Position numbers and translations under genes: made by a program. From positions 372,001 through 436,000 of the forward strand of contig MFPR01000004.1 of the NCBI GenBank assembly GCA_001784175.1: a stretch of 64,000 bases of DNA, read 5' to 3'. Below, one piece after another: positions 1 through 64,000 of this stretch; position 1 is the first letter of the stretch; each line of letters starts with the position of its first letter. This DNA is from Candidatus Lindowbacteria bacterium RIFCSPLOWO2_12_FULL_62_27 (GTDB lineage Bacteria; Lindowbacteria; 2-12-FULL-62-27). Under the pieces are notes generated by a model. The model saw only the letters and a list, made by a program, of their open reading frames with translations. It did not search any database and had not been told where the DNA came from.

Positions 1-734
1 ACACAATGAGAGACACGGTCGAAAGCATCGATGTCGGCACCGACAAAAAGGGGGGCAGCATCGAAAGGATTTACTCCAAAAGTTTCCGGGATTTTTTTAG
101 CCGGACCTTTAAGTCCCTCGGAATCAAGATGGCAATGAATGAAATCCCGAAACTCAAGAGTCAATGGTTGAATGAAAGGCGGGCTGCTTGGATGAAGAAG
201 AATCCGGCAACGCCTGTGCCGAACCAGCGGGAACGTGCGTGGGAAGCATCATTTCCAAGACGTCTACAATTCGATATGGGCTATGGCGAAGACGTTGCGG
301 AGGTCAACCCCAAGAATGGCCCGTCGAGATTTGTTCGCGCCCAGCCTGTCAACGATCGGATTGAAGTTTGGACGAACGACGTCAGACAGGCGCAGATTCG
401 TACTGTGAAGAATCGGATTCTGTTTCGGCACATCCAGGACAATTCACCGCAGGGACGGACTCTTGAAAGAATTTTCCGGAGAAACGACATGATTCAGTTG
501 GATGCGGTTCAAAAAAGGGGGAGAAAAGGAATAACTGGAAAAAGTTACGAGGCCGGTGAATATATGGTCGTTAAAATCGAGAAAGGCGGAAAATTTACGG
601 CCGTTCCGGCGCACAGGGGGAAAGGCAGAGAAAATCAGCGCCAAGTTTCGCAGCGTGAAATCGCCAAACTGTGCGGGGTTTCGCTTTCTCCGAAAAGGCG
701 GAAGCCATCCCGCTCAACGAGCGAAAGCGGTTGA
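1..734 (+). CDS. C-terminal part of a large protein, probably the end of a Cas9 effector (partial, 5' end outside window)
   Basis: The frame is open to the left edge (ACA precedes the ATG at 6), so this is probably the 3' end of a longer gene. The last part has the layout of a Cas9 PAM-interacting domain: a basic segment, then RIFRRNDMIQLD (about residues 155-166 counted from the ATG at 6), a Gly/Lys loop, GEYMVVKIEKGGKFTAVPAHR (about 184-204) and a basic tail. In many Cas9s a 'gD.v.l...G.y.V..i..g.i.l.p.h' pattern occurs just before the stop. It lies upstream of cas1-cas2-cas4 on the same strand and the repeat is type II-like. No RuvC or HNH residues are visible because they would lie left of the window. 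A different CRISPR effector or an unrelated basic protein is possible. Confidence 0.5.
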   Translation, partial: TMRDTVESIDVGTDKKGGSIERIYSKSFRDFFSRTFKSLGIKMAMNEIPKLKSQWLNERRAAWMKKNPATPVPNQRERAWEASFPRRLQFDMGYGEDVAEVNPKNGPSRFVRAQPVNDRIEVWTNDVRQAQIRTVKNRILFRHIQDNSPQGRTLERIFRRNDMIQLDAVQKRGRKGITGKSYEAGEYMVVKIEKGGKFTAVPAHRGKGRENQRQVSQREIAKLCGVSLSPKRRKPSRSTSESG

Positions 735-785
735 CAAACTTGTTTTTCAACCGTCGGATCCGAACGACGCGCGGCACCCATCAAG

Positions 786-814
786 TTGACATCCCCGGCG
801 TCCGTACGGATACT
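786..814 (+). promoter_or_regulatory. Candidate sigma70 promoter for the DUF4160/DUF2442 pair
   Basis: TTGACA at 786-791, a 17-bp spacer and GATACT at 809-814. This lies in the 173-bp gap after the putative effector gene and about 95 bp before the DUF4160 start. It would let the small pair be transcribed independently of the upstream gene. A second TTGACA occurs at 731-736 but has only a poor -10 (TCGGAT). Confidence 0.45.
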
Positions 815-907
815 CAATTATCAGTTCAGACATACTCCCCGTCTTCCCATCGGGTCCTTCAGGATAGCCGAGACCAGGATGCCGGGTAGATTCTTTTTGG
901 AGGTCGG

Positions 908-1144
908 ATGCCGACGGTCTTAAGAAAGGGGCCGTATCGTTTTTTCTTTTTTGCCGGTGATCGCGGCGAGCCGCCGCACGTTCACGTTGAGCGTGACAAC
1001 AAGGTCGCCAAGTTTTGGCTGGAACCGGTTCGGTTGTGCGGGAGCGGGGGATTCTCACGGGCTGAAATTCGCCGGATACTCAAGTTGGTGTTCGCTTATG
1101 CGAGTGAATTGAAGGAGGCGTGGCATGCGTACTTCAACGGTTAG
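908..1144 (+). CDS. DUF4160 family protein
   Basis: A 78-residue protein with the DUF4160 signature: a short basic N-terminus, FFFFAGDRGEPPHVHVERD (the 'EPPHVHV' motif) and a C-terminal helix ending LKEAWHAYFNG. The start is preceded by GGAGG at a good distance. It overlaps the next gene by 20 bp, the usual arrangement of DUF4160 with DUF2442. Such pairs have been proposed as toxin-antitoxin-like modules; I know of no established biochemistry. Its place between a CRISPR effector and cas1 is odd and suggests insertion of a mobile small module. Confidence 0.85.
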   Translation: MPTVLRKGPYRFFFFAGDRGEPPHVHVERDNKVAKFWLEPVRLCGSGGFSRAEIRRILKLVFAYASELKEAWHAYFNG

Positions 1145-1454
1145 GACGGAAACGCCGCTTGCGGAAGACGTGACGCTGACGGCCGACACGATCCATGTCG
1201 ATTTGAGCGACGGCAGAACCATCTCCGCGCCGCTGGCGTGGTTTCCGAGGCTTCTAAACGCGTCGCAAAAGGAAAGAGACAACTGGCGGCTGATCGGCAA
1301 GGGACAGGGCCTGCATTGGGAAGACATCGACGAGGATATCAGCGTTGGGAATCTCCTGATGGGTCAGGCATCCGGCGAAAGTCAGCAGTCTTTCGAGAAG
1401 TGGCTCTCGGCAAGGAAACCCCGCCGTTCAACCTCACACGGACAGCGACGCTGA
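1125..1454 (+). CDS. DUF2442 family protein
   Basis: A 109-residue protein with the typical DUF2442 core: a strand-rich N-terminus with 'DLSDGRTISAPLAWFPRLLNAS', followed by WRLIGKGQGLHWEDIDEDISV and a basic tail. The start codon lies inside the end of the DUF4160 gene, so the two are probably translationally coupled. It is the likely partner (candidate antitoxin or cofactor) of the upstream protein. The C-terminal extension after SVGNLLMGQ is basic and may be disordered. Confidence 0.85.
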   Translation: MRTSTVRTETPLAEDVTLTADTIHVDLSDGRTISAPLAWFPRLLNASQKERDNWRLIGKGQGLHWEDIDEDISVGNLLMGQASGESQQSFEKWLSARKPRRSTSHGQRR

Positions 1455-1549
1455 ATACAAAAAAGTGAATATCTTGAAATCCCGTCAACCGGACGGTAAA
1501 CTCGAGTCGTGAAAAGAAAACGATTCCGCTCGACATCGGAGGTGGCCGT

Positions 1550-1834
1550 ATGAAAAAGGAAATGACGGTTGAAATTCCGTTCGGGGACGAAGGATATTCC
1601 GTTTTGAGCCACTTGAGAAATCTTTTCGTCCATCCGCTGGGCGAAGGCATGCCTCATAACGACCTTTCACTTTCCACAACTACCGGCATTCGAATTCCGC
1701 GGCTACGGAAGATTCTGGCAGTGTTTGAAAAAAGTGGATTTGTCAGTATCGAGCGGTCAGGGAACTACCGATGGTTTATATGGATTGAGGGGGAGGGCCT
1801 TCAAGTGTGTGAGAAAATGATGAAGGCGGGATAG
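1550..1834 (+). CDS. Small winged-helix-like hypothetical protein
   Basis: A 94-residue protein starting 7 bases after a GGAGG site. The middle (about residues 36-72) reads like a winged helix: HNDLSLSTTTGIRIPRL as a helix-turn-helix, then RKILAVFEKSGFVSIERSG and a beta wing YRWFIWIEGEG. I do not recognise a named family. The next gene starts 11 bp downstream, so the two form an operon and this may be its regulator or DNA-binding partner. The stretch is visibly AT-richer than the cas genes, consistent with separate acquisition. Confidence 0.55.
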   Translation: MKKEMTVEIPFGDEGYSVLSHLRNLFVHPLGEGMPHNDLSLSTTTGIRIPRLRKILAVFEKSGFVSIERSGNYRWFIWIEGEGLQVCEKMMKAG

Positions 1835-1845
1835 GCGGAACGAAG

Positions 1846-2292
1846 TTGGTAAAGACTGTTTTTATCGCGCACGACTATTATGAAATAGGGGGCCGAAAAA
1901 GGAAGTACCGGCGTCTTATATCAACAGCCCTCAAACATACCGGCTTTCGTCCCACCTATGCCGATCACGCCATCCAAAACGTTTCAATATTGAAGGAAAT
2001 CATTCGGAAAATTAGAAACGCCTCTTTCTGCATTTTGGACATCACAGGCCGCAAAAAAAGTACGGCGCTGAATCTGAACGTTCTTCTGGAACTCGGGATG
2101 GCCTATGGCGCCGGCAGGCCGGCCTTTCTGATCTACGAAGAGCGGAGTGTCCATCCATCCCTCATCAAGGAGATTTCCGACCTGGGAAATGAATTGCACT
2201 TTCCCTACCGCGGCCTTAACGCACTTCCGATTCTAATCAGAAAAACCATTCTCGACGTTGTAAGGAGAAGCCGTCCCCGAAAGGGGCGTTGA
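1846..2292 (+). CDS. TIR-like / nucleoside deoxyribosyltransferase-like protein next to cas1
   Basis: 148 residues from a TTG start with an AGGCGGAACGAAG leader. The N-terminus KTVFIAHDYYE resembles the first strand of TIR and nucleoside 2-deoxyribosyltransferase folds. The segment about residues 62-100 (SFCILDITG, then LNLNVLLELGMAYGAGRPAFLIYEE) matches the pattern 'a.~vI.D.t...N.NV.~ElG.A...g.p.ili' of that superfamily, with the Glu of ELG as candidate nucleophile. Proteins of this fold include NAD-cleaving immune effectors. It ends 16 bp before cas1 on the same strand and may be co-transcribed with it. Enzymatic function is inferred from fold-level similarity only. Confidence 0.55.
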   Translation: MVKTVFIAHDYYEIGGRKRKYRRLISTALKHTGFRPTYADHAIQNVSILKEIIRKIRNASFCILDITGRKKSTALNLNVLLELGMAYGAGRPAFLIYEERSVHPSLIKEISDLGNELHFPYRGLNALPILIRKTILDVVRRSRPRKGR

Positions 2293-2308
2293 CGACAAGC
2301 CGCCCCTG

Positions 2309-3487
2309 ATGCCCTTCTCCGACGCTCATCGCATCGAACCTCCCCCGCAGCAGATCAATTTGCTGACCGGCGAACCGGAAATGCCGTCCGCGCGGGTCGA
2401 ACATTTGCCGGTGGACGACGTCCCTTACACGCTGGAGGACGGCATCACGGTGGTGCAAAGCCCGTCGGGACTGACGGCGTCCATTTCGGGCAACGGCTGT
2501 CATGTCGGCAAACGAAGCGAGCGGCTGGTCATACGGAAGAAAGACGGCCGGGCGGTGTGGCAGATTCCGATGGCGCGCCTGCACGAAATCATCCTCGACG
2601 CGCGAGGCCTGTCGATCACGACCGATCTTCTGACGGCGCTGGCCGAACGGGGGATCCGCACCAGCATCATCGCGTTCAACGGCAAGCCGGTGGCGGAGAT
2701 CGCTTCGCCGCTTCTGACGGCCGTGGTCGAAACGCGCAAGGCGCAATTCGAGGCGCTGACCAACGGACGGGGACTGCGGCTCGCCAAGGCTGTTGTCGCC
2801 GGAAAAATCCGGAACCAACTGCGGCTTCTGAAATATTTCGGAAAATATATTTCCACTTCCCAGCCTGACCTGTTTTCCTCCCTGCAGGAGGACATCTCCG
2901 CAATGGATGACGCGCGGAGGGGGATAGAACAGGTCGCGGAAACCTCGCTCGACGAAACCCGCGCACAACTGATGGGCATCGAGGGACAGGCCGGGCAGAG
3001 GTATTGGTCCGCCGTCGGCCGGATCATCGGCGGGCGCGTACCGTTTCCGGGACGCACGCATCGCGGCGCATCGGATCCCGTCAACGTCATGCTGAATTTC
3101 GGATACGGCGTTTTGTATTCGCAAGTTTGGGGCGCGGTACATTTCGCGGGGCTGGAACCGTTCGCCGGATTTCTTCACACCGACCGGGCCGGCAAGCCCA
3201 GCCTCGTTTTCGACATGGTCGAGGAATTTCGCGCGCCGGTGGTCGACCGGACGGTCATTTCTATGGCGCAACTCGGCCAGGTGCGTGCGCTCAGGACGCC
3301 GGGAATGCTGGACGGCGATCTGAAAACGGAATTCCTGTCGAAACTCTTGGAACGCATCGACGGGACGGAATCCTTCGACGGCGGGAAATACAGAATTCGT
3401 TCGATTATTCAAAAACAATGCCGGCTGGCGGCGTCCTTCATTCGAGGCTCGATCGAGGAATATCGGCCGTTCCGGTTCAAGTGGTAG
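2309..3487 (+). CDS. cas1: CRISPR-associated endonuclease Cas1
   Basis: Integrase subunit of the Cas1-Cas2 spacer acquisition complex. It is 392 residues, somewhat long; an N-terminal extension of about 45 residues (NLLTGEPEMPSARVEHLPVDD) precedes the beta domain. The C-terminal helical domain shows the conserved metal-site regions: the Glu region around GQAGQRYWSAVG, the His in YSQVWGAVHFAGLEPFAGFLH and the Asp/Glu in PSLVFDMVEEFRAPVVDR. It is followed 4 bp later by cas2 and then cas4, an order seen in type II-B and some Cas4-containing type II-C and other loci. No cas3, cas5, cas7 or cas8 is present. Confidence 0.95.
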   Translation: MPFSDAHRIEPPPQQINLLTGEPEMPSARVEHLPVDDVPYTLEDGITVVQSPSGLTASISGNGCHVGKRSERLVIRKKDGRAVWQIPMARLHEIILDARGLSITTDLLTALAERGIRTSIIAFNGKPVAEIASPLLTAVVETRKAQFEALTNGRGLRLAKAVVAGKIRNQLRLLKYFGKYISTSQPDLFSSLQEDISAMDDARRGIEQVAETSLDETRAQLMGIEGQAGQRYWSAVGRIIGGRVPFPGRTHRGASDPVNVMLNFGYGVLYSQVWGAVHFAGLEPFAGFLHTDRAGKPSLVFDMVEEFRAPVVDRTVISMAQLGQVRALRTPGMLDGDLKTEFLSKLLERIDGTESFDGGKYRIRSIIQKQCRLAASFIRGSIEEYRPFRFKW

Positions 3488-3491
3488 AACG

Positions 3492-3827
3492 ATGGCCGAC
3501 ATGCGCTGTCTCGTCGTCTATGACATCGAGGAGGACAAAGCGCGGACGAAAATCAGCGAGGCGTGCCTGGATTTTGGGCTGGAGAGAATTCAGATGAGCG
3601 CGTTTTGGGGACTCCTGTCGCGTACGCGCCAGCGCGAGCTCTATCACCGGATCAAGCGGCTTCTGGGGGATGGGTACGGGCGTTTCTTCATTCAGCCCAT
3701 TTGCGCGCACGACGAGGACACACGATTCATTCACGAACAGGGCGACCCCGGCGACCGGACGCTCCTGCGGTCGCTCATTGAGGAACAAAAGACGCGGGAT
3801 CAGGCGCGCGTCCTGAAATTCGAATGA
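3492..3827 (+). CDS. cas2: CRISPR-associated protein Cas2
   Basis: 111 residues, normal for the family. It begins with MRCLVVYDIEEDKARTKISE, containing the conserved first strand and Asp of the ferredoxin-like fold, followed by LERIQMSAFWGLLS and the closing strand RFFIQPICAHDED. It bridges two Cas1 dimers in the adaptation complex. The gene starts 4 bp after cas1 and its stop overlaps the cas4 start (ATGA), so the three adaptation genes form one translational unit. Confidence 0.95.
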   Translation: MADMRCLVVYDIEEDKARTKISEACLDFGLERIQMSAFWGLLSRTRQRELYHRIKRLLGDGYGRFFIQPICAHDEDTRFIHEQGDPGDRTLLRSLIEEQKTRDQARVLKFE

Positions 3828-4414
3828 CGCCGGCCGCTTCGGACATCGTCACGGTCAGCGATTTGAAACAGTTCGCCTTTTGCCCGCGCATCCCCTATTT
3901 TTCCAGAGTCATGCCGATCCGGCCTCCGGCCACGGAGCTGATGGAACGAGGTCAGCGGTTGGAGGAGGAATTTCGGCGGCTGGAGGTGCGGCGAAGCTTG
4001 GGCCGATACGGATGGGACCGGGCAACAAGACATTTCAGCGTATACGCGATGAGTGAATCATGCGGCATCGCCGGTCGGATCGATCTGGCGCTCGAACGCG
4101 ATGACGCCGTTGCCATCGTTGACGTGAAGGCGAGCGGGGGATTTGTCGGAGACAATCACCGGATGCAGGCGGCGGCGTATCAGGTATTGGCCGGCGAGCA
4201 TTTCGGCAAACCCTGTATTGGCGCGTTCATGTATTTTCTGGATCGCCGATGTGTGGAACGTCTGGAGCCGGACGCCGCATGGAACGAACGACTCCGGCGA
4301 GCAATAGACACCATTCGGGCCATGTCAACAACCCACGATTTCCCGCCCGCAACGGCACATCGCAAAGCCTGCGAGCAATGCGAATATCGCAATTTCTGCG
4401 GCGATGTATTCTGA
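3824..4414 (+). CDS. cas4: CRISPR-associated exonuclease Cas4
   Basis: 196 residues of the RecB-type nuclease family that trims and PAM-selects prespacers for Cas1-Cas2. The iron-sulfur cysteines are visible: one near the N-terminus (FAFCPRIPYF) and three at the C-terminus (CEQCEYRNFC). The nuclease core includes AGRIDLAL and the IVDVKAS motif with Asp and Lys, followed by QAAAYQ. It overlaps cas2 by 4 bp. Cas4 in a locus with a probable Cas9 is restricted to type II-B and a minority of II-C-like systems. Confidence 0.93.
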   Translation: MTPAASDIVTVSDLKQFAFCPRIPYFSRVMPIRPPATELMERGQRLEEEFRRLEVRRSLGRYGWDRATRHFSVYAMSESCGIAGRIDLALERDDAVAIVDVKASGGFVGDNHRMQAAAYQVLAGEHFGKPCIGAFMYFLDRRCVERLEPDAAWNERLRRAIDTIRAMSTTHDFPPATAHRKACEQCEYRNFCGDVF

Positions 4415-4430
4415 TTTCGCAAATATCCCG

Positions 4431-4465
4431 GCAAATTTCGCAAGCTTGACGCTTGCGAAATGTGC
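4431..4465. other. Long perfect-type hairpin between cas4 and the CRISPR array
   Basis: Arms GCAAATTTCGCAAGC and GCTTGCGAAATGTGC are complementary with one mismatch, separated by the 5-base loop TTGAC. It starts 17 bp after the cas4 stop. No T-run follows on either strand, so it is not a classical intrinsic terminator. It could end cas4 transcripts from the left and, if the array is read leftwards, array transcripts from the right. Confidence 0.6.
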
Positions 4466-4507
4466 CTCACTCATTCCGAACCCAACTCACACAGCTTCAT
4501 AACTGCG

Positions 4508-4530
4508 GAGCGGGAATTGTAGTCCCGCTC
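4508..4530. other. Inverted-repeat junction at the left end of the array
   Basis: GAGCGGGA at 4508-4515, immediately left of the first repeat, is the exact reverse complement of TCCCGCTC inside repeat 1 (4523-4530), leaving a 7-base loop. The 8 bases are identical to the minus-strand sequence inside every repeat. It may be a remnant of a repeat or a leader-end signal. Confidence 0.4.
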
Positions 4531-4543
4531 AAAAAAAATTCAA
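4516..4543 (-). promoter_or_regulatory. Sigma70-like promoter embedded in each CRISPR repeat (repeat 1 shown)
   Basis: On the minus strand repeat 1 contains TTGAAT (4543-4538) and TACAAT (4521-4516) separated by 16 bp. Because the repeats are identical, the same promoter recurs in repeats 2, 3 and 4, with transcription beginning in the spacer to the left of each repeat. Promoters of this kind inside repeats are known from type II-C arrays of Neisseria meningitidis and Campylobacter jejuni, where they give crRNAs without precursor processing. Confidence 0.55.
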
Positions 4544-4769
4544 GGGTGAAAGCAGATACTCGTCTCACAGAAGTCTCTGACAAATTTATTGTAGTCCCGC
4601 TCAAAAAAAATTCAAGGGTGAAAGCCATGGCCGCTCTCGCAAGCGGCGGGGGCCGCGGATTGTAGTCCCGCTCAAAAAAAATTCAAGGGTGAAAGTCACA
4701 ACATCCGTATGCGCTTGAATCCACTCTTTGATATTGTAGTCCCGCTCAAAAAAAATTCAAGGGTGAAAG
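4516..4769 (-). CRISPR. CRISPR array, four 37-bp repeats and three spacers
   Basis: Identical repeats occupy 4516-4552, 4588-4624, 4659-4695 and 4733-4769. The plus-strand repeat begins ATTGTAGTCCCGCTC, continues with eight A residues and ends TTCAAGGGTGAAAG. Spacers are 4553-4587 (35 bp), 4625-4658 (34 bp) and 4696-4732 (37 bp). Read on the minus strand the repeat ends GGGACTACAAT, like the TACAAT or TAAAAT ends of Neisseria and Campylobacter type II-C repeats. That, and the promoter inside each repeat, is why I assign transcription to the minus strand. The opposite orientation is not excluded. The array is short, with no degenerate terminal repeat, so it may be young or rarely used. Confidence 0.95.
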
Positions 4770-4790
4770 ACGGGGGAACGGCGGATGGAC

Positions 4791-4828
4791 CCCCCTTTAT
4801 CCCCCCTTGTAAAGGGGGGAAAGAGGGC
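4791..4828. repeat. G/C-tract hairpin downstream of lysC and the CRISPR array
   Basis: CCCCCCTT (4801-4808) and AAGGGGGG (4812-4819) form an 8-bp stem with loop GTA, flanked by further C-rich and G-rich tracts. It lies 13 bp beyond the lysC stop (minus strand) and 21 bp after the last CRISPR repeat. It resembles C-tract intergenic repeats and may serve as a bidirectional terminator, although there is no clear T-run. Confidence 0.45.
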
Positions 4829-4840
4829 GGTTATCCCCGG

Positions 4841-6112
4841 TCAGGCGCCGGCGGCGACGGGGGCTTGCCGGCCGAGTTCGAACGCGGCGTGGAGCCGGCG
4901 GACGGCCTCGTCGGCCTTGGACCGGCTGATGATGCAACTGACCTTGATTTCGCTGGTCGAGATCATCTCGATGTTGACGCCGGCCGCGGCCAGGGACTTG
5001 AACATCTTTGCGGCCACACCGGCATGGGACCGCATGCCGACGCCGACGATCGAGACTTTGGCCACGTCGTCCGAAAAGACAATGCTGCCGCCGCTCAGGT
5101 CTTTCAGCACCGGTTTCAGCCGCTCCACCGCGCGTTTAAGATCGGTGGAGGCGACGGTGAAGGCGATGTCGTTCTTGCCGATCTCGTGTTCCGACGAGGA
5201 CTGGACGATCATGTCGACGTTGATGTTGGATTCGGCCAGGCCGCCGAAGAGTTTCGCGGCGACGCCGGGGACGTCCGGCAGGTCAATGGCGGTGATCCGC
5301 GCCTGGTCCTTGTCGGCGGCCACGGCGCGGACAATGGGTCGTTCCATCATGGGTGTTTCTTCCTCCTCGATGATCCAACTGCCGGCGTTCCCGTTGAGGC
5401 TGGACCGCACGTGCAGGGGAATGTTGTATTTTTTGGCGAACTCGATCGACCGGTTCATCATGACCTTGGCGCCGAGCGAGGCCAGCTCGAGCATTTCGTC
5501 GAAATAAATCCGCTCGATCTTCCGCGCTTCCGGCACCACCCGCGGGTCGGCGGTGTAGATGCCGTCCACGTCCGTGTAGACCTCGCACACGTCCGCCTTG
5601 AGCGCGACCGCGAGGGCGACGGCCGTGGTGTCGGAACCGCCGCGGCCGAGGGTGGTGATGTCGTTGGAGGCGTCGAGCCCCTGGAATCCGGCGCAGACGG
5701 CGATGTTGCCGTTGGTGATTTCCTTCTGGAGCCGGGTGCCGTCGATTTCGACGATCCGCGCCTTGGTGTGGACGCTGTCGGTCCGGATGCCCAGTTGCGG
5801 CGCGAAAAACGCGGCGGCCTTCTCGCCTTCCGCCTGGATCGCCATTGCCAGAAGCGCGCTCGATATCTGTTCGCCGGCGCTCATGAGCAAATCCATCTCG
5901 CGGTCCGGCGGGTCCGCGTTGATTTTTTTTGAGAGATCGATCAGGTCGTCCGTCGTGTCGCCCATCGCCGACACCACCACCACGCAGCGGTTCCCCTCGC
6001 GCTTCTTGTCGATGATCCGCCGCGCCACGTTCTTCATCCGGTCGGGATTGGCGACCGAACTGCCGCCGAACTTCATGACGACGAGCGGCCGATGTTCTCG
6101 GTCGCCGGACAC
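4841..6112 (-). CDS. lysC: Aspartate kinase
   Basis: Phosphorylates L-aspartate, the first step of lysine, threonine and methionine synthesis. 423 residues from a GTG two bases after the upstream stop; GGGAGG lies about 10 bases before it, whereas the internal ATG at 6076 has no ribosome site. KFGGSS (about residues 14-19), the GRGGSDTTAVALA motif and EVYTDVDGIYTADPR mark the kinase domain. Two ACT domains follow (ITAIDLPDVPGVAAKLFGGL and VSIVGVGMRSHAGVAAKMF), so feedback inhibition by lysine or threonine is expected. It is coupled to the apgM-like gene upstream. Confidence 0.95.
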   Translation of the reverse strand: MSGDREHRPLVVMKFGGSSVANPDRMKNVARRIIDKKREGNRCVVVVSAMGDTTDDLIDLSKKINADPPDREMDLLMSAGEQISSALLAMAIQAEGEKAAAFFAPQLGIRTDSVHTKARIVEIDGTRLQKEITNGNIAVCAGFQGLDASNDITTLGRGGSDTTAVALAVALKADVCEVYTDVDGIYTADPRVVPEARKIERIYFDEMLELASLGAKVMMNRSIEFAKKYNIPLHVRSSLNGNAGSWIIEEEETPMMERPIVRAVAADKDQARITAIDLPDVPGVAAKLFGGLAESNINVDMIVQSSSEHEIGKNDIAFTVASTDLKRAVERLKPVLKDLSGGSIVFSDDVAKVSIVGVGMRSHAGVAAKMFKSLAAAGVNIEMISTSEIKVSCIISRSKADEAVRRLHAAFELGRQAPVAAGA

Positions 6113-6114
6113 GG

Positions 6115-7344
6115 CTAGAGGGCCTCCCGGGAATGGATGAATTTCTCCCGCAGGATCGTATGCGCCATGATCGGCCGCGCCGACCGGGCGGCCAGGCGCT
6201 CGGTGAATCGCGGCATGCCCCGCGTCAAAGGATGCTTCGAATCCCAGATCACATACGGCACCGGGTCGCTCGTGTGCGTGCCGATCGAACACGGGGTCGG
6301 ATGGTCCGGCATGGCGAGCACCCGGACGCGGTCGGGCCACCGGGACACTTCGGCCAGAATCGGCGCCACGATCTTGTGGTCGATCACTTCGATCATCTTT
6401 TTCTTCATGGCCGCGTTCCGGTCGTGACCCGCCTCGTCCGGCGCCTCGATGTGAAGGTACACCATCTCCTTCTGTTTCAGCTCCCGCAGCGCCGCCGTCC
6501 GCTTCTCGTCAAAGTCCGTGTCGTAATAGCCGGTGGCCCGCTTCAGGTTCACAACCGTCAGACCCACCAGCTTGCCCAGGCCGCGCACGAGGTCCACGCC
6601 GGAAACGACCGCGCCCGATACCCCGAACCGCTCGCGCAGCGTCGGAAGGCGCTTGCCCTCGCCCTGCGCCCACAGCCACATCATGTTCGCGGGACGCTTC
6701 CGGCCGCGGTTGAACGGATGCGCCTCCAGAACCTTTTGGGTTTTCATCATGATCTCCACATGCGGCAGGCTCGCGTACGGCTTCAGATGCTGCTGCACGT
6801 CCGAGCCGACCAGATCGTGCGGGCCGTCGAGATGCACCGACAGAAGCCGCGCCCGAAACGGCGCCGGCGCGCGCCAAGCCAGGGTGTGGCGGTAGCTCAC
6901 CCCGGTGTAGAGCCGCGCCTGGCTGCCCTCCAGCGATCCGTTCAGAACCTCGCGATTGACGACGGCAAGAAGCTTCTGGGCCTCTCGCGTTCCGATGTGG
7001 CCGGCGCAGTGGTCGACGATGAGGCCGTTCTTGACCGTGATGAAATTCGCGCGGAAATACAGCGTGTCGGGGCGCGCCGGAAGGCCGATCGACGCGGCCT
7101 CGATGGAGCCGCGCTGAAGCGGATACCGCGCGGGATCAAGTCCGAGAATCGACAGGTTCGCCGCGTCGCTGCCGGGCGTCACGCCCTTGGGAACGGTCCG
7201 GGCAAGGCCGACCGCCCCCTCGCGGGCCAGCCGGTCGAATCCGGGCGTCCGCGCAGCTTCAAGGGGAGTCTTGTTTCCGAGCGAGGGGACCGGTCGGTCC
7301 GCCATGCCGTCTGGAACAATAATCAGATACTTGGTCTTCAACAA
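6115..7344 (-). CDS. ApgM-family 2,3-bisphosphoglycerate-independent phosphoglycerate mutase, possibly acting as homoserine kinase
   Basis: 409 residues of the archaeal-type phosphoglycerate mutase family in the alkaline phosphatase superfamily. The metal site PDGMADRP is near the N-terminus and the phosphorylated Ser lies in TPGSDAANLSILG (about residue 59). C-terminal metal ligands are in HIEAPDEAGHDR and AMPDHPTPCSIGTHTSDPVPY. The gene is directly upstream of lysC with a 2-base gap. In several bacteria members of this family sit with threonine genes and have been proposed to phosphorylate homoserine. The lysC linkage fits that, but glycolytic mutase activity cannot be excluded from sequence. 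Confidence 0.85.
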   Translation of the reverse strand: MLKTKYLIIVPDGMADRPVPSLGNKTPLEAARTPGFDRLAREGAVGLARTVPKGVTPGSDAANLSILGLDPARYPLQRGSIEAASIGLPARPDTLYFRANFITVKNGLIVDHCAGHIGTREAQKLLAVVNREVLNGSLEGSQARLYTGVSYRHTLAWRAPAPFRARLLSVHLDGPHDLVGSDVQQHLKPYASLPHVEIMMKTQKVLEAHPFNRGRKRPANMMWLWAQGEGKRLPTLRERFGVSGAVVSGVDLVRGLGKLVGLTVVNLKRATGYYDTDFDEKRTAALRELKQKEMVYLHIEAPDEAGHDRNAAMKKKMIEVIDHKIVAPILAEVSRWPDRVRVLAMPDHPTPCSIGTHTSDPVPYVIWDSKHPLTRGMPRFTERLAARSARPIMAHTILREKFIHSREAL

Positions 7345-7369
7345 CCACCCGCCTCACTGTAAACTGGCG

Positions 7370-7425
7370 CAGTGTATCATTGAGGGAGAAACAAATGCAA
7401 GGTCGCTGATAAAGCTGATACACTG
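7370..7425. promoter_or_regulatory. Spaced 10-bp inverted repeat upstream of the LTXXQ gene
   Basis: CAGTGTATCA at 7370-7379 and TGATACACTG at 7416-7425 are perfect inverted copies 36 bp apart, in the 137-bp gap between the divergent apgM-like and LTXXQ genes. The spacing and position suit a dimeric regulator's operator or a stem-loop in the leader. No known operator consensus is recognised. Confidence 0.4.
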
Positions 7426-7481
7426 GAAGAAGACGAATGGGGGTGGCGACGCCCTCTCAATATCTTGAAGGAGGAACGGAC

Positions 7482-7985
7482 ATGACTCGATGGCTGGCTT
7501 TGACCGTATGCGCGTGTCTCCTGGCGGTCGGCGTGCCGGCATTCGCCGGCGAGAAGGGTGAAGGAGGCAAAGGAGAGCACAAGGAGAAACACCACAAGGG
7601 CAAGATGGGCCTGACGGAGGAGCAGAAAGAAAAATTGAAATCGATCCAGGAGGAGCGCAAGGCCCTGATGAAGGAGAACCGCGAGAAGATGCGCGAGATC
7701 GGGCAGCGGTTGCGCGAGACGCTAAAAGCGGAAAAGCCGGACGATGCGGCGATCAAGAAAATCATCGCGGACATCAAGTCCCTCCGGGCCGACCGGCAGC
7801 GCAAGATGGACGCGCTGGAGACGAAAATGGAGGCGATCCTGACCCCGGCCCAGATGGCCCGGATGCTTATCAAAATGGGCGAGCGCGGCGGCGAGAAGGG
7901 CTGGAAAGACCGCGGGGACGGAGATCGCGGCGAACGCGGAGGCGGGCGCGGAAAACACAAACGCGAAGACCGGGCCGACGATTAA
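7482..7985 (+). CDS. Periplasmic LTXXQ (Spy/CpxP-like) protein
   Basis: 167 residues. The ATG at 7482 follows GAAGGAGGAACGGAC, a strong ribosome site. A signal peptide is clear: MTRW, hydrophobic core LALTVCACLLAVGV, cleavage after AFA. The mature protein is highly charged and helical with LTEEQKEKLKSIQEERKAL and an ILTPAQMARM repeat, the pattern of Spy/CpxP-type periplasmic chaperones or metal-stress proteins. The tail (from about residue 135) is Gly/Arg/Asp/Lys-rich and low-complexity. It is alone on this strand and its last 4 bp overlap the convergent amidinotransferase gene. Confidence 0.75.
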   Translation: MTRWLALTVCACLLAVGVPAFAGEKGEGGKGEHKEKHHKGKMGLTEEQKEKLKSIQEERKALMKENREKMREIGQRLRETLKAEKPDDAAIKKIIADIKSLRADRQRKMDALETKMEAILTPAQMARMLIKMGERGGEKGWKDRGDGDRGERGGGRGKHKREDRADD

Positions 7986-8899
7986 GCCTGAGGCGACGGA
8001 ACGCCCGCCAGGTCGAACACCATGCACTTGACGGAGCCGCCTCCTTTTTTCAGGAATTCCGAAACGTCCACCGTCACCATCTCCACGCCCGCCTCGCCGA
8101 TCCGCCGACGGAGTTCCTCCGACGCGGCGCCCGTCATGAACAGGTGCGGCCGATCGATCTCCGCCGCGAACGCGTTGGCCGCGTAGCACGCGGCGTCCGC
8201 ATCCGACAACGCGACCAAACGGTCCGCAGCCAAGGCGCGCAGTTTCTCCTGCGAGGCCCGGGTCAGCGCAGGCAGATACGCCAGCAGCCGCTCCCGGCGC
8301 GGGCCGAATGAACAGAGGCACGTGTCGCCGTGATAGTAGCGCTCGTCGCAGAGCTCCAGGTCCACGATCTCGCGCTGCGGCGTGATCGTTTTCAACACGT
8401 CGAGCGCGCGGCGATCCGACCGAAAGCCGTACACTCGTTTGTAAAAAGGAAACTGCCACGTCAGGACCGTCCGCTGCCGTTTGAGCGGGCCGTGGGTGAA
8501 GATCATCCGGTCCCCCCACGGAAAAAAATCGGCTTCGCCTTCGAACCGCACCCGGCCGCCGGCGAACGGCGTCACGTCGTATCCAAGCCCGCTGAAAAAT
8601 CTTTCGTAATGCGGGCGCTCCGGCGCTCGCGCAGGCAGGAGGTTGGCCGGATAAAACGTCCGGCCTTGCAGAATCCCGGCGTTGGCGGGATAGACCAGGC
8701 CGGGGCAGTCCGGCGACGGCGGCAGAACGTGAACCTCAACGCCGCTCGATCGGAGCTGATCGGCAAACACGGCCCACTGGCGTTTCGCCAAATCCCGGTC
8801 GACCCGCTTGCGCGCGCCCCATCGGGTGCGCGTGTGGGGGTTCGAGCCGTGGAGCACGGCGAAGTACTCGGGATCGCCCATCACGACCGCCGGGGTCAT
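7982..8899 (-). CDS. Amidinotransferase-fold hydrolase (DDAH/arginine deiminase superfamily)
   Basis: 305 residues of the guanidino-group-modifying superfamily. Visible features are PANAGILQG near residue 75, FEGEADFFPWGDRMIFTHGP (substrate-binding and acid region), ELCDERYYHGDTCLC (catalytic His) and the C-terminal catalytic Cys in KKGGGSVKCMVFDL. It is shorter than canonical AstB (about 445 residues). The start overlaps the astD stop by 4 bp in an operon with astA and astD. It may therefore supply the succinylarginine dihydrolase step or hydrolyse another arginine derivative. The fold assignment is firm; the substrate is inferred from context. Confidence 0.82.
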   Translation of the reverse strand: MTPAVVMGDPEYFAVLHGSNPHTRTRWGARKRVDRDLAKRQWAVFADQLRSSGVEVHVLPPSPDCPGLVYPANAGILQGRTFYPANLLPARAPERPHYERFFSGLGYDVTPFAGGRVRFEGEADFFPWGDRMIFTHGPLKRQRTVLTWQFPFYKRVYGFRSDRRALDVLKTITPQREIVDLELCDERYYHGDTCLCSFGPRRERLLAYLPALTRASQEKLRALAADRLVALSDADAACYAANAFAAEIDRPHLFMTGAASEELRRRIGEAGVEMVTVDVSEFLKKGGGSVKCMVFDLAGVPSPQA

Positions 8900-10284
8900 G
8901 GCGCGGCGCGGCCGGCGACCGGATAGACGCAGTTGCGGATGGAGAAGCGCGCCGCGGGCCGGGCGTTGCCGCTTTTTTTCCGTCCCCCGAACGGCAGCCG
9001 CCCGGAGGCGCCGATCGTGCCGACATTCCAGTTCACGATCCCGTGCGTGGTTTCGTTCAGCATTTTTTCAAAGACGGGCCGGCGGCGCGTGAATACGGAA
9101 AGCGCCAGCCCGTAGTCCGTGTCCTCGACGCGCGCGATGGCTTCGGCCGCGTCGCCAAACGGATACAGCCCGACTTCCGGAACGAACAACTCCTCCGACG
9201 TGTACCGGCGCCGGCCCGGATAGCGGTCGAACCGGTGCGCGGACAGCCGCACGAAGTGACCGCGCGCCGTGTCGAATCGGCCGCCGGCCAGCAGGGGCCG
9301 GCCGCCCAGCCGGCGCGCTTCCCGGATCGCCGATTCGGCCCGGCACGCGGCGTCGGCCGAAATCAGCGGGCCGCAAAAAATTTCCGGATCGGCCGGGTCG
9401 CCCACTTGAAACGTTCGGGCCAGGGAAACAAATTTATCGCAAAATTCATCGAACGCCCCCCGCTCGACAAATATCCTGGACGTCGACGTGCATCGCTGGC
9501 CCGCCGTCGCAAACGCGCTCTGCGCGCATTCCGCGGCGGCCTGCGACAGGTCCGCGTCGGCGAACACGACCGCCGCGTTTTTTCCGCCCATCTCGAGCGC
9601 CAGCAGTTTGTCCGGCGGATCGTGCGCGATCGATTTCAGGCGCTGCCCCACGGCATAGGAACCCGTGAACAGGACCGCCGACACGTCCGGATGGGCCGCC
9701 AGACGCTCGCCCACGGCGCCCGGACCGCACACGACGTTCAACACGCCGCGCGGGAAACCGGCGCGGGCCGCGCAGTCCGCGTAGAGAAGACCGGTCCGGC
9801 AGGATTTGTCCGAGGGCTTGAACACCACCGTGTTTCCCGCGAGAAGCGCCGGCACGATGTGGCCCTGCGGCAGATGCAGAGGGAAATTGAACGGCCCCAG
9901 CACCGCGCAGACGCCGTAGGGCCGATACACGCAATAGGCGTCCGGTCCGGCGGCGGGCGCGGCCAACTCCAATTTGGCGGTTTCGAGTGTGACATCGATT
10001 TTTGACAGGAGAAGCTGCGCCTCCTCTCTGGCCTCCCGGATCGCCTTCCCGGTTTCCCTGCAGATCGACCAGGCAAGCGCGTCGCCTTGCCGGGCGAGAA
10101 TCTGCCGGAACCTGACCAGCGCGCGAACCCGGTGCGCCGGCGGCAGACACGACCACGCCCCAAATGTTTTTCGCGCCCGCGCCACCGCCGCGTCGGCGGC
10201 CGGCAGGCTCCATCGAAACACGCCGATGCGATCGGAGAGGTTCGCCGGATTGACCGACTGAATCTCTCCGTGTCCCGCCGGCAT
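8896..10284 (-). CDS. astD: Succinylglutamate-semialdehyde dehydrogenase
   Basis: 462 residues of the aldehyde dehydrogenase superfamily; fourth step of the arginine succinyltransferase pathway, NAD-dependent. Visible motifs: GPFNFPLHLPQGHIVPALLAGNTVVFKPSD (cofactor-binding loop), FTGSYAVG, LEMGGKNAAVVF with the general-base Glu, and FATAGQRCTSTSR with the catalytic Cys. The resemblance to AstD rather than other aldehyde dehydrogenases rests on the FNFPLHLPQGHIVPALLAGN sequence and the neighbouring astA. TGATG overlap with astA indicates coupling. Confidence 0.9.
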   Translation of the reverse strand: MPAGHGEIQSVNPANLSDRIGVFRWSLPAADAAVARARKTFGAWSCLPPAHRVRALVRFRQILARQGDALAWSICRETGKAIREAREEAQLLLSKIDVTLETAKLELAAPAAGPDAYCVYRPYGVCAVLGPFNFPLHLPQGHIVPALLAGNTVVFKPSDKSCRTGLLYADCAARAGFPRGVLNVVCGPGAVGERLAAHPDVSAVLFTGSYAVGQRLKSIAHDPPDKLLALEMGGKNAAVVFADADLSQAAAECAQSAFATAGQRCTSTSRIFVERGAFDEFCDKFVSLARTFQVGDPADPEIFCGPLISADAACRAESAIREARRLGGRPLLAGGRFDTARGHFVRLSAHRFDRYPGRRRYTSEELFVPEVGLYPFGDAAEAIARVEDTDYGLALSVFTRRRPVFEKMLNETTHGIVNWNVGTIGASGRLPFGGRKKSGNARPAARFSIRNCVYPVAGRAAP

Positions 10285-11300
10285 CAGAGAGGAAGCACTG
10301 CGGCCGGGCGGCCCCGCGGAAGCGACAGGAGTTTGAGGACCGCCGGGGACACCGCCACCTCCTTGTCCGAGACCTCGGCCGGCGCGGCGCAGGCGCGGAA
10401 ATCCGCGCCGGCGCCCGCGCCGATCAGCACGGCCGGCCCCTGGATCGGCCCTTGTTTAGGAACGGCCCGCAGGACCCGGCACCGCTTGATGAGGGTGACT
10501 TCGTCAAACCGCGCGCGCAGGTGCGGGCCGCCGTCGAAGGGACAGACCTCGTCGGTGTACCGAAAGCCGATGTGTTCCAGCATCTCTTTTGCCGGCCGCG
10601 TCTTCGGATGGACCGCGCCGATGAGCTTGCGGACTTTTTCCGGCAGAAGGTTCATGTAGAGGAGGGTGTGGGGGAAGAGGGAAAACATGAATTCCGCGTT
10701 GGTCCGGCACTTGGCGTTCGCCTCCTTGTAGTCCATGCCCGTGAATTTCTTGCCGATGTGCTCCCAGAACGGCGAACCTCCGGATTTGTCGAGCGGCGGC
10801 AGAAGCTCGGCGAGGATTTCCGGCCGATATTTGTCCGGATGCATCGCCATGTAGAGGAACCGCACGTACGAGATGAGTTTGCCGAGGCGGTCCGGATGCG
10901 ACCGGTATCGCTCGTCGAGGATGAGGCCTCCGATTTCGGTGATGCCCTCCGGGTTCCACTCGAGCTTCAAACACGTGTGCGTGAACCGCCGGTCCATCGT
11001 CCGGCTGTGTTTTTCGATGTTGATCAGCTTGAAACAAATGTGCGGCCGGTTCACGATCCCGTGCTTGTCGATGATCTGCGAAGAGCCGACCACGGCCCGG
11101 CGGCGGGGATCCTCCAGCACAAAGACGTAGTGCCCGAAGGTCCATGACTTTTTTCGCGCGGCAAACGATTCCACCGACCGCCGGATGATCTCGAGGATGA
11201 CGGACTCGTCGTACGGCAGGTTGATTGAGTCAAGCTTCCGGGCCAGCCGCATGAGGGCCGGCAGGTCGGCCGGCCGCGCCGGCCTGAGGAGCCAGGTCAC
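10284..11300 (-). CDS. astA: Arginine N-succinyltransferase
   Basis: Transfers succinate from succinyl-CoA to arginine, the first step of the AST catabolic route. 338 residues from the GTG at 11300, which matches the family length. Upstream sequence in the same frame is a low-complexity Arg/Pro stretch that overlaps the preceding gene and is unlikely to be translated. Family features: LLRPARPADLPALMRLAR (GNAT-like start), EIGGLILDERYR, GKLISYVRFLYMAMHP and a central LPPLDKSGGSPFWEHIGKKFTGMDY, strongly conserved in AstA. First of three co-directional arginine genes. Confidence 0.93.
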   Translation of the reverse strand: MTWLLRPARPADLPALMRLARKLDSINLPYDESVILEIIRRSVESFAARKKSWTFGHYVFVLEDPRRRAVVGSSQIIDKHGIVNRPHICFKLINIEKHSRTMDRRFTHTCLKLEWNPEGITEIGGLILDERYRSHPDRLGKLISYVRFLYMAMHPDKYRPEILAELLPPLDKSGGSPFWEHIGKKFTGMDYKEANAKCRTNAEFMFSLFPHTLLYMNLLPEKVRKLIGAVHPKTRPAKEMLEHIGFRYTDEVCPFDGGPHLRARFDEVTLIKRCRVLRAVPKQGPIQGPAVLIGAGAGADFRACAAPAEVSDKEVAVSPAVLKLLSLPRGRPAAVLPL

Positions 11301-11328
11301 TCGCGGGGTTCCGGATGCGTCAGGCGGG

Positions 11329-12366
11329 CTACTTGCGCCTGGATTTGGATTTGGTCTTCGACGCCTTCTTCCGGAACTCCGGGATGATCTCCTTGCTGTA
11401 GGTCTCGACAATCCTCTCCTCCTCGCCGCACATGAGGTAGATGTTGAACTGGGTCATCCCGCCGGCCTCCAGCTCCCGGAGTTTCGCCACGTGCGCGTCG
11501 ACGTCGCCGATCACCGAAAACCGGTCGACGATCGCCTCGGGAATGAAATCGAGATGATCGGCGTCCTTGTCGGCGTGATGCCGGTAGTCGTAGCCCTTCC
11601 GGCCCTTGATGTAGTCGGTCAGCGCCTGCGGAACCTCCCCGCTGTGATACCGCTCGACGAGGTCCGCCACGTGGTTGCCGACCATGGCGGGAAACCACCG
11701 CACCTGGGCGCGGCACTTCTTGAGATCCTTCGAAATGAACACCGGCGCGGCCACCATGATCTCGATATCGCCGGCATCCCGGCCGCACTCCTTCGCGCCA
11801 TCGACAACCTGGCTGATGAACCATTTCACGAGAAAGGGGTCGGCGATCTGCAGGACAATCCCGTCCGCATGTTTGGCCGAGGCCCGCAGAACCTTGGGGC
11901 CGTAGCCGGCGATCCACATCGGCAGGGGATACTTTGGATTGGCCCAGTTGAACCACTGCTCCTTGCCCTCGTGCTCGACCTTCCCGCCCGCAGCCATCGT
12001 CCGGATTTTTTCAACCCCGGCCATCATCTCGTCCACCGTCGTCGGCTTGAACCCCATCACACGGCGCGAGCTGTCGCCCCGGCCGATCCCGCACACCGCG
12101 CGGCCCTTCGAAATCAGGTTCAGCGCCGCAAAATTGCTCGCGGTCACCGTCAGGTCCCGCACGGCCGGGTTGGTCACGCACGGCCCGAGCTTCACTTTCT
12201 CGGTCCCGGTCGCGAGGTAGGTCAGCATCGTGTAGCATTCTTTCCAGAGGATATGCGAATCAAACGTCCAGACGTACGAAAATCCGCCTTTCTCCGCAGC
12301 CTTGGCCAGTTTCATTGTCCGTTCCGGCGGGATGTCTCCTTTAAAGCAGATGGCAAACTCGAGCAT
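11329..12366 (-). CDS. LLM-class, F420-type oxidoreductase (TIGR03842-like)
   Basis: 345 residues from an ATG preceded by GGAGGAAACCC. Luciferase-like TIM-barrel: LEFAICFKGD at the start, WTFDSHILWKECYTMLTYLATGTEKVKLGPCVTNP, GRAVCGIGRGDSSRRVMGF and PMWIAGYGPKVLRASAKHADGIVLQ. These match coenzyme F420-dependent oxidoreductases related to methylenetetrahydromethanopterin reductase. The substrate is unknown. The C-terminus is very basic (KKASKTKSKSRRK). It is the first gene after a good promoter and precedes astA by 28 bp, so it is probably co-expressed with arginine catabolism. No F420 biosynthesis gene is in the window. Confidence 0.8.
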   Translation of the reverse strand: MLEFAICFKGDIPPERTMKLAKAAEKGGFSYVWTFDSHILWKECYTMLTYLATGTEKVKLGPCVTNPAVRDLTVTASNFAALNLISKGRAVCGIGRGDSSRRVMGFKPTTVDEMMAGVEKIRTMAAGGKVEHEGKEQWFNWANPKYPLPMWIAGYGPKVLRASAKHADGIVLQIADPFLVKWFISQVVDGAKECGRDAGDIEIMVAAPVFISKDLKKCRAQVRWFPAMVGNHVADLVERYHSGEVPQALTDYIKGRKGYDYRHHADKDADHLDFIPEAIVDRFSVIGDVDAHVAKLRELEAGGMTQFNIYLMCGEEERIVETYSKEIIPEFRKKASKTKSKSRRK

Positions 12367-12400
12367 TGGGTTTCCTCCTGTTTTCAATGTGGAAAGGCTA

Positions 12401-12429
12401 TATATACTCCGCCAGAACCCATCTTTCAA
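12401..12429 (-). promoter_or_regulatory. Promoter of the oxidoreductase-astA-astD-amidinotransferase operon
   Basis: On the minus strand TTGAAA (12429-12424), a 17-bp spacer and TATATA (12406-12401) lie about 35 bp upstream of the oxidoreductase ATG. Both boxes are near consensus. The region is also noticeably AT-richer than its surroundings. Confidence 0.6.
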
Positions 12430-12501
12430 GCATTTTGTGAACTCATCGACGCGAGAACATGCCACCGCCGGGACAGCCCCTCCAAGGTCTGGCGGCCGAA
12501 A

Positions 12502-15500
12502 TTATGCCTTGAGTACTTCGACCAATTCCGCGATGACTTTCAACTCGGCAGCCTCGGCGGCCGACAGAACCCTGGCCTCATATCTTGATTCGTCGCTGGA
12601 CGGTTTAAGCTCGATCTTTGTATGACGCCAGGAATCCCCCGGCGCGTCGATCTTCTCGCTTTCGTACACCTTAACGGTGTAGGAACCTCCGTGGTCCGGG
12701 TCCTCAATCGAATGGTGTTGAACGAGCAATACCCGTCCAGTCCGATCACCGACGACGGGCGTACGGAAAATACAATAAGACCCGTTTGGTATCCGAAGAT
12801 TCATCGATTCACCCTCTACCCTCGCCACAAAGAGCCCGCGGGCCGGTTTGGTTTTTCCCAGCGGTTGTATCCATGCTTCAGGCGTTTCTTCCGCCTCGAT
12901 TTCCCGCGCCTCTCCGAATTTTCCGGCGGCCGCTTTCAGCGAATACAGGGGAATACAGTTCTCAAACGGCCGCGCCTCCGCCTCGGATAGGACCCGGAAC
13001 GGTCGCGTGTCCACAGGTTCTTTTTCAACCCACTCATCCGCAATCAACTCCGCCTGTTCGAGCACGGTCTGCGTCGCCTTTTCCTGTTTGTCCGGCGGGT
13101 AGCCATATTTTCGGAGCACGCGTTTGACCAGGACACGGAGTTTAGCGCGCACCGATTCTCTGACCGTCCAATCGATCGACACGTTGCCGCGCACGGTCTG
13201 AACCAGCTCTCGCGCGATCGTCTTGAGCGTGTCGTCGCCCAGAACCTTGACGGCGCTGTCGTTGACTTCGAGCGCCTCGTAAAACGCGATTTCGTCATCG
13301 GACAATCCGAGCAATTCACCTCGACGGGTCGACTCGCGCATTTCCTTGGCCAATTTGATCAGTTCCTCGATCACCTGCGCGGCCTCGACGGCGCGGTTGT
13401 GATACGCCCGGATCGACCGCTCCAACATTTCCGCGAACGAACGCGACTGGACGAGATTTCGTTTGGAACGCGTCTTGATTTCTTCGGACAGGAGTTTTCG
13501 CAAAAGTTCGACGGCCAGATTTCGGTGCGGCATCGCGCGGACTTCGGCCAGAAATTCGTCCGACAGAATCGAGATATCGGGTTTCTTGAGGCCGGCGGCC
13601 GCGAAGATGTCCACGATCTGATCGGATGCCACGGCACGCGAGACGATCTGGCGAATCGCGTGATCGAGTTCGTCCACCGGCCGGGGTGGGCCGCCGGTTC
13701 CACCCATTTTGACCAGCGCCGACCGCACGGCCTGAAAAAACGCCACGTCGTCGCGGATTCGAAACGCCTCTACATGAGGCACGGCAAGGGCAAAAGCCTG
13801 TGACAGTTCCGTGACCGCTTTCATCAGCCGATCCCGGCCTTCCTCCTGTTTCAGAATATGCTCCTGCGCGGCCGGAAGGAGTGCCAAACGTTCCGCGGGC
13901 GTGCCGGCGGTCCAGAGCGTCCGATCAAATCCATGAAACAGCCCGCAACAAATCTCGTATTTTTCCTGCATCACGGCGACCGCCTCGCTCTGGTCGATGG
14001 CCGTCGCGCCCGTGCCGCCGCTTTCGGTGTAATCGGCAAGCGCGCGTTTCAAGTCATGGGCCAGGCCAAGGTAATCCACCACAAGGCCGCCGGGTTTATC
14101 CTTGAAGACGCGGTTCACTCGCGCGATGGCCTGCATGAGGCCGTGGCTGCGCATCGGTTTGTCGACATACATTGTGTGAAGGCACGGCGCGTCAAAGCCG
14201 GTCAGCCACATGTCGCGCACGATCACGATGCGGAACGGGTCGGTCGCGTCTTTGAACCGGGTGGCCATCTTCTCCCGCCGTGGTTTGTTGCGGATGTGCG
14301 TCTGCCAGTCGAGCGGATCCGTCGCCGAACCCGTCATCACGATTTTGATCGTCCCGCGCGTGTCGTCTCCGTCGTGCCATGCCGGGCGCATGGCCACGAT
14401 CGCTTTGTAGAGTTCGACACAAATCCGGCGGCTCATACAGACGATCATGGCCTTGCCGTCCAGCGCCTCAAGCCGCCGCTCAAAGTGCTCCACCAGGTCT
14501 TTGGCAATCAGCCCAACGCGTTTCTCCGAACCTACCACGGCTTCCAGCGCCGCCCACTTTGTCTTGAGCTTCTCTTTCCGCGAGACTTCCTCGCCCTCGG
14601 TCGCTTCGTCAAATTCCTCGTCCACCTTGGGCTTCTCACGTTCGGCCAGTTCCAGTTTTGCCAGCCGGCTTTCGTAATAGATGGGAACGGTCGCTCCGTC
14701 CTCCACCGCGCGCTGGATATCATAAATGCTGATGTAATCGCCGAACACGGCGCGGGTGTTGGCGTCGGTCTTTTCGATGGGCGTGCCGGTGAACCCGATA
14801 AATGAAGCGTTCGGCAAAGCGTCGCGCATGTGCCGGGCGAATCCGTCGATGAAATCGTATTGGCTCCTGTGCGCCTCATCCGCGATTACCACGATGTTGC
14901 GGCGGTCGGAGAGCAACGGATGCCGATCACCTTTTTCCTCCGGAAAAAATTTCTGGATTGTCGTAAATATCACGCCGCCGGACGCCACCTGCAGACGCTC
15001 CCGCAGTTGGGCGCGGCTCTCGGATTGAGCGGGCTTTTGCCGAAGAAGATCGTGACAGCGTGCGAATGTCCCAAACAACTGGTCGTCCAGATCATTTCTG
15101 TCGGTGAGCACCACAATCGTCGGGTTCTGCATCGCCGGATGGAGGATCAACTTGCCCGCGTAGAATACCATGGTGAGACTCTTGCCCGATCCCTGGGTAT
15201 GCCACACAACGCCACAGCGTTTGTCGCCTTTGGGGCTTGCGGCCTGTACCGTGGTATCGATCGCCTTTTGGACCGCATGAAACTGATGGTAGCCCGCCAT
15301 CTTTTTGAGAACCGTTCCGCCCTCTTCCTCCTCAAAAACGATAAAATGCCGGACGAGTTCAAGAAACCGCCGCCTGTCAAACACGCCGCGCATGAGCGCT
15401 TCCAACTGGGGCATAGTCGCCGGCGCCAAGTCCTCGCCCTCAATGGTCCGCCACGGCATGAACCGTTCCCGGTCGGCCGTCAATGTTCCGATCCGCGCTT

Positions 15501-16101
15501 CAAGCCCGTCGGAAATAATGAGCGCCTCGTTGAAAACAAAAAGCGAAGGAATCTGTTGTTTGTACGTCTGAAACTGGTTGAAGGCCGTCCAGATGGTGGC
15601 ATTCTCATCGGCGGGATTTTTGAGTTCAATCACGGCCAGCGGCAACCCGTTCACAAAAACAACTACGTCCGGCCGCCGATTGTGCTGACCCTCGACGACC
15701 GTGAACTGATTGACGGCCAGCCAGTCGTTGGCGGCGAGATCGTTAAAATCCACAAGCCGAACCCGGTCCCCCGCGATCGTCCCGTCCGTCCGGCGATACT
15801 CAACCTCGACACCGTCAACAAGCATCCGGTGGAACGCGCGATTGCATTGTACGGGCGACGCATGCGTCGCCCCTACGCGAATCACTTTTCGGAACGCCTC
15901 GTCAATCGCCTCCGCCGGGATTTCCGGATTGAGTTTCCGCATCGCCCGGCGCAGTCGATCCGGCAATATAGCCTCGCCGTAATCTTGCCGCTCTGCCGCC
16001 TCCTCGCCCGGAGCGATGTCCGGCCCGTGCAAAACGGCGTATCCGAGCTCACCAAACCACGCGAGCGTGGCGTCTTCGACGGTGGATTCGGTGAGGGTCA
16101 C
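12502..16101 (-). CDS. hsdR: Type I restriction endonuclease subunit R with a C-terminal LexA/UmuD-like S24 domain
   Basis: Motor and nuclease subunit of the type I enzyme. 1199 residues, longer than the usual about 1000-1050. The N-terminal nuclease has [20 protein letters not shown] (PD...ExK); the helicase has [15 protein letters not shown] (Walker A), [10 protein letters not shown] (DEAH), GFTGTPI, and [23 protein letters not shown]. From about residue 1045 the sequence becomes S24-like: [36 protein letters not shown] with Ser1099 and [11 protein letters not shown] with Lys1144, the two residues of the LexA/UmuD catalytic dyad. A palindromic element is inserted in frame near residue 78. 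First-to-last order suggests it closes the hsd operon. Confidence 0.93.
15849..15876. repeat. 28-bp palindromic element inserted in frame in hsdR
   Basis: GTACGGGCGACGCA and TGCGTCGCCCCTAC form 14-bp inverted arms with one mismatch and no loop. Read in the hsdR frame it adds residues [10 protein letters not shown] near position 80, within a part of the protein where related HsdRs have no such sequence pattern that I recognise. Palindromes of this GGGCGACGCATGCGTCGCCC type are known as dispersed repeats in many genomes. Confidence 0.75.
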
Positions 16102-16121
16102 GGCTTAATGAGCACGATCTG

Positions 16122-16601
16122 CTACGGAGCCTGCATCTTCCTAAACTTGGCCAGATACTCCGAAACGAATTCATCCCGATACTTGCAATCGATATTTTTT
16201 GAATCCAGCAGAGGTTTCAGTCTCGTATCGGTTGTCACGATGACGCACTTCTGAATGGTGAAATAGGCCTGGAGTATGTAGTGATCATCCGGATTGACTT
16301 GTTTCTGAAGGTCGCCCCATAACGGCTTCAGTTGCCCGGCTTCGATGCGTATGGTTTTGACGGAGTTTGACCAAAACTCGCTCCTATAAAACTTCGCGAT
16401 TTTCCGAAGTGTTGCGTCAAAGCCCGCATTTTTCCAAAAATTAAAGGTCTTCCGTTCAAACTTGCTTCCCTTGACGATAACTATCGGATTGCAAATCGTT
16501 CGAATGGCAAGCAGAAAGGCGGACGCTTGCTTCTGGCGCTCAACGCCATTCTCCCCCAAGAGGTCGGCCCATAACCACTCATCAAGGATCAAAGGCGACA
16601 T
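16122..16601 (-). CDS. PIN-like nuclease-type hypothetical protein
   Basis: 159 residues. ILDEWLWADLLGENG at the N-terminus and VNPDDHYILQAYFTIQKCVIVTTDTRLKPLL at about 104-134 supply the spaced acidic residues and the 'D-D...T.D..L' end of a PIN domain. It starts 12 bp after the ATPase stop, so the two are co-transcribed. Base composition is clearly lower in GC than hsdR. ATPase + PIN-like pairs are frequent in defence islands; a metal-dependent RNase or DNase acting on ATPase command is plausible but unproven. Confidence 0.55.
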   Translation of the reverse strand: MSPLILDEWLWADLLGENGVERQKQASAFLLAIRTICNPIVIVKGSKFERKTFNFWKNAGFDATLRKIAKFYRSEFWSNSVKTIRIEAGQLKPLWGDLQKQVNPDDHYILQAYFTIQKCVIVTTDTRLKPLLDSKNIDCKYRDEFVSEYLAKFRKMQAP

Positions 16602-16613
16602 ATACCCAACTCA

Positions 16614-17798
16614 TTAGACGCCGGTGAATTTCTTCAAATCCTCGATCTCAGCCTCTATGAACGACGTAAGCCCTCCGTCAATTTGTCCCTTTTCATTAAT
16701 TTTTTGCGGCTGAAATTTCGTCGTCTTTTTTTCTTTGAGCGTGAGATAACAGCCTATGTCAGACGGACTCGCGATCCCTTCGGAAACAGCAGTCGCGATC
16801 GAGGACACAAACTGCTCACTGTGAGTGGTAAGGAGGACCTGTTTGCCTTCATCTTTGACGAACGCGCAGAGCGCCCTTGCAAAATTTCTAATGACAGTGG
16901 GGTGCAGATGAACCTCCGGCTCTTCAATCAAAACCGTGGAAATCTCCGGCCGGTAGAGCTTGGCCCACAAATAAACCACCTGATTAATTCCAAAGCCGTC
17001 ATTGATCAAATTGACGGGGATTCTCGATTGCTTGTCCGTGGTCTGCATGAATACAGTTGCGGTACCGGCGGGAGTGTAGGTGCGAAAATCCCGCCCAAAG
17101 ATATCTTCGAGATACGTCGAAATACGTCCGGCCATGTGCTGATCGTTGATGATGATGGACGCCACTTCGTCTTCCGACGTGGGCAGCGGAGAAATGGCAA
17201 CGGGCGTGTAATTGTATTTGAAAAATCCCCGTTTGTGCGGAACGATGTCGATGGCTTTCAGACGTTCCGGCACGGAATTGATCAAGGCGGCTATCTCCGC
17301 CGCTTTTTGCTGTTTTTCGGCAGTGGCATTTTTGGGAACCACCGATCCGCCAACGCCGTTCCAATTGATTGTGTATTCTTCGCCGCTGTCGGTATGGCTA
17401 AACGGAAAATTTTGATTGAGTCCATACGGAATAGCGACTTTGCCCTTCAGGTTTATAGAGGCGATTTGAAGCGATATGTCCGCCGACGCTTTCGACAAAG
17501 ACAGCCCGTATGAAGCTTCAACTCCATTTTTGGCGTAGCGGACGGAAAACTCGACGCTTCTCTTATCATCGTGATCAAAAACACAGGCATTCAAGCCGCC
17601 CATATCCATAAACCCGATATGGAAAAATCCGTCCACAGGTCTATTCGGGTTCAATATGAAATTTCGAAGCGTCATCAGAGAATAGAGGACAGTCGACTTG
17701 CCAGCCGCCGTCGGTCCGTAAAAGACGGTGATGGGAGACAGATTCAATTCCTCCGACTCTACTGAACGAAAATTCTTTAAACTAATTTTTGTCAGCAT
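16614..17798 (-). CDS. AAA15/OLD-like ATPase
   Basis: 394 residues with an ABC/SMC-type ATPase fold. MLTKISLKNFRSVESEELNLSP and Walker A FYGPTAAGKST (about residues 26-36) open the protein; a long variable middle is followed by VLIEEPEVHLHPTVIRNFARAL (Walker B and signature) and VLLTTHSEQFVSSI (D-loop/H-loop). Similar ATPases are the sensor part of two-gene defence modules (OLD, PARIS and similar). A GGAAGGAG site precedes the ATG. It lies inside the hsd operon but has its own promoter and lower GC, as expected for an inserted cargo. Confidence 0.88.
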   Translation of the reverse strand: MLTKISLKNFRSVESEELNLSPITVFYGPTAAGKSTVLYSLMTLRNFILNPNRPVDGFFHIGFMDMGGLNACVFDHDDKRSVEFSVRYAKNGVEASYGLSLSKASADISLQIASINLKGKVAIPYGLNQNFPFSHTDSGEEYTINWNGVGGSVVPKNATAEKQQKAAEIAALINSVPERLKAIDIVPHKRGFFKYNYTPVAISPLPTSEDEVASIIINDQHMAGRISTYLEDIFGRDFRTYTPAGTATVFMQTTDKQSRIPVNLINDGFGINQVVYLWAKLYRPEISTVLIEEPEVHLHPTVIRNFARALCAFVKDEGKQVLLTTHSEQFVSSIATAVSEGIASPSDIGCYLTLKEKKTTKFQPQKINEKGQIDGGLTSFIEAEIEDLKKFTGV

Positions 17799-17845
17799 GG
17801 TTCATCTCCTTCCAAAGTCGAATACTACCACAATGGCAGTCCTTG

Positions 17846-17874
17846 GTTATATTTATTTTACAACCACCCGGCAA
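17846..17874 (-). promoter_or_regulatory. Promoter of the ATPase/PIN-like pair
   Basis: On the minus strand TTGCCG (17874-17869), a 17-bp spacer and TATAAC (17851-17846), about 48 bp upstream of the ATPase start. The 103-bp gap is AT-rich, unlike the overlapping junctions elsewhere in the hsd operon. Confidence 0.5.
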
Positions 17875-17901
17875 TCATTGGGCGCCAGATTCGTTACGAC
17901 G

Positions 17902-18573
17902 TCACCCACGTGATTTTTTCCGAACCCGGTAGAGCCGCTCCGTAAAACCGCCCTCCTGCTGGAAGGCGGCGGCCTGTGCCGCGATCTGACGGTCCAGCAG
18001 GGAGACCGCGACTCCGATCAAAACAAGCGCCGCGTTGGCGGCGAACCCCGGATATATGGACTGAATGGACGGTATGGACTTGGATGAAGGATTTTGGCTT
18101 TGTCCATTCTGTCCATCCCGTCCATATTCTGATTTGGCTGTCTCCTTGACCCAGGCTGCCACTTCGTTGGCGGTGACACAGCGGCGCGCCACCAAGTCTT
18201 TTCGCCGGGGGTCATCCGGCGTCCAGAGCGCCAGTTCACGCTGCCGCAGAAAATCCTCGTAGTCCAGCCGGAGCTCCTCCAAGCTGGCGCGGGCCACGTT
18301 GGTCAGTTTGATCTCCATCTTCTTCGATGTGCCCGACACCTGACTGCCCTCGGCGATATTCTGGACGCCCGACCGCGCCGCCTGCACCATCTGGTCGTGG
18401 GTGCGGCTGCGCTTGTCGACGTACCGGTCACAGAATCGAACGGTCACATCATAAACCAGTTGCGAGATCTGGAACGATTTGAGTTTGCGGTAGCCGCCGT
18501 GTTTGGGGATCAGAGAATCGGGCTCTTTATTCCGTCCAGATTGCCCATTTCGTTGATGTTTTTCCGCCGTCAT
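17902..18573 (-). CDS. Four-helix-bundle (S23-like) suffix-domain protein of the hsd operon
   Basis: 223 residues. The middle (about 30-145) is the four-helix-bundle family related to ribosomal intervening-sequence proteins: KSFQISQLVYDVTVRFCDRY, DQMVQAARSGVQNIAEGSQ and LTNVARASLEELRLDYEDFLRQR. The C-terminal suffix (AALVLIGVAVSLLDRQIAAQAAAFQQEGGFTERLYRVR) is the part typical of copies found next to hsdS. A linker around 150-170 (DGQNGQSQNPSSKSIPSIQ) is encoded by short GGAC/GTCC repeats. Role unknown; it overlaps hsdS by 4 bp, so it is expected with the restriction enzyme. Confidence 0.85.
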   Translation of the reverse strand: MTAEKHQRNGQSGRNKEPDSLIPKHGGYRKLKSFQISQLVYDVTVRFCDRYVDKRSRTHDQMVQAARSGVQNIAEGSQVSGTSKKMEIKLTNVARASLEELRLDYEDFLRQRELALWTPDDPRRKDLVARRCVTANEVAAWVKETAKSEYGRDGQNGQSQNPSSKSIPSIQSIYPGFAANAALVLIGVAVSLLDRQIAAQAAAFQQEGGFTERLYRVRKKSRG

Positions 18574-19841
18574 GCCGGCGCCTCTGCAAATTTTTCCGCG
18601 GCTCCCACCCGAATCTCCCCCGACAACAGCTTCGGCAATAGCGCGTCCCGGATGGCAGCGAGGGTGCGGGATTCGAATAGATTTGCGGAGATTCGATTTA
18701 ACAATGGCTCAACAGACCGATCAAATGCTTGAGCCTGCGTTACAGGTGGAACTAATGCTTTTACCGTCGTGAAAGTTTGCCGCGTGATTGTCGAAAATAC
18801 TGTGCCGTGGGTCTGCTGCTGGAGATCTCCAACCACTTTTCGCAAGGAATAGTACGTGAACAAGTCGGGATAGCCATGCGTACCCCGAACACCATAGCAT
18901 GACTGGTTCATTGCCATAGGAACGGCCGTCAATGCCAGTTTGCCGACCGTCCCTCTCGCCGTTATTATCGTTGTTCCCATGGGCAGAATTTGAGTTGCGC
19001 TACTTTCAACGCCTGCCGCCGCGATGTGTCGTTTCGTGTCGATGACAAAAACATCGTGATCGTTCGGCGCATCTTCCACTGAGTACCATGGAATATTCCC
19101 GTCCCAATATTCAGTCACTGATGTTTTCGGTGTACCCCCGCTTAGGATTTCGATCGATTCGTTGATAACGCCTTCACGCCACCCCCTCGGAACCTCTCCG
19201 ATTTCAGAATCCTGAAACGACTCCGGAAACAGCGCGGCGGTTTCGGGGTCCATGCCGGCTGGGGCGCGGCCCTCGGCCTTGGCACGGACGGGGTCGAAGT
19301 CCACGAACCACGATTTGAAGATCGCCCGGGCCATGGCCTCCAGCGTCTCGTTCATCTTGCGGTTCAATTCGATCTTGTCGTCCAGCGCGCCCAGAATGTG
19401 GGCGATGGCGCGTTGGTCGTTCACCGGGATGTCCGGGAATGGAATAGAAGAAAGCTGCTGAGACGATACATTTGGAAATGTTGAACCTGTTGCCTGCGCC
19501 AACAGGCTTGGTAGCGAGTCTTCGATCACGGCACGGATCAACGGCTGAAGTTCAGGCCAGCTCTTATGACGGATCGCGGCGACACCCCGACCAATCGCAT
19601 ATTCTTGGTCTGCCCAGTTCATTCGACCTGTTGTAGACCCACGGACACAAAATAGGATGTCACCATGGAGCGCATGTTTGCGTACATCCGACGTGTACTG
19701 AGCCGGCAATGGATGATGCGGCCCGAATTCCGTAGGCCCGTTCAGGAGGGGCAGCCCTCTTCGTTCAGAAAATACGGTATTCCCCGGCGGGGACTGTCCC
19801 ATGATAATGTCCGCAACGTCAGAGAGATTTTCACCCCCCAT
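18570..19841 (-). CDS. hsdS: Type I restriction-modification specificity subunit S
   Basis: 423 residues with two target-recognition domains separated by conserved helices. TRD1 is about residues 1-130; the helical spacer is NDQRAIAHILGALDDKIELNRKMNETLEAMARAIFKSWFVDFDPVRAKAEG; TRD2 runs from about 215 (VPRGWREGVINESIEILSGGTP) and the closing helix is LFESRTLAAIRDALLPKLLSGEIRV. It defines the DNA site read by the HsdM/HsdR complex. AAGGAGG precedes the ATG. Confidence 0.95.
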   Translation of the reverse strand: MGGENLSDVADIIMGQSPPGNTVFSERRGLPLLNGPTEFGPHHPLPAQYTSDVRKHALHGDILFCVRGSTTGRMNWADQEYAIGRGVAAIRHKSWPELQPLIRAVIEDSLPSLLAQATGSTFPNVSSQQLSSIPFPDIPVNDQRAIAHILGALDDKIELNRKMNETLEAMARAIFKSWFVDFDPVRAKAEGRAPAGMDPETAALFPESFQDSEIGEVPRGWREGVINESIEILSGGTPKTSVTEYWDGNIPWYSVEDAPNDHDVFVIDTKRHIAAAGVESSATQILPMGTTIITARGTVGKLALTAVPMAMNQSCYGVRGTHGYPDLFTYYSLRKVVGDLQQQTHGTVFSTITRQTFTTVKALVPPVTQAQAFDRSVEPLLNRISANLFESRTLAAIRDALLPKLLSGEIRVGAAEKFAEAPA

Positions 19842-19889
19842 ACTCGACCTCCTTGGGAGTGTCTTTGAGCTTTGTCGCCGACATTTCGA

Positions 19890-20054
19890 TCATGCCTTCT
19901 TTCGCCGGTAATCGTTTTTGTCGATGCAGGCGTCGTACAAGGCGCGGTCAAATTTGATAAAAAAATAACCCCGTCGGAGGCCCTTCGGCTGATCCTTCGG
20001 GGAGCAAGTGATGAATCCATTATCGGCTGTGATAAGGAATTGGTCAAGAATCAT
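19890..20054 (-). CDS. Small hypothetical protein between yhcG-type gene and hsdS
   Basis: 54 residues (MILDQFLITADNGF...). The ATG follows GGGGAAGTGAAA and overlaps nothing but the very end region of the upstream gene, 2 bp before its stop. It contains a ITCSPKDQPKGLRRG turn and is rich in aromatic and charged residues. No family recognised. Position in the tightly packed hsd operon and a good ribosome site are the main support. Confidence 0.4.
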   Translation of the reverse strand: MILDQFLITADNGFITCSPKDQPKGLRRGYFFIKFDRALYDACIDKNDYRRKKA

Positions 20055-20056
20055 TT

Positions 20057-21163
20057 TCACTTCCCCAATTCCTTCTCGATTTCCTCGATGGTTGGAAGCG
20101 ACCCCTTCAGTTCCTTGGGCAGCGACTTGACGATTTTTGTTTCCCACTGCGCCACGCCGACGGGTTTTTTGAGGTCGCGCAGGGCGTATTCCACGACGAG
20201 GCGATTTTTCGAGCGGCAGAGGAGCAGTCCGATCGTGGGCTTGTCGTCGGGATGTTTCAGAAGATCATCCACCGCCGAAAGATACATGTTGATTTGGCCG
20301 ACGAAGCCCGGCTCGAACGCGCCGGCCTTCAATTCGATGACGACGTAACAGCGGAGTTTGAGGTGGTAGAACAGAAGGTCGAGACGGAAGTCCTGATTGC
20401 CGACCTCCAGCGGCACCTGGCGTCCGACAAACGCGAACCCCGCGCCCAGTTCCAACAGGAACTTCTGCAGATGCTCCATGAGCGCATGCTCGATCTCGAC
20501 CTCGCGGCGGTGGTCGGCGGTTCCGAGGAAGTCGAAGAGGTACGGATCCTTGAAGACCTGCGCGGCCATGTCCGACTCGGCCGGCGGCATCGTGAGCGCG
20601 AAATTGGTGACGGCCTTGCCTTGGCGTACGTGGGCGTGGCCATCGATCTGAAGGCACAGGATGGGCTGGCTCCAGCCGTGACGTTGTGTCTGCTCGGCAT
20701 ACCAGAGGCGAGTATCCCTGTCGTTTAGGCGTTCGATCAGGGCAATGTTTTGCCTCCACGGCAATTGTGCAACGACCCGTTGCACAATTGACTTGTTCGG
20801 CCATGCCGCCGCGAAGGCGCGCATGTATTTAAGATTTCGAGGTGAGAATCCCTTCATATCCGGAAATGCCTCACGAAGATCAACGGCAAGACGGTCGATG
20901 ACCTTTGCTCCCCATCCAGCCTTGTCCTGGCGATCCAGAATCTCCCGGCCGATATCCCAATACAGCGTCACCATCGCGGCATTGGCGGCAAGAACGGTTC
21001 GCAACCGCTCCCGGCCGATACGCTCTTTGATCCTCCGCAAGACCTCGGCATAGTCCTTGGGCAAAGCCGCGCGCAGCAGCGCCACGGGAAATGACGCTTC
21101 ACTGCGCGTGCGTCCGAGGGCGAGACGCTTCTTCATATCCGCGTTCCGCTTCTTACCAGCCAT
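20057..21163 (-). CDS. YhcG-type PD-(D/E)XK nuclease (DUF1016)
   Basis: 368 residues. The N-terminal DUF1016 domain has [52 protein letters not shown] and [25 protein letters not shown]; the C-terminal nuclease has [39 protein letters not shown], giving the D...ELK catalytic motif, and [12 protein letters not shown]. Frequent passenger of type I restriction operons. Its start lies inside the hsdM end (11-bp overlap). The residues needed for catalysis appear intact. Confidence 0.92.
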
Positions 21164-22751
21164 ACCCCAGCCCCTTGATATTCTTGTAAATCTCTTTTTC
21201 CAGCCGCGCGGATTCAGTAAACTGTTTCGATAGTTCCGACGTCAGCCGTTTCATCTTTTCCTCAAACGGCTCGCCGTCGTCCTCAATTTCTTCCGCGCCC
21301 ACGTAACGGCCGGGCGTGAGCACGTGGCTGTGCTTGCCGATCTCGTCGGCCTTTGCCGCCTTGCAGAATCCGGCCACGTCCGCGTATTTGCCGGCGCCCT
21401 TGTCGCCGCGCCATGCGTGGTACGTTCCGGCGATGCGGGCAACGTCTTCAGTTGTCAGTTCGCGGTGGACTCGGTCGATGAGACGGCCGAGTTTCCGGGC
21501 GTCGATGAAGAGCGTCTCGCCGCGGCGTTCGCGGAATCGCTTGTCCGCCTTGTTGCGCGCGATGAACCAGAGGCAGACCGGAATCTGCGTCGAATAAAAA
21601 AGCTGGCCGGGCATGGCCACCATGCAGTCGACGATGTCGGCTTCAATCATGTTTTTTCGGATTTCTCCTTCGCCGGACTGGTTCGATGACATGGAACCAT
21701 TGGCCAGAACAAATCCGGCCAGGCCGTTCGGCGCCAGATGATGGATGAAATGCTGGACCCACGCGAAGTTGGCGTTGCCGGCCGGCGGAACGCCAAACCG
21801 CCAGCGCGGATCTTCGCGCAGGCGATCGCCACCCCAGTCGCTGTCGTTGAACGGCGGATTGGCGAGGACGTAATCGGCTTTGAGATCCTTTTGCAGATTG
21901 CGGTGAAAGCTGTTTGCGTGTTCGGCGCCGATGTTGCTGTCGATGCCGCGAATGGCAAGATTCATCTTGGCGAGCCGCCACGTCGTCGGGTTGGATTCCT
22001 GGCCGTAGATGCTGATGTCGCCCACCTTGCCGCCGTGAGCCTCGACAAATTTTTCGCTCTGAACAAACATTCCGCCGGAGCCGCAACAGGGGTCAAACAC
22101 GCGGCCCTTGTAGGGCGCCAGCATTTCAACAAGCACCTGGACAACACAGCGCGGCGTATAGAACTGTCCGCCTTTCTTGCCTTCGGCGCTGGCGAACTGT
22201 GAAAGAAAATATTCGTACACGCGCCCGAGGATGTCCTTCGAGCGATTCTCTTTGTCTCCAAGGCCGATCGTTCCGACAAGGTCGATCAACTCACCGAGGC
22301 TCTGCTTGTCGAGTGCCGGCCGGGCGTAGTCTTTGGAGAGGACGCCTTTGAGAGACGGATTGTCGCGTTCGATGGCGACCATCGCATCATCAACGAGTTT
22401 GCCGATCTTGGGCTGTTTGGCGTTGTCCTGCAAGCGCGCCCAGCGGGCCTCTTTGGGAACCCAGAAAACATTCTCCGCGCGGTATTCATCCGGGTCTTCC
22501 GGGTCCGTACCTCGACTTTTTGCCGAGACGAGTTTTGTGTGAAGTTCTTCGAAGGCGTCGGAAATATATTTCAGGAAAATAAGCCCGAGGGCGACGTGTT
22601 TATATTCGGCAGCGTCCATGTTGTTTCGGAGTTTGTCCGCAGCGGACCAAAGGGTCGCTTCAAACCCGAGGTTGGCCGACCCGACCGTGCGTGTCAGCAA
22701 ATCCTTCAATTGCTGCGGAACCCTCAATGGTTTGGCCTTTGGCCGAGACAT
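21153..22751 (-). CDS. hsdM: Type I restriction-modification methyltransferase subunit M
   Basis: Adenine-N6 methyltransferase of the type I system. 532 residues from the ATG at 22751 ([12 protein letters not shown]), chosen because GAGAG lies just before it; an upstream in-frame ATG at 22787 would add 12 residues. N-terminal helical bundle [44 protein letters not shown] site [14 protein letters not shown]; catalytic NPPF in [15 protein letters not shown]. First gene of the hsd operon, transcribed towards hsdR. Confidence 0.95.
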
Positions 22752-22793
22752 GATCTCTCTATATCTTAAATTTGCTCTTTCGGCCAAGTGACG

Positions 22794-22808
22794 CCTTATT
22801 GGATAAGG
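22794..22808. promoter_or_regulatory. Short inverted repeat upstream of hsdM
   Basis: CCTTAT and ATAAGG separated by TGG, 43 bp upstream of the hsdM start in the gap to the hydrolase gene. It could be an operator, or a weak terminator for nothing obvious on the plus strand. Only the symmetry supports it. Confidence 0.25.
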
Positions 22809-22853
22809 TCAAAAGAAAACCTCGTTTTTCTCTCTGGAAAACCTGAAGTCAAG

Positions 22854-23807
22854 TCACCGGCGCCCGGTTTCCAGCGCGGGGTCCGAAAACAGAAACGCGA
22901 TGATCGACCGGACGATGGAGTCGACGATGTCGGATTTTTCCGATTTCACGTGCGTCGTGCTCATCCAGCGAATCTGTTTCGGTTCCTTCGCGCGATCATA
23001 GAGCGATTGCGCCGATTCGGGCGGGAAATATTTGTCGTGGGTCGTCGCCAGAATCACCAGTTCCCGCGGGGCGATCCGGTCGACATAGCGCACCGGATCG
23101 AACGTGCCGAACAGCCATTCGGACAGCACGGCATACACCTCCACCGGGTGGCCCTTTTCTCGAAACCTCCGGTATCCTTTCACCAGCACCGGGAAATTTC
23201 CGCCGCCATGGACCACCAGCATCTTTGAAATCCGGGGATCCAGCGCCGTATGGATGGTGCCGAAAAAGGATCCCAGGCTGGCGCCGACCACGAACATTTG
23301 CGAAGCGCTCAATCGCTCGCGGTCGACCAGAAAACTCGTCGCCAGGATGCCGCCGCCGACCACGGCATACGCGTCCGACCGGACGGTCCAGGGGAACCGG
23401 ACGTATTCCAAAAACTTCCGCGGGCGGCGATACGGATACTGCACCGCACAGACCACCAGATCGGACCGGTCCGGGATGAGGTCCAGAATGACGGCTTTGG
23501 TTTTGACGCCCGCGTACAACACCAGAACCTTGTAGGGATCCGACAGCCGCCGGGGACGGCGATACAGGCAATCGACGAGATATTCGCCGCGCGTGTTATA
23601 CAGTTTCAACTCGTGGATGATCGATGTGTCGGTTTCGCGGGTCGATACCGTCTCGACGCGGCCCAATTCACCCGCGACGTCGAGAAAAACGCCGGTCTTG
23701 TCGAGATTCAGATACCACACCACCGTCGCAACGCCCCCACCGGCGCACGCCGCGCACAGGAGCGTCCATAGAAACGCCTTTTTCAGAAATCCCGGCACGC
23801 TCTTCAT
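22854..23807 (-). CDS. Membrane-anchored alpha/beta hydrolase-like protein
   Basis: 317 residues. One N-terminal membrane segment (AFLWTLLCAACAGGGVATVVWYL, about residues 10-32) followed by a periplasm-facing alpha/beta hydrolase: VLVLYAGVKTKAVILDLI, the nucleophile elbow VGASLGSFFG (Ser about 172), RELVILATTHDKYFPPESA with the acid and HDKYFP, and a possible terminal His in STTHVKSEK. Substrate unknown. It is the last gene of the trpF-to-hydrolase operon, 4 bp after the SpoIID-like gene. Confidence 0.7.
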   Translation of the reverse strand: MKSVPGFLKKAFLWTLLCAACAGGGVATVVWYLNLDKTGVFLDVAGELGRVETVSTRETDTSIIHELKLYNTRGEYLVDCLYRRPRRLSDPYKVLVLYAGVKTKAVILDLIPDRSDLVVCAVQYPYRRPRKFLEYVRFPWTVRSDAYAVVGGGILATSFLVDRERLSASQMFVVGASLGSFFGTIHTALDPRISKMLVVHGGGNFPVLVKGYRRFREKGHPVEVYAVLSEWLFGTFDPVRYVDRIAPRELVILATTHDKYFPPESAQSLYDRAKEPKQIRWMSTTHVKSEKSDIVDSIVRSIIAFLFSDPALETGRR

Positions 23808-23811
23808 GTCA

Positions 23812-25200
23812 TCAATAGATCGTCACAATCTTGGTTCCTGGAAAATAAAATTTCAGGATTTGCGCACAGGTCAGCCCCTGCTCAGCCGCCGACTTGGCGC
23901 TCCACTGCGACAGACCCACGCCATGGCCCCAGCCCCGGCCCTGCACACCCAGACGGCCGTTCTTGTATGAGAAATCCGTCCAGAGCAGCGACCGGAGGCG
24001 GTCCGGGCCGATGCTCAGCCGGAATTTGCCCGCCGGGACGGTGACCCGGCCGCGCGTGCCCGTCAGCGACAGAAGCCGGACGCGGCCGCCGGCGGTCTTC
24101 TCGGCCACTTCGAAATTCCGGAGCCGGCCGACCTTCGCACGCGCGCTCCGGTCGAGCGCTTTCAGAATTTCCGGCTCGTCGAATTCCGCCTCCCATGACG
24201 CCCGCGGCGATGCGCCCGAGTATGGATCAGGTTTCGAGATCAGATACGGATAGGCGCGGCCCCAAATATCCCCCGACGATTCCAGCGTCCCACCCGACTC
24301 CGAATGAAAGACGGCTTCGATCAATTCCCCCCCGTACGTCAACACCTGGCCGCGCGTCGCGTCGACCGCCGCGGACGACCGCGGATCCTCCGAGGACCGG
24401 CCGCGGTACACCTGGATCGAAACGTCCGACGCGAGTCTTACCGGCCGTCCCGACGACGACCGCGCAAGGTCCATCCGGCGGAGCACAAACGTGCGGGACG
24501 CGACCGCCTGGGCCTTCAGCGCCTCCTCCGGCCACCCGGGGCCGACTTCATTTTTCAGGACGCCGTAGAGGTACTCCTCCACAGGAAGAGAATTCACAAG
24601 AACGAGTCGACCTTTCTCCACGGATATCTCCATTTTCCCGCGAAAGCTGCGCCCATTGAACCGCGATTCCGGCGGGAGAAGATAGGGCGATTCCACGCGC
24701 CGGCCGTTTTTCAAGACCGCCTGGCCCGACCGCGAGAACCGGTCGCGGTTGACGGTCAGCGTCTGGCCCGATCCGATCTCGATCTGCACCTCAGGCCCGG
24801 CCGTCCTGCCGACCGGGGCCGCAACCGGCGGCGCGTAGGTCTGAAGCAGAAACCGGCTCTCGGCCGCCCACTCGGAGTTTGGCGTGACTGCATCCAGCGC
24901 GGATTTCGCGTCGGGCCACCGGCCCTGTTTGCAGAAAACGAATCCGAGCACGAAGAGATATGCGTCCCGGTCCTCGCCCCGGGCCGTTTTCAGTTCCGCC
25001 TGGATCTTCTGCTCCGCTTGTTCGTATTTTTTCGCCTCGATCAATTCGAACACGGCGCGCGCCGGCCCGGCCGGCGTCGGAGACGCCGGCACTTGGGGCG
25101 CCGGAGGCGCTGACCCGGCACCGGCCACCGCCGGCGAGACCAGCGCCAGCCCCACGACGAAAACGGCGAGTCTCGAAACCGCCAAAAATGTCAGCCGCAC
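23812..25200 (-). CDS. SpoIID/LytB-domain protein with TPR-like N-terminus
   Basis: 462 residues from a GTG overlapping the folC stop. Signal peptide MRLTFLAVSRLAVFVVGLALVSPAVAG; then a Pro/Ala stretch encoded by an inserted DNA repeat; then a helical repeat (AVFELIEAKKYEQAEQKIQAEL) and, from about residue 180, the SpoIID domain: EEYLYGVLKNEVGPGWPEEALKAQAVASRTFVLRRM, AAVDATRGQVLTYGGELIEAVFHSESGGTLESSGDIWG and GRGWGHGVGLSQWSAKSAAEQGLTCAQILKFYFPG. SpoIID-family proteins are peptidoglycan lytic transglycosylases or amidase activators. Non-sporulation versions act in cell-wall remodelling, the likely role here. Confidence 0.9.
   Translation of the reverse strand: MRLTFLAVSRLAVFVVGLALVSPAVAGAGSAPPAPQVPASPTPAGPARAVFELIEAKKYEQAEQKIQAELKTARGEDRDAYLFVLGFVFCKQGRWPDAKSALDAVTPNSEWAAESRFLLQTYAPPVAAPVGRTAGPEVQIEIGSGQTLTVNRDRFSRSGQAVLKNGRRVESPYLLPPESRFNGRSFRGKMEISVEKGRLVLVNSLPVEEYLYGVLKNEVGPGWPEEALKAQAVASRTFVLRRMDLARSSSGRPVRLASDVSIQVYRGRSSEDPRSSAAVDATRGQVLTYGGELIEAVFHSESGGTLESSGDIWGRAYPYLISKPDPYSGASPRASWEAEFDEPEILKALDRSARAKVGRLRNFEVAEKTAGGRVRLLSLTGTRGRVTVPAGKFRLSIGPDRLRSLLWTDFSYKNGRLGVQGRGWGHGVGLSQWSAKSAAEQGLTCAQILKFYFPGTKIVTIY
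25070..25119 (+). repeat. Dispersed 50-bp double-hairpin element, copy A (in the SpoIID-like gene)
   Basis: GCCGGCGTC-GGA-GACGCCGGC hairpin, then ACTTGG, then a GGCGCC-GGA-GGCGC hairpin and TGACCCGGC. Same strand and same sequence as the copies in infB and the pseI-like gene; differs from the last by one base. In the minus-strand gene frame it encodes [17 protein letters not shown]. Confidence 0.85.
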
Positions 25201-26381
25201 AGCGGCAGCGCCTCCCGCACCGTGATGAAGGAACCCGTGACAACCATCCGGCCGTTTTCCGGGAGGCGGCGCATCGCGGCGGACCAGGCGCGTTTCATCG
25301 GCGCGGGAGGATGGACGTCGATCCCCCGCGCCCGGGCGAGCCGGAGGAAGGGCCTCCAGAGCCGCATCGGTTTGGATCTCGCGTGGGCCAGGCGGATCAA
25401 TCGAACGGAGTCGCCGCAGCCCAAGTGAGGCAGAATTCTTTCCTCGCCACGCTTTTGCCGCTGCATGCCCAGAAGAACGGCCAGAGGACGCTCCGGGAAT
25501 TTCTTGCGCAGATACGCGAACAGCGCGCCCAAGGCCTGTTCGTTATGGGCGACATCCAGCAAAACGGAACGGCGCCACTCGAACCGCCCTGGGAGCGATG
25601 CGCGGCGAAGGCCAGCACGCGCCACGGCAGGACGAAAGTCCGATTTCAAGATTTTCCTGGCGGCCAGAAGCGCCAGTGCGAGGTCCGATCCGTAGATCTC
25701 CGCCGGCAGCCGGCCGGAATGAATCCGACGCGTGGACAAGAAAACAGGACGCGCGCGACACGTGGCCGCCACACGGCGGATGGCCAGACGCGCGGCCGTC
25801 GGTACGGGGCCGACAAGAAGGGGACGGGCCCGGCGGGCGATGTGAGCTTTGTCCCATGCGATTTTTTCAACTGTCCGGCCCAGAAACTCCATATGATCAA
25901 GCCCGATGGTCGTCAGAATGGACAGACGGGGATCCGCGGCGTTCGTCGCGTCCCACCGGCCGCCCATCCCGACCTCCATCACCGCCCACGCCACTTCGTG
26001 TTTCGCAAAGAGCCGGTATGCGAGGAACGTCAGAAACTCGAATTCCGTGAGCCGCACCCGCATCTCCGACAGAAGCGCCCGTTGGGACGCAACCTCCCGC
26101 GAAAACTCGGCCGCCCCCACGGATCGGCCGTCGATTTCGTAACGTTCCCTGAACGACCGAAGATGCGGCGAGGTGTACAGACCCACGCGCCGCCCATGCG
26201 CCAGCAGGATCTCCGACAGAGCCTTCGCGCAGGTGCCCTTGCCGTTCGTCCCGCCCACCAGCACCACGCCGTACCGGCGGTCCGGCCGGCCCGCGCGGTG
26301 GAGCGCCGCGCGGATCCGCTCCAGCGACGGACGGATTCCCCGCTTGGCGAGATGGTCCAGATACGTTGCGGGATTCTTCAC
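25191..26381 (-). CDS. folC: Folylpolyglutamate synthase / dihydrofolate synthase
   Basis: Adds glutamate to dihydropteroate or folates. 396 residues from the GTG at 26381, whose GTGA overlaps the accD stop; longer in-frame sequence upstream is the accD antiframe and lacks FolC features. LDHLAKRGIRPSLERIRAAL, the P-loop VGGTNGKGTCAKALSEIL, LYTSPHLRSFRERYEIDG, EVGMGGRWDATN and LDVAHNEQALGAL (MurD-like ligase C-domain) are all present. Usual trp-accD-folC context. Confidence 0.92.
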   Translation of the reverse strand: MKNPATYLDHLAKRGIRPSLERIRAALHRAGRPDRRYGVVLVGGTNGKGTCAKALSEILLAHGRRVGLYTSPHLRSFRERYEIDGRSVGAAEFSREVASQRALLSEMRVRLTEFEFLTFLAYRLFAKHEVAWAVMEVGMGGRWDATNAADPRLSILTTIGLDHMEFLGRTVEKIAWDKAHIARRARPLLVGPVPTAARLAIRRVAATCRARPVFLSTRRIHSGRLPAEIYGSDLALALLAARKILKSDFRPAVARAGLRRASLPGRFEWRRSVLLDVAHNEQALGALFAYLRKKFPERPLAVLLGMQRQKRGEERILPHLGCGDSVRLIRLAHARSKPMRLWRPFLRLARARGIDVHPPAPMKRAWSAAMRRLPENGRMVVTGSFITVREALPLCG

Positions 26382-27214
26382 AGCCAGGAAAAAATCTTGA
26401 TCAGCGTGGGTCGGACATCCTTTCGAGGAAGTACCATATCGAGAAATCCATGCTCCAGCAGAAACTCGGCCCGTTGAAATCCCGCCGGCAGTTTCTGCCG
26501 GATCGTCTGCTCGATCACCCGCGGGCCCGCAAACCCGATGAGCGCGCCCGATTCGCCGATCAGGACGTCGCCCAGCATCGCGAAGGACGCCGTCGTCCCG
26601 CCCGTCGTCGGATCGCACAGCAGGCTCACATACGGCCGCCGGCAGGCGCGCCGGTACCCGGCCACGGCCGCCGAGGTCTTGGCCATCTGCATCAGCGAAA
26701 AGATTCCTTCCTGCATGCGCGCGCCGCCGGACGAGGTCACCATCAGGACCGGGAGAGACTTCTCAGCCGCGTATTCGAATGTCCGCGCCACGCGCTCCCC
26801 CACCACCGTCCCCATGCTGCCGCCCATGAATCCGAATTCCATCACGCCCATCGCGGTCTCCATCCCGCCCAGTTTCCCCACGCCGGTCACGATCGCCTCC
26901 CGCGCGGACGCGTCTCCGGAAAGCTTGTCGCCGTAGCCCGGAAATCCCAGCGGATTGGCCGGCCGGATGTCCATGAACATCGGCTCAAACGCGCCGGCAT
27001 CCACGAGAACCTGGATCCGCTCGTCCGCCGACAGGCGCATGTGATAGGCGCAGTGGTGGCACACGCGGAGGTTCTTGATCAGCGTTTCCTGCAAAATGAG
27101 TTCCTTGCAGTTCGGACACGACTCCCATTTCGCGCCTTCCGGACCCGCCTGGATGGCCGGCGGTTTCGATACATTTTTGATGATGGTGTATTGATGCTTC
27201 TTGAACCACGCCAT
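26378..27214 (-). CDS. accD: Acetyl-CoA carboxylase carboxyltransferase subunit beta
   Basis: 278 residues. N-terminal C4 zinc ribbon CPNCKELILQETLIKNLRVCHHC, then the crotonase-fold carboxyltransferase: GDASAREAIVTGVGKLGG, FMGGSMGTVVGERVARTFEYA, VMVTSSGGARMQEGIFSLMQMAKT and LLCDPTTGGTTASFAMLGDV. Works with AccA in the first step of fatty-acid synthesis. Placed 9 bp after trpA, as in many bacteria. Confidence 0.96.
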   Translation of the reverse strand: MAWFKKHQYTIIKNVSKPPAIQAGPEGAKWESCPNCKELILQETLIKNLRVCHHCAYHMRLSADERIQVLVDAGAFEPMFMDIRPANPLGFPGYGDKLSGDASAREAIVTGVGKLGGMETAMGVMEFGFMGGSMGTVVGERVARTFEYAAEKSLPVLMVTSSGGARMQEGIFSLMQMAKTSAAVAGYRRACRRPYVSLLCDPTTGGTTASFAMLGDVLIGESGALIGFAGPRVIEQTIRQKLPAGFQRAEFLLEHGFLDMVLPRKDVRPTLIKIFSWL

Positions 27215-27223
27215 GGCGCAATC

Positions 27224-27982
27224 CTAGATGGCCGGCGGCCGAATGTCGATGCTCCGGCGAAGCTCCCTCAACAGCCGGCCGAACGGTCCGAGTCCCCGCC
27301 GAAGCGCCTCCAGCGCGGCGGTGCCGACGATCACGCCGTCCGACAGGCGCGCCAGCCGCGCGGCCCATGCGCCCGACCGCACGCCAAATCCGACGTAGAC
27401 CGGCGCGTGAGACACGCGGCGGATCGCCCGGACCCGGCCCGCAATTTCGCGTTCGGCGGCGGCCGACAGGCGCGCTCCGGTGATCCCGCGAAGGCTGACC
27501 ATGTAGATGAACGCGCCATCCCGCGCCGCATCCGCCACGCGGGCCAGCCGGTCATCGGCCGTCGTCGGCGCGACGAAGGGGACCAGATAAAATCCGCGCG
27601 GACGGAACGGCAGATACGTCACGAGTTCCTCCGCCGGCACGTCCGGCAAAATACAGCCGGCGAATCCTGCCCGGCGGATTTCCCCGAACGCGCCCGCCCA
27701 ACCCCGGACAAACAGAGGGTTCGCGTACGTCATGAGCGCCCGAGGCAGTCCCGGCGGCAGGCGCTGCGAAAGATCGAGGGCCCGGTCGTAATTCATTCCC
27801 GCGCGGATGGCCGCGCTCGACGTTTTCTGGATCGTGGGTCCGTCGGCGATCGGATCGGAAAACGGCAGGCCGACCTCCAGAAGGTCCGCGCCTTCCTCCG
27901 CCGCAACCTTCGCCGCCTTCAAAAACGTCGCGCGGTCCGGCCAGCCGGCCGTGAGATACACGACGAGGGATTTACCTGGCAT
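27224..27982 (-). CDS. trpA: Tryptophan synthase alpha chain
   Basis: Cleaves indole-3-glycerol phosphate in the TrpAB complex. 252 residues with [44 protein letters not shown], which contains both catalytic acids (Glu in LLEVGLPF, Asp in SDPIADGP), and [30 protein letters not shown] at the phosphate site. Overlaps trpB by 11 bp. Confidence 0.95.
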
Positions 27983-29162
27983 GATCGAACAGCCTCGGAA
28001 TGTCCTTGTCGCCGCGGCCCGACAAATTGATGATCACGCGGTCGGCCCGCCGGTATCGGCGGCGCTCCTTCCAGAAGCCCGCCACCGCATGGGCGCTCTC
28101 AAACGCCGGCGGGATGCCCTCCAGGGTCGTCAGCCGGTGAAAGGCCTCCAGCGCCGCGCGGTCGCTCACCGCGAAGTACCTCGCCCGGCCGGTTTTTTTC
28201 AGGTAGGCGTGCTCGGGCCCGACGCCGGGATAGTCGAGACCGGCCGCGATGGAATGGACATCGGCGACGTTGCCGTCCGAATTCGAAAGCAAGAACGACT
28301 GCGATCCGTGCAGAATGCCGGGGCTGCCGCGCGTCAGGGTCGCCGAATGCCGGCCGCTCTTCAGGCCCGTCCCGCCCGCCTCCACACCGATCAGGTCCGC
28401 GCGCGTTCGAAGAAAAGCGTAGAAAATTCCCATCGCGTTGGACCCGCCGCCCACACAGGCATAGATCGCGCGCGGCGGCCCGCCGGCCTTCCGGCGAATC
28501 TGCCGCAGGGCCTCGCGGCCGATCACCGCCTGAAAGTCCCGGACCATCATCGGATACGGGTGCGGGCCCGCGACGGAACCGATCAGATAATACGTCGTCT
28601 CCACGTTCGTTACCCAGTCCCGCAACGCCTCGTTCATGGCGTCCTTCAATGTCTGCGACCCCGCCGTCACCTCCCGCACTTCCGCGCCCAGGAGTTTCAT
28701 CCGGAACACGTTCGGGGCCTGCCGCTCCACGTCTTTGGCGCCCATGTAGATCGTGCAGGCAAGTCCGAGTTTCGCGCAGACCGTCGCCGTCGCCACGCCG
28801 TGCTGGCCGGCGCCGGTCTCGGCGATCACCCGCCGTTTGCCCAGACGCCGCGCAAGAAGCGCCTGGCCGATGCAGTTGTTGATCTTGTGCGCGCCGGTGT
28901 GGCAAAGGTCTTCCCGCTTCAAATACACCCGGCACCCGGCCGCCTCGGATAGGCGGTCCGCCCGGTACAGGGGCGTCGGCCGGCCCGCAAAATCGGCCAG
29001 GAGCGCGGCCAATTCACGGCGAAATGCGCGGTCACGCCGCACTTTCCCGTATCCCGCCTCCAGCTCGAGGAGCGCGGTCATGAGCGTCTCGGGCACAAAC
29101 CGGCCGCCGAACGGGCCGAAATATCCGCGCCGATCGGGCAGAGACGGCAGTGGATGTTTCAA
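27972..29162 (-). CDS. trpB: Tryptophan synthase beta chain
   Basis: PLP enzyme that joins indole and serine. 396 residues: [19 protein letters not shown] at the start, [20 protein letters not shown] with the PLP lysine in [43 protein letters not shown] for phosphate and [15 protein letters not shown]. Bacterial TrpB1 type, pairing with the adjacent TrpA. Confidence 0.97.
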
Positions 29163-29166
29163 TATT

Positions 29167-29832
29167 TTAATGAACAGGAGAGGGAATAGACGCGATGCGG
29201 TGCAGGAGTTCCTGAACTTTGGCCGGATCCTTCACGCCCGGCGTTGTTTCGACGCTCGACGAAACGTCGACCGCGTAGGGATGGACCACCCGGATGGCCT
29301 CTTCCACATTCTCGACGTTGAGCCCGCCGGCCAGAATCAGCGGCATATCCGGGAACGCCTCCCGTATCGCGCAGGCCACTCGCCAGTCAAACCCCTCGCC
29401 AGACGCGGCGGAATCCAGGAGAATGCCGCCGACATGCGGAACATACGGCGCGATCTTGTCAGGCCCGAATCCGTTTTTGACCCGAAAGGCCTTGATGAGC
29501 CGGTTTTTGGGAAGCGCCGCGCAATACTCGGGCGTTTCCTGGCCGTGAAGCTGAATGTAGGACAAGCCGCAGAGTTGGGCCACTTTTTTGACCTGGCTGG
29601 CCTTTTCGTCCACGAAGACGCCAACCGCGTGTACGAACGGCGGCATATCCTCGATCCAGGCCTTGACCTGCGCGCCGACCACCGCCCGGGGAGACCCGTC
29701 GTAGAAAATGAACCCCACGGCATCCACTCCCAGCCGCGCCACTTCCTTGAGACTTGCGCGGTCTGATACCCCGCAAATCTTGACTTTGGGACCAAAGCTC
29801 CTGCAGGAGCCCGCCGAACCCATGAACGGCAT
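29167..29832 (-). CDS. trpF: Phosphoribosylanthranilate isomerase
   Basis: About 221 residues. [35 protein letters not shown] contains the catalytic Cys (KICG); [33 protein letters not shown] (general-acid Asp) and [16 protein letters not shown] follow. Start uncertain: the ATGs at 29832 or 29823 give 10-15 residues before KVKICG, slightly longer than typical, and neither has a strong ribosome site. Leads the trpFBA-accD-folC operon, 4 bp before trpB. Confidence 0.9.
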
Positions 29833-29912
29833 GGTTCGATGACTGTAGCTAGGGGAGCATGGTCTGGCAAGTGCCAGAGCGCGGTTCCGAGGGAAAAAAA
29901 CTGCCGCCCAAC

Positions 29913-29945
29913 CGTCTATATATATACATACATATATTATATAGA
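29913..29945. promoter_or_regulatory. AT-rich imperfect palindrome between trpF and rimP
   Basis: TCTATATATA at the left and TATTATATAGA at the right are near-inverted copies around an ATACATAC centre. The minus strand holds TATAAT (29941-29936), a perfect -10 hexamer upstream of trpF, but I find no good -35. It stands out strongly against the GC-rich surroundings. Confidence 0.4.
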
Positions 29946-29969
29946 GTCCGGCGTTTCTTGCCGGAGGGC

Positions 29970-29998
29970 TTGCATTTGGCAAAAAGGGGGCATATACT
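29970..29998 (+). promoter_or_regulatory. Promoter of the rimP-nusA-infB operon
   Basis: TTGCAT (29970-29975), a 17-bp spacer and TATACT (29993-29998), about 77 bp before the rimP start. Both hexamers match sigma70 consensus in 4-5 of 6 positions. Confidence 0.6.
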
Positions 29999-30021
29999 CC
30001 GGGTGATTGTCTTACCCAGCG

Positions 30022-30046
30022 AATGCGTGGGCCGGTCCCACGCATT
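30022..30046 (+). promoter_or_regulatory. Leader hairpin (possible attenuator) of the rimP-nusA operon
   Basis: AATGCGTGGG and CCCACGCATT form a perfect 10-bp stem with loop CCGGT, followed by TTGTATTGTTAT. It lies between the promoter and the rimP ribosome site. The U-rich tail and stable stem resemble an intrinsic terminator, so read-through could depend on NusA, which the operon encodes. Confidence 0.5.
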
Positions 30047-30074
30047 TTGTATTGTTATGGGAGGTTTGGCGGTC

Positions 30075-30533
30075 ATGGTGGGAGTGGATCGGTTGGAAAC
30101 GGAAATCGCGCCTCTGGCGGAACAACATGGGCTTTCGGTGTATGACGTCGAGGTCGTCCCCTACGGTCGGGCGACGCTCCGGGTGTATGTGGAGCGCGCC
30201 GGGCAGCCGGGCGTGACCGTCGGGAATCTGGAAGCCTTCGCGAGGGTGTTGATCCCCTATTTGAATTTGAAGGCCCTGTTTCCCCGGGAGGGGCACGTGG
30301 AGGTTTCCTCGCCGGGGATGAACCGGAGGCTGCGTCGGCCGGCGCATTTTACGGCGGCGGTGGGCGAGCGGGTGGGCGTAACGGCTGTGGCCGGCGCCAC
30401 GGGCAAGACGAGCGTCACCGCGAAACTTCTGTCCGTGACGGACGAAGGCATCCATCTTGAGAGCGACGTTTTGCCGTTTGTCCCGTTTGCGGACATCGTG
30501 CGGGCCCGCCTCGACCCGGACATCCGAATCTGA
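30075..30533 (+). CDS. rimP: Ribosome maturation factor RimP
   Basis: 152 residues, normal size, from the ATG at 30075 preceded by GGGAGG. PLAEQHGLSVYDVEVVPYGRATLRVYVERAG and the hallmark VEVSSPGMNRRLRRPAHFTAAVGERVGV (the 'SSPGxxRpL' motif) are seen; the C-terminal SH3-like part follows. Assists 30S assembly. The stop overlaps the nusA start (TGATG). Confidence 0.93.
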   Translation: MVGVDRLETEIAPLAEQHGLSVYDVEVVPYGRATLRVYVERAGQPGVTVGNLEAFARVLIPYLNLKALFPREGHVEVSSPGMNRRLRRPAHFTAAVGERVGVTAVAGATGKTSVTAKLLSVTDEGIHLESDVLPFVPFADIVRARLDPDIRI

Positions 30534-32185
30534 TGCCGCCGTCCACCAAGCGCAAGGCGAAACTCTCGGTCGACCAGGAAGCGCTGCTTCAGGCGATCGA
30601 CGAGATCGAAAAGGAAAAGGGGATCGACCGCGAGACCATGTTTCTGGCGGTCGAGGCCGCGCTGGTTTCGGCCTACCGCAAGAACCACGGCGTGACCTTC
30701 AACCTCGACGCGCGCGTGGACCGCAAATCCGCGGAGATCACTTTCCACCGGTTTCATATCATCGCCGAAACGGTCGAAGACCCCGAGCTTCAGATCACGC
30801 TCGAGGACGCGAAGAAACAGGCGGACGATGCGGAACTTGGCGGCAAGGTTTATTCCCCCCTGGTCTTCAACGTCGAGGAGTTCGGCCGGATCGCCGCGCA
30901 GACCGCCCGGCAGGTCCTGGTCCAGCGGATCCGCGAGGCCGAGCGCGACCTTTTGTACGAGGAGTACCGGACGCGGGAGGGAGAGGTCGTCACGGTGATT
31001 GTGCAGAAGGTGATCGGCGACAAGGTGATTCTGAATCTGGACAAGGTCGAGGCGATCATGCCGTCGAAGGAGCAGATCCCGCGGGAAATCTACAATGTGG
31101 GCGACCGGATCAAAGTATACGTGGTGCGCGTCCGGAAGGGTCTCCGGGGCCCGCTGATCATCGTGTCGCGGACGCATCCGAAACTGGTGGAGAACCTGTT
31201 CAAGATGGAGATCCCGGAGGTCTTTGACGGGCTGATCGAGATCAAGGCCATCGTGCGCGAGGCGGGGGTCCGGACCAAGATTGCGGTCAAATCGAACGAC
31301 GCGAACATCGACCCCATCGGCGCCTGCGTCGGCGTCCGCGGCAGCCGCATCCGGACCATCCTCAAGGAGGTGCCGGGCGAAAAGATCGACATCGTGCCCT
31401 GGAGCGAGGAGATATCGACCTTCGTCAAGAATGCGCTCTCGCCCGCGCAGGTCACCAAGGTCCGCCTCCAGGACGACGGCCGGACCGTCCAGGTGGTCGT
31501 ACCGGACAACCAGTTGTCGCTCGCGATCGGCAAGAAGGGCCAGAACGCGCGGCTGGCCGCGAGGCTGACGAGGATGCGGGTCGACATTTACAGCGAGACC
31601 GACTACGCGGAGATCGCGGCGAAGGCGGCGAAGGAGGCGGCGGCGAAGATATTTGTTTCGACCGCCGACCTGCAGAAGGAGCTGCAGAGGATTGCGGGTG
31701 TCGGCCAGAAGGCGTCGGAGGCGCTGACGAAAGCCGGGTTCAGCCTCCAGAAACTGTCCGAGTCCAAGCCCGAGGATCTCGTCGAGGTCGAGGGGATCGG
31801 CGAGAAGCGCGCCGTGAAGATGATCGAGGCGGCGAAGAAAGTATACGAGGAAGTCCAGGCTGAACGCCGGGAGAAGGCCGAGCAGGAAGCGGCCGGAGCG
31901 AAGGCGGAAGCGGAAGCGCCGGCCCCCGAGGCGCCGCCGGAAGAGGGGAAACCGCCGGCGCGCAAGGGCAAGACGAGGACCAAGAAAATCGAGATCGAGG
32001 AGGAGGCGGCGAAAGAGAAGGAGATCGCCGAAAAAGCGCCCCCGATGACCTTCGAGGAGGCCCTGAAACTGTTCTCGAAACGCCTGGGAGAGTCGAAAGC
32101 GGCGGAGGAGAGCGGCAAAACGGACCGGAAGAAAAAAGAAAAAGATGAGAACGATTCCGGCTCCGAGGAGGGCGACGACCGATGA
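30533..32185 (+). CDS. nusA: Transcription termination/antitermination factor NusA
   Basis: 550 residues. N-terminal RNA-polymerase-binding domain to about 130; S1 domain (GEVVTVIVQKVIGDKVILNLDKVEAIMPSKEQIP, about 150-215); two KH domains with GACVGVRGSRIRTILKEVPGEKIDIVPW and VVPDNQLSLAIGKKGQNARLAARLT; one helix-hairpin-helix tail LQRIAGVGQKASEALTKAGF and VEGIGEKRAVKMI. The last about 110 residues are a charged Glu/Lys/Ala-rich, probably disordered extension, unusual in length. Downstream infB overlaps by 4 bp. Confidence 0.96.
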   Translation: MPPSTKRKAKLSVDQEALLQAIDEIEKEKGIDRETMFLAVEAALVSAYRKNHGVTFNLDARVDRKSAEITFHRFHIIAETVEDPELQITLEDAKKQADDAELGGKVYSPLVFNVEEFGRIAAQTARQVLVQRIREAERDLLYEEYRTREGEVVTVIVQKVIGDKVILNLDKVEAIMPSKEQIPREIYNVGDRIKVYVVRVRKGLRGPLIIVSRTHPKLVENLFKMEIPEVFDGLIEIKAIVREAGVRTKIAVKSNDANIDPIGACVGVRGSRIRTILKEVPGEKIDIVPWSEEISTFVKNALSPAQVTKVRLQDDGRTVQVVVPDNQLSLAIGKKGQNARLAARLTRMRVDIYSETDYAEIAAKAAKEAAAKIFVSTADLQKELQRIAGVGQKASEALTKAGFSLQKLSESKPEDLVEVEGIGEKRAVKMIEAAKKVYEEVQAERREKAEQEAAGAKAEAEAPAPEAPPEEGKPPARKGKTRTKKIEIEEEAAKEKEIAEKAPPMTFEEALKLFSKRLGESKAAEESGKTDRKKKEKDENDSGSEEGDDR

Positions 32186-34437
32186 GAATTTTTGAACTTG
32201 CCCGCGAGATCGGCCGCAGCTCCAAGGAGATCATTCAGGAGGCGGCACGGCAGGGGATCACGCTCGCCAACCACATGGTCGCTGTGCCCGAGGAACTCGA
32301 ACGCAGCCTCCGGGCCGGCGTCGGGCCGGCGTCGGAGACGCCGGCACTTGAGGCGCCGGAGGCGCTGATCCGCGACGCCGGCACTTGGGGCGCCGGAGGC
32401 GCTGACCCGGCCGGCGCAAAACCGGCGGCGGCGCCTGTGACGCAGCCCGCGCCCACGCCCGTGACCAAGCCCGCGCCGGCAGTTGCGCCCCCGGTGGCTG
32501 CAACGCCCGCGCCCACGCCGAAGCCTGCGCCGAAGCCTGCGCCGACGCCCGCGCCGGCGCGTAAACCCGCGCCGCCCGCGGTCGCACCCGCGCCGGCGGC
32601 GAAGCCTGCGCCGCCCGCGGTCGCGCCCACGCCGGTCGCCAAAGCCCCCGCTCCGAAACCCGCCGTCCCGTTGAAAAAACTGGCGTTGCCCTTTCCGCTC
32701 CGCGTCGTGGATCTGTCGAAGGCGATCGACCGGCCGGCGGCGGAACTCGTGGGAAAACTCATGGGGATGGGCATGATGGTGTCCGCCAACGCCCCGCTCG
32801 ACCGGGACGCGGCCTTGCTCCTCTCAAACGAATACGGATATGAATTGGAACTCAAAGAGGAGGAAGCCGAGATTCCCGTCAGCCCCGTCGAGGAGACCGA
32901 GAAGGAGGATCCGAAGAATCTTCTGCCCCGGCCCCCCGTCGTCGTCGTGATGGGGCACGTCGACCACGGCAAAACGTCCATCCTCGACACGATCCGGCAC
33001 ACTCAGGTCGCCAAGGGCGAATTCGGCGGGATCACCCAGCACATCGGTGCGTACCGCGTGAAACTTCCGAACGGAAAATACATAGCGTTCCTCGACACGC
33101 CCGGCCACGAAGCCTTCACGGCCATGCGCGCGCGCGGCGGAAACGTTGCGGACATCGCGGTCCTGGTCGTCGCGGCCGAGGACGGGGTCATGCCGCAGAC
33201 GGTCGAGGCGATCAGCCACGCCCGGGCGGCGAAATTGCCGATCATCGTCGCCATGAACAAAATCGACAAACCCGAGGCCGACCGCCAGCGCGTCCTGAAG
33301 GGCCTGTCGGATCACGGGCTCAACCCGGAGGCCTGGGGCGGCGACACGGTGGTGGTGGAGGTTTCGGCGGTGAAAAAAACCGGAATCGACACGCTTCTCG
33401 ATATGATCGACCTTCAATCCGAAATGCTCAGTCTTAAGGCCAACCCGGACCGGCCCGCGACCGGAACGGTGATCGAATCGAAGCTGGAACGGGGACGCGG
33501 GCCGACCGCCACGGTCCTCGTGCAGAAGGGGACGCTGCGCGTGGGCGACATCTTCGTCTGCGGGTCGACCGCCGGCAAGGTCAAGGCGTTGATCGACGAA
33601 AACGGCAAGCGGATGGACCAGGCAGGTCCGTCCACGCCCTCGGAGGTTCTGGGATTTCAGGAAGCGCCCCAGGCCGGCGATCGTTTCAACGTGGTGGCGG
33701 ACGAGAAGACGGCCAAGGACATCGCCGAAGGCCGCGGATCGAGACGGAAAGACATGGCGCGCCGAAAGGCCGACGGGCCCCTGACGCTCGAGGCGATGAC
33801 GGAAAATTTGCGGGAGGGCGAAAAAACCGTTCTGCCACTCCTCCTCAAGACCGATGTGCAGGGCTCCCTCGAAGCGATCCGGGACGCGCTGGAGCGTCTT
33901 CGGAACGACGAGGTGCCGATCCAGGTCCTCCACGCGGCCCTGGGCGGGATCACGGAGAGCGACGTCCTTTTGGCCGCGGCCTCCGGCGCGACCGTCCTCG
34001 GCTTCAACGTCCGGCCGGACGAACGCGCCACCGCAACGGCCGATCGGGAAGAGGTGGATGTCCGGACGTATCGGATCATCTACGATCTTCTGGACGACGT
34101 CAAAAAAGCGGTGACCGGCCGGATGGCGCCCAAGACCGAGGAGCGGGTCATCGGCATGGCCGAGGTACGCAACGTATTCAAGATATCTCGGTTCGGCACC
34201 GTCGCCGGCTGTTTCGTCAAGGAGGGCAAGGTGGAGCGACGCGGGAAGATCCGGGTGGTGCGGGACGGCGCGATCGTGTACGAGGGGAAGATCGGCTCGC
34301 TCAAGCGGTTCAAGGACGATGTGCGGGAAGTCGAGAAGGGCTACGAGTGCGGGATCCTGATCGAAAACTACAACGACGTCAAAGTGGGCGACATACTAGA
34401 AATCATTCTGATTGAGGAGATGGCCCCGACCCTGTAG
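32182..34437 (+). CDS. infB: Translation initiation factor IF-2
   Basis: 751 residues. IF2-N domain ([21 protein letters not shown]), a Pro/Ala-rich linker to about 165, a second IF2-N-like domain ([21 protein letters not shown]), then the GTPase: [12 protein letters not shown] (G1), GGITQHIG (G2), DTPGHEAF (G3), NKID (G4), EVSAVKKTG (G5), and domains II-IV ending [14 protein letters not shown]. Delivers fMet-tRNA to the 30S subunit. The start of the linker (residues about 48-78) is made by a dispersed DNA repeat present also in two unrelated genes. Confidence 0.97.
32325..32412 (+). repeat. Dispersed double-hairpin element, tandem copies B1/B2 (in infB)
   Basis: A full unit at 32325-32374 (GCCGGCGTCGGAGACGCCGG, ACTTG, AGGCGCCGGAGGCGC, then a diverged end) is followed directly by a partial unit at 32374-32411 starting GACGCCGGCACTTGGGGCGC. 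Same strand as copies A and C. In the infB frame it encodes repeated [10 protein letters not shown]-type residues. Confidence 0.85.
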
Positions 34438-34450
34438 GGGCGGTCCAGCC

Positions 34451-34747
34451 GTGGCCTCGGGCCGACTCATGGGATTCCGCCTCAGATTCCAGTTCCCGGA
34501 CTGCCGGACCCTGAAGGATCGCCGGAGCCGGGTGGCAAGCCTGATCCAGTACGCGAAGGCGCGGCACGGATTTTCCGCCGCCGATTTCAGCGAGCCGCTC
34601 CAGCCGGATTATGCGGAAGTCGGGTTCGCCGCGGTCGGCCGGACCGTCGAGGAGATTCGCGGCCGGCTGGACCGCGTGATCGGCGCGGCGGAGAACAAAG
34701 GCGAAACGCATCTTCTGGGCGTCGAGGAATTCGCGCTGGAGGACTGA
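34451..34747 (+). CDS. ylxP: YlxP-like (DUF503) protein
   Basis: 98 residues from a GTG with a GGGGCGG site; an alternative ATG at 34469 would cut into the first strand. FRLRFQFPDCRTLKDRRSRVASLIQYAKARHGFSAADFSEPL and YAEVGFAAVGRTVEEIRGRLDRVIGAAE match the small DUF503 family, which sits between infB and rbfA in many bacteria. Function not established; probably ribosome-associated. Confidence 0.85.
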   Translation: MASGRLMGFRLRFQFPDCRTLKDRRSRVASLIQYAKARHGFSAADFSEPLQPDYAEVGFAAVGRTVEEIRGRLDRVIGAAENKGETHLLGVEEFALED

Positions 34748-34748
34748 C

Positions 34749-35114
34749 ATGCGATCGAAAGAAACGCGGATCGAACGGATGAACAAACAGCTCATGCGGG
34801 ATTTCTCCGACATCATCCGCACCGAACTCAAACTGCCGGAGTCGTTCAAGCTCCTCTCGGTCACCCGCGTGACCATGGCGCCGGACCAGTCCATGGCCAG
34901 GGTGTACGTGAGCCACCTGAAGGAGGGCGAAACGGCCCCGGCCGTGACCGCGCTCAATGCGAGGGCCTACGAAATCCGCGAATGCCTCATGCCGCGCCTC
35001 GCCTGGCGCAAGATCCCCACGGTGTCCTTTCACGAGGACGATTCTCTCAAACACGGATTCGAACTCATCCGGAAAATCGAGAGCCTCACCCGGCCCCCGG
35101 AGGCTGGCCCGTGA
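34749..35114 (+). CDS. rbfA: 30S ribosome-binding factor A
   Basis: 121 residues: RIERMNKQLMRDFSDIIRTELK, then LLSVTRVTMAPDQSMARVYVSHL and the KH-fold end LAWRKIPTVSFHEDDSLKHGFELIRKIESL. Binds 16S rRNA late in 30S maturation, together with RimP. Follows ylxP by 1 bp and overlaps truB (GTGA). Confidence 0.93.
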   Translation: MRSKETRIERMNKQLMRDFSDIIRTELKLPESFKLLSVTRVTMAPDQSMARVYVSHLKEGETAPAVTALNARAYEIRECLMPRLAWRKIPTVSFHEDDSLKHGFELIRKIESLTRPPEAGP

Positions 35115-35980
35115 GACCCTTTGGGATTCTGCCGATCCACAAACCGGCCGGATGGACTTCCCACGACGTCGTGGCCTTTGTCCGCAAGCGCTACAAATAC
35201 CCGAAAGTCGGCCACTCCGGAACCATCGACCCCTTCGGGACCGGCCTCTTGCTCCTCTGCGTCGGGCCCGCCACCAAACTCGCGCCGCATCTCGCCGATC
35301 TCTCCAAACGATACCGGGTCACGGTCCGGCTGGGCGTGACGACCGACACCTATGACATGACCGGCAAGGCCGTAAGCACGGCGGAGGTCCCGCCGGAGGT
35401 CGCGGACCGCATCGGGCCGACGATCATGAAATTCGTGGGCGAACACGACCAGGTGCCGCCGATGTATTCGGCGATCAAGATCAAGGGCAAGCCGATGTAC
35501 GAGCTGGCCCGGCAGGGCATCACAGTGACCCTGCCGCCGCGCCGGATCAAGATTTACGAGATCGTGATGGGCGAGATCAAACTTCCCCGCTTTTCCTTCG
35601 AAGTCCAGTGCGGCCCCGGCATGTATGTCCGCAGCCTCGCGCACGACGTCGGCCAGAATCTGGGATGCGGCGCAGCAGTGGAGGATTTGGCGAGGATCCG
35701 GATCGGAGATCTCACCCTGGACCGCGCCGTCGATCCAAAACAGCTTCCGGCCCAGCCCGTGATGCTGTCGCCCGACCAGCTCCTCACGGCGTGGCCCAAG
35801 GTCCGCCTGGGGGAACTCGAGGCGGGATTCGTGGCCGGCCATCCGATTTCTCTTTCCGTGTTGTTCGATCGGCCCGCGCTCGACACCGGCCAACTGGTGT
35901 TCGCCGTCGGCCGAAACGGGCTCTGCGGCTTCGGGGAAGTCAAGGGCGGCAAGATCCATCCGAAAGGCGCGTTTGTCTAA
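35111..35980 (+). CDS. truB: tRNA pseudouridine(55) synthase
   Basis: 289 residues from a GTG overlapping the rbfA stop. PIHKPAGWTSHDVVAFVRKRYKYPKVGHSGTIDPFGTGLLLLCVG includes the catalytic Asp (GTIDPFGTG); KRYRVTVRLGVTTDTYDMTG and FEVQCGPGMYVRSLAHDVGQNLGCGA follow. The PUA-like tail is present (VRLGELEAGFVAGHPISL...). Makes the T-loop pseudouridine of tRNAs. Confidence 0.95.
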   Translation: MRPFGILPIHKPAGWTSHDVVAFVRKRYKYPKVGHSGTIDPFGTGLLLLCVGPATKLAPHLADLSKRYRVTVRLGVTTDTYDMTGKAVSTAEVPPEVADRIGPTIMKFVGEHDQVPPMYSAIKIKGKPMYELARQGITVTLPPRRIKIYEIVMGEIKLPRFSFEVQCGPGMYVRSLAHDVGQNLGCGAAVEDLARIRIGDLTLDRAVDPKQLPAQPVMLSPDQLLTAWPKVRLGELEAGFVAGHPISLSVLFDRPALDTGQLVFAVGRNGLCGFGEVKGGKIHPKGAFV

Positions 35981-36884
35981 GCAGGCGTATGTGATGGCCA
36001 TCGGCATATTCGACGGCGTCCACCGGGGCCATCAGGCGATATTGCGCACGGCGCAAAAAGAGGCGCGGCGGCTCCGCGCGGCGCCGGCGGCGCTGACGTT
36101 CCCGGCCCATCCCAGCCGCGTGTTGAATCCCGGCCGGCCGGTGCCGCTGTTGCAGTCGTTCGAGCAGCGGTGTGACTGGATCCGCCGGTATGGGATCAAT
36201 TGGATTTTCCCCTTGCATTTTACGAAAAGTCTGTCTAAATTGACTCCCGCCGAGTTTGTGGATCGGCTGCTCTTTCGAAAGTGGAACCTCCGGGGCGTGG
36301 TGGTCGGCCGGGATTTCCGGTTTGGCCATCGCCGGGCCGGAACCGTTCGGACGCTGCGCGATCTCCTCGCGCGGCGAGACGCACAAGTCTTTTCGGTCGA
36401 TCCGGTCCGGTGCGGGGGCGGGGTGGCGCAGAGCACCGCCGTTCGCCGGCTTCTCCAGGCGGGCCGCCTTCCGGATGCGGTCCGCATGTTGGGCCATCCG
36501 TTCGAGCTGGCCGGCAGGGTCGTAAAAGGCGCCGGCATGGGACGCCGGCTCGGCGCGCGGACGATCAATCTGCGGCTCGAGAGCAATCTCATGCCGCGGC
36601 ATGGCGTTTACGCCGGGTGGCTCCGGCCGGCGCGTGGTTCCAAGCGGCCCATAGTGATGAACCTTGGCGTGGCGCCGACCGTTCACAGGGGCCGGGGTGT
36701 TCGATTGGAAACCCATGTTCTGGATGGGCGGCCGGTCGGGTTCAGGCCGGGGATCCGCCTGACGGTGGAAGTGGCCCGGTTTCTTCGGCCGGAACGGAAA
36801 TTTTCGTCGCTGGCGGCGCTCAGGCGCGCGATTCAGCGGGACATTCGGCGGGCGAAAAAAGAAATGAGGAATAAAAGAGACTAA
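35973..36884 (+). CDS. ribF: Bifunctional riboflavin kinase / FAD synthetase
   Basis: About 303 residues from a TTG overlapping the truB stop; the ATG at 35994 (MAIGIFDGVHRGH) is an equally possible start. IGIFDGVHRGHQAIL is the nucleotidyltransferase HxGH site, VVVGRDFRFGHRRAGT and STAVRRLLQAGRLPDAVRMLGHPFELAGRVVKG the linker, and NLRLESNLMPRHGVYAGW plus VMNLGVAPTV the flavokinase part. Supplies FMN and FAD. Usual neighbour of truB and rpsO. Confidence 0.92.
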   Translation: MSKQAYVMAIGIFDGVHRGHQAILRTAQKEARRLRAAPAALTFPAHPSRVLNPGRPVPLLQSFEQRCDWIRRYGINWIFPLHFTKSLSKLTPAEFVDRLLFRKWNLRGVVVGRDFRFGHRRAGTVRTLRDLLARRDAQVFSVDPVRCGGGVAQSTAVRRLLQAGRLPDAVRMLGHPFELAGRVVKGAGMGRRLGARTINLRLESNLMPRHGVYAGWLRPARGSKRPIVMNLGVAPTVHRGRGVRLETHVLDGRPVGFRPGIRLTVEVARFLRPERKFSSLAALRRAIQRDIRRAKKEMRNKRD

Positions 36885-37148
36885 ATGGAAAAGAAAGCAA
36901 AAGAGAAAGTGATCGGAGACTACAGGGTGCATGACACGGACACCGGGTCCGCGGATGTGCAGGTGGCGCTCCTCACGGAGCGGATCAAATCGCTCACGGA
37001 GCATCTCCAGGCACATCCGAAGGACCACAGCTCGCGCCGCGGCCTTTTGCGGATGGTCGGCCGGCGCCGCCAGCTTCTGAGCCACCTCAGAAACAGCGAG
37101 CTGGGCCGGTATCGAAACGTCGTCAAGCGCCTGGGTCTTCGGAAATAA
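36885..37148 (+). CDS. rpsO: 30S ribosomal protein S15
   Basis: 87 residues starting right after the ribF stop. [50 protein letters not shown] is the S15 signature. Binds the central domain of 16S rRNA. Adjacent to pnp, with a structured gap between them as in enterobacteria. Confidence 0.97.
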
Positions 37149-37158
37149 GTTCGAGTCT

Positions 37159-37334
37159 CCTGTCTCTGCGAGACAGGCCAATTTCGGGGGAGAGTGGGAA
37201 CCGGAAAGAGATTGCCGTATTTTAGGCAAGCGGCCATGTGAAGTGTCAATTGTAGATTGCGGACCATCCGGCCGGGTGATCCGCAATCAACAGTTGACGC
37301 CACGTTCGCGTTCCCTTAAAGGTTTCCACTCTCC
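37159..37334 (+). promoter_or_regulatory. Structured rpsO-pnp intercistronic leader
   Basis: Three nested or successive inverted repeats fill the 213-bp gap. CCTGTCTC/GAGACAGG (37159-37166, 37170-37177) is a hairpin just after rpsO. GGAGAGTGGGAACC (37189-37202) pairs with GGTTTCCACTCTCC (37321-37334), one mismatch, closing a long stem. Inside it GTCAATTGTAGATTGCGGA (37245-37263) pairs with TCCGCAATCAACAGTTGAC (37280-37298), 17 of 19. A long double-stranded leader ahead of pnp recalls RNase III-dependent autocontrol of E. coli pnp. Confidence 0.6.
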
Positions 37335-37361
37335 ACCTTGATCAATGGAAAGGAACCACCC

Positions 37362-39656
37362 ATGAAAGAAGTATCACTTGAAATCGGAGGGCGCACGCTG
37401 ACCCTCACCCAGGGCCTCGTCGCCAAACAGGCCAACGGCTCCGTCCTGGTCCGCTACGCCGACAGCCTCATTCTCTCCTGCGCGTGCGCGGAACCAAAAC
37501 CGGAGGAGGGCAAGGATTTTCTGCCGCTCACCGTGGAATACCGCGAGAAGACCTACTCCGCCGGAATGATTCCGGGCGGATTCATCAAGCGCGAGGGCCG
37601 GCCGTCGGACCGCGAGACGCTGGTGTGCCGGCTGACCGATCGGCCGCTGCGGCCGCTGTTTCCGGAAGGATATTTCAACGACGTCCAGATCGCGACCTAC
37701 GCCATTTCGACCGATTTGAGTTCTCCGCCGGACGTCATGTCCATCATCGGCGCCTCGACTGCGCTTTTGGTGTCCGACATTCCCTTTACGACCGCCGTCG
37801 GCGCCGTACGGGTGGCGCGGCTGAACGGGCAGTACAAGATCAATCCCTCGACCGAGGAGATCGATGCGGCCGAGCTGGAGCTGGTCGTGGCCGGGACCCG
37901 GACCGACATCGCGATGGTGGAGGGCGCCGCGCGGCAGGTTTCCGAGGACGTGGTGCTGGAGGGGCTGAAACTGGCGCAGGCCGAGATCGCGAAAATTTGC
38001 GAGGCCCAGGAGACTCTGCGGCGGGCCGTGGGCAAACCAAAGGCTGCAGTGATTTCGCCGGCCAAGACCGCCGGACTGTCGGCGCTCGTGGAGGAATCGG
38101 CCGCGGCGCGCCTGTCGAAGGCGCTCGTAATCCCGACGAAACTCGAGCGGTACGCCGAGGTCAACAAAATCGAGGATGAGACGCTGGCCGCCGCCGCCGG
38201 AAAACTCGGCGTGGAACGGGAAGCCATCGAGCTGGAGGCCAAGGGTATTCTCGAAGACATCAAGAGCCGCATTGTCCGCGCGAATATTCTGGAGCGCAAA
38301 CAGCGCAACGACGGCCGCGGGCTCGACGACGTCCGGCCGATCGACATCAAGCTCGGGTTTCTGCCGCGCGCCCACGGCTCGGCCCTCTTCACGCGGGGCG
38401 AGACCCAGGCCCTCGCCGTCGTGACGCTCGGCACGGCCGACGACGAGCAGCGGATGGACGACGTCTACGGCGAGCGGTCGAAACGGTTCTATCTCCATTA
38501 TTATTTTCCGCCCTTTTCCGTCGGCGAAACCGGCCGGTACGGCGGGCAGGGCCGGCGCGAGATCGGGCACGGCATGCTGGCCGAGAAATCGCTGCGGTCG
38601 TTGCTTCCGACCGAAATCGATTTCCCCTACGCCGTGCGGCTTGTGTCAGACATTCTGGAGTCGAACGGCTCCTCGTCCATGGCCTCGGTCTGCGGCGGGT
38701 CGCTGGCGCTCATGGACGCCGGCGTGCCGGTGCCGGCCCACGTCGCGGGCGTCGCGATGGGCCTCGTGAAAGAGGGAGACCGGGTGGCCATCCTGACCGA
38801 CATCCTCGGCGACGAGGACCATCTGGGCGACATGGACTTCAAGGTCGCCGGGACGCGGCAGGGCGTGACGGCCATTCAGATGGACATCAAAATCGGCGGG
38901 ATTTCCGTCGACCTCATGCGGATGGCCCTCGAGAAGGCGAACCGCGCGCGGTTGCACATTCTGGAAAAAATGGAAGCCGCCATCTCCAAGGCCCGGCCGG
39001 ACATTTCGCCCTACGCGCCCCGCGTGTTCATGATGACCGTGCCGAAGGACAAGATCGGCGACATCATCGGGCCCGGCGGCAAGAACATCCGGGCCATCAT
39101 CGAGGAGACCGGCGTCAAGATCGACATCGAGGACGACGGCACCGTGCGGATTTATTCCGAAGACGAAAAAAGCGCGTCGGCTGCAAAGGAACGCGTCCAC
39201 ATGATGATCGCGGAACCGGAACTCGGCCGCGTTTACCAGGGGAAGGTCGTCCGCGTGGTGGAATTCGGCGCGTTTTGCGAACTCATGCCGGGCCACGAGG
39301 GACTCTGCCACATCTCCGAACTTCAGGAGGCCCGCACGGAACGGGTGGAGGACGTCCTGAAGGAAGGCGACATCACGCCCGTCAAGCTGATCGAAATCGA
39401 CCATCTCGGCCGATTGCGCCTCTCGCGCGTGGCCGCGATCCGCGAAATCGAGGGCAAGCCGCCGTTGCCGACAAGACCTCGCGGCGGCGATCGCGGAGAC
39501 CGCGATGGCGACCGGGGACGCCGGCCGGACCGCGGCGACAGGCCTCGCTTCGACCGCGGCCGGTCTGACCGCCCGGACCGCCGTAGCGACCGCCCACGTG
39601 AGGGATACCAGGGCGGCCGGCCGGGAGGCCCGACCCCCGTGAACACGGGAGCCTGA
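37362..39656 (+). CDS. pnp: Polyribonucleotide nucleotidyltransferase (PNPase)
   Basis: 764 residues from the ATG preceded by GGAAAGGA. Two RNase PH domains: LVRYADSLILSCACAEPKPEEGKDFLPLTVEYREKTYSAGMIPGGFIKREGRPSDRETL and GSALFTRGETQALAVVTLGTADDEQRMDDVYG, with SNGSSSMASVCGGSLALMDAGV and ILGDEDHLGDMDFKVAGT carrying the phosphate and metal sites. KH (IGDIIGPGGKNIRAIIEETGVKIDIEDDG) and S1 (GRVYQGKVVRVVEFGAFCELMPGHEGLCHIS) follow; the tail is Arg/Gly/Asp-rich. RNA 3'-5' decay. Confidence 0.97.
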   Translation: MKEVSLEIGGRTLTLTQGLVAKQANGSVLVRYADSLILSCACAEPKPEEGKDFLPLTVEYREKTYSAGMIPGGFIKREGRPSDRETLVCRLTDRPLRPLFPEGYFNDVQIATYAISTDLSSPPDVMSIIGASTALLVSDIPFTTAVGAVRVARLNGQYKINPSTEEIDAAELELVVAGTRTDIAMVEGAARQVSEDVVLEGLKLAQAEIAKICEAQETLRRAVGKPKAAVISPAKTAGLSALVEESAAARLSKALVIPTKLERYAEVNKIEDETLAAAAGKLGVEREAIELEAKGILEDIKSRIVRANILERKQRNDGRGLDDVRPIDIKLGFLPRAHGSALFTRGETQALAVVTLGTADDEQRMDDVYGERSKRFYLHYYFPPFSVGETGRYGGQGRREIGHGMLAEKSLRSLLPTEIDFPYAVRLVSDILESNGSSSMASVCGGSLALMDAGVPVPAHVAGVAMGLVKEGDRVAILTDILGDEDHLGDMDFKVAGTRQGVTAIQMDIKIGGISVDLMRMALEKANRARLHILEKMEAAISKARPDISPYAPRVFMMTVPKDKIGDIIGPGGKNIRAIIEETGVKIDIEDDGTVRIYSEDEKSASAAKERVHMMIAEPELGRVYQGKVVRVVEFGAFCELMPGHEGLCHISELQEARTERVEDVLKEGDITPVKLIEIDHLGRLRLSRVAAIREIEGKPPLPTRPRGGDRGDRDGDRGRRPDRGDRPRFDRGRSDRPDRRSDRPREGYQGGRPGGPTPVNTGA

Positions 39657-39663
39657 TCGGTTT

Positions 39664-41898
39664 ATGACCCGCCGGCATCTCGTCGGCGCCAGTCTCATCT
39701 TGCTCGGCCTCATGCTGGCCGTCAGTCTGGCCAGCTACACCGAAACCGATTGGCCGCAATCCTCGATCCCCCAGGTTCAGAACCTCTGCGGGAGATTCGG
39801 CGCGTACGTCTCTTACTGGCTGGTTTTATTTTTCGGCCGCACTGCGTGGTTCGGGCCGCTCGCCGCAATCTGGATCGGTGTCCTGCAGATCCGCGGCGTG
39901 GACGACGCGAAATCCGCGACGCCCCACTGGCGGCAGCCCGCCGTGTCCATGGCGCTCCTGTTCTGTTTCCTGAGCGGCACGCTTCACCAGATCTGGCCGG
40001 AACGCGGCGGGCCCGGCGGAACCATGGGCGCGTGGCTCAATGACCGGCTGCAATACGTCTTTGGCGGCGTCGGAACGGCCTTCATCCTGTTTTTTGCGGG
40101 CATGATCGGCGCGGCGGGGCTCCTGCCGCAGAAATATTTGAAGAGGGCGGCGGATCACATGAAAGCGTGGCCGCAGCGCCTATGGACGCAGGTCAAGGAC
40201 ATGGTCGCCGCTCGCCGCGGGCAGCGCCCGCCCATCCCCATCAGGCCGGTGACGCAGGTGGAAGCGGTGGAGAGTTCACCGGTCATCGCAGAATCGGCGA
40301 CGGCCGCGCCGGTACAGACGCCTTTCGTGATGAAAACCATTCCCTTCCCCGGCCCCGCCGCCAAACCGCCGACGGTCTCGAAGCTGCCGGCGCCGGAACC
40401 CGTGCCGGACTTCGAGACCCCGGAGGAACGCGAATTCCAGAAATCCCTCGCGAAATATCGCACGCCCCCGCTCGAACTTTTGAAGTGGCCGCCGGACACC
40501 GACATCGGCCAGGACCAGAAAGTGCTGCAGAACGCCGGCCAGATCCTCGAAAACACTCTGAAAAATTTTGGGATCGACGCGCAGGTCACGCAGATCGTCC
40601 CGGGGCCCACCGTCACCCTCTACGAAGTGCTTCCGGCGGCCGGCGTGGCCGTCAACCGGATCGCCGCGCGCGAGGCGGACCTCAAACTCGCGCTGGCCGC
40701 AAACGCGCTGCGGATCGTCGCGCCGATTCCCGGCAAGTCGGTCGTCGGCGTCGAAGTACCGAATCCCAAACCCGCCCTCGTCAAAATCCGGGAGCTTCTC
40801 GCGTTCGAAAAATTTACGCCGGGGTCCTTCACGCTGCCCTTCGCGCTCGGCAAGGACATTCTCGGCAAGTCGGTCATCGTCGATTTGCAGAAGATGCCGC
40901 ACGTGCTCATCGCAGGCGCGACCGGGTCCGGGAAATCCATCTGCGTCGCGAATCTCCTCATCACGCTCCTCTACCGCATGACGCCCGCGCAGCTTCGGCT
41001 GATCCTGATCGACCCCAAGCGCGTCGAGCTGTCGGTGTTCGGCGAGATCCCGCATCTTCTGGCGCCGCCAATCCTCGACGCCAAGGACGCGTTGCGCGCG
41101 TTCAAGTGGCTGACCACCGAAATGGAAAGCCGCCTCAATACCCTGTCCGACAGCGGCGCCAAGAAAATTGAAAGTTACAACCTCGAACAGGAACGGCTGG
41201 GACTTGCGCCCATGCCCTACATCGTGCTCGTCGTCGACGAACTCGCCGACCTCATGCTGGCCGACCACCGCTCGGTCGAGGACGCGATCACGCGGCTGGC
41301 GCAACTGTCCCGCGCGGTCGGCATTCACCTCGTGCTGGCGACCCAGCGGCCCAGCGTCGACGTCATCACCGGACTCATCAAGGCCAATATGCCGGCCCGG
41401 ATCGGGTTCAAGGTTTCCTCGCAGTTCGATTCGCAGACCATCCTCGGCGCCAAAGGCGCCGAGTCGCTGGTGGGGCGCGGCGACATGCTGTTTCAATCGC
41501 CTCACGATCCCAACCCCATCCGCCTGCAGGGCGCGTACGTGGACGAGGAGGAAATCCACCGCGTGGTCGATTTCATCCGCGGCCAGATGAAACCGCTCTA
41601 CGCCGATCTTGACAGCGTGCCGGACAACCTGATGGTCGCCGTGGACGCGGACGTCTCGAGGGCGATCGGAGAAAGCGCCGAAGAGATCGATCCGCAGTTG
41701 TACGACGCGTCCAAACGATTTATCATCCACATTCGAAAGGGGTCGACCTCCATGCTGCAGAAAAAATTCCGGATCGGGTTCAACAAGGCCCAAAAGATCA
41801 TGGAAATGCTGGAAAAGGACGGCGTGGTCGGCCCTCACAAGGGACCCACGCCGAGAGACGTGCTGGTCGGCCCCCCCAGTCCGGTGGCGGAGGAGTAG
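39664..41898 (+). CDS. ftsK: DNA translocase FtsK
   Basis: 744 residues. Four predicted N-terminal membrane segments up to about residue 160 (LVGASLILLGLMLAVSLAS, YWLVLFFGRTAWFGPLAAIW, VSMALLFCFLSGTL, AFILFFAGMIGAAGLL), a Pro/Ala linker, then the motor: HVLIAGATGSGKSICVANLL (Walker A), YIVLVVDELADLMLA (Walker B) and ATQRPSVDVITGLIKANMPARIGFKVSS. The gamma winged helix at the end (STSMLQKKFRIGFNKAQKIMEMLEKDGVVGP) reads KOPS-type sites. Chromosome segregation at the septum. Confidence 0.96.
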   Translation: MTRRHLVGASLILLGLMLAVSLASYTETDWPQSSIPQVQNLCGRFGAYVSYWLVLFFGRTAWFGPLAAIWIGVLQIRGVDDAKSATPHWRQPAVSMALLFCFLSGTLHQIWPERGGPGGTMGAWLNDRLQYVFGGVGTAFILFFAGMIGAAGLLPQKYLKRAADHMKAWPQRLWTQVKDMVAARRGQRPPIPIRPVTQVEAVESSPVIAESATAAPVQTPFVMKTIPFPGPAAKPPTVSKLPAPEPVPDFETPEEREFQKSLAKYRTPPLELLKWPPDTDIGQDQKVLQNAGQILENTLKNFGIDAQVTQIVPGPTVTLYEVLPAAGVAVNRIAAREADLKLALAANALRIVAPIPGKSVVGVEVPNPKPALVKIRELLAFEKFTPGSFTLPFALGKDILGKSVIVDLQKMPHVLIAGATGSGKSICVANLLITLLYRMTPAQLRLILIDPKRVELSVFGEIPHLLAPPILDAKDALRAFKWLTTEMESRLNTLSDSGAKKIESYNLEQERLGLAPMPYIVLVVDELADLMLADHRSVEDAITRLAQLSRAVGIHLVLATQRPSVDVITGLIKANMPARIGFKVSSQFDSQTILGAKGAESLVGRGDMLFQSPHDPNPIRLQGAYVDEEEIHRVVDFIRGQMKPLYADLDSVPDNLMVAVDADVSRAIGESAEEIDPQLYDASKRFIIHIRKGSTSMLQKKFRIGFNKAQKIMEMLEKDGVVGPHKGPTPRDVLVGPPSPVAEE

Positions 41899-41901
41899 GG
41901 A

Positions 41902-42756
41902 ATGGAAACTCAGAAACTCGCGCAGCTTTTGAAATCAAAACGCGAAGCCGCGAAGCTTTCAGTTCCCGCGGTGGTGGAGCGGACGAAAATCAAGCGGTCC
42001 TACATCGAGGCCATGGAATCCGGAGACGCGGCGGCCTTCGGAAGCATGGTTTATTTCCGAAACTTTGCAAGAACGTACGCCAAATTCCTCAGAATACCGG
42101 AACCCGACATCCTTGCGCTCCTGGGAGAAACCGGGTCTGCGGCCGAGGAGAAACCGGCGCCCGCCGAGGCGACACCGGAGACCGCCACCGCACCCGCGAA
42201 CGCGCCGCTCTCGCCGGCTGGCCGGCGGAACATGTCCAACGCGCTCATTCTGGCCGCGCTCCTTGTCGCCGCCGTGGGAATCGTCTGGCTCATGAAATCC
42301 GGCCTGAAGAACTCGGAGCAGCAGCCGATACGGGTCGTTGCTCCCGCCGATAACCTCTCCGTGGAAACGGACACGTCAGCGCCATCCCCGCCGACGGCGT
42401 TCCTCGCCGACACCGGCGCGACCGCGGCGCCGGCAACGCCGGGAGTCCACACGGCGGAACTGCAGGCCGTTTCCGAAGTATGGCTGTCGTGGGAAACGGA
42501 ACGGGCGCGGTCGCAGAAACTTCTCCGCGTCAGGGAACGCCAGACGGCCTCGTTCGAAAAAAATCTGCGGCTCATCGTCGGAAACCCCCTCGGCCTGAAA
42601 TTGACGGTCGACGGCGCCGAGGTCGGTCTCGACACCGGCCGGGTCTACGACCGGATCTTCCGGTTCGAGGAGGATGGCCGCCTCGTGATTGAACCGACGA
42701 CCGCCGCCACCCTCCGGCGGTTTCAATCGAGCGGCCAGCCGGTCCGAACCCCATAA
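41902..42756 (+). CDS. RodZ-like helix-turn-helix membrane protein
   Basis: 284 residues. N-terminal HTH_25 domain (QKLAQLLKSKREAAKLSVPAVVERTKIKRSYIEAMESGDAAAF, about 4-48), YFRNFARTYAKFLRI, a Pro/Ala linker, one membrane helix ALILAALLVAAVGIVWLM (about 114-131) and a C-terminal DUF4115-like beta domain (ELQAVSEVWLSWETERARSQK ... FEKNLRLIVGNPLGLKLTVDGAEV). Such proteins tie the MreB cytoskeleton to the cell wall. 3 bp after ftsK. Confidence 0.8.
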   Translation: METQKLAQLLKSKREAAKLSVPAVVERTKIKRSYIEAMESGDAAAFGSMVYFRNFARTYAKFLRIPEPDILALLGETGSAAEEKPAPAEATPETATAPANAPLSPAGRRNMSNALILAALLVAAVGIVWLMKSGLKNSEQQPIRVVAPADNLSVETDTSAPSPPTAFLADTGATAAPATPGVHTAELQAVSEVWLSWETERARSQKLLRVRERQTASFEKNLRLIVGNPLGLKLTVDGAEVGLDTGRVYDRIFRFEEDGRLVIEPTTAATLRRFQSSGQPVRTP

Positions 42757-42770
42757 TCTCCTTACGCCAG

Positions 42771-43379
42771 ATTCCGAATCTCCTGACGGCCCTGCGCCTC
42801 GTCTTGTCCCTGTTTTTCCTGGTCGCCGAGGCGTTTGAAACCATCCTCACCGCGCAAATCCTCGGACTTGGCCTCTTTCTGCTCGCGTCCCTCACGGATA
42901 TTTTTGACGGTATCCTCGCGAGACGGTACGGCGCGGTCACGCGCCTGGGAAGGCTCATGGACCCGATCGCCGACAAAATCCTCGTCGCGTCCGCGCTCAT
43001 CATTTTCGTCAACTCGCCCTTCGTCAAAGTCCCCGCGTGGCCGGTCGCGCTGATGATCGCGCGCGAATTCGCCGTGACCGGCCTGCGTCTTTTGGCGGGA
43101 GCCGAAGGCGTCACGCTGGGCGCGGAAGCCAGCGGAAAATTCAAGACCATCATCCAGATGGTCGGCCTCCACTATATTCTCATCGTCGCCATCGTCGAAC
43201 ATTGCATCCGGGACGGCATGCTCCTCGCGCTCGCGCCGTACATGAAGGACGCGCATTTCGGCGTCTACATCTTCGTCTTCGTGATGACGGCCGCCACCGT
43301 CTATTCCGGCATCGATTACCTGATCAAGAACTATCGATACCTCTCGTCCGAGGGCGGGCCGGGCACGCCGTCTGAATGA
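42771..43379 (+). CDS. pgsA: CDP-diacylglycerol-glycerol-3-phosphate 3-phosphatidyltransferase, probable non-canonical start
   Basis: About 202 residues. The CDP-alcohol phosphotransferase motif is SLTDIFDGILARRYGAVTRLGRLMDPIADK (DG..AR....G...D..AD). Homology clearly begins at IPNLLTALRLVLSLFFL, but no ATG, GTG or TTG in frame lies at or before it; the first is TTG at 42804, which would remove the PN.LT.LR motif and most of the first membrane helix. ATT at 42771 would give MPNLLTALR; ATA at 42753, overlapping the rodZ stop, is another choice. Makes phosphatidylglycerophosphate, the substrate of the next gene's enzyme. Confidence 0.85.
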   Translation: MPNLLTALRLVLSLFFLVAEAFETILTAQILGLGLFLLASLTDIFDGILARRYGAVTRLGRLMDPIADKILVASALIIFVNSPFVKVPAWPVALMIAREFAVTGLRLLAGAEGVTLGAEASGKFKTIIQMVGLHYILIVAIVEHCIRDGMLLALAPYMKDAHFGVYIFVFVMTAATVYSGIDYLIKNYRYLSSEGGPGTPSE

Positions 43380-43382
43380 GTA

Positions 43383-43538
43383 ATTATTCAGGTATCCCCC
43401 CTCTCCCGCCAGAGGCGGGAGAGGGTTGGGGTGAGGGTGGCAATCCACGGTCGGCGCCAGCCGCACCCCCCTCACCCGAGCTTCGCTCGTCCTCTCCCCC
43501 CTTCGGGGGGAGAGGAGGTGAATAGATACCTGAATGAT
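43383..43538. mobile_element. MITE-like element with 14-bp terminal inverted repeats between pgsA and pgpA
   Basis: ATTATTCAGGTATC (43383-43396) and GATACCTGAATGAT (43525-43538) are inverted copies with one mismatch, 156 bp end to end. Inside are two strong hairpins, CTCTCCCGCC/GGCGGGAGAG and CTCTCCCCCC/GGGGGGAGAG, and C/G-rich tracts. No ORF. The pgpA start codon (43534) lies inside the right terminal repeat. Confidence 0.55.
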
Positions 43539-44022
43539 CGACCGGAGTTGTGTTTGGATGGCAACGCTGTTCGGCGTGGGTTACATCCCGAAAATTCCAG
43601 GCACCGTCGCCTCGCTGGTCACGCTACCGGCCGTTTATTGTCTCCTGAAGGCAGGCCTTCCCGCGTATGCGCTGGTATGTCTGCTGACCATCCTGCTCGC
43701 CGTCGGAATTTGCGCGCGCGCCGCGCGTGTCCTCGGCGCGGCGGACCCGCATGAGATCGTGCTGGACGAAGTCGCCGGCCAGATGACGGCGTGTATTCCC
43801 CTCGCTTGGATGCAGGCGCCGGCCGGGAGGACGTGGGCGCTCTTGTTCGTCTTTTTCGCGCTGTTCCGCCTGTTCGACATCACCAAACCGGGGTTTGTCG
43901 ATAAGGCCCAGGAATTGCCGGGCGGATGGGGAATCGTGATGGACGACATCGTGGCGGGCCTGCTCGCGGCGTGCACGGGCTGGATCGTGTATGCGGCCGC
44001 GCGCGCGTTGACGGGCGGCTGA
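43534..44022 (+). CDS. pgpA: Phosphatidylglycerophosphatase A
   Basis: 162 residues: LFGVGYIPKIPGTVASLVTLPAVYCLL, AADPHEIVLDEVAGQMTACIPLAW (active-site DPxxIVxDE), FVFFALFRLFDITKPGFVDKAQELPGGWGIVMDDIVAGLLAA. Dephosphorylates the PgsA product to phosphatidylglycerol. Inner-membrane protein with several helices. The N-terminus (MIDRSCVW) is encoded by the flank of an inserted element; ATG at 43558 is an alternative. Confidence 0.93.
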   Translation: MIDRSCVWMATLFGVGYIPKIPGTVASLVTLPAVYCLLKAGLPAYALVCLLTILLAVGICARAARVLGAADPHEIVLDEVAGQMTACIPLAWMQAPAGRTWALLFVFFALFRLFDITKPGFVDKAQELPGGWGIVMDDIVAGLLAACTGWIVYAAARALTGG

Positions 44023-44723
44023 TGCGCGTTCGGCTGGACCTCGCGTACGTCGGCACGCGCTACGCGGGCTGGCAGCGCCAGAGCAGGGCGCCAAGCGTTC
44101 AGCAAACTCTGGAGCTGGCGCTGAGCCGCCTGTACAACCGGCGAATCACGATCGCCGGCGCCGGCCGGACCGACGCGGGTGTCCACGCGGCGGGGCAGGT
44201 GGCGCATTTCGACGTGGAGTCCGCACGACCGGCCGTGAAGGACCTCCCATGGATTCTCAGCCGAATGCTCCCGCCGGACATCGCCGTCTTGCGTGCGCGG
44301 AAGGTCAGCCCGGTATTTCACGCGAGGCGCCGGGCCACTTGGCGCACGTATCAATACCGGATTCTCACCTCAAAAATCCCTGACCCGTTCCGCGGCCCTT
44401 ACGTGTGGCATGTGCCGTGGGCGGACAAACTGGACCTCGTCCGGATGCGGCGCGCCGCGCGCGGGTGGCTCGGCACAAAAGATTTCGCGGCATTCGCAAT
44501 CTGTGTCCCCAAGGGCCGCAGGACGCGCCGACACATGCGAAAAATCGTCCTCCGCCGCGCCGGCGACGAACTCCGGCTCACCTTCGTCGCCGACTCCTTC
44601 CTCCACCGCATGATCCGCCGGATGGTCGCCCTCCTCGTCGCAGTGGGCGGCGGCAAAGCCCCCCGCCGCCCGGATTTCACCGCGCCACCGGGCGGGTTGT
44701 GTTTGACAAGGGTTCAATATTGA
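44022..44723 (+). CDS. truA: tRNA pseudouridine(38-40) synthase
   Basis: 233 residues from an ATG overlapping the pgpA stop (TGATG). LDLAYVGTRYAGWQRQ, the catalytic GAGRTDAGVHAAGQVAHF with Asp, YRILTSKIPDPFRGPYVWHVP and DSFLHRMIRRMVALLVAVG are present. Acts on the anticodon stem-loop of tRNAs. Last gene of the plus-strand run from rimP. Confidence 0.95.
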   Translation: MRVRLDLAYVGTRYAGWQRQSRAPSVQQTLELALSRLYNRRITIAGAGRTDAGVHAAGQVAHFDVESARPAVKDLPWILSRMLPPDIAVLRARKVSPVFHARRRATWRTYQYRILTSKIPDPFRGPYVWHVPWADKLDLVRMRRAARGWLGTKDFAAFAICVPKGRRTRRHMRKIVLRRAGDELRLTFVADSFLHRMIRRMVALLVAVGGGKAPRRPDFTAPPGGLCLTRVQY

Positions 44724-44842
44724 GATATCGGCGACAGGAAGGCCTATTTGTCGGTCGATGGGGCCGGGTCGATGGTCGATGGGGCCGCTCTTGACTTTTT
44801 GACTTTTCAAGTTCCAAGGACATTTCTGATTTTTAATATTTG

Positions 44843-45763
44843 TTACCTGGTTGCCGGTCTCAGAATGTCCCCTCTTTTCGGTACCGTATCCGAAATCGCC
44901 GCGCCCACCGCGTACTGGTCCTTGAGGTCCTCGACCCGCACGAGGCCGATGCGAGCTTCCGTGACCGCAAGCTGGACACCGCTCGTCGGGTCGATGACGG
45001 CCTCGCCCGGCCGGTAGAGTCCGAGCTGAAGGCCGAGGTGGAGGCCGTCCTCGGCGCCCGCCGCGATGTAGACTTTGCCGTCCTCGCGCACGCCCGCGAC
45101 GCGCGTTTCCCAGGGGATGGCCGAGAATTTTTCCAGGACGAAATTCACTGATTTTTTGATCGCCTCTTTCGAGGCGCGGCCGACCGCGCTGGAATTGAAC
45201 ATGGCCGTGCCCACCAGCGTGGATCCCGTCCTGACGCCCGCCGCCAGATCCCCGCCCGTAGCCGACGCCTCCACCACCCGGCTGGCGATCACCTGCGCGG
45301 TCGCGACGTCCAAGAGCTTCACTTCGAGCATCGCCTTCGCGCGCCGGATCCGAAATCCGCCGCCGCGTCCCTCGGTGAGCGTGCCGATCAGCGCGTCCTC
45401 TTCGGAGCCGACGCTCAAGGCCTTGATCGACAAGAGGAGCCGGGCCGGGATGATTCTTGAACTCACGCCGCCCTCATTCCAGAATCCCGGGTCCGCACCG
45501 CGCGCCTGTTCCGCCTGGACTTCCGTCAGGCTGCCGCGTTCTAGAACAATAAACCGGTTGGCCTTGAGCAACTCCGAGGTGAGAAGCTCCGTAAGACCCG
45601 CCTGCAAGTTCCCGCCGCCCTCGACCGGAACGACCGCCAGGCGAATCTTCAGGGGCGACTCCGGCGCATGCACAGCAACGTGCCGGCGCGAGGCCGACCT
45701 CGGGGTTTCACAGCCGGCCGCAGCGAATATCAAAATGCCCGCGAGACATAAGGTTCTCCACAT
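44843..45763 (-). CDS. CsgG-like outer-membrane lipoprotein
   Basis: 306 residues. Lipoprotein signal: hydrophobic LCLAGILIFAAAGC with the lipobox Cys at about 18. KIRLAVVPVEGGGNLQAGLTELLTSELLKANRFIVLERGSLTEVQAEQ is the CsgG-type N-domain; KAMLEVKLLDVATAQVIASRVVEASAT and the repeated Gly-rich strands continue the fold. The C-terminal 80 residues (VREDGKVYIAAGAEDGLHLGLQLGLYRPGEAVIDPTSG) form an extra beta domain found in several CsgG-like proteins. No curli fibre gene is nearby, so a curli role is doubtful. Confidence 0.8.
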   Translation of the reverse strand: MWRTLCLAGILIFAAAGCETPRSASRRHVAVHAPESPLKIRLAVVPVEGGGNLQAGLTELLTSELLKANRFIVLERGSLTEVQAEQARGADPGFWNEGGVSSRIIPARLLLSIKALSVGSEEDALIGTLTEGRGGGFRIRRAKAMLEVKLLDVATAQVIASRVVEASATGGDLAAGVRTGSTLVGTAMFNSSAVGRASKEAIKKSVNFVLEKFSAIPWETRVAGVREDGKVYIAAGAEDGLHLGLQLGLYRPGEAVIDPTSGVQLAVTEARIGLVRVEDLKDQYAVGAAISDTVPKRGDILRPATR

Positions 45764-45815
45764 GCCGATGAATTCTTATCTTGAACGCGCGCGAAACGCA
45801 AAGCACACTCCTGGC

Positions 45816-47450
45816 ATGTTTCGGCTCCGTTTGAAACTCCTCGCGCGGTTCCTCTCTCCCGTTCGAACGGTCGAGGGCCGGCGAAACTGGCTCGTCATCG
45901 GCATTTTTCTTCTGTTCGTGTCCCTGACGTCGCACATGTCGGCCCGGCTGTTCGACACGCTGCGCCTGACGCCGGAAATCGGCACGGCCCTGACGTTCCG
46001 CGTGGTGGCGATGGCGAATTTGTCGTTTGCGGTGATGCTGGTGTTTTCGAGTATCGTCACGGCCGCGCTGATCCTCTACTCGAATCCCGAAAACGAAATG
46101 CTGATGGCGCTCCCGATTCCCGCGCCGAAAATTTTCGCGCTGAGGTATCTGGAAAGCATGGCCGCGAGCGGCTGGATGGTGTTTTTGTTCGGCACGCCGA
46201 TCGCCGCCGGCCTCGGACGCAGTTTCGTCGCGGGCTGGGAGTATGTGCCCCTCGCGGCCCTGGCGCTGCTCGGCCTGACGGTGCTGCCGACGGCGCTGGG
46301 CGTTTTCATTCTGATCGCCGCCTTTGTCTGCATCCCGCGGCACCGGGCCAAAGCCCTCCTGTTCCTGGTCGGCGCGCTGGCCGCGTACACGATCGTCGCC
46401 TTCGCCAGCCGCGTCGACATCGGCGTCCTGTTTAAAATGGAGTTCGATCCCGCGCTCCACCTGCCGGCCGTCCTGAGCGCGATTGAAATTCCCTCGCATC
46501 CCTTCACGCCCGACACCCTCGCCGCGCAGGCGCTGTCGGCCTGGGTGAAAGGCGAGATGCCGGCCGCGTGGAAGAACCTGGGACTCTTGTGGGCGGAAAA
46601 CGCCGTGGGCGTTCTTTGCCTGATGGCCGCCGCCTATCCGCTGTATCTCAGAGGCTGGGCCCGCAGCGAACAGCGGGACGTGACCGTTCGCGCGCTGATC
46701 CCGTTTTCGAGCCGGCGCGTGCGGGGCCGGCCGTTTCTCACGCTGTGTCTCAAGGACCTCAAACTTCTCTTCCGAAACGTCGCCGAATGGACTCAGTTGC
46801 TGGTGCTCCTGACGCTGATCTTCGTGCAGGTCGTCAACATCCGGGACCTGCCGCTGGACCAGGTGTACCTGAAAAACTTCGTGTCCTTTGTCAATCTCGC
46901 CATCGCCGGACTTCTCGTCGTGGCGGTGTCGGTGCGATTCGTCTACCCGGCGTTTTCGTTCGAGGGACAGAACGCCTACCTTCTGAAAACCCTGCCGATG
47001 TCCGCGCGCGATGTCCTGGGCGCCAAATTCTGGACCCATGCCGGCCCGCTCCTCATTCTGTCCCAGCTCCTCCTGTTCGTCACGAACCGGCAGACCGGCG
47101 TATCGACGTTCTTTTTCGTGTTTTCCCACACCGTCAGCGCCATCCAGACGCTGGCCATCGTGATGATGGCGATCCACGCGGCGCTGGCGATGCCGCCGCA
47201 GAGCCGCAGTAGTCTCGAACGCGCGGCGGGATCGACCGGCGGGCTGTTGTTCATGATTCTGGGATCCCTCTATATCGCCGCCTGCATCGCGTTTTTCACG
47301 GCGCCGATCTACAAACTGCTGCTCACGGTTCCGCTGAGCCGCGAGCTGGCGGGACCGCTCCTGGCTACCTTTTCCCTGTTTGTGCTCGCCCATGTGCTCT
47401 ATGTGTGGATTTGGAGAAAATCTTCCATCCGAATGCTTCACGAGTTATAG
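45816..47450 (+). CDS. ABC-2-type exporter permease-like membrane protein
   Basis: About 544 residues from the ATG at 45816 (MFRLRLKLLARFL); ATGs at 45762 and 45768 extend it into the divergent lipoprotein promoter. At least ten hydrophobic segments, arranged as two homologous halves; RRNWLVIGIFLLFVSL and AMANLSFAVMLVFSSIV open the first, VAEWTQLLVLLTLIFVQVV the second. PENEMLMALPIPAPKIFALRYLES is the cytoplasmic loop typical of putative ABC exporters. No ATPase gene is in the window, so the partner is elsewhere. Confidence 0.7.
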   Translation: MFRLRLKLLARFLSPVRTVEGRRNWLVIGIFLLFVSLTSHMSARLFDTLRLTPEIGTALTFRVVAMANLSFAVMLVFSSIVTAALILYSNPENEMLMALPIPAPKIFALRYLESMAASGWMVFLFGTPIAAGLGRSFVAGWEYVPLAALALLGLTVLPTALGVFILIAAFVCIPRHRAKALLFLVGALAAYTIVAFASRVDIGVLFKMEFDPALHLPAVLSAIEIPSHPFTPDTLAAQALSAWVKGEMPAAWKNLGLLWAENAVGVLCLMAAAYPLYLRGWARSEQRDVTVRALIPFSSRRVRGRPFLTLCLKDLKLLFRNVAEWTQLLVLLTLIFVQVVNIRDLPLDQVYLKNFVSFVNLAIAGLLVVAVSVRFVYPAFSFEGQNAYLLKTLPMSARDVLGAKFWTHAGPLLILSQLLLFVTNRQTGVSTFFFVFSHTVSAIQTLAIVMMAIHAALAMPPQSRSSLERAAGSTGGLLFMILGSLYIAACIAFFTAPIYKLLLTVPLSRELAGPLLATFSLFVLAHVLYVWIWRKSSIRMLHEL

Positions 47451-47459
47451 TAGCCGCTC

Positions 47460-48479
47460 ATGACGGAGACGCTGATCGATATAGGTGGACGGCTCGTTGG
47501 CCCGGGCCGGCCGTGTTTCATCGTGGCCGAGGCCGGGATCAATCATAATTCCGACCCGGCGCTGGCCGACCGAATGGTGGACGCCGCGGCGGAATCAGGC
47601 GCGTCGGCCATCAAATTTCAGACGTTCAAGGCCGACCGGCTGGTCGCGCTGACGAACGCCGAATCGCAGCACGCATTGCTCAGCCGGTATGAGCTTTCCG
47701 AGGACCTGCACCGCCGGTTGCAGGCTCGCTGCAAAATCCGGAACCTGATTTTTCTTTCCACGCCCTTTGACGAATCAAGCGCCGACTTTCTGGAATCTCT
47801 CGGCGTGCCGGCATTCAAGATCGCCTCCGGCGACTTGACGCACCCGGGACTGCTCGCGCACGTGGCGCGGAAACGCAGGCCCATGATTGTCTCGACCGGC
47901 ATGGCGACCCTGGACGAGGTGGCGGCGGCGGTCGGGACCATCCGGGCTGCCGGAAATTCCGATATCGTGCTCCTTCATTGCGTCAGCAACTACCCTGCGC
48001 GGCCGGACGAATCGAACCTGCGCGCGATGCAGGCGCTCCAGCGCGAGTTCGGCGTGCTGGTGGGCTTTTCAGACCACACGCCCGGCGTGGACGTGGCGCC
48101 GGCCGCGGTGTCCATGGGCGCGTGTGTGATCGAAAAACATTTTACCCTTGACCGGGATCTCCCGGGGCCCGACCATTCCTTTTCGCTTAATCCTGCCGAC
48201 CTCGCCGAGCTGGTCAGGCGCGTCCGCGTCGTTGAAGCTGCGCTTGGGGACGGGCAGAAACGGCCAACGGAATCCGAGCGGCTCACCGCCCGCGGCGCCC
48301 GCAAGAGCCTCGTCGCGGCGCGTCTCATCGCCGCCGGCAGCCGCCTCACGCGTGAGGTCATCGCGATCAAACGGCCCGGCACCGGCCTGCCGCCCGGCCG
48401 GCTGGACGAAGTTGTGGGTCGCCGTGCGAGAGTCGACATTCCGGAAGGCGCGCTTTTAACCGAGGAGATGTTTCAGTGA
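47460..48479 (+). CDS. N-acetylneuraminate synthase-family nonulosonate synthase (NeuB/SpsE-like)
   Basis: 339 residues: FIVAEAGINHNSDPALADRMVDAAAESGASAIKFQTFKADRLV, STPFDESSADFLESLGVPAFKIASGDLTHPGLL, IVSTGMATLDEVAAAV and SDHTPGVDVAPAAVSMGACVIEKHFTLDRDLPGPDHSFSL make the PEP-condensing TIM barrel. A C-terminal SAF antifreeze-like domain (RKSLVAARLIAAGSRLTREVIAIKRPGTGLPP) is present. Condenses PEP with an N-acylated hexosamine. It starts the surface-glycan locus and overlaps the next gene. Confidence 0.92.
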   Translation: MTETLIDIGGRLVGPGRPCFIVAEAGINHNSDPALADRMVDAAAESGASAIKFQTFKADRLVALTNAESQHALLSRYELSEDLHRRLQARCKIRNLIFLSTPFDESSADFLESLGVPAFKIASGDLTHPGLLAHVARKRRPMIVSTGMATLDEVAAAVGTIRAAGNSDIVLLHCVSNYPARPDESNLRAMQALQREFGVLVGFSDHTPGVDVAPAAVSMGACVIEKHFTLDRDLPGPDHSFSLNPADLAELVRRVRVVEAALGDGQKRPTESERLTARGARKSLVAARLIAAGSRLTREVIAIKRPGTGLPPGRLDEVVGRRARVDIPEGALLTEEMFQ

Positions 48480-49993
48480 GCGCATACGGAATCCGAATCC
48501 GATCGGATGTTCAGAACCCTTGGAAATCCCGGGTGGCCATTCTAAGCCCGAACGTCATGGGCCTCATCCAGGGCATCAACCGGGCCCAGCCGGGTCTGGG
48601 GATGATGTATCTGGGCGCGGTCCTCGAAAGCCGGGGCCACGAAGTGTTTCTGCGCGACTGCGCCGCCGAAGGCTACGAGCGGCAGATCCCGCTGGACGAC
48701 CGGATGATGGTGATCGGCGAATCGGATGACCAGATTGAAGCATACCTGAGAGACGTGCGTCCGGAATTCGTCGGGATCACGATCCTCTTCTCCAATCTCG
48801 CGCCCCAGGCCCACCGGATCGCCGCCCTCTCCAAAAAAATGCTCCCGGCCGTCCCCGTCATCATCGGCGGCAATCATGTGAGCGCCAAAGCCGAGGAGAT
48901 GATGCAGGCCGACGCGCACATCGATTTTGCGATGGCGAAGGAATGTGACTTCACGTTCGCGACGTTCATCGAGCGCCTCAAATCCGGCGGTGATTTCAAA
49001 AGTGTTCCCGGCGCCATTTACCGGGAGGGCGCCCGGATCGTGCGGAACCGCACTGCGGCCATCGTTTCCCGGATGGACGATCTGCCATTCCCGGCGCGAC
49101 ACTTGATGAACATGGAAAAATATTTCCGGATCGGCAAATTCCACAATCCGTTTTCGAAACATCCCCGCGTCGCCAACGTCATGTGCTCCCGCGGCTGCCC
49201 CGAAAAATGCACCTTCTGCACCACGCCCGAAATGTGGGGCAGCACCATCCGCTGGCGCTCGCCGCGGAACGTCGCGGATGAGATCAAGCACCTGATCGAC
49301 GACTACGGCGTCGGCGAAATCCAGTTCGAGGACGACACGCTGACGCTGAACCGCGTCAAGCTCCTGGAACTTTGCGATCTTATCGAACCCTTCCATATCA
49401 AATGGAACACGGTGAACGGCATCAAGGTCAACTATCACTCCAGCGATCCGGCGGTGCAGGACCACATGTTTCAACGGATGGCGGACGCCGGCTGTTACCA
49501 GGTCTGCCTCGCAATCGAGTCGGGGAACCAGGAACTGCTCGACACCCTCGTGCGGAAAAATCTGAATCTCTCGGTCGTGCCGCAAACCATCGCGGCGGCC
49601 AAAAAGGCCGGCATCCAGGTCCACTCGTTTTTCATGGTGGGATTCCCCGGCGAAACGGTGGAGGACATGGAGTCGACGGTCGCGTACGCCGAAGGCCTCG
49701 ACCTCGACAGCTATTCCCTGTCCCTCTACAACCCCCTGCCCGGCACGCCGCTGTTCGACCACGCGAAACGAAACGGCCATCTCGTGGACGATTTCCGCGA
49801 GGACCGGATCCTGTACGCCAAGTCCAACATCAAAATCCCGGGCGTGGCCCCGGAGGAAGTCGAGCGGCTCGTGTCGGAATGGAACAAGCGGCTGAACGGC
49901 AAAGCGCTCACGAAAAACCCCCGGGGCTTCGAGGAACACTACGGCCGTTTTCTGCGCGAAAACGACGTCAGTATTTTTCAGAAGAACTCGTAG
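48476..49993 (+). CDS. B12-binding-domain radical SAM protein
   Basis: 505 residues from a GTG overlapping the neuB-like stop. N-terminal cobalamin-like Rossmann domain (VAILSPNVMGL, GLGMMYLGAVLESRGHEVFLRDC, VGITILFSN, VPVIIGGNH), then the SAM cluster motif CSRGCPEKCTFC (about 238-249) and EIQFEDDTLTLN, LAIESGNQELLD, FFMVGFPGETVEDM. Members of this group modify or link sugars and lipids; the target here is unknown. Context suggests nonulosonate or glycolipid tailoring. Confidence 0.9.
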   Translation: MSAYGIRIRSDVQNPWKSRVAILSPNVMGLIQGINRAQPGLGMMYLGAVLESRGHEVFLRDCAAEGYERQIPLDDRMMVIGESDDQIEAYLRDVRPEFVGITILFSNLAPQAHRIAALSKKMLPAVPVIIGGNHVSAKAEEMMQADAHIDFAMAKECDFTFATFIERLKSGGDFKSVPGAIYREGARIVRNRTAAIVSRMDDLPFPARHLMNMEKYFRIGKFHNPFSKHPRVANVMCSRGCPEKCTFCTTPEMWGSTIRWRSPRNVADEIKHLIDDYGVGEIQFEDDTLTLNRVKLLELCDLIEPFHIKWNTVNGIKVNYHSSDPAVQDHMFQRMADAGCYQVCLAIESGNQELLDTLVRKNLNLSVVPQTIAAAKKAGIQVHSFFMVGFPGETVEDMESTVAYAEGLDLDSYSLSLYNPLPGTPLFDHAKRNGHLVDDFREDRILYAKSNIKIPGVAPEEVERLVSEWNKRLNGKALTKNPRGFEEHYGRFLRENDVSIFQKNS

Positions 49994-50016
49994 CAATCGA
50001 AATCCACGCCGTTTCG

Positions 50017-51738
50017 TTGCCCCTCCGCCTTCTTTTTGTTGTTCATGGCCTGCCGATGGGAAATGCATCCGGGGGCGTGGAGGTTTATACATTTTCGTTG
50101 GCCGAAGAGTTGGCGAGGCGGGGGCATCACGTTCTGCTCTTCTGCCCGAAATTGAAAGGCGCTTCGCCGCCGCCGATGAAGGGTGTGTCCGTATGTTTTG
50201 CGCCTGATCGTCCGGCGGAATCGCCTCTTTTGAATCTGACCGATCCGGCCGTGGAAACGGCGTTCGAGGATGCCGTGGTCAAATTCAAACCGGATTTGAT
50301 CCATATCCATCATTTGAAAGGGCTGGGCGCGGGCATCCTGTCGGTTTGCCGTGACCGGCATTTACCTTACATGGTCACCCTTCACGATTTTTGGGCATTT
50401 TGCGATCATGTTCATTTGTATCCGGGCGCGGGCGTCAGAACCTGCACGGATTCGGAAGACGGACGAAAATGTGAGAACTGCTTCCTGCATGTCCATTTTC
50501 GCGGGCTGACCGCCCGGCGGAAGAATGTCCGCCCGGTGTCTGATTTTATTCGTCTTCGCCGGCGCTTTATTCTGGATGCGCTTCTTTCCGCTGAATGTTT
50601 GATTGCGCCGTCAGAATTTGTGCGGAAAAGATTTCTTGCCGAATGGAAGGAGTTGCGATCCAAAATCATTCTTGTGCGGAATGGGATTGTCCCCGTTTCG
50701 GCGGCCGCGCGAGCCCCTCGCCATCCGCCGATTTTCGGTTTTTTTGGCGGCATGTCTGAAGTCAAGGGACTTTCGGTTCTCCTGAACGCCCTCGAAAGTT
50801 TGCCGCATCCGCCCCCGCTTCAGATTTACTCGGCGGACCGGTCCATCCTGATGAACTGGTTGAGAACAGAAAAATACGATGCATCCCTTGGGCGATCCCT
50901 TCGCGTCCGCGGCAAATTTCAACGCCGGCATCTGAACCGGATTCTGTCGGGGCTGGACGTTGTCGTTGTCCCATCCTTTGTCGAAACTTTTTCTCTGGTG
51001 GCGGCGGAGGCGTTGAGCGCAGGCAAGCCTGTCATCGCGTCCAGAGCGGGGGCGCTCGGCGAAATGATATCCGATCGTGTGAACGGGGTTCTATTCAGCC
51101 CGGGCAATTCCATGGAATTGGCAAACTGGATCGGTCGATGTGTCTCGAATCGTCGCTTTTTAAATCGTCTGCGAGTCTCCGATTCCATTCGAACGGTTCA
51201 TGACGCCGCGACAGAAATGCTGCAGATCTATTCGAAAACCCTCATGCGGGGAATTCCCATCCATCCATTTGCCCGGAGGCAGCATCTTCACCTACCCAAA
51301 AAAATTTCGGACAAATTCACGTATCTCAAAAGCGCGCACCGAATCATGCAGCAGGCGGAGATGTTGAGATCTCAAGGGCAATTGAACAAGGCGATAACGC
51401 GTTACCAACGCATTCTACGGAATGATCCATCCCATATTATTGCCGGATACCGCCTGGCCATTTGTTATTTTGAAGCGGGCGGTTTGGCGGCGGCTGAAAT
51501 CATGTTCCGAAAAGTCCTGGACTTGATATCCCGCCTATCCATCAAGATCAGCACGGAGGCCTATGAAGCCAGTTCGGCATTTTATCTGGCGCAGATCAGG
51601 TTGAGACACAAGGACGCGGGTGACGGAATCCGATGGCTTGAACATTGCTTGAAAATTATCCCTTATCATCACCGCGCCCGGACGCTTTTGGCGCGTATCA
51701 ATATTTCTCCCTCGTCAGACATTTCAGATATCCGTTGA
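50017..51738 (+). CDS. Family 4 glycosyltransferase with C-terminal TPR-like region
   Basis: 573 residues from the TTG at 50017 (MPLRLLFVVHGLP); homology starts here and no better start exists. GT-B fold: VVHGLPMGNASGGVEVYTFSLAEELARRGHHVLLF, DLIHIHHLKGLG, then the donor domain PPIFGFFGGMSEVKGLSVLLNAL, VVVVPSFVETFSLVAAEALSAGKPVIASRAGALGEMI. From about 450 helical repeats read as TPRs (QLNKAITRYQRILRNDPSHIIAGYRLAICYFEAGG). Noticeably lower in GC than its neighbours. The 3' end overlaps the convergent CmcI-like gene by 41 bp. Confidence 0.88.
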   Translation: MPLRLLFVVHGLPMGNASGGVEVYTFSLAEELARRGHHVLLFCPKLKGASPPPMKGVSVCFAPDRPAESPLLNLTDPAVETAFEDAVVKFKPDLIHIHHLKGLGAGILSVCRDRHLPYMVTLHDFWAFCDHVHLYPGAGVRTCTDSEDGRKCENCFLHVHFRGLTARRKNVRPVSDFIRLRRRFILDALLSAECLIAPSEFVRKRFLAEWKELRSKIILVRNGIVPVSAAARAPRHPPIFGFFGGMSEVKGLSVLLNALESLPHPPPLQIYSADRSILMNWLRTEKYDASLGRSLRVRGKFQRRHLNRILSGLDVVVVPSFVETFSLVAAEALSAGKPVIASRAGALGEMISDRVNGVLFSPGNSMELANWIGRCVSNRRFLNRLRVSDSIRTVHDAATEMLQIYSKTLMRGIPIHPFARRQHLHLPKKISDKFTYLKSAHRIMQQAEMLRSQGQLNKAITRYQRILRNDPSHIIAGYRLAICYFEAGGLAAAEIMFRKVLDLISRLSIKISTEAYEASSAFYLAQIRLRHKDAGDGIRWLEHCLKIIPYHHRARTLLARINISPSSDISDIR

Positions 51739-52414
51739 AATTGGCCGTCAGCAGGTACCGCTCGCGGGACTTGTCGATGCAGAACCGGCGATTTTCCCGG
51801 AGGAATACGTCGATGGCCTGCAGCGGCGAATTGGAATTGCCGCGCCGCCGGCCCATGAATCCCGGCAGGCCGTCCGTGGTGTCTTCCACAATCAGATAGC
51901 TCGGGTGGCGCACGAGGTCCGAATAATTTCGAAGATCCCGCAGGACCGCATCCTTCGTGTGGTCCGCGTCGTGGATGACCAGCGTGCGTTTCCCTTTGCA
52001 GCGCCGGTGCACCTCCCGGATGATGCGCGGATCGGCAGCGTCGCCCGTGAGTTCAACGATCCGCCGGTGTTTCGCCGTCATCCGGTCGCGGGTGATGTCG
52101 AGGGCGAGGACGACGCCGTGTTTGAGCGCGTCGCAGATGCCGGCGAGAAAGAGCGCGCCGCCGCCGCTCTTGTTCCCGATCTCCACGATCACGTCCGGCC
52201 GCACCTCGTAGAGGATTTCCTGGTAGATCCACGCGTCCAGCGGATTTTTCAGGGCGCGGTGGCCGAGCCACCGGCTCTGAAAGCCGACGATGTTGCGGTG
52301 AAAGTAGTTGATCCAGTCCATGAGCGTCACGTTCATGAACTCGTCCGGGCTGGCCACGCCGGGATACCGGACGCGCTTCAGGCGCCGCTGTTCCGCGCGC
52401 TGCCGCCGAACCAT
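51698..52414 (-). CDS. CmcI-like (cephalosporin hydroxylase / O-methyltransferase family) protein
   Basis: 238 residues from the ATG 2 bp after the NeuA-like stop. Rossmann methyltransferase-like: KNPLDAWIYQEILYEVRPDVIVEIGNKSGGGALFLAGI, GVVLALDITRDRM, GKRTLVIHDADHTKDAVLRDLRNYSDLVRHPSYLIVEDT. The family includes rhamnosyl O-methyltransferases, and sugar methylation is a reasonable reading in this locus. SAM-binding residues look intact; the acceptor is unknown. Confidence 0.8.
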   Translation of the reverse strand: MVRRQRAEQRRLKRVRYPGVASPDEFMNVTLMDWINYFHRNIVGFQSRWLGHRALKNPLDAWIYQEILYEVRPDVIVEIGNKSGGGALFLAGICDALKHGVVLALDITRDRMTAKHRRIVELTGDAADPRIIREVHRRCKGKRTLVIHDADHTKDAVLRDLRNYSDLVRHPSYLIVEDTTDGLPGFMGRRRGNSNSPLQAIDVFLRENRRFCIDKSRERYLLTANFNGYLKCLTREKY

Positions 52415-52416
52415 AT

Positions 52417-53097
52417 TCAGGCGGTCCTGCCCTTTCGTTCCAGAAATATCCGCGCCGACTCGGCCAGTTCCAGATCTTCCGGAAAATTCACGTCGATCGA
52501 TTCGAGGGAGTTCATGACATAGAGATACGGTCGCGGGCCGAACCAGTACCGCCACTGGATCTGGTCGGACTTGCGGGCGATGAAAATCGCGTCGTTGATC
52601 GAGTAGAGCGGCTTGATCTCATTCGTGTACGGGTGCCAGCGGCCGAACCCGAAAAACAACGGCCGGCCGGCGTCATCCAGCAGGTACTCCTGGACTTTCT
52701 TGACGCCGACCAGGCTGTCGTATTTCCCCAGGTTGGACAAATACGCGCTGACCGCATCCGAATAGCGGCCGAAGATCGGGCCTGTCACGAGCGTCCACGC
52801 GACGTGCGGGTCGCCCGGCACCGTTCCCATGATGCTGACCACGACCTCGTCCCAGCGCGGCCCGCCGGTGCACATGACGGGGTCGCGCGGAAGAAACTTC
52901 ACGCCGCACTCCTCCGATATCTCCCGCGCGCGCGCGCTGTCGCTCGACACATAGATTTCCTTGAAACATCCGGCCGCCTTCACCTGCCGTATTTTGTAAT
53001 GCAGGAGGGTCGGCATGTCGCCGAAGGGCTGGAAATTTTTCCCCTTGATGCGCGAGGAGCCGTCGCGCACGGGAATGACGGAAACCACATGGTCCAT
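52417..53097 (-). CDS. Acylneuraminate cytidylyltransferase-family protein (NeuA-like)
   Basis: 226 residues. VVSVIPVRDGSSRIKGKNFQPFGDMPTLLHYKIRQVKAAG has the CMP-sugar synthetase P-loop-like motif (IPxRxGSxxIxGKN); YVSSDSARAREISEECGVKFLPRDP and SINDAIFIARKSD follow, ending VNFPEDLELAE. Expected to activate a nonulosonate as CMP-sugar. Divergent enough that the exact sugar cannot be given. The start overlaps the Ldh2-like stop by 1 bp. Confidence 0.88.
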   Translation of the reverse strand: MDHVVSVIPVRDGSSRIKGKNFQPFGDMPTLLHYKIRQVKAAGCFKEIYVSSDSARAREISEECGVKFLPRDPVMCTGGPRWDEVVVSIMGTVPGDPHVAWTLVTGPIFGRYSDAVSAYLSNLGKYDSLVGVKKVQEYLLDDAGRPLFFGFGRWHPYTNEIKPLYSINDAIFIARKSDQIQWRYWFGPRPYLYVMNSLESIDVNFPEDLELAESARIFLERKGRTA

Positions 53098-54164
53098 CAG
53101 CGCGGCACGAGTTCCTTCTCGACCGGCGCCGGCAACGAGAGATTGTACTGCCGGCCGAGTTTCTGAAATTCGGTCCAGTCCGCGGCCGAAAGCGGAATAC
53201 CTGCGGCGCGCCGGATTTGAAGCACGTGCTTCTCCGGATCGCCGGGCGCCATCACAGGAATCGCCCCATTCAACCGGGGCTCGCCGCGAAGTTCGTCCAT
53301 CAGGGATTTCAGCCGCGTTTTGAATACGGCGACGGGCTGGAAATTCGAAATATTGATCGCCATGAAAAAATGGCCGAGATCGCGGCGGGTTTCCGGCGGG
53401 ACATCGAACATCGGTTTGATGTGCACGCCGTACGGCATGCCGGTCAGGAGGCTGCAGAGAATCTCGACCATCAGCGCCAGACCATATCCCTTGTATTCAC
53501 CGATGGGCGTGAGGGACCGCGCGGCCGCAGGGTCGACCGTCGCGCACCCCCTCGAGTCCGCCGCAACGCCGGCCGGAAGCGGCTCCTGCCGTTCCCGATA
53601 CTGGCGGATCTTGTTCCATGAAAACGAACTGCAGGACATGTCCAGACAGAAGGGCGCCTCGCCAAGGCAGGGCGCGACAAAGCAGATGGGATTCGGCCCC
53701 AAATAAGGCTGGGTGCCGCCATAAGTTTGGAGCAACGCGTCCGAGTGTGTGAACGCGAGGCCGATCATGTCCGCCTCGGCCGCGAGGAATCCGAAATACG
53801 CGGCGGCGCCGAAATGACTCGAGTGCTGAACCGCCACCGCGCCGATCCCGCACTCCCGTGCCATCTCGATCGCGTGCTTCATCGCCTCCGCGCCCGACGC
53901 GTGGCCAAACGTATGATCGGCGGCGAGGACGCCGCAGGACGGCGCGCGCCGGGCAAACTTGTACGCCGGCCGGCCGTTCACGCCGCCGGCCCGGAGCGTC
54001 CGGACGTAATGGGGAAACAATCGAACGCCGTGGGAATCGACGCCGCGCAGTGACGTTTGCGTGAGACTTTCCGCCACATGCGCGGCCACGCTTGGATCGG
54101 CGGATTCGGCGCCCAGGACATCGATCATCCACCGGCGCAGGGGTTCCGCCGGAAGATTCGTCAT
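53097..54164 (-). CDS. Ldh2-family malate/lactate/ureidoglycolate-type dehydrogenase
   Basis: 355 residues from ATG 54164; an ATG at 54179 overlaps the upstream gene. TSLRGVDSHGVRLFPHYVRTLRAGGVN with the catalytic His, AADHTFGHASGAEAMKHAIEMARECGIGAVAVQHSSHFGAAAYF, YGGTQPYLGPNPICFVAP and GYGLALMVEILCSLLTG are typical. NAD(P)-dependent oxidation of a 2-hydroxyacid. In a nonulosonate locus it could act on a sugar-acid intermediate, but this is inference. Confidence 0.88.
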   Translation of the reverse strand: MTNLPAEPLRRWMIDVLGAESADPSVAAHVAESLTQTSLRGVDSHGVRLFPHYVRTLRAGGVNGRPAYKFARRAPSCGVLAADHTFGHASGAEAMKHAIEMARECGIGAVAVQHSSHFGAAAYFGFLAAEADMIGLAFTHSDALLQTYGGTQPYLGPNPICFVAPCLGEAPFCLDMSCSSFSWNKIRQYRERQEPLPAGVAADSRGCATVDPAAARSLTPIGEYKGYGLALMVEILCSLLTGMPYGVHIKPMFDVPPETRRDLGHFFMAINISNFQPVAVFKTRLKSLMDELRGEPRLNGAIPVMAPGDPEKHVLQIRRAAGIPLSAADWTEFQKLGRQYNLSLPAPVEKELVPR

Positions 54165-54169
54165 TGTGG

Positions 54170-55528
54170 CTATTTCCAAGTGCGGAGCAGTTCGGCGGCG
54201 ACCTGAAACCCTTCAACGTCGCGCACCTCGATGGACATCCGCGGGTCGCTCATGTCGAGAAGCCCGACCCGGTCGCCAAGCAGGCGGCCCTCGCGCAAAA
54301 AGAAGGGGTGCGTCACGCACCCGAGGGCCTTGATCCCGACACGCACCGGATGGCGGTACTTGCGGCGCATGAATCCCTCGTCGATCCTCCGGTACTCGCC
54401 GTTTCCGTCGATCCAGCACGTGTTGAATTCGCCGCGCGCGGGCAGGACCGTGTCGAATCCGCCGCGGACGAGATGCAGGATGAGCTGGTCGATGAGATCG
54501 GGCGGGCGGAACGGATAGGTGATTTCCATGGAAACCACAAGATCGGGCAGGATGCCGTTGTCCTCGATGAGCGAGAGGCTGTGCTGGAGGACTTTTTCGA
54601 AATCGACAAACTCCTTCGAATACATGGGATCGCGCAGAAAGGGCGTCTCCGCGCCGGCTTTGCGGGCGAGGTCCGCCGTCTCGGGGTGATCCGTCGCAAC
54701 GACCACGTGCTTGACATAGCGCGCGGCCCGGGCGCGCTCGACGGTGTAATCGATGAGCGGCCGGCCGCCGACCACCGGCACGGTTCCCGCGACCGGAATG
54801 ATGGCGACGACATTCATTTTGTCGACATCCGGAAAATTATTGTCCACCCGGAACTGCTCGCCGGGCAGGGACTCGAGGACGTCGACCACGTTGGAACACC
54901 GCCGTGCGTCCCGGTCATGATGGAGGCCGTGGTAGTGGAAGACCCGCGCATCCGGCTCGTACACGATCCGGTAGCCGGCCTTGAGAACCTCCTCGGCCCA
55001 CATGCGGTCCTCGATGTGGAGCACGCGCTCGTCGAACGGGAATTTTTCCCAGACGCGTTTCGGAAAAACGCTGTTGGCGTTGTGGAAAAAACTGTCCTTG
55101 ACCTGGACCCGCCGGTCGAGACCAAAGATGTTCAGCATGTCTCGTTTGTCGAAATCGGTGCTGAAGGCCATCGGCTCCTGGCGGCCGTAGACGGCGGCGC
55201 AGTTTTCGATCTCGGAAAAATTCCTCAGAAGCGCCGACATCCACCGCTCGTTCACCGGAATGCAATGGGCTGAGAGGCTCACGATGTACTCGCCCTCAGC
55301 CTCGCGAATCCCGGCGTTCAACGCCTGCCCGGGCCGGTACGGATCGATGGTGACGATCTTTCGGACGCCGACCGACCGGGCCTTCTCAACGGTCTTGTCG
55401 GAACTTCGATTGTCGACCAGGATCACCTCAAAGTTCTTATAATCCTGATGAAACACCTCGCGGAGGCACGACGAGACCCAGCGTTCCTCATTTTTCGCGC
55501 GGATGACGATCGAAACGAGCGGATTCAT
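54170..55528 (-). CDS. GT2 glycosyltransferase fused to a CMP-sugar-synthetase-like domain
   Basis: 452 residues from ATG 55528. Residues 1-215 are a family 2 glycosyltransferase: VSIVIRAKNEERWVSSCLREVFHQDYKNFEVILVDNRSSDKTVEKA, IREAEGEYIVSLSAHCIPVN, DRMWAEEVLKAGYRIVYEPDARVFHYHG. Residues about 238-452 resemble NeuA: VVAIIPVAGTVPVVGGRPLIDYTVERARAARYVKHVVVATDHPE, SMEITYPFRPPDLIDQLI, SDPRMSIEVRDVEGFQVA. The nucleotide-binding motif lacks the Arg, Ser and Lys of the usual ARxGSKxxxxKN, so the second domain may be inactive. The junction is a single uninterrupted frame. Confidence 0.85.
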   Translation of the reverse strand: MNPLVSIVIRAKNEERWVSSCLREVFHQDYKNFEVILVDNRSSDKTVEKARSVGVRKIVTIDPYRPGQALNAGIREAEGEYIVSLSAHCIPVNERWMSALLRNFSEIENCAAVYGRQEPMAFSTDFDKRDMLNIFGLDRRVQVKDSFFHNANSVFPKRVWEKFPFDERVLHIEDRMWAEEVLKAGYRIVYEPDARVFHYHGLHHDRDARRCSNVVDVLESLPGEQFRVDNNFPDVDKMNVVAIIPVAGTVPVVGGRPLIDYTVERARAARYVKHVVVATDHPETADLARKAGAETPFLRDPMYSKEFVDFEKVLQHSLSLIEDNGILPDLVVSMEITYPFRPPDLIDQLILHLVRGGFDTVLPARGEFNTCWIDGNGEYRRIDEGFMRRKYRHPVRVGIKALGCVTHPFFLREGRLLGDRVGLLDMSDPRMSIEVRDVEGFQVAAELLRTWK

Positions 55529-55581
55529 GTCCAGCCCCCCTCTCCTTGACACTCATCATGCGCCTATATAAACATTTTTTC

Positions 55582-56313
55582 ATGCTGGTAGCACTCGTGC
55601 AAGCCCGGATGGGTTCCCACCGGCGGCCGGGAAAAGTCCTTGCCGACATCGCCGGCCGCCCCATGTTGTGGCATGTCCTTCATCGCCTTCGCAACGCCCG
55701 CCGGCCGGACCGGATCGTGGTGGCGACGTCCACCGCCCAGCAGGACGATGCGATCGTCCGGCTGTGCGAAGAGGCGCGGATCGAGACATTCCGTGGAAGC
55801 GAGCACGACGTTCTGGATCGGTACTATCGGGCGGCGCTGGCGTGTAAAGCCGACGGCGTGGTGCGGATCACGGCCGATTGCCCCCTGGTCGATCCCGGCG
55901 TGGTGGATCAGGTCGTCTCCGTTTTTCAGGCCGCGAAATACGATTATGTTTCCAACACGATCCATCGCACGTTTCCTGTGGGACTCGACGTGGAGGTTTT
56001 CTCTTTTGCGGCCCTGGCCCGCGCCTGGAAGGAAGCGGAGGCGGAGGATCAGCGGGAACATGTGACGCCTTATTTTCGGGCAGCGGGCGACTTCGTCCTG
56101 TCCAACGTCGAATGGACCGGCGGGCCGGGCCTTCAGGATCTCCGGTGGACGGTGGACTATGAGGCGGATCTGGCGTATGTGCGTGAAATTTATCGCGAAC
56201 TCTATGACGGCGGCGCCGTGTTTCTGTTTTCCGATATTCTCAACCTGATCCGCCGGCGGCCTGATCTGTTCAGAACCGGGCGCCCGGCCGGGAGCGAAGT
56301 CCAGGCCATTTAG
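55582..56313 (+). CDS. SpsF-like nucleotidyltransferase
   Basis: 243 residues from ATG 55582 (MLVALVQARMGSHRRPGKVLADIAGRPMLWHVLHRLR). QARMGSxRxPGKVL is the cytidylyltransferase-like motif; VVATSTAQQDDAIVRLCEE, RITADCPLVDPGVVDQVV and LRWTVDYEADLAYVREI follow. Family members occur in spore-coat and surface polysaccharide synthesis, activating a sugar or sugar acid. Divergent from the GT2 fusion gene; both start near 55550, so a shared promoter region lies between them. Confidence 0.88.
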   Translation: MLVALVQARMGSHRRPGKVLADIAGRPMLWHVLHRLRNARRPDRIVVATSTAQQDDAIVRLCEEARIETFRGSEHDVLDRYYRAALACKADGVVRITADCPLVDPGVVDQVVSVFQAAKYDYVSNTIHRTFPVGLDVEVFSFAALARAWKEAEAEDQREHVTPYFRAAGDFVLSNVEWTGGPGLQDLRWTVDYEADLAYVREIYRELYDGGAVFLFSDILNLIRRRPDLFRTGRPAGSEVQAI

Positions 56314-56314
56314 G

Positions 56315-56857
56315 TTGGACGCGCGGAATCCCAAAAAGACCATCCTGGTTATCCGTACCGCCCCTGTGGCCCACTGCGTGCAAATGGTTCAATTCTTGAG
56401 AAAAAACGGATGCCCGGATCACGAGACGCATTGGATATGGATCAGCCAGCCTTCCGTGGAAAAGGACCTGCTCCGGGCTTGTGGCGGAACGGACATGGAG
56501 GTTCTGAGGTATGAGGATGGGTCCTTCACGCAGGGGGGCCTGAAAAAATTATGTGGAGAACGTTTCAGGCGCGAGCGAATCGATGCGGCCTATGTCGTGT
56601 TCAATAATTCCGAGGGTGCCGGTTATTTTCAGATTATCCGGTTTTTGTCCGGTCTCAACATTTTGAGGATGGTCGGTTGCGCGCCCGTCTGTCGGTTTGA
56701 AGAAATCAAGCCGGTCAAATTTGTTCTTCGCAGAATATCGGACACATGCCGATGGATCCTCGAATGGCCTTTGGTCCTGGTGGCCGTGCCCATCCTCCTC
56801 TTGTACTATTCGGCGATGTTTTTGCGTTCGCGGCTCCGCCGGAGTCCAACCGGATGA
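56315..56857 (+). CDS. Hypothetical glycan-locus protein with a C-terminal membrane helix
   Basis: 180 residues from a TTG one base after the SpsF-like stop. TILVIRTAPVAHCVQMVQFLRKNG and DAAYVVFNNSEGAGYFQIIRFLSGLNI suggest a nucleotide-sugar-like Rossmann half; ILEWPLVLVAVPILLLYYSAMFL is a membrane segment at the end. It overlaps the next gene by 4 bp. Possibly one half of a GT-B-type enzyme completed by the next protein. No family recognised. Confidence 0.5.
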   Translation: MDARNPKKTILVIRTAPVAHCVQMVQFLRKNGCPDHETHWIWISQPSVEKDLLRACGGTDMEVLRYEDGSFTQGGLKKLCGERFRRERIDAAYVVFNNSEGAGYFQIIRFLSGLNILRMVGCAPVCRFEEIKPVKFVLRRISDTCRWILEWPLVLVAVPILLLYYSAMFLRSRLRRSPTG

Positions 56858-57999
56858 CGGCGGTGTTGGATTTCCTGCTGGTCTGGTCGATCCTCGTGAT
56901 CGTCCGGCTTCTCCCCATTCGGTTCAGACTGTTGCCCGGCCATATCGGGCATCTGGCGCTGAATACCGAGGTCTGGTTACGGCGGAGGGCCGCCGGGAAC
57001 AATGGCCGCCGCGAGTTTTACGTTCTCTTCGGCATCCAACCGGCCAACCGGCAGATTCTGACCATGGTTGGCCGGCGAATGCCCGTGTGGGAGGGACGAT
57101 GGCCCACGCGGATTCTTCAAGCCCTGATGCGGCTGGATCCAAAGATTTGTCCGAAAATTCCGGGCGGCCATGGTCTTCGATCGTGGGAGGTGATGGACCG
57201 CATCGGCCCGCAACTGTATTTTACGAAAGACGAAAAGCGGCGGGGTGAGACGCTGTTAAAGGCCATGGGCATCAGGGCAGGCGGGGCTTTCGTGTGTTTT
57301 TTTGCCCGCGACAGCGCATACCAGGACGCGGTCCGGCCGTTTGCCTCCTCCGAGGGGTGGACCTATAATGATTTTCGAAACAGCAGCATTGAAAATTACC
57401 TGCCGGCGGCGGAGATGCTGGCCGATCAGGGGATCTGGGTGGTCCGCATGGGCGCGGTGGTCCAAAAATCCATACAGAGCAGGCATCCAAAGGTCATTGA
57501 CTACGCCACCGGATACAGGTCGGATTTCGGCGACGTGTACCTGATGGCGCATTGCAAATTCTTTCTGGGTGATACCTCTGGAACGTTCACCCTGGCCTCC
57601 ATCTTTGACGTGCCATGCGCGCTGGCAAATTTCGCGCCGCTCCATGCGCACGGCGTGTTGGGCCGGCGTGACCTGTTCATCCCCAAGAAATACCGGCATG
57701 CCGCGCAAGACCGCTTCATGCGATTCTCCGAGATTCTTGCCGTGGAGGCGGATGACTGGCACCCCGCCGGGCGGTATCGGGCGGCGGGGATCAGCGTTGT
57801 CGAAAACAGTTCCGACGAGGTCCTTGAGCTGGCGGCGGAGATGAATGCGCGGCTGGATGGCAGGTGGGTGGCCGGCGGCGAGGACGGAACATTGCAGGAT
57901 TGCTATCGCGCGCTTTTTTCCCCCGGCCAGCCGGTTTCCGGTTTCACCTCACGCGTGGGCGCCGGATTTCTCCGGCAAAACAAGGCACTCCTCGCATGA
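56854..57999 (+). CDS. TIGR04372-like glycosyltransferase
   Basis: 381 residues from ATG 56854. N-terminal hydrophobic segment, then LPGHIGHLALNTEVWLRRR, FVCFFARDSAYQDAV, YNDFRNSSIENYLPAAEMLADQGIWVVRMGAVVQ, VIDYATGYRSDFGDVYLMAHCKFFLGDTSGTFTLASIFDVPCALANFAPLHAHG. The 'F.R.s.i.~Y..a...L...G~~viRmG' and 'GdtSG' features match this polysaccharide-locus family. Its TGA stop and the stop of the convergent next gene abut as TGATCA. Confidence 0.8.
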   Translation: MTAVLDFLLVWSILVIVRLLPIRFRLLPGHIGHLALNTEVWLRRRAAGNNGRREFYVLFGIQPANRQILTMVGRRMPVWEGRWPTRILQALMRLDPKICPKIPGGHGLRSWEVMDRIGPQLYFTKDEKRRGETLLKAMGIRAGGAFVCFFARDSAYQDAVRPFASSEGWTYNDFRNSSIENYLPAAEMLADQGIWVVRMGAVVQKSIQSRHPKVIDYATGYRSDFGDVYLMAHCKFFLGDTSGTFTLASIFDVPCALANFAPLHAHGVLGRRDLFIPKKYRHAAQDRFMRFSEILAVEADDWHPAGRYRAAGISVVENSSDEVLELAAEMNARLDGRWVAGGEDGTLQDCYRALFSPGQPVSGFTSRVGAGFLRQNKALLA

Positions 58000-59724
58000 T
58001 CAATCCACCGGGATGAACCAGTCATCACACCGGCCGCAGAGGGGGCTTGCCTCCGTATATTGACCTTCACGATGCGCCTCTCGATGAGGGCGCATCCGGT
58101 TCCAAGCCTCCAGAAACGATAGAATCTCCATCACATTTCCCACGCTCGTTTCGGAGGCAGGGTTGAACATGCGATCGCACAGGACGATGCTGCCGTCCGT
58201 CTTGACAAATAACGTGTTCGACATCCGGCGGCAGGGGAACCGCTTGAGAGGCGTAAAATTCGTCAGCCGGTGGTCCGGATTCTGTCCCGCATGGGTCGAG
58301 GCGCCCTGAATGACCAGATGCTCCACCATGTGGCCCTCGTCATAAAAGGTGCGCACGGCCGCGATCTCATTGTCAAACGTAAAATCCCTGCCATACCGCT
58401 TGATCCATTTCTTCCGCGTCATATGAGAGGACATGAACGCATCCACATGATCCTCGAGTTCGGCGATGAGCGTCGTTGTCAGGATGATGACCGGCCCAAT
58501 CATAAAGGTCAGGTTGCTTCTGGGCCGCGCTCGTTTGAGTTCCAAGAGACGATCGATGTTGCGTTTGACGGTCTGAAAATCCCCGGCGGGCCGGATCTTG
58601 AGGTAGTGGGGCTCGTCCACCGCGTCCAGGGACACCATGATCGACGCGACGGGGCCGCGCGCCATGTGTTCGGCGATGTCCCCGCCCATCAACCGACCGT
58701 CCGTATAGCAGTGAATACCGGGCATCACAGGATATTTTTTCGTAAACACGTCCAGGAGGCGCAACACCTCGGCGTACTGCGGATGTTGCAGCGGTTCGCC
58801 CAGCCCGGCCAGGTGGACGTTCTCGACAAAGCCGGCATCCTGGGCAAACAGCTCGAATATTCGTGAAAATATTTCGATGGACATATAGGAGGGATACACC
58901 GCCGGTTTTTTCCAGTGATTCAGGGGAGAGTACACCGGGGGAACGTCGTTGACGGATGAAATCTCAATCCAGGCCGATTTCCGCCCTGCAGGGATCACTA
59001 CATCCGTCGTTTCCAGCAACGTCGACAGCCGGTCGATGCTCAAATCTGAAAGGGCTGTATCGAGTTTTCCGATCACGGTCCGATAGGCGTTCACCGCAGA
59101 CGGTGTACACCGCTCGAACAAGAGAGGATACCCGAGAGGACGCCCACGGCGTTTCTCAATTTCAGCCCGGAAAGGGCCGGATAATAACTTAAAGGGGCTT
59201 CCCAGTAATGCGAAGGCGGTGTGAAACGTCATCATGGGGTCGGGCGCCTGCTCCATGAGACTGATCACGTTTTCCAATTTTGGAATCATGGATTGATGAA
59301 AGAGAACCATCTCCCATCCCGGCCAGACGATATTGACAGCCGCCGGATGGTTGTCCTGGACCGCCTTTGAAAAAGTGAATTTGAATGTTTCGTCATCAAA
59401 AAAAGTTGAAAAATTGGGGCGAAGTCCGGCCAGCCAGGGTGTGTTCAGCCCCTGCAGGGCGGACAGATAGAAACGGAATTCCGCCGCTGGATATTGGGAT
59501 GGGCGGTCCTTGATCAGAAGAGGGGTGATCGGCCGCCGAATGTCCCGCATCGCCGCTTCACACGCCTCCCGGGTCTGCGGAACAACCGCCGCAAGGAGGG
59601 GGCCGATTTCCCCGCATGTCCCGGCCTTTTTGACGGCCGCCACGAACAGGTTCTCATCCCCGATTGGTTCAAACCACACCGGATCCACCGCCGGAATCAA
59701 CAAACTAACCTGTGCCATTTTCAA
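58000..59724 (-). CDS. Radical-SAM/SPASM-like protein without the cluster-binding CxxxCxxC
   Basis: 574 residues. N-terminal about 240 residues are an unrecognised domain (PITPLLIKDRPSQYPAAEFRFYLSALQGLNTPWLAGLRPN). The next part aligns with the radical SAM barrel (IEIFSRIFELF, VHLAGLGEPLQHPQYAEVLRLL, ASIMVSLDAVDEPHYLKIRPAGDFQTVKRNIDRLLELK), but where CN..C..C is expected it has SSVNDVPPVYSP (about 256-267). C-terminal SPASM-type cysteines are kept (about 498, 516, 563, 566). Without the first cluster it should not cleave SAM; it may bind another cofactor or serve as a scaffold. Confidence 0.75.
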   Translation of the reverse strand: MKMAQVSLLIPAVDPVWFEPIGDENLFVAAVKKAGTCGEIGPLLAAVVPQTREACEAAMRDIRRPITPLLIKDRPSQYPAAEFRFYLSALQGLNTPWLAGLRPNFSTFFDDETFKFTFSKAVQDNHPAAVNIVWPGWEMVLFHQSMIPKLENVISLMEQAPDPMMTFHTAFALLGSPFKLLSGPFRAEIEKRRGRPLGYPLLFERCTPSAVNAYRTVIGKLDTALSDLSIDRLSTLLETTDVVIPAGRKSAWIEISSVNDVPPVYSPLNHWKKPAVYPSYMSIEIFSRIFELFAQDAGFVENVHLAGLGEPLQHPQYAEVLRLLDVFTKKYPVMPGIHCYTDGRLMGGDIAEHMARGPVASIMVSLDAVDEPHYLKIRPAGDFQTVKRNIDRLLELKRARPRSNLTFMIGPVIILTTTLIAELEDHVDAFMSSHMTRKKWIKRYGRDFTFDNEIAAVRTFYDEGHMVEHLVIQGASTHAGQNPDHRLTNFTPLKRFPCRRMSNTLFVKTDGSIVLCDRMFNPASETSVGNVMEILSFLEAWNRMRPHREAHREGQYTEASPLCGRCDDWFIPVD

Positions 59725-60802
59725 TCATCTCCCACGACAAAGGTGTCCCCTCGTCAATATTGCGGCTGGCGGTCCGGCCGAGGATGGAGGGGTAATACCG
59801 GCAGGGAAGGCCGTGGCCCGGGCGAATCGTTTTGATGTTGTTGGATCCGAAGGCTTCTCCCTGGTGGATGGCCCGAACCGCGAAAATGGACGGGCGGAAC
59901 CGGATGTTGACCTCTTCGTCCTCGTTCGGCCCGTACCGCACGCCTCCCATGGCCCTTTCAGTTTCCCGGACCGATTGAACCAGTTGTTTGAATTCGGCGG
60001 GTTCCATGGAAAACGCCGCGTCCGGCCCGCCCAGGGATCTCGACAGTGTGAGATGTTTTTCGATGATCGTCGCCCCCAGCGCCACCGCCGTGACTGCGGC
60101 GACGGATCCCAGCGTGTGATCGGACAGTCCCACCGGCCGGTGGAAGGCAGCCTGCATGTCCGCCAGTGTTCTCAGATTCATTTGATCCAGCGCGGCCGGG
60201 TAGGCGCTGGTGCATTTCAACAAGGCGATCTCCCGGGCGCCCACCCGGTCCAGCGTGACGACGGCCTCCTGTATTTCATCGCGGGTGGCCATTCCCGTGG
60301 AGACAATGACGGGCTTGCGGGTTCGGCCGATATGTTCCAGCAAATTCAAATCAACAATTTCGAACGATGCGATTTTGTAGAGCGACACGCCCAGCCGTTC
60401 CAGAAAATCCACGGCGGTTTCGTCGAACGGCGTCGAAAAGAAATCGATCCCGACTTCCTCGCATTTCTGTTTCAGCCTGGGATGCCAGTCCCACGGCAGA
60501 TATGCTTTTTGATAGAGATCGTACAGCGTCCGGCCCCTCCAGGGGGAATTTTCCGGCAATTGAAACCAGGCCGATTTGGAATCAAAGGTGATCGTGTCCG
60601 GCGTGAAGGTTTGAATTTTGACGGCGTTGGCGCCGGCGCCCATGGCCGCATCAATCAGTTGAAAGGCCACGTCCAATTTCTGGAGATGATTGGCGGACAG
60701 TTCCGCGACAATATAAACGGGGCCGGCCGGCGTCGGAGACGCCGGCACTTGGGGCGCCGGAGGCACTGACCCGGCCGGATCGAATTTATCAGGCGGGGTC
60801 AT
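59705..60802 (-). CDS. pseI: Pseudaminic acid synthase-like nonulosonate synthase
   Basis: 365 residues. VYIVAELSANHLQKLDVAFQLIDAAMGAGANAVKIQTFTPDTITFD, FFSTPFDETAVDFLERLGVSLYKIASFEIVDLNLLEHI, VIVSTGMATRDEIQEAV, SDHTLGSVAAVTAVALGATIIEKHLTLSRSLGGPDAAFSMEPAEFKQLVQSV and a SAF tail (SIFAVRAIHQGEAFGSNNIKTIRPGHGLPC). KIASFEIVD and the MEPxEF region favour PseI over NeuB. The first 28 residues are made by an inserted DNA repeat. Overlaps the transketolase C subunit by 14 bp. Confidence 0.88.
   Translation of the reverse strand: MTPPDKFDPAGSVPPAPQVPASPTPAGPVYIVAELSANHLQKLDVAFQLIDAAMGAGANAVKIQTFTPDTITFDSKSAWFQLPENSPWRGRTLYDLYQKAYLPWDWHPRLKQKCEEVGIDFFSTPFDETAVDFLERLGVSLYKIASFEIVDLNLLEHIGRTRKPVIVSTGMATRDEIQEAVVTLDRVGAREIALLKCTSAYPAALDQMNLRTLADMQAAFHRPVGLSDHTLGSVAAVTAVALGATIIEKHLTLSRSLGGPDAAFSMEPAEFKQLVQSVRETERAMGGVRYGPNEDEEVNIRFRPSIFAVRAIHQGEAFGSNNIKTIRPGHGLPCRYYPSILGRTASRNIDEGTPLSWEMIENGTG
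60726..60775 (+). repeat. Dispersed double-hairpin element, copy C (at the 5' end of the pseI-like gene)
   Basis: 50 bp identical to copy A except one base (AGGCACTG against AGGCGCTG). In the minus-strand gene frame it encodes [17 protein letters not shown] right before VYIVAELSANH, where related synthases have a short N-terminal strand. Confidence 0.85.
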
Positions 60803-61703
60803 GGCTCGGCGCCAAGCACGCGCGATCCGCACTGCCGCACGCCAATTTCTCCAGCACACACTCGCGGATGCCCGCGGGATCCAGACGGATCATCCTGCGG
60901 AGATCCTGGACCCTGCCGTACCAGACGCAAAATTGATCGGGCAGCCCATGATACGACACCGACAAATTTTGGATTTCACACACCGCTTCGTGGAGACCGA
61001 AGGCGTCGTGAACCACAAGAATCCTTGTATGCCGGAATTTCTCAATCAACTCTCTATCAATAGGCTTGATCGTATGGAAATAGACCAGATTGACATCCAG
61101 ATCCCGGCAGGCCTCGAGAACATTGCCGAGGATGGGACCGGCCGTCATCACCGTGAGGTCCGACCCATTCTCCTTGAGGGCGACACCCTTCCCGAACTGA
61201 ACCGGAAGATCGATGTCATGGGGATGGTCGGACAGGCGGAAATAGGTGGTTTTCCGGTTGTTGTACTGGCTGCGCAAGAGCACGTCCACCTCTTTTTTGG
61301 ACCCGGGCTGAACGACCTCGAGGTCCGGCAGCAATCTCAGGATCGCCAGATCGGAGTAACAATGGTGAGTCGCGCCGTCCCATGCATAATCGAAAGTCGC
61401 CCCCGCCGTTACGATGTTCCCCGCAAAACGGTTGTAACACATGTCGTCCTTGATCTGCTCATAGCTTCTTTCAACAAGAAAGGGCGCGATCGTGTGGACG
61501 ATTGGAAAAAAGCCCTGCGCGCTCAAGCCCGCCGCCACGCTGACAAGCGTATTTTCACAAATGCCCATATTAAAGAAACGGTCCGGGTGTTTTTCCCTGA
61601 AGTCATTAAAAAGGTAAACACTGATATCGCCAAAGACGAGGACGATTCTGTCGTCACGCGCGGCCATATCCATCACCGTCGCTTTAAACTGTTTCCGCAT
61701 CAA
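60789..61703 (-). CDS. Transketolase-like C-terminal subunit
   Basis: 304 residues. AARDDRIVLVFGDISVYLFNDFREKHPDRFFNMGICENTLVSVAAGLSAQGFFPIVHTIAPFLVERSYEQIKDDMCYN is the pyrimidine-binding domain with the catalytic Glu (GICEN); the transketolase C domain follows (GSDLTVMTAGPILGNVLEACRDLDVNLVYFHTIKPID). Split transketolases of this kind occur in polysaccharide and secondary-metabolite clusters. Start overlaps the N subunit by 20 bp. Confidence 0.9.
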   Translation of the reverse strand: MMRKQFKATVMDMAARDDRIVLVFGDISVYLFNDFREKHPDRFFNMGICENTLVSVAAGLSAQGFFPIVHTIAPFLVERSYEQIKDDMCYNRFAGNIVTAGATFDYAWDGATHHCYSDLAILRLLPDLEVVQPGSKKEVDVLLRSQYNNRKTTYFRLSDHPHDIDLPVQFGKGVALKENGSDLTVMTAGPILGNVLEACRDLDVNLVYFHTIKPIDRELIEKFRHTRILVVHDAFGLHEAVCEIQNLSVSYHGLPDQFCVWYGRVQDLRRMIRLDPAGIRECVLEKLACGSADRACLAPSHDPA

Positions 61704-62466
61704 GCTCGTCCATCAATTTTTGGAATTCGGCTTCGCCCGGAGAGCGGCGATGCCATGCGAATATGTTCTCGGCCAATGTCCTGCAGCCGTATCCCTTGAT
61801 CGTATTGGCAACGATCACCTTCACCCCTGACGCGCGTCTTGAAAGCGCCTCCTTCAGCGCCTCCACATCATGGCCATCGACTTCGATTGAGTCACACCCG
61901 AACGACCGAAATCGCTCAACGGGATTGGGGATCGGCAGGCAACGCTCCTGGGAACGGTTGTTGTCGAAGAGGATGGTGAAATTGTCAAGGTCGAGATTTG
62001 ACGCCACCATCACCGATTCCCACACGGTTCCCTCGTTGGATTCGCCGTCGCCAATGAGGACAAGCACCCGCCGATCCGACTTCTTGAGTTTCAGGCCAAG
62101 CGCCATGCCCACGCCCACCCCGATGCCGTGGCCGAGAGAACCGGTTGAAACCTCAACACCCGGTACTTTAAGCCTGTCAGGATGACAGCCGAAGTCCGAA
62201 CCGAATGCACCATAGGAGTGCACTTTTTCAACATCGAAATAACCGAAATGGGCCAGAACACAATACAGTCCCAGCGAGGCGTGGCCCTTGCTCAAGATTG
62301 AGATATCGCGTCCTTCCCAAGACGGATTGGCCGGGTCATGACGGATCGTCTGGTAGACGCCGTAGAGCATTTCGACAACTGAAAAGCAGGTCGGGATATG
62401 TCCATGCCCGCTGGCCTTGGAAATCCGCAGGATATTCCTGCGAATTTCCCTGCACGCGGCAATCAT
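61684..62466 (-). CDS. Transketolase-like N-terminal subunit
   Basis: 260 residues from an ATG inside the end of the upstream gene (AATGAAATGATT). Thiamine diphosphate domain: ISKASGHGHIPTCFSVVEMLYGVYQTI, LSKGHASLGLYCVLAHFGYF, TGSLGHGIGVGVGMALGLKLKKSDRRVLVLIGDGESNEGTVWE (GDG...N metal motif). Forms the active enzyme with the C subunit. The sugar shuffled is unknown; in this locus it may build or break the 3- or 2-carbon unit of a rare sugar. Confidence 0.92.
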   Translation of the reverse strand: MIAACREIRRNILRISKASGHGHIPTCFSVVEMLYGVYQTIRHDPANPSWEGRDISILSKGHASLGLYCVLAHFGYFDVEKVHSYGAFGSDFGCHPDRLKVPGVEVSTGSLGHGIGVGVGMALGLKLKKSDRRVLVLIGDGESNEGTVWESVMVASNLDLDNFTILFDNNRSQERCLPIPNPVERFRSFGCDSIEVDGHDVEALKEALSRRASGVKVIVANTIKGYGCRTLAENIFAWHRRSPGEAEFQKLMDELDAETV

Positions 62467-63665
62467 TTCATTCGACCCGCCGGTTCGAGATCTCCCCGCG
62501 GCGCCGGGACCCACTCGCCCTGCAATTCCAGCGAGTGATGGACGGCTTCGACGACCGCCGTCGACGGCAAAGCGGCCCGGAATGTCGGGCGGCAGGCCGC
62601 CAAATCCGCCGGCCGGAGGCGGCCGGTCTTCAAGGTGGCAACATCCTCGATGAACTGCCGGATGCTGCGGTATCCGTAGCCTCCGAATCGCGGCGCGCCG
62701 TCGGGGCCGGGCAGGATCGAGGAAAAGTACGGGTTCGGAACGGACACGGGCTGTCCGTCCAGAGCGAGTTCCAGGCCGCGATTTTTTTGATCGCTGTCGC
62801 ACCGGCCCGCCGAACCGATGAGCGAAATTTTCTGATCCGACATCGCCGTCGTGGAATCCGGATCAATCCAGTTGAGCGCAAAGGTCGAGACAAACCGGTT
62901 GCCGGACGGCTCCTCCCATTCGACCATCGCCTGAATCGAATCCCACGTGTCAATGCCCCGCCCGGCCAGCCATCCCTTCTGGCCGACGGCCATCGCCCGC
63001 ACCGGCAGGGCGCCGGTCAGGAAATGGAGGAAATCCGCGTAGTGGACGCCGAGATATTGAAAGACGTTTGTCTGCGCGGCCCATGATTTGAAAAGCGTTT
63101 GAGGCACCATTTTTTTCTGGCTGAAGGCCACGGCCGCATATCGCAACTGCCCGAGCCGGCCGTCCCGGACGAGTGACTTGAGAAACAGGTTGGCCTCGTC
63201 CCAGCGCTTGTGGAATTCGACCGCGCCGTGGACCCCCTTCGATTCCGCCGCGTGGACCAGCCGGACGGCCTCGGCCACGGTTGGAGTGAGCGGCTTGACG
63301 ACAAGACAATGGACGCCGGCATCGATGAGATGGGACGCCAGATCAAAATGCGTTGCGTCCGGCGTCACCACGATCGCCGCGTCAAACCGGCCGCGGGAAA
63401 GCGCCTCGCGATACGCCTGCGGGTCGGTTCCCGCGCGCGGCACGCCGTCGACCGAGAGCCGCGTCCCGAGCCGTTCGTTCAAGGCTTCGAGTTTTCCCCG
63501 GAGGATTCTGACGCTGGACGCAGCCGTCGCCGCCACCGTCACTCGATCGATGAGCCCGTCCCGGTGGCACTCCGCCACCGCCGGCAACACCGTCCCATAC
63601 CCCTCCATCCCGCGGCCGCACACATAGACGCCCGCGCCAATCACCAGCACGTTTACAGCATCCAT
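62463..63665 (-). CDS. Gfo/Idh/MocA-family oxidoreductase
   Basis: About 400 residues from ATG 63665 (MDAVNVLVIGAGVYVCGRG); ATG 63683 is possible. NAD(P)-binding GAGVYVCGRG, FDAAIVVTPDATHFDLASHLIDAGVHCLVVKPLTPTVAEAVRLV with the EKP-like CLVVKP motif, and AVEFHKRWDEANL. Typical of sugar dehydrogenases or aldehyde reductases in glycan loci. The catalytic KxP Lys appears in VVKPL. Overlaps the transketolase N subunit by 4 bp. Confidence 0.9.
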   Translation of the reverse strand: MDAVNVLVIGAGVYVCGRGMEGYGTVLPAVAECHRDGLIDRVTVAATAASSVRILRGKLEALNERLGTRLSVDGVPRAGTDPQAYREALSRGRFDAAIVVTPDATHFDLASHLIDAGVHCLVVKPLTPTVAEAVRLVHAAESKGVHGAVEFHKRWDEANLFLKSLVRDGRLGQLRYAAVAFSQKKMVPQTLFKSWAAQTNVFQYLGVHYADFLHFLTGALPVRAMAVGQKGWLAGRGIDTWDSIQAMVEWEEPSGNRFVSTFALNWIDPDSTTAMSDQKISLIGSAGRCDSDQKNRGLELALDGQPVSVPNPYFSSILPGPDGAPRFGGYGYRSIRQFIEDVATLKTGRLRPADLAACRPTFRAALPSTAVVEAVHHSLELQGEWVPAPRGDLEPAGRMK

Positions 63666-63727
63666 ATCAAGCGCTGCCATCATAATGAATGCCCGGACAA
63701 GTTACAAGGCGGTTCCGCCGCATCCCA

Positions 63728-64000
63728 TCACATCCGGTCGGACTCGGTGATCTGCTCGACGAGCCTGACATAGTCCGGGCCTGAGAGCCGAAAGAACGCT
63801 TCAAAGTATCCCGCGCCGCCGGCAAGCCAGCTTCGGTGGCTGTTCGTGCCCGACGTGCAGTGGACGTAGTCGAAGGCGGCCGACTGGGATTTGAACATCG
63901 CGATGGCCTTGCGTTTTTTCTCCATCCAGCCGGTGATGTCGACCAGGACATTCGCGGGCAGGGTGGACCAGATTTCGTAGGCGTAGACGGTGATCGGGCG
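63728..64000 (-). CDS. PIG-L/LmbE-family deacetylase (C-terminal part, truncated by the right edge)
   Basis: The frame is open to the right edge. VYAYEIWSTLPANVLVDITGWMEKKRKAIAMFKSQSAAFDYVHCTSGTNSHRSWLAGG, then FEAFFRLSGPDYV, matches the end of zinc-dependent GlcNAc-type deacetylases (YE.W...P...vDI...~~K..A~..~~SQ). The zinc-binding HPDD motif would lie outside the window. Removes N-acetyl groups from sugars or sugar precursors; it belongs with the nonulosonate locus. Last 63 bp before the oxidoreductase hold nothing recognisable. Confidence 0.85.
   Translation of the reverse strand, partial: RPITVYAYEIWSTLPANVLVDITGWMEKKRKAIAMFKSQSAAFDYVHCTSGTNSHRSWLAGGAGYFEAFFRLSGPDYVRLVEQITESDRM

Follow-up and report, generated by a model that had tools for sequence, protein, structure and literature searches.

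Probable subtype II-D CRISPR-Cas9 system of a Lindowbacteria bacterium and its putative exchange of cas9 together with the tracrRNA scaffold

Background

The 64,000-nucleotide stretch of Candidatus Lindowbacteria bacterium RIFCSPLOWO2_12_FULL_62_27 analyzed here (the window; positions G000:C4:372001-436000) begins within a gene for a Cas9-like protein and continues with cas1, cas2, cas4 and a CRISPR array. The initial annotation read the gene order as resembling subtype II-B and the repeat as resembling II-C, and proposed a hybrid-looking subtype. What is the effector of this locus, and to which subtype does the system belong? An archaeal Cas9 accompanied by Cas4 was reportedly described in 2017. 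In the 2025 classification, the former II-C2 systems and the small Cas9d systems, which share cas1, cas2 and cas4, together constitute subtype II-D (PMC12669027). We consider it very probable that the present locus is a complete II-D system of the former II-C2 branch, which became a mosaic by exchange of cas9 and the tracrRNA scaffold.

Results

The effector is Cas9d

The window contains the C-terminal 243 codons of the effector gene (positions 3..734, plus strand), the start of which lies 2.4 kb to the left. After the sequence left of the window was recovered (L003; the window position is the L003 position minus 14000), the full cas9d gene was found at G000:C4:369603-372734, encoding 1043 amino acids from a start at L003:11603; a longer frame from L003:11531 is less likely because it overlaps with a structured RNA. 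The whole protein scored 452 bits with the NCBIfam Cas9d profile NF049971 (cut-off 375, E 6.9e-135), so that the Cas9 suspected from the partial reading frame is confirmed. It remained below the cut-offs of the general NCBIfam Cas9 profile (81 bits vs 100), the IscB profile (59 vs 175) and the II-B Csx12 (Cas9b) profile (12.8 vs 399.4), the last of which rules out a II-B effector.

RuvC and HNH motifs, which the initial annotation had proposed to look for to the left of the window, are both present. The protein has RuvC-I GIDFG, an arginine-rich bridge helix, RuvC-II ITIEFPK, HNH DHIFP...CRTCN and RuvC-III NHAQDA; the RuvC and HNH motifs are common to two other Cas9d proteins, and the catalytic motifs, as judged from the sequence, are intact. 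The HNH domain (residues 557-604) rules out a type V effector, which would have RuvC without HNH. In the Cas9 tree, for which five II-C Cas9s were used for comparison and II-A and II-B sequences were left out, the protein grouped with the Cas9s of G002 (a genome of another genus in the same family), Nitrospirae, Binatia and Acidobacteria (100/99), separately from the five II-C proteins. One scan of genome contigs yielded the Cas9d relatives, with cas9d, cas1-cas2-cas4 and an array in Nitrospirae, cas9 and an array in Binatia (no cas1 within the fetched DNA), and partial or broken loci in Acidobacteria. This Cas9 was not found in plasmids, the search of phages gave a single match of 30% identity around the HNH region only, and viral contigs scanned with Cas9 and Cas1 alignments gave no confirmed match.

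The tracrRNA and the array

A tracrRNA of about 190 nt is predicted just upstream of cas9 (C4:369409-369602). It contains the sequence TTCAAGGGTGAAAG (L003:11412-11425), which matches the final 14 nt of the plus-strand repeat exactly and is thus an anti-repeat without mismatches to a crRNA of the minus strand; in other words, the 14-nt anti-repeat UUCAAGGGUGAAAG is complementary to the minus-strand repeat at its 5' end. The anti-repeat sought upstream of cas9 was therefore found, and its match fixes the minus strand as the crRNA strand. The anti-repeat is preceded by a sigma-70-type promoter with 10 of 12 matches (GTGACA-17-TATGAT; 0.1 expected in shuffles), from which the tracrRNA would be transcribed. 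The region folds better than shuffled sequences (z -3.2), and co-folding yields a 14-bp repeat:anti-repeat helix. The motif GAAAG(A/C)AGCCC was also found in the tracrRNAs upstream of cas9 in Nitrospirae, Acidobacteria and Binatia; the Rfam search gave sub-threshold matches only, mostly on a GC-rich palindrome.

The short array (4516..4769; crRNA on the minus strand, 5' CTTTCACCCTTGAATTTTTTTTGAGCGGGACTACAAT) consists of four 37-nt repeats (4516-4552, 4588-4624, 4659-4695 and 4733-4769) separated by spacers of 35, 34 and 37 nt. The rest of the genome has no further copies of the repeat, and the three spacers had no match in viral contigs. A promoter scan found a sigma-70-like promoter, TTGAAT-16-TACAAT, on the minus strand in all four repeats. 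The four repeats are identical, and the repeat promoter therefore counts as one observation. The repeat end ACTACAAT resembles that of many II-C repeats, as the initial annotation had noticed; since it carries the TACAAT minus-10 element, this resemblance is most simply a promoter. The repeats of the Nitrospirae and Binatia Cas9d loci have a different end and do not have the promoter.

In II-C arrays, promoters lie inside the repeats and spacers are acquired at the 3' end (PMC12638026, PMC8092290). By analogy, each repeat promoter would give rise to a short crRNA whose transcription begins within the following spacer and runs toward cas4. The degenerate repeat of the G002 array is at its cas4-distal end; new spacers are therefore probably acquired on the cas4 side.

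Adaptation genes

Three adaptation genes lie on the plus strand, and with the array they stand in the order that had been proposed: cas1 (2309..3487; Pfam Cas_Cas1, E 1.4e-69), cas2 (3492..3827; CRISPR_Cas2, E 6.9e-15) and cas4 (3824..4414; Cas_Cas4, 2.2e-13; PADLOC Cas4_II, E 1.1e-39; NCBIfam cas4, 96 bits, cut-off 65). Cas1 has an N-terminal extension of about 50 amino acids, also present in G002 and in a further genome, G032, and it scored below the cut-off of the type II Cas1 model (73 bits vs 120). In the Cas1 tree of 16 sequences it was separated from the Cas1s of II-C (100/100) and stood next to those of type I; it grouped loosely with the II-D-like Cas1s of Nitrospirae and G032, a long type I-G Cas1 was placed inside this group with weak support, and the tree gave no single II-D Cas1 branch. 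The next-best relatives of Cas1 belong to loci with class 1 effector genes, assigned by eye from sequence. The initial annotation had regarded a type I or type V affinity of Cas1 as an argument against a Cas9 system. The Cas1 placement comes close to this; because the Cas9 effector itself was recovered, the type I-side placement of Cas1 is no argument against a Cas9 system.

Genes between cas9 and cas1

Four plus-strand genes separate cas9 and cas1. The first two overlap and are toxin-like as a pair: a DUF4160 gene (908..1144; PF13711, E 2.5e-17; a weak match to the NCBIfam DhiT toxin, below cut-off) and a DUF2442 gene (1125..1454; PF10387, E 4.6e-20), a relative of which lies between the TIR gene and cas1 in G002. 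They are followed by a gene for a 94-amino-acid protein without a family match in the Pfam or NCBIfam profiles (1550..1834; 86% amino acid identity to that of G002) and a TIR or nucleoside-deoxyribosyltransferase (NDT)-like gene (1846..2292). The latter product matched Pfam CAP12-PCTIR_TIR (26.1 bits, cut-off 24.7) and a PADLOC TIR effector (E 8e-6), and has a catalytic-type Glu at residue 82 (LLELGMAYG). The best Foldseek matches of its AlphaFold model were TIR and NDT; the model is of low confidence (pLDDT 50; 47 for the 94-amino-acid protein), and the fold match therefore gives weak support only. Support for the TIR identity is marginal but consistent. The TIR gene was not found in plasmids.

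The TIR and 94-amino-acid genes might function as part of the CRISPR system, for example by depleting NAD as a second line of defence once Cas9 immunity has failed. In both G000 and G002 they are embedded among the cas genes in the same orientation, and they were retained while cas9 changed; comparison of the two genomes indicates purifying selection (dN/dS 0.21 for the TIR gene and 0.14 for the other), and a search of 384 other genomes gave no TIR relative at E 1e-6. However, neither gene occurs in the remaining II-D loci that were read (Nitrospirae and Binatia), the loci of G000 and G002 are of recent common ancestry, so that retention counts as one observation, and defence genes frequently cluster without working together. 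We therefore regard a joint function as rather unlikely.

Cas9 and the tracrRNA scaffold differ between sister genera

In G002 the locus has the order cas9, 94-amino-acid gene, TIR gene, DUF2442 gene, cas1, cas2, cas4 and array. Its 37-nt repeat is identical to that of G000 and its Cas1 is 93% identical; the Cas9s share 28% identity. The DNA is about 88% identical in the 94-amino-acid and TIR genes (750 nt) and in the cas1-cas2-cas4-array segment (2.3 kb), and 95% identical across 63 nt of the tracrRNA promoter and anti-repeat. The left edge of the mosaic lies directly after GAAGCCC in the tracrRNA (C4:369431), where the scaffold changes abruptly together with cas9, and the right edge is the ribosome-binding site of the 94-amino-acid gene.

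The trees are in conflict accordingly. The Cas9 tree rejects a grouping of G000 with G002 (p-AU 0.0006) and joins G000 with Nitrospirae, Binatia and Acidobacteria, whereas the Cas1 tree joins G000 with G002 (100/99) and rejects a grouping with Nitrospirae (p-AU 2e-13). In pairwise scores compared with shuffles, the G000 scaffold matched two Acidobacteria scaffolds (z 9.2 and 8.1; 0 of 1000 shuffles reached the score); the score with the G002 scaffold was no better than chance (z -0.6; 788 of 1000 shuffles reached it), and those with the Nitrospirae and Binatia scaffolds were not significant in the shuffle test. In both genomes, GCCC of the shared tracrRNA half pairs with GGGC of the scaffold. 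Rapid divergence of cas9 in place was ruled out, because the protein clusters with Cas9s from other phyla and the change of scaffold occurs at the same point.

It could be argued that the swap is an assembly artefact, in which the DNA of two organisms was merged into one G002 contig where they share short sequences; the G002 assembly is a fragmented draft of 150 contigs with 81% completeness, and the two loci are identical over 39 nt at the left junction. However, two independent joins would be required, the right one without a long identical stretch, neither genome contains the Cas9 of the other, and in G002 the GCCC...GGGC pairing is preserved in the scaffold, which directly precedes the cas9 of that genome. 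An artefact is thus very unlikely. From this one pair of draft assemblies, we infer that cas9 and the tracrRNA scaffold were exchanged jointly, as a single cassette, in one of the two lineages. The recombination may have used the conserved GAAAGAAGCCC joint, and the tracrRNA promoter, anti-repeat, repeat, TIR gene and adaptation genes would have stayed in place.

The G000 locus is flanked by the citramalate synthase and aspartokinase genes, and that of G002 lies at another place; in genome G001 about 2 kb, with a single unrelated gene, separate these two genes. Between G000 and G002 the two housekeeping genes are 77-78% identical in DNA, less than the shared CRISPR genes, and this suggests that the CRISPR locus was transferred between genera.

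Discussion

The order tracrRNA, cas9d, accessory genes, cas1, cas2, cas4 and array agrees with subtype II-D: the Cas9d score exceeds its cut-off, the protein branches deeply apart from II-C, cas1, cas2 and cas4 are all present, and a tracrRNA is predicted in the locus. As for II-C, both Cas9 and Cas1 fall outside its groups, and cas4 is present. Like described II-D systems, the locus combines a Cas9d having RuvC, HNH and zinc-ribbon-like CxxC pairs in the recognition lobe with a tracrRNA beside cas9 and with cas1-cas2-cas4, and its Cas9 is of the size of the II-C2 (MG33) family, 900-1050 amino acids (PMC12669027, PMC9755519). It differs from them in the II-C-like promoter in the repeat and in the TIR-like gene, the 94-amino-acid gene and the DUF4160/DUF2442 pair between cas9 and cas1. 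The minus-10-like element at the repeat end and transcription toward the likely acquisition end are shared with II-C arrays having repeat promoters (PMC8092290, PMC12638026), but the effector is Cas9d, cas4 is present and Cas1 lies outside the II-C group. A new hybrid subtype, with a II-C effector and array and a II-B adaptation module, can hardly be maintained: although cas4 is present and the repeat ends like many II-C repeats, the effector is by profile and tree a Cas9d, neither II-B nor II-C, its combination with cas1-cas2-cas4 has already been defined as II-D (PMC12669027), and the TACAAT end is explained by the promoter.

After RNA processing, Cas9d with crRNA and tracrRNA would cut matching DNA with its HNH and RuvC domains, and Cas1-Cas2-Cas4 would add spacers, most likely beside cas4. 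The present study contributes full bacterial loci to a subtype of which few descriptions exist, and settles the misleading 'II-B/II-C hybrid' reading as II-D; the subtype itself is known, and the mosaic is open to testing.

It is a general trend that adaptation modules remain fixed while effectors are shuffled (PMC6452270), and in situ exchange of Cas9 has been documented for II-C systems of Flavobacteriales (PMC12669027, Extended Data Fig. 9). As in those systems, a close cas1 accompanies a distant cas9, and the pair of G000 and G002 falls in the range taken there as a swap (Cas1 at least 90%, effector below 50%). The present case differs in that the system is II-D and the junction lies inside the tracrRNA, so that the scaffold moves with cas9 and the promoter and anti-repeat stay. 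Our literature search, with many subscription papers outside its scope, found no description of such a junction. We tentatively propose, at somewhat less than even chances, that II-D tracrRNAs possess a built-in exchange joint, in which the promoter and anti-repeat up to GAAGCCC stay with the array and the scaffold travels with cas9. If so, two very different Cas9s would share one crRNA and need different tracrRNA scaffolds, a prediction useful for guide design. The mosaic points to a place at which Cas9 could be swapped without loss of spacer memory; a single recombination step would be enough for a new Cas9 to adopt an existing array, and the immune memory of the organism would be kept.

Elements and genes adjoining the II-D loci

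On its left, the predicted promoter of the tracrRNA is adjoined by a 146-bp palindromic element (L003:11196-11341, corresponding to G000:C4:369196-369341 in the genome under study). The element has inverted ends of 16 bp (CTTTCAATTACCCACA), is flanked by TTCTACCGA repeats and has one further full copy at C6:21050-21195; it looks like a small, MITE-like mobile element.

Toxin-antitoxin-like genes adjoin four II-D loci: DUF4160/DUF2442 in the locus of G000 (window 908-1454), DUF2442 without its partner (L029:13409-13738), an antitoxin-PIN-like pair with a nucleotidyltransferase in G032 (L088:861-1996), and a nucleotidyltransferase (L062:8201-8548), the latter two cases being assigned by eye. The end of G032 cas2 contains a perfect 55-bp tandem duplication (L088:3605-3714), which may shift the reading frame of the gene. 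In a Binatia genome, cas9d is accompanied by a five-repeat array (L068:9998-13444), and cas1, cas2 and cas4 were not found in the 22 kb covered.

Additional CRISPR loci

A second CRISPR locus of G000, on contig C6 (L004:8460-10464 and 16053-16678), comprises a type I-G-like cas4-cas1 fusion of 569 aa, a cas2 relative and an array of nine repeats unrelated to the II-D repeat. In the sister genus genome G002, a separate locus apart from the II-D one (L030:1178-5874, on G002:C122) encodes a II-C-like Cas9 and has its own cas1 and an array of six repeats, so that two type II systems are present in one genome.

Follow-up and report, generated by a model that had tools for sequence, protein, structure and literature searches.

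A 48-nt double-hairpin DNA element has been amplified in a lineage-specific manner and inserted, as a discrete unit with a conserved paired structure, in frame within unrelated genes of an uncultivated lineage, the Lindowbacteria. It very probably represents a family of non-autonomous mobile DNA, selfish and read through as protein, for which we leave the mobilising enzyme unnamed. Its mobility today and the translation of its inserts are predicted from sequence.

Copies of the element in the window and across the family

In the window, the whole stretch of 64,000 nucleotides analysed, three sites carry four copies of one element (Table 1). The first-pass annotation had described nearly identical copies in a SpoIID-like gene, infB and pseI, with A and C differing at one base, and this is what we find, the difference being GGCGC versus GGCAC. 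It had also placed all copies on the same strand, read sense in infB and antisense in the other two genes; this holds for the window and not for the genome, where 58 matches to the 32-nt core (at most 3 mismatches) fall 32 on the plus and 26 on the minus strand. The reversed control yielded 0 matches, so that this genome-wide search excludes the possibility, raised earlier, of only three chance copies, and a pattern leaving hairpin B free found 68 matches.

Table 1. Copies of the 48-nt element in the window, their host genes, and the nesting sites
Feature	Position	Strand	Remark
Copy A, 48-nt element	25070..25117	+	in frame and antisense, following the predicted signal peptide of the host protein
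Host gene of copy A, SpoIID/LytB-domain protein	23812..25200	-	domain starts at about residue 196-201, far from the insert
Inner infB copy, 48-nt element	32325..32372	+	lies in the loop (GGA) of the outer copy's hairpin A
Outer infB copy, 5' part	32314..32324	+	5' arm of hairpin A and loop GG
Outer infB copy, 3' part	32373..32409	+	3' arm of hairpin A, linker, hairpin B, tail TGACCCG
Host gene infB (translation initiation factor IF-2)	32182..34437	+	linker preceding IF2_N is longer by 96 nt owing to the element pair
Copy C, 48-nt element	60726..60773	+	antisense, in frame, N-terminal extension right before the PseI domain
Host gene of copy C, pseudaminic acid synthase PseI (NeuB family)	59705..60859	-	
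Nesting sites in the own genome (G000)			infB, L077, L081, L085
Nesting sites in the sister genus (G002)			L104, L129

The own genome is a draft of 4.39 Mb in 44 contigs, 94% complete, and the comparison within the family covers two relatives, both draft assemblies of other genera. The working set comprises 71 copies from the own genome, 31 from the sister genus and 1 from the third genus, all within one family, and still includes a few false positives and half-copies; no element was found in 57 genomes outside the family. Some 2-mismatch matches were discounted as half-elements or chance, among them one at L086 position 3744, which aligns to its orthologues without gaps.

A double hairpin with compensatory stem changes

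When 103 sites were aligned, the conserved block spanned positions -19 to +29 relative to the core, and conservation decayed beyond it. The unit reads GCCGGCGTC-GGA-GACGCCGGC / ACTTGGG / GCGCC-GGA-GGCGC / TGAYCCG, the first part with its variants being G[CT]CGGCGTC-GGA-GACGCCG[GA]C, and its four parts of 21, 7, 13 and 7 nt sum to 48 nt. Hairpin A has a 9-bp stem with an RGA triloop, and hairpin B a 5-bp stem with a GGA triloop, flanked by the 7-nt linker ACTTGGG and the 7-nt tail TGAYCCG. The repeat annotated earlier is upheld, while its length of 50 bp has to be corrected to 48 nt on the grounds of conservation, orthologue gaps and nestings. In the predicted single-stranded DNA fold both hairpins form, and the linker GGG pairs with the tail YCC, while the predicted RNA fold of the consensus differs, being one long hairpin. 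C-GNA-G triloops are highly stable in DNA, and this we weighed as support for a DNA-level role; the triloops are mostly GGA, and the AGA found in loop A of 14 of the 72 distinct copies is set against the stability argument.

Both stems co-vary. Over the 14 stem pairs of the 72 distinct copies, 93% of cells hold a standard pair, compared with 83% when partners were shuffled and at most 42% when they were slid. One pair of hairpin B switches among C-G, G-C and T-A with both sides changing, the next switches between G-C and C-G, and hairpin A has stem variants such as CGATGTC/GACATCG, while loops, linker and tail stay almost constant; compensatory change thus keeps complementarity. Additionally, the dominant hairpin-B stem differs between the genera, the sister genus preferring CGC/GCG unlike the own genome, which indicates that each lineage amplified its own subfamily.

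The element is GC-rich and reads proline/alanine-rich in one frame, as chance similarity or low-complexity GC-rich coding sequence would. Given the 0 control matches versus 58, the paired compensatory changes and the clean 48-nt gaps in orthologues described below, the probability of such an origin is negligible.

Empty sites in orthologues and self-nesting

For 30 insertion sites, relatives at 45% identity or above allowed a comparison. At 14 of these, exactly 16 codons are missing in one or more relatives. Examples are gltX (glutamyl-tRNA synthetase), trmD (two relatives), and the genes of an RND pump, a Crp-type regulator, a thioredoxin-like protein and a CO-dehydrogenase-type flavoprotein, the gene names outside the window having been read from the sequence except for TrmD, GltX and LepA. 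The other 16 sites, which show no clean 16-codon gap, include several variable linkers and a few half-elements or chance matches; as the relatives belong to other genera, flanks in disordered regions often could not be aligned. The flanks at infB and spoIID in the window were too variable to align an exact empty site, and no pseI orthologue was found in the relatives compared. The same 16 residues are missing from solved TrmD structures, and most of the 16-residue insert from those of GltX, while solved LepA proteins start downstream of the insert.

Self-nesting was found six times, with one copy lying inside the GG^A triloop of another, and excising exactly 48 nt restores the paired outer hairpin. 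The infB pair, previously called a tandem, is one of these: removal of 32325-32372 gives back the outer copy, GGCGTCGG^CGACGCC...CTGACCCG, except for one loop base (A to C). Nesting by chance is unlikely where a genome of 4.4 Mb has only some 70 copies, each of 48 nt. The six nestings show that the unit moves as a discrete 48-nt piece, and we rank them as the strongest evidence for mobility, though several of them could be explained by transposition of a ready-made compound.

Insertion within genes and filtering of the encoded peptide

Under gene calls from a simple codon model, 63 of the 72 copies (88%) lie wholly within predicted genes, and the coding coverage by the same gene caller is 87.1%; therefore, genes are neither preferred nor avoided. 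Both orientations and four reading frames are in use, antisense being at least as frequent as sense. Just one of the six frames of the unit contains a stop codon, which we do not claim as an adaptation, since a GC-rich 48-mer has few stops by composition alone. The stop-bearing frame is used in 0 and the arginine-rich frame in 2 of 80 cases, against an expected 13% each (p = 1e-5 and 0.001), the expectation being taken from the frames in which CCGGCCG occurs in genes. This depletion indicates that the encoded peptide is filtered by selection, and the first-pass view of selection acting on the DNA and not on the peptide has to be corrected, selection being not only on the DNA. Its proposal that insertions sit at disordered N-terminal or linker sites describes the three window copies and fails for the family as a whole, in which folded domains (TrmD, GltX) have also been entered.

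The same observations bear on a role in RNA, in which selection acting on transcripts would maintain the hairpins as regulatory or protein-binding structures, such as GGA loops of CsrA type. The display of GGA in loops agrees with such a role. However, antisense copies, whose mRNA would carry the complement, are at least as many as sense copies, the consensus RNA folds into a different long hairpin, a search of the window gave no Rfam family match at gathering score, and the empty sites in relatives reveal no conserved position of the element. We regard selection for an RNA function as very improbable.

Target site and models of insertion

Left flanks favour CCG at -21 to -19, and right flanks favour GCCG. 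A pyrimidine at -22 matches the tail base +26 (27 CC and 23 TT versus 9 CT and 5 TC; Fisher p = 1e-5), whereas a purine (G or A) at -22 has no counterpart at +26, which is essentially always C or T, and thus no plain target-site duplication is formed. A simple duplication was also rejected by an offset analysis, which yielded the -22/+26 match only. YCCG occurs at both ends and co-varies, the left YCCG being a preference only, with the cut position resolved only to within the repeated CCGG.

MITEs of the classical kind, which descend from DDE transposons and carry terminal inverted repeats with target-site duplications, would likewise be short, repeated and non-autonomous, and CCGG is present at both ends of the element here. 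Such an origin is nevertheless highly unlikely, because the ends GCCGGCG and TGAYCCG are not mutual inverted repeats, the behaviour of -22 and +26 argues against simple duplication, and no parent transposon with these ends was found.

As candidate enzymes, the own genome carries eight Y1 (HuH) transposase genes of RAYT-like type, and one of the four tested scored above the curated cut-off for REP-associated tyrosine transposase. No copies or similar triloop hairpins flank the Y1 genes of the three draft genomes (8 + 10 + 6 genes), and in the own genome the copies nearest to the eight genes lie about 4-9 kb off; the link to a RAYT suspected in the first-pass annotation is thus not borne out, as RAYT-like genes are present and none has a copy nearby. 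No autonomous element with separated left and right ends was found either, left halves nearly always accompanying right halves. Insertion into the lagging strand is expected to bias orientation relative to GC skew, and the orientations divide 46:26 (p = 0.02), a weak bias among copies that are not independent.

The genome carries RAYT-like Y1 genes, and we tentatively prefer, at slightly less than even confidence, an enzyme of the HuH/Y1 class as the mobiliser. Such an enzyme, acting in trans via single-stranded DNA, would recognise the hairpins and insert the element 3' of YCCG. A hairpin at each end together with YCCG in both positions resembles the IS200/IS605 plan, and the linker GGG could pair with the tail YCC; we use this resemblance as a model only. 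In the broader and very probable reading, which names no enzyme, a copy inserts beside YCCG/CCGG sequence, and insertion in a gene adds a 16-residue segment rather than destroying the gene, since the unit length is divisible by 3 and five of the six frames are free of stops. Copies therefore persist in genes at the general density of the genome, once selection has removed bad frames and positions.

Alternatively, an RPE-like coding palindrome might spread without a dedicated transposase, through hairpin-primed template switching or CCGG microhomology in replication. In agreement with this, no enzyme was found linked to the element, the insertion point falls within CCGG microhomology common to element and target, and a few half-elements seem to replace native sequence, as at L119 in a DNA polymerase III alpha-like gene. 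However, at 14 sites and in six nestings the inserted unit has a sharply defined length of 48 nt, which is more precise than expected from template switching, and we consider this route rather unlikely, if less so than the DDE and RNA explanations.

More speculatively, the element might belong to a novel class of mobile hairpin with CCGG-type sites as targets, among them triloops of related copies in single-stranded or cruciform DNA. Its 48-nt length and nearly stop-free frames would be adaptations to life inside genes, and it would be a standing source of 16-residue insertions in a bacterial lineage outside the known RPE hosts. The six nestings would then reflect targeting of triloops of its own kind. 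We hold this reading to be improbable, and more so than template switching.

Comparison with known repeat families

In its working mode the element comes closest to the Rickettsia palindromic elements (RPEs), if these are taken as their published descriptions present them. RPEs (Ogata et al. 2000/2002, reviewed in PMC10969869, PMC2996958) are described there as about 150 bp long and as belonging to obligate intracellular parasites, and coding palindromes from Wolbachia and Methanocaldococcus are also cited (PMC2996958). Both are dispersed palindromic DNA in frame in unrelated genes, tolerated, absent from relatives and, as far as those accounts go, equally without a named mobiliser. Here the palindromic repeat lies in frame in several unrelated genes, orthologues without the insert exist for 14 sites, and the earlier view of a mobile protein-coding palindrome comparable to RPEs is borne out by genome-wide copies, empty sites, stem co-variation and self-nesting. 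Compared by description, our element differs in lineage and sequence, with 48 bp, two RGA-loop hairpins, an uncultivated host lineage, four frames, YCCG-adjacent insertion and self-nesting.

REPs and REPINs, associated with RAYT (TnpA-REP), are short hairpin repeats of 21-65 nt (PMC2817692, PMC3733652, PMC6006769), reported mainly as intergenic (PMC3733652), although REPs within genes, and CGTC REPs that have no transposase, are also among those listed by Di Nocera et al. Our element shares with them short hairpins, many copies per genome, compensatory stem changes, RAYT-like genes in the genome and, with some REPs, an intragenic location. However, the foot GT[AG]G or an unpaired CGTC is absent 5' of the hairpin, where the bases are variable genomic target with YCCG preferred, and the CGTC of the unit sits within the stem. 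Furthermore, the element occurs at coding density instead of being extragenic, its two unlike hairpins stand in direct order whereas REPINs are inverted doublets, and no RAYT gene is flanked by copies; membership in the REPs was rejected for want of the foot tetranucleotide, an extragenic location and a flanking RAYT.

Enzymes of the IS200/IS605 type recognise subterminal hairpins, cutting at one tetranucleotide that flanks the left end and at another that closes the right end (PMC6006769). The element resembles IS608 and ISDra2 (PMC6006769) in having hairpins close to both ends and a tetranucleotide that closes the right end and is preferred, though not fixed, 5' of the left end, but it has no transposase between the ends, measures only 48 nt, and begins on the left at the hairpin foot itself. 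PARCELs (PMC2996958) are also palindromic DNA translated as protein and spread among genes; they are tandem 25-residue amphipathic repeats, whereas the inserts here are mostly single, 16 residues long and of no fixed peptide. Intragenic hairpin repeats are thus already known, and what sets this element apart is the exact 48-nt double hairpin, the insertion at coding density, the self-nesting and the host lineage.

In conclusion, coding palindromes have been described, in the accounts cited, mainly in Rickettsia, with Wolbachia and one archaeon in addition. The element reported here lengthens even essential proteins such as TrmD and glutamyl-tRNA synthetase by 16 residues, and a selfish element can occupy genes as densely as the rest of the genome. 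With sharp boundaries, empty sites, nesting, the stems of two sister genera and candidate HuH enzymes in hand, the question of its mobilisation becomes directly testable. If the new-class reading were true, proteins in a lineage beyond the known RPE hosts would keep gaining 16-residue insertions from it.

Half-elements and other repeats

Halves of the element, each comprising hairpin B and the tail only, occur twice at L083, a stretch of the source genome (contig C31, 20182 on the minus strand and 20397 on the plus strand), where they lie about 200 nt apart in opposed orientations; a predicted signal peptide is encoded in part by one of them. A further hairpin-B half-element is found within a DNA polymerase III alpha-like gene of G002, a same-family genome of another genus (stretch L119, position 8587); the net gap there is 2 residues, and native sequence seems to have been replaced, not added to.

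Two perfect hairpins in the window bear no relation to the 48-nt element, and could be terminators or another repeat.

Perfect hairpins in the window unrelated to the element
Position	Structure	Remark
43399-43425	12-bp stem, 3-nt loop	
~43490-43516	12-bp stem, 3-nt loop	detected on reverse strand

At 4516-4769 of the window, four almost identical copies of a 37-nt repeat (ATTGTAGTCCCGCTCAAAAAAAATTCAAGGGTGAAAG), separated by about 35 nt of unrelated sequence, constitute a small CRISPR-like array.

Other perfect hairpins, of at least 8 bp, were observed within about 250 nt of the Y1 transposase genes in the stretches L094 (for example, TTATTTCGGACTGACCAGTCAGTCCGAAATAA), L091, L092 and L097, and these may be the genes' own REP-type sites.
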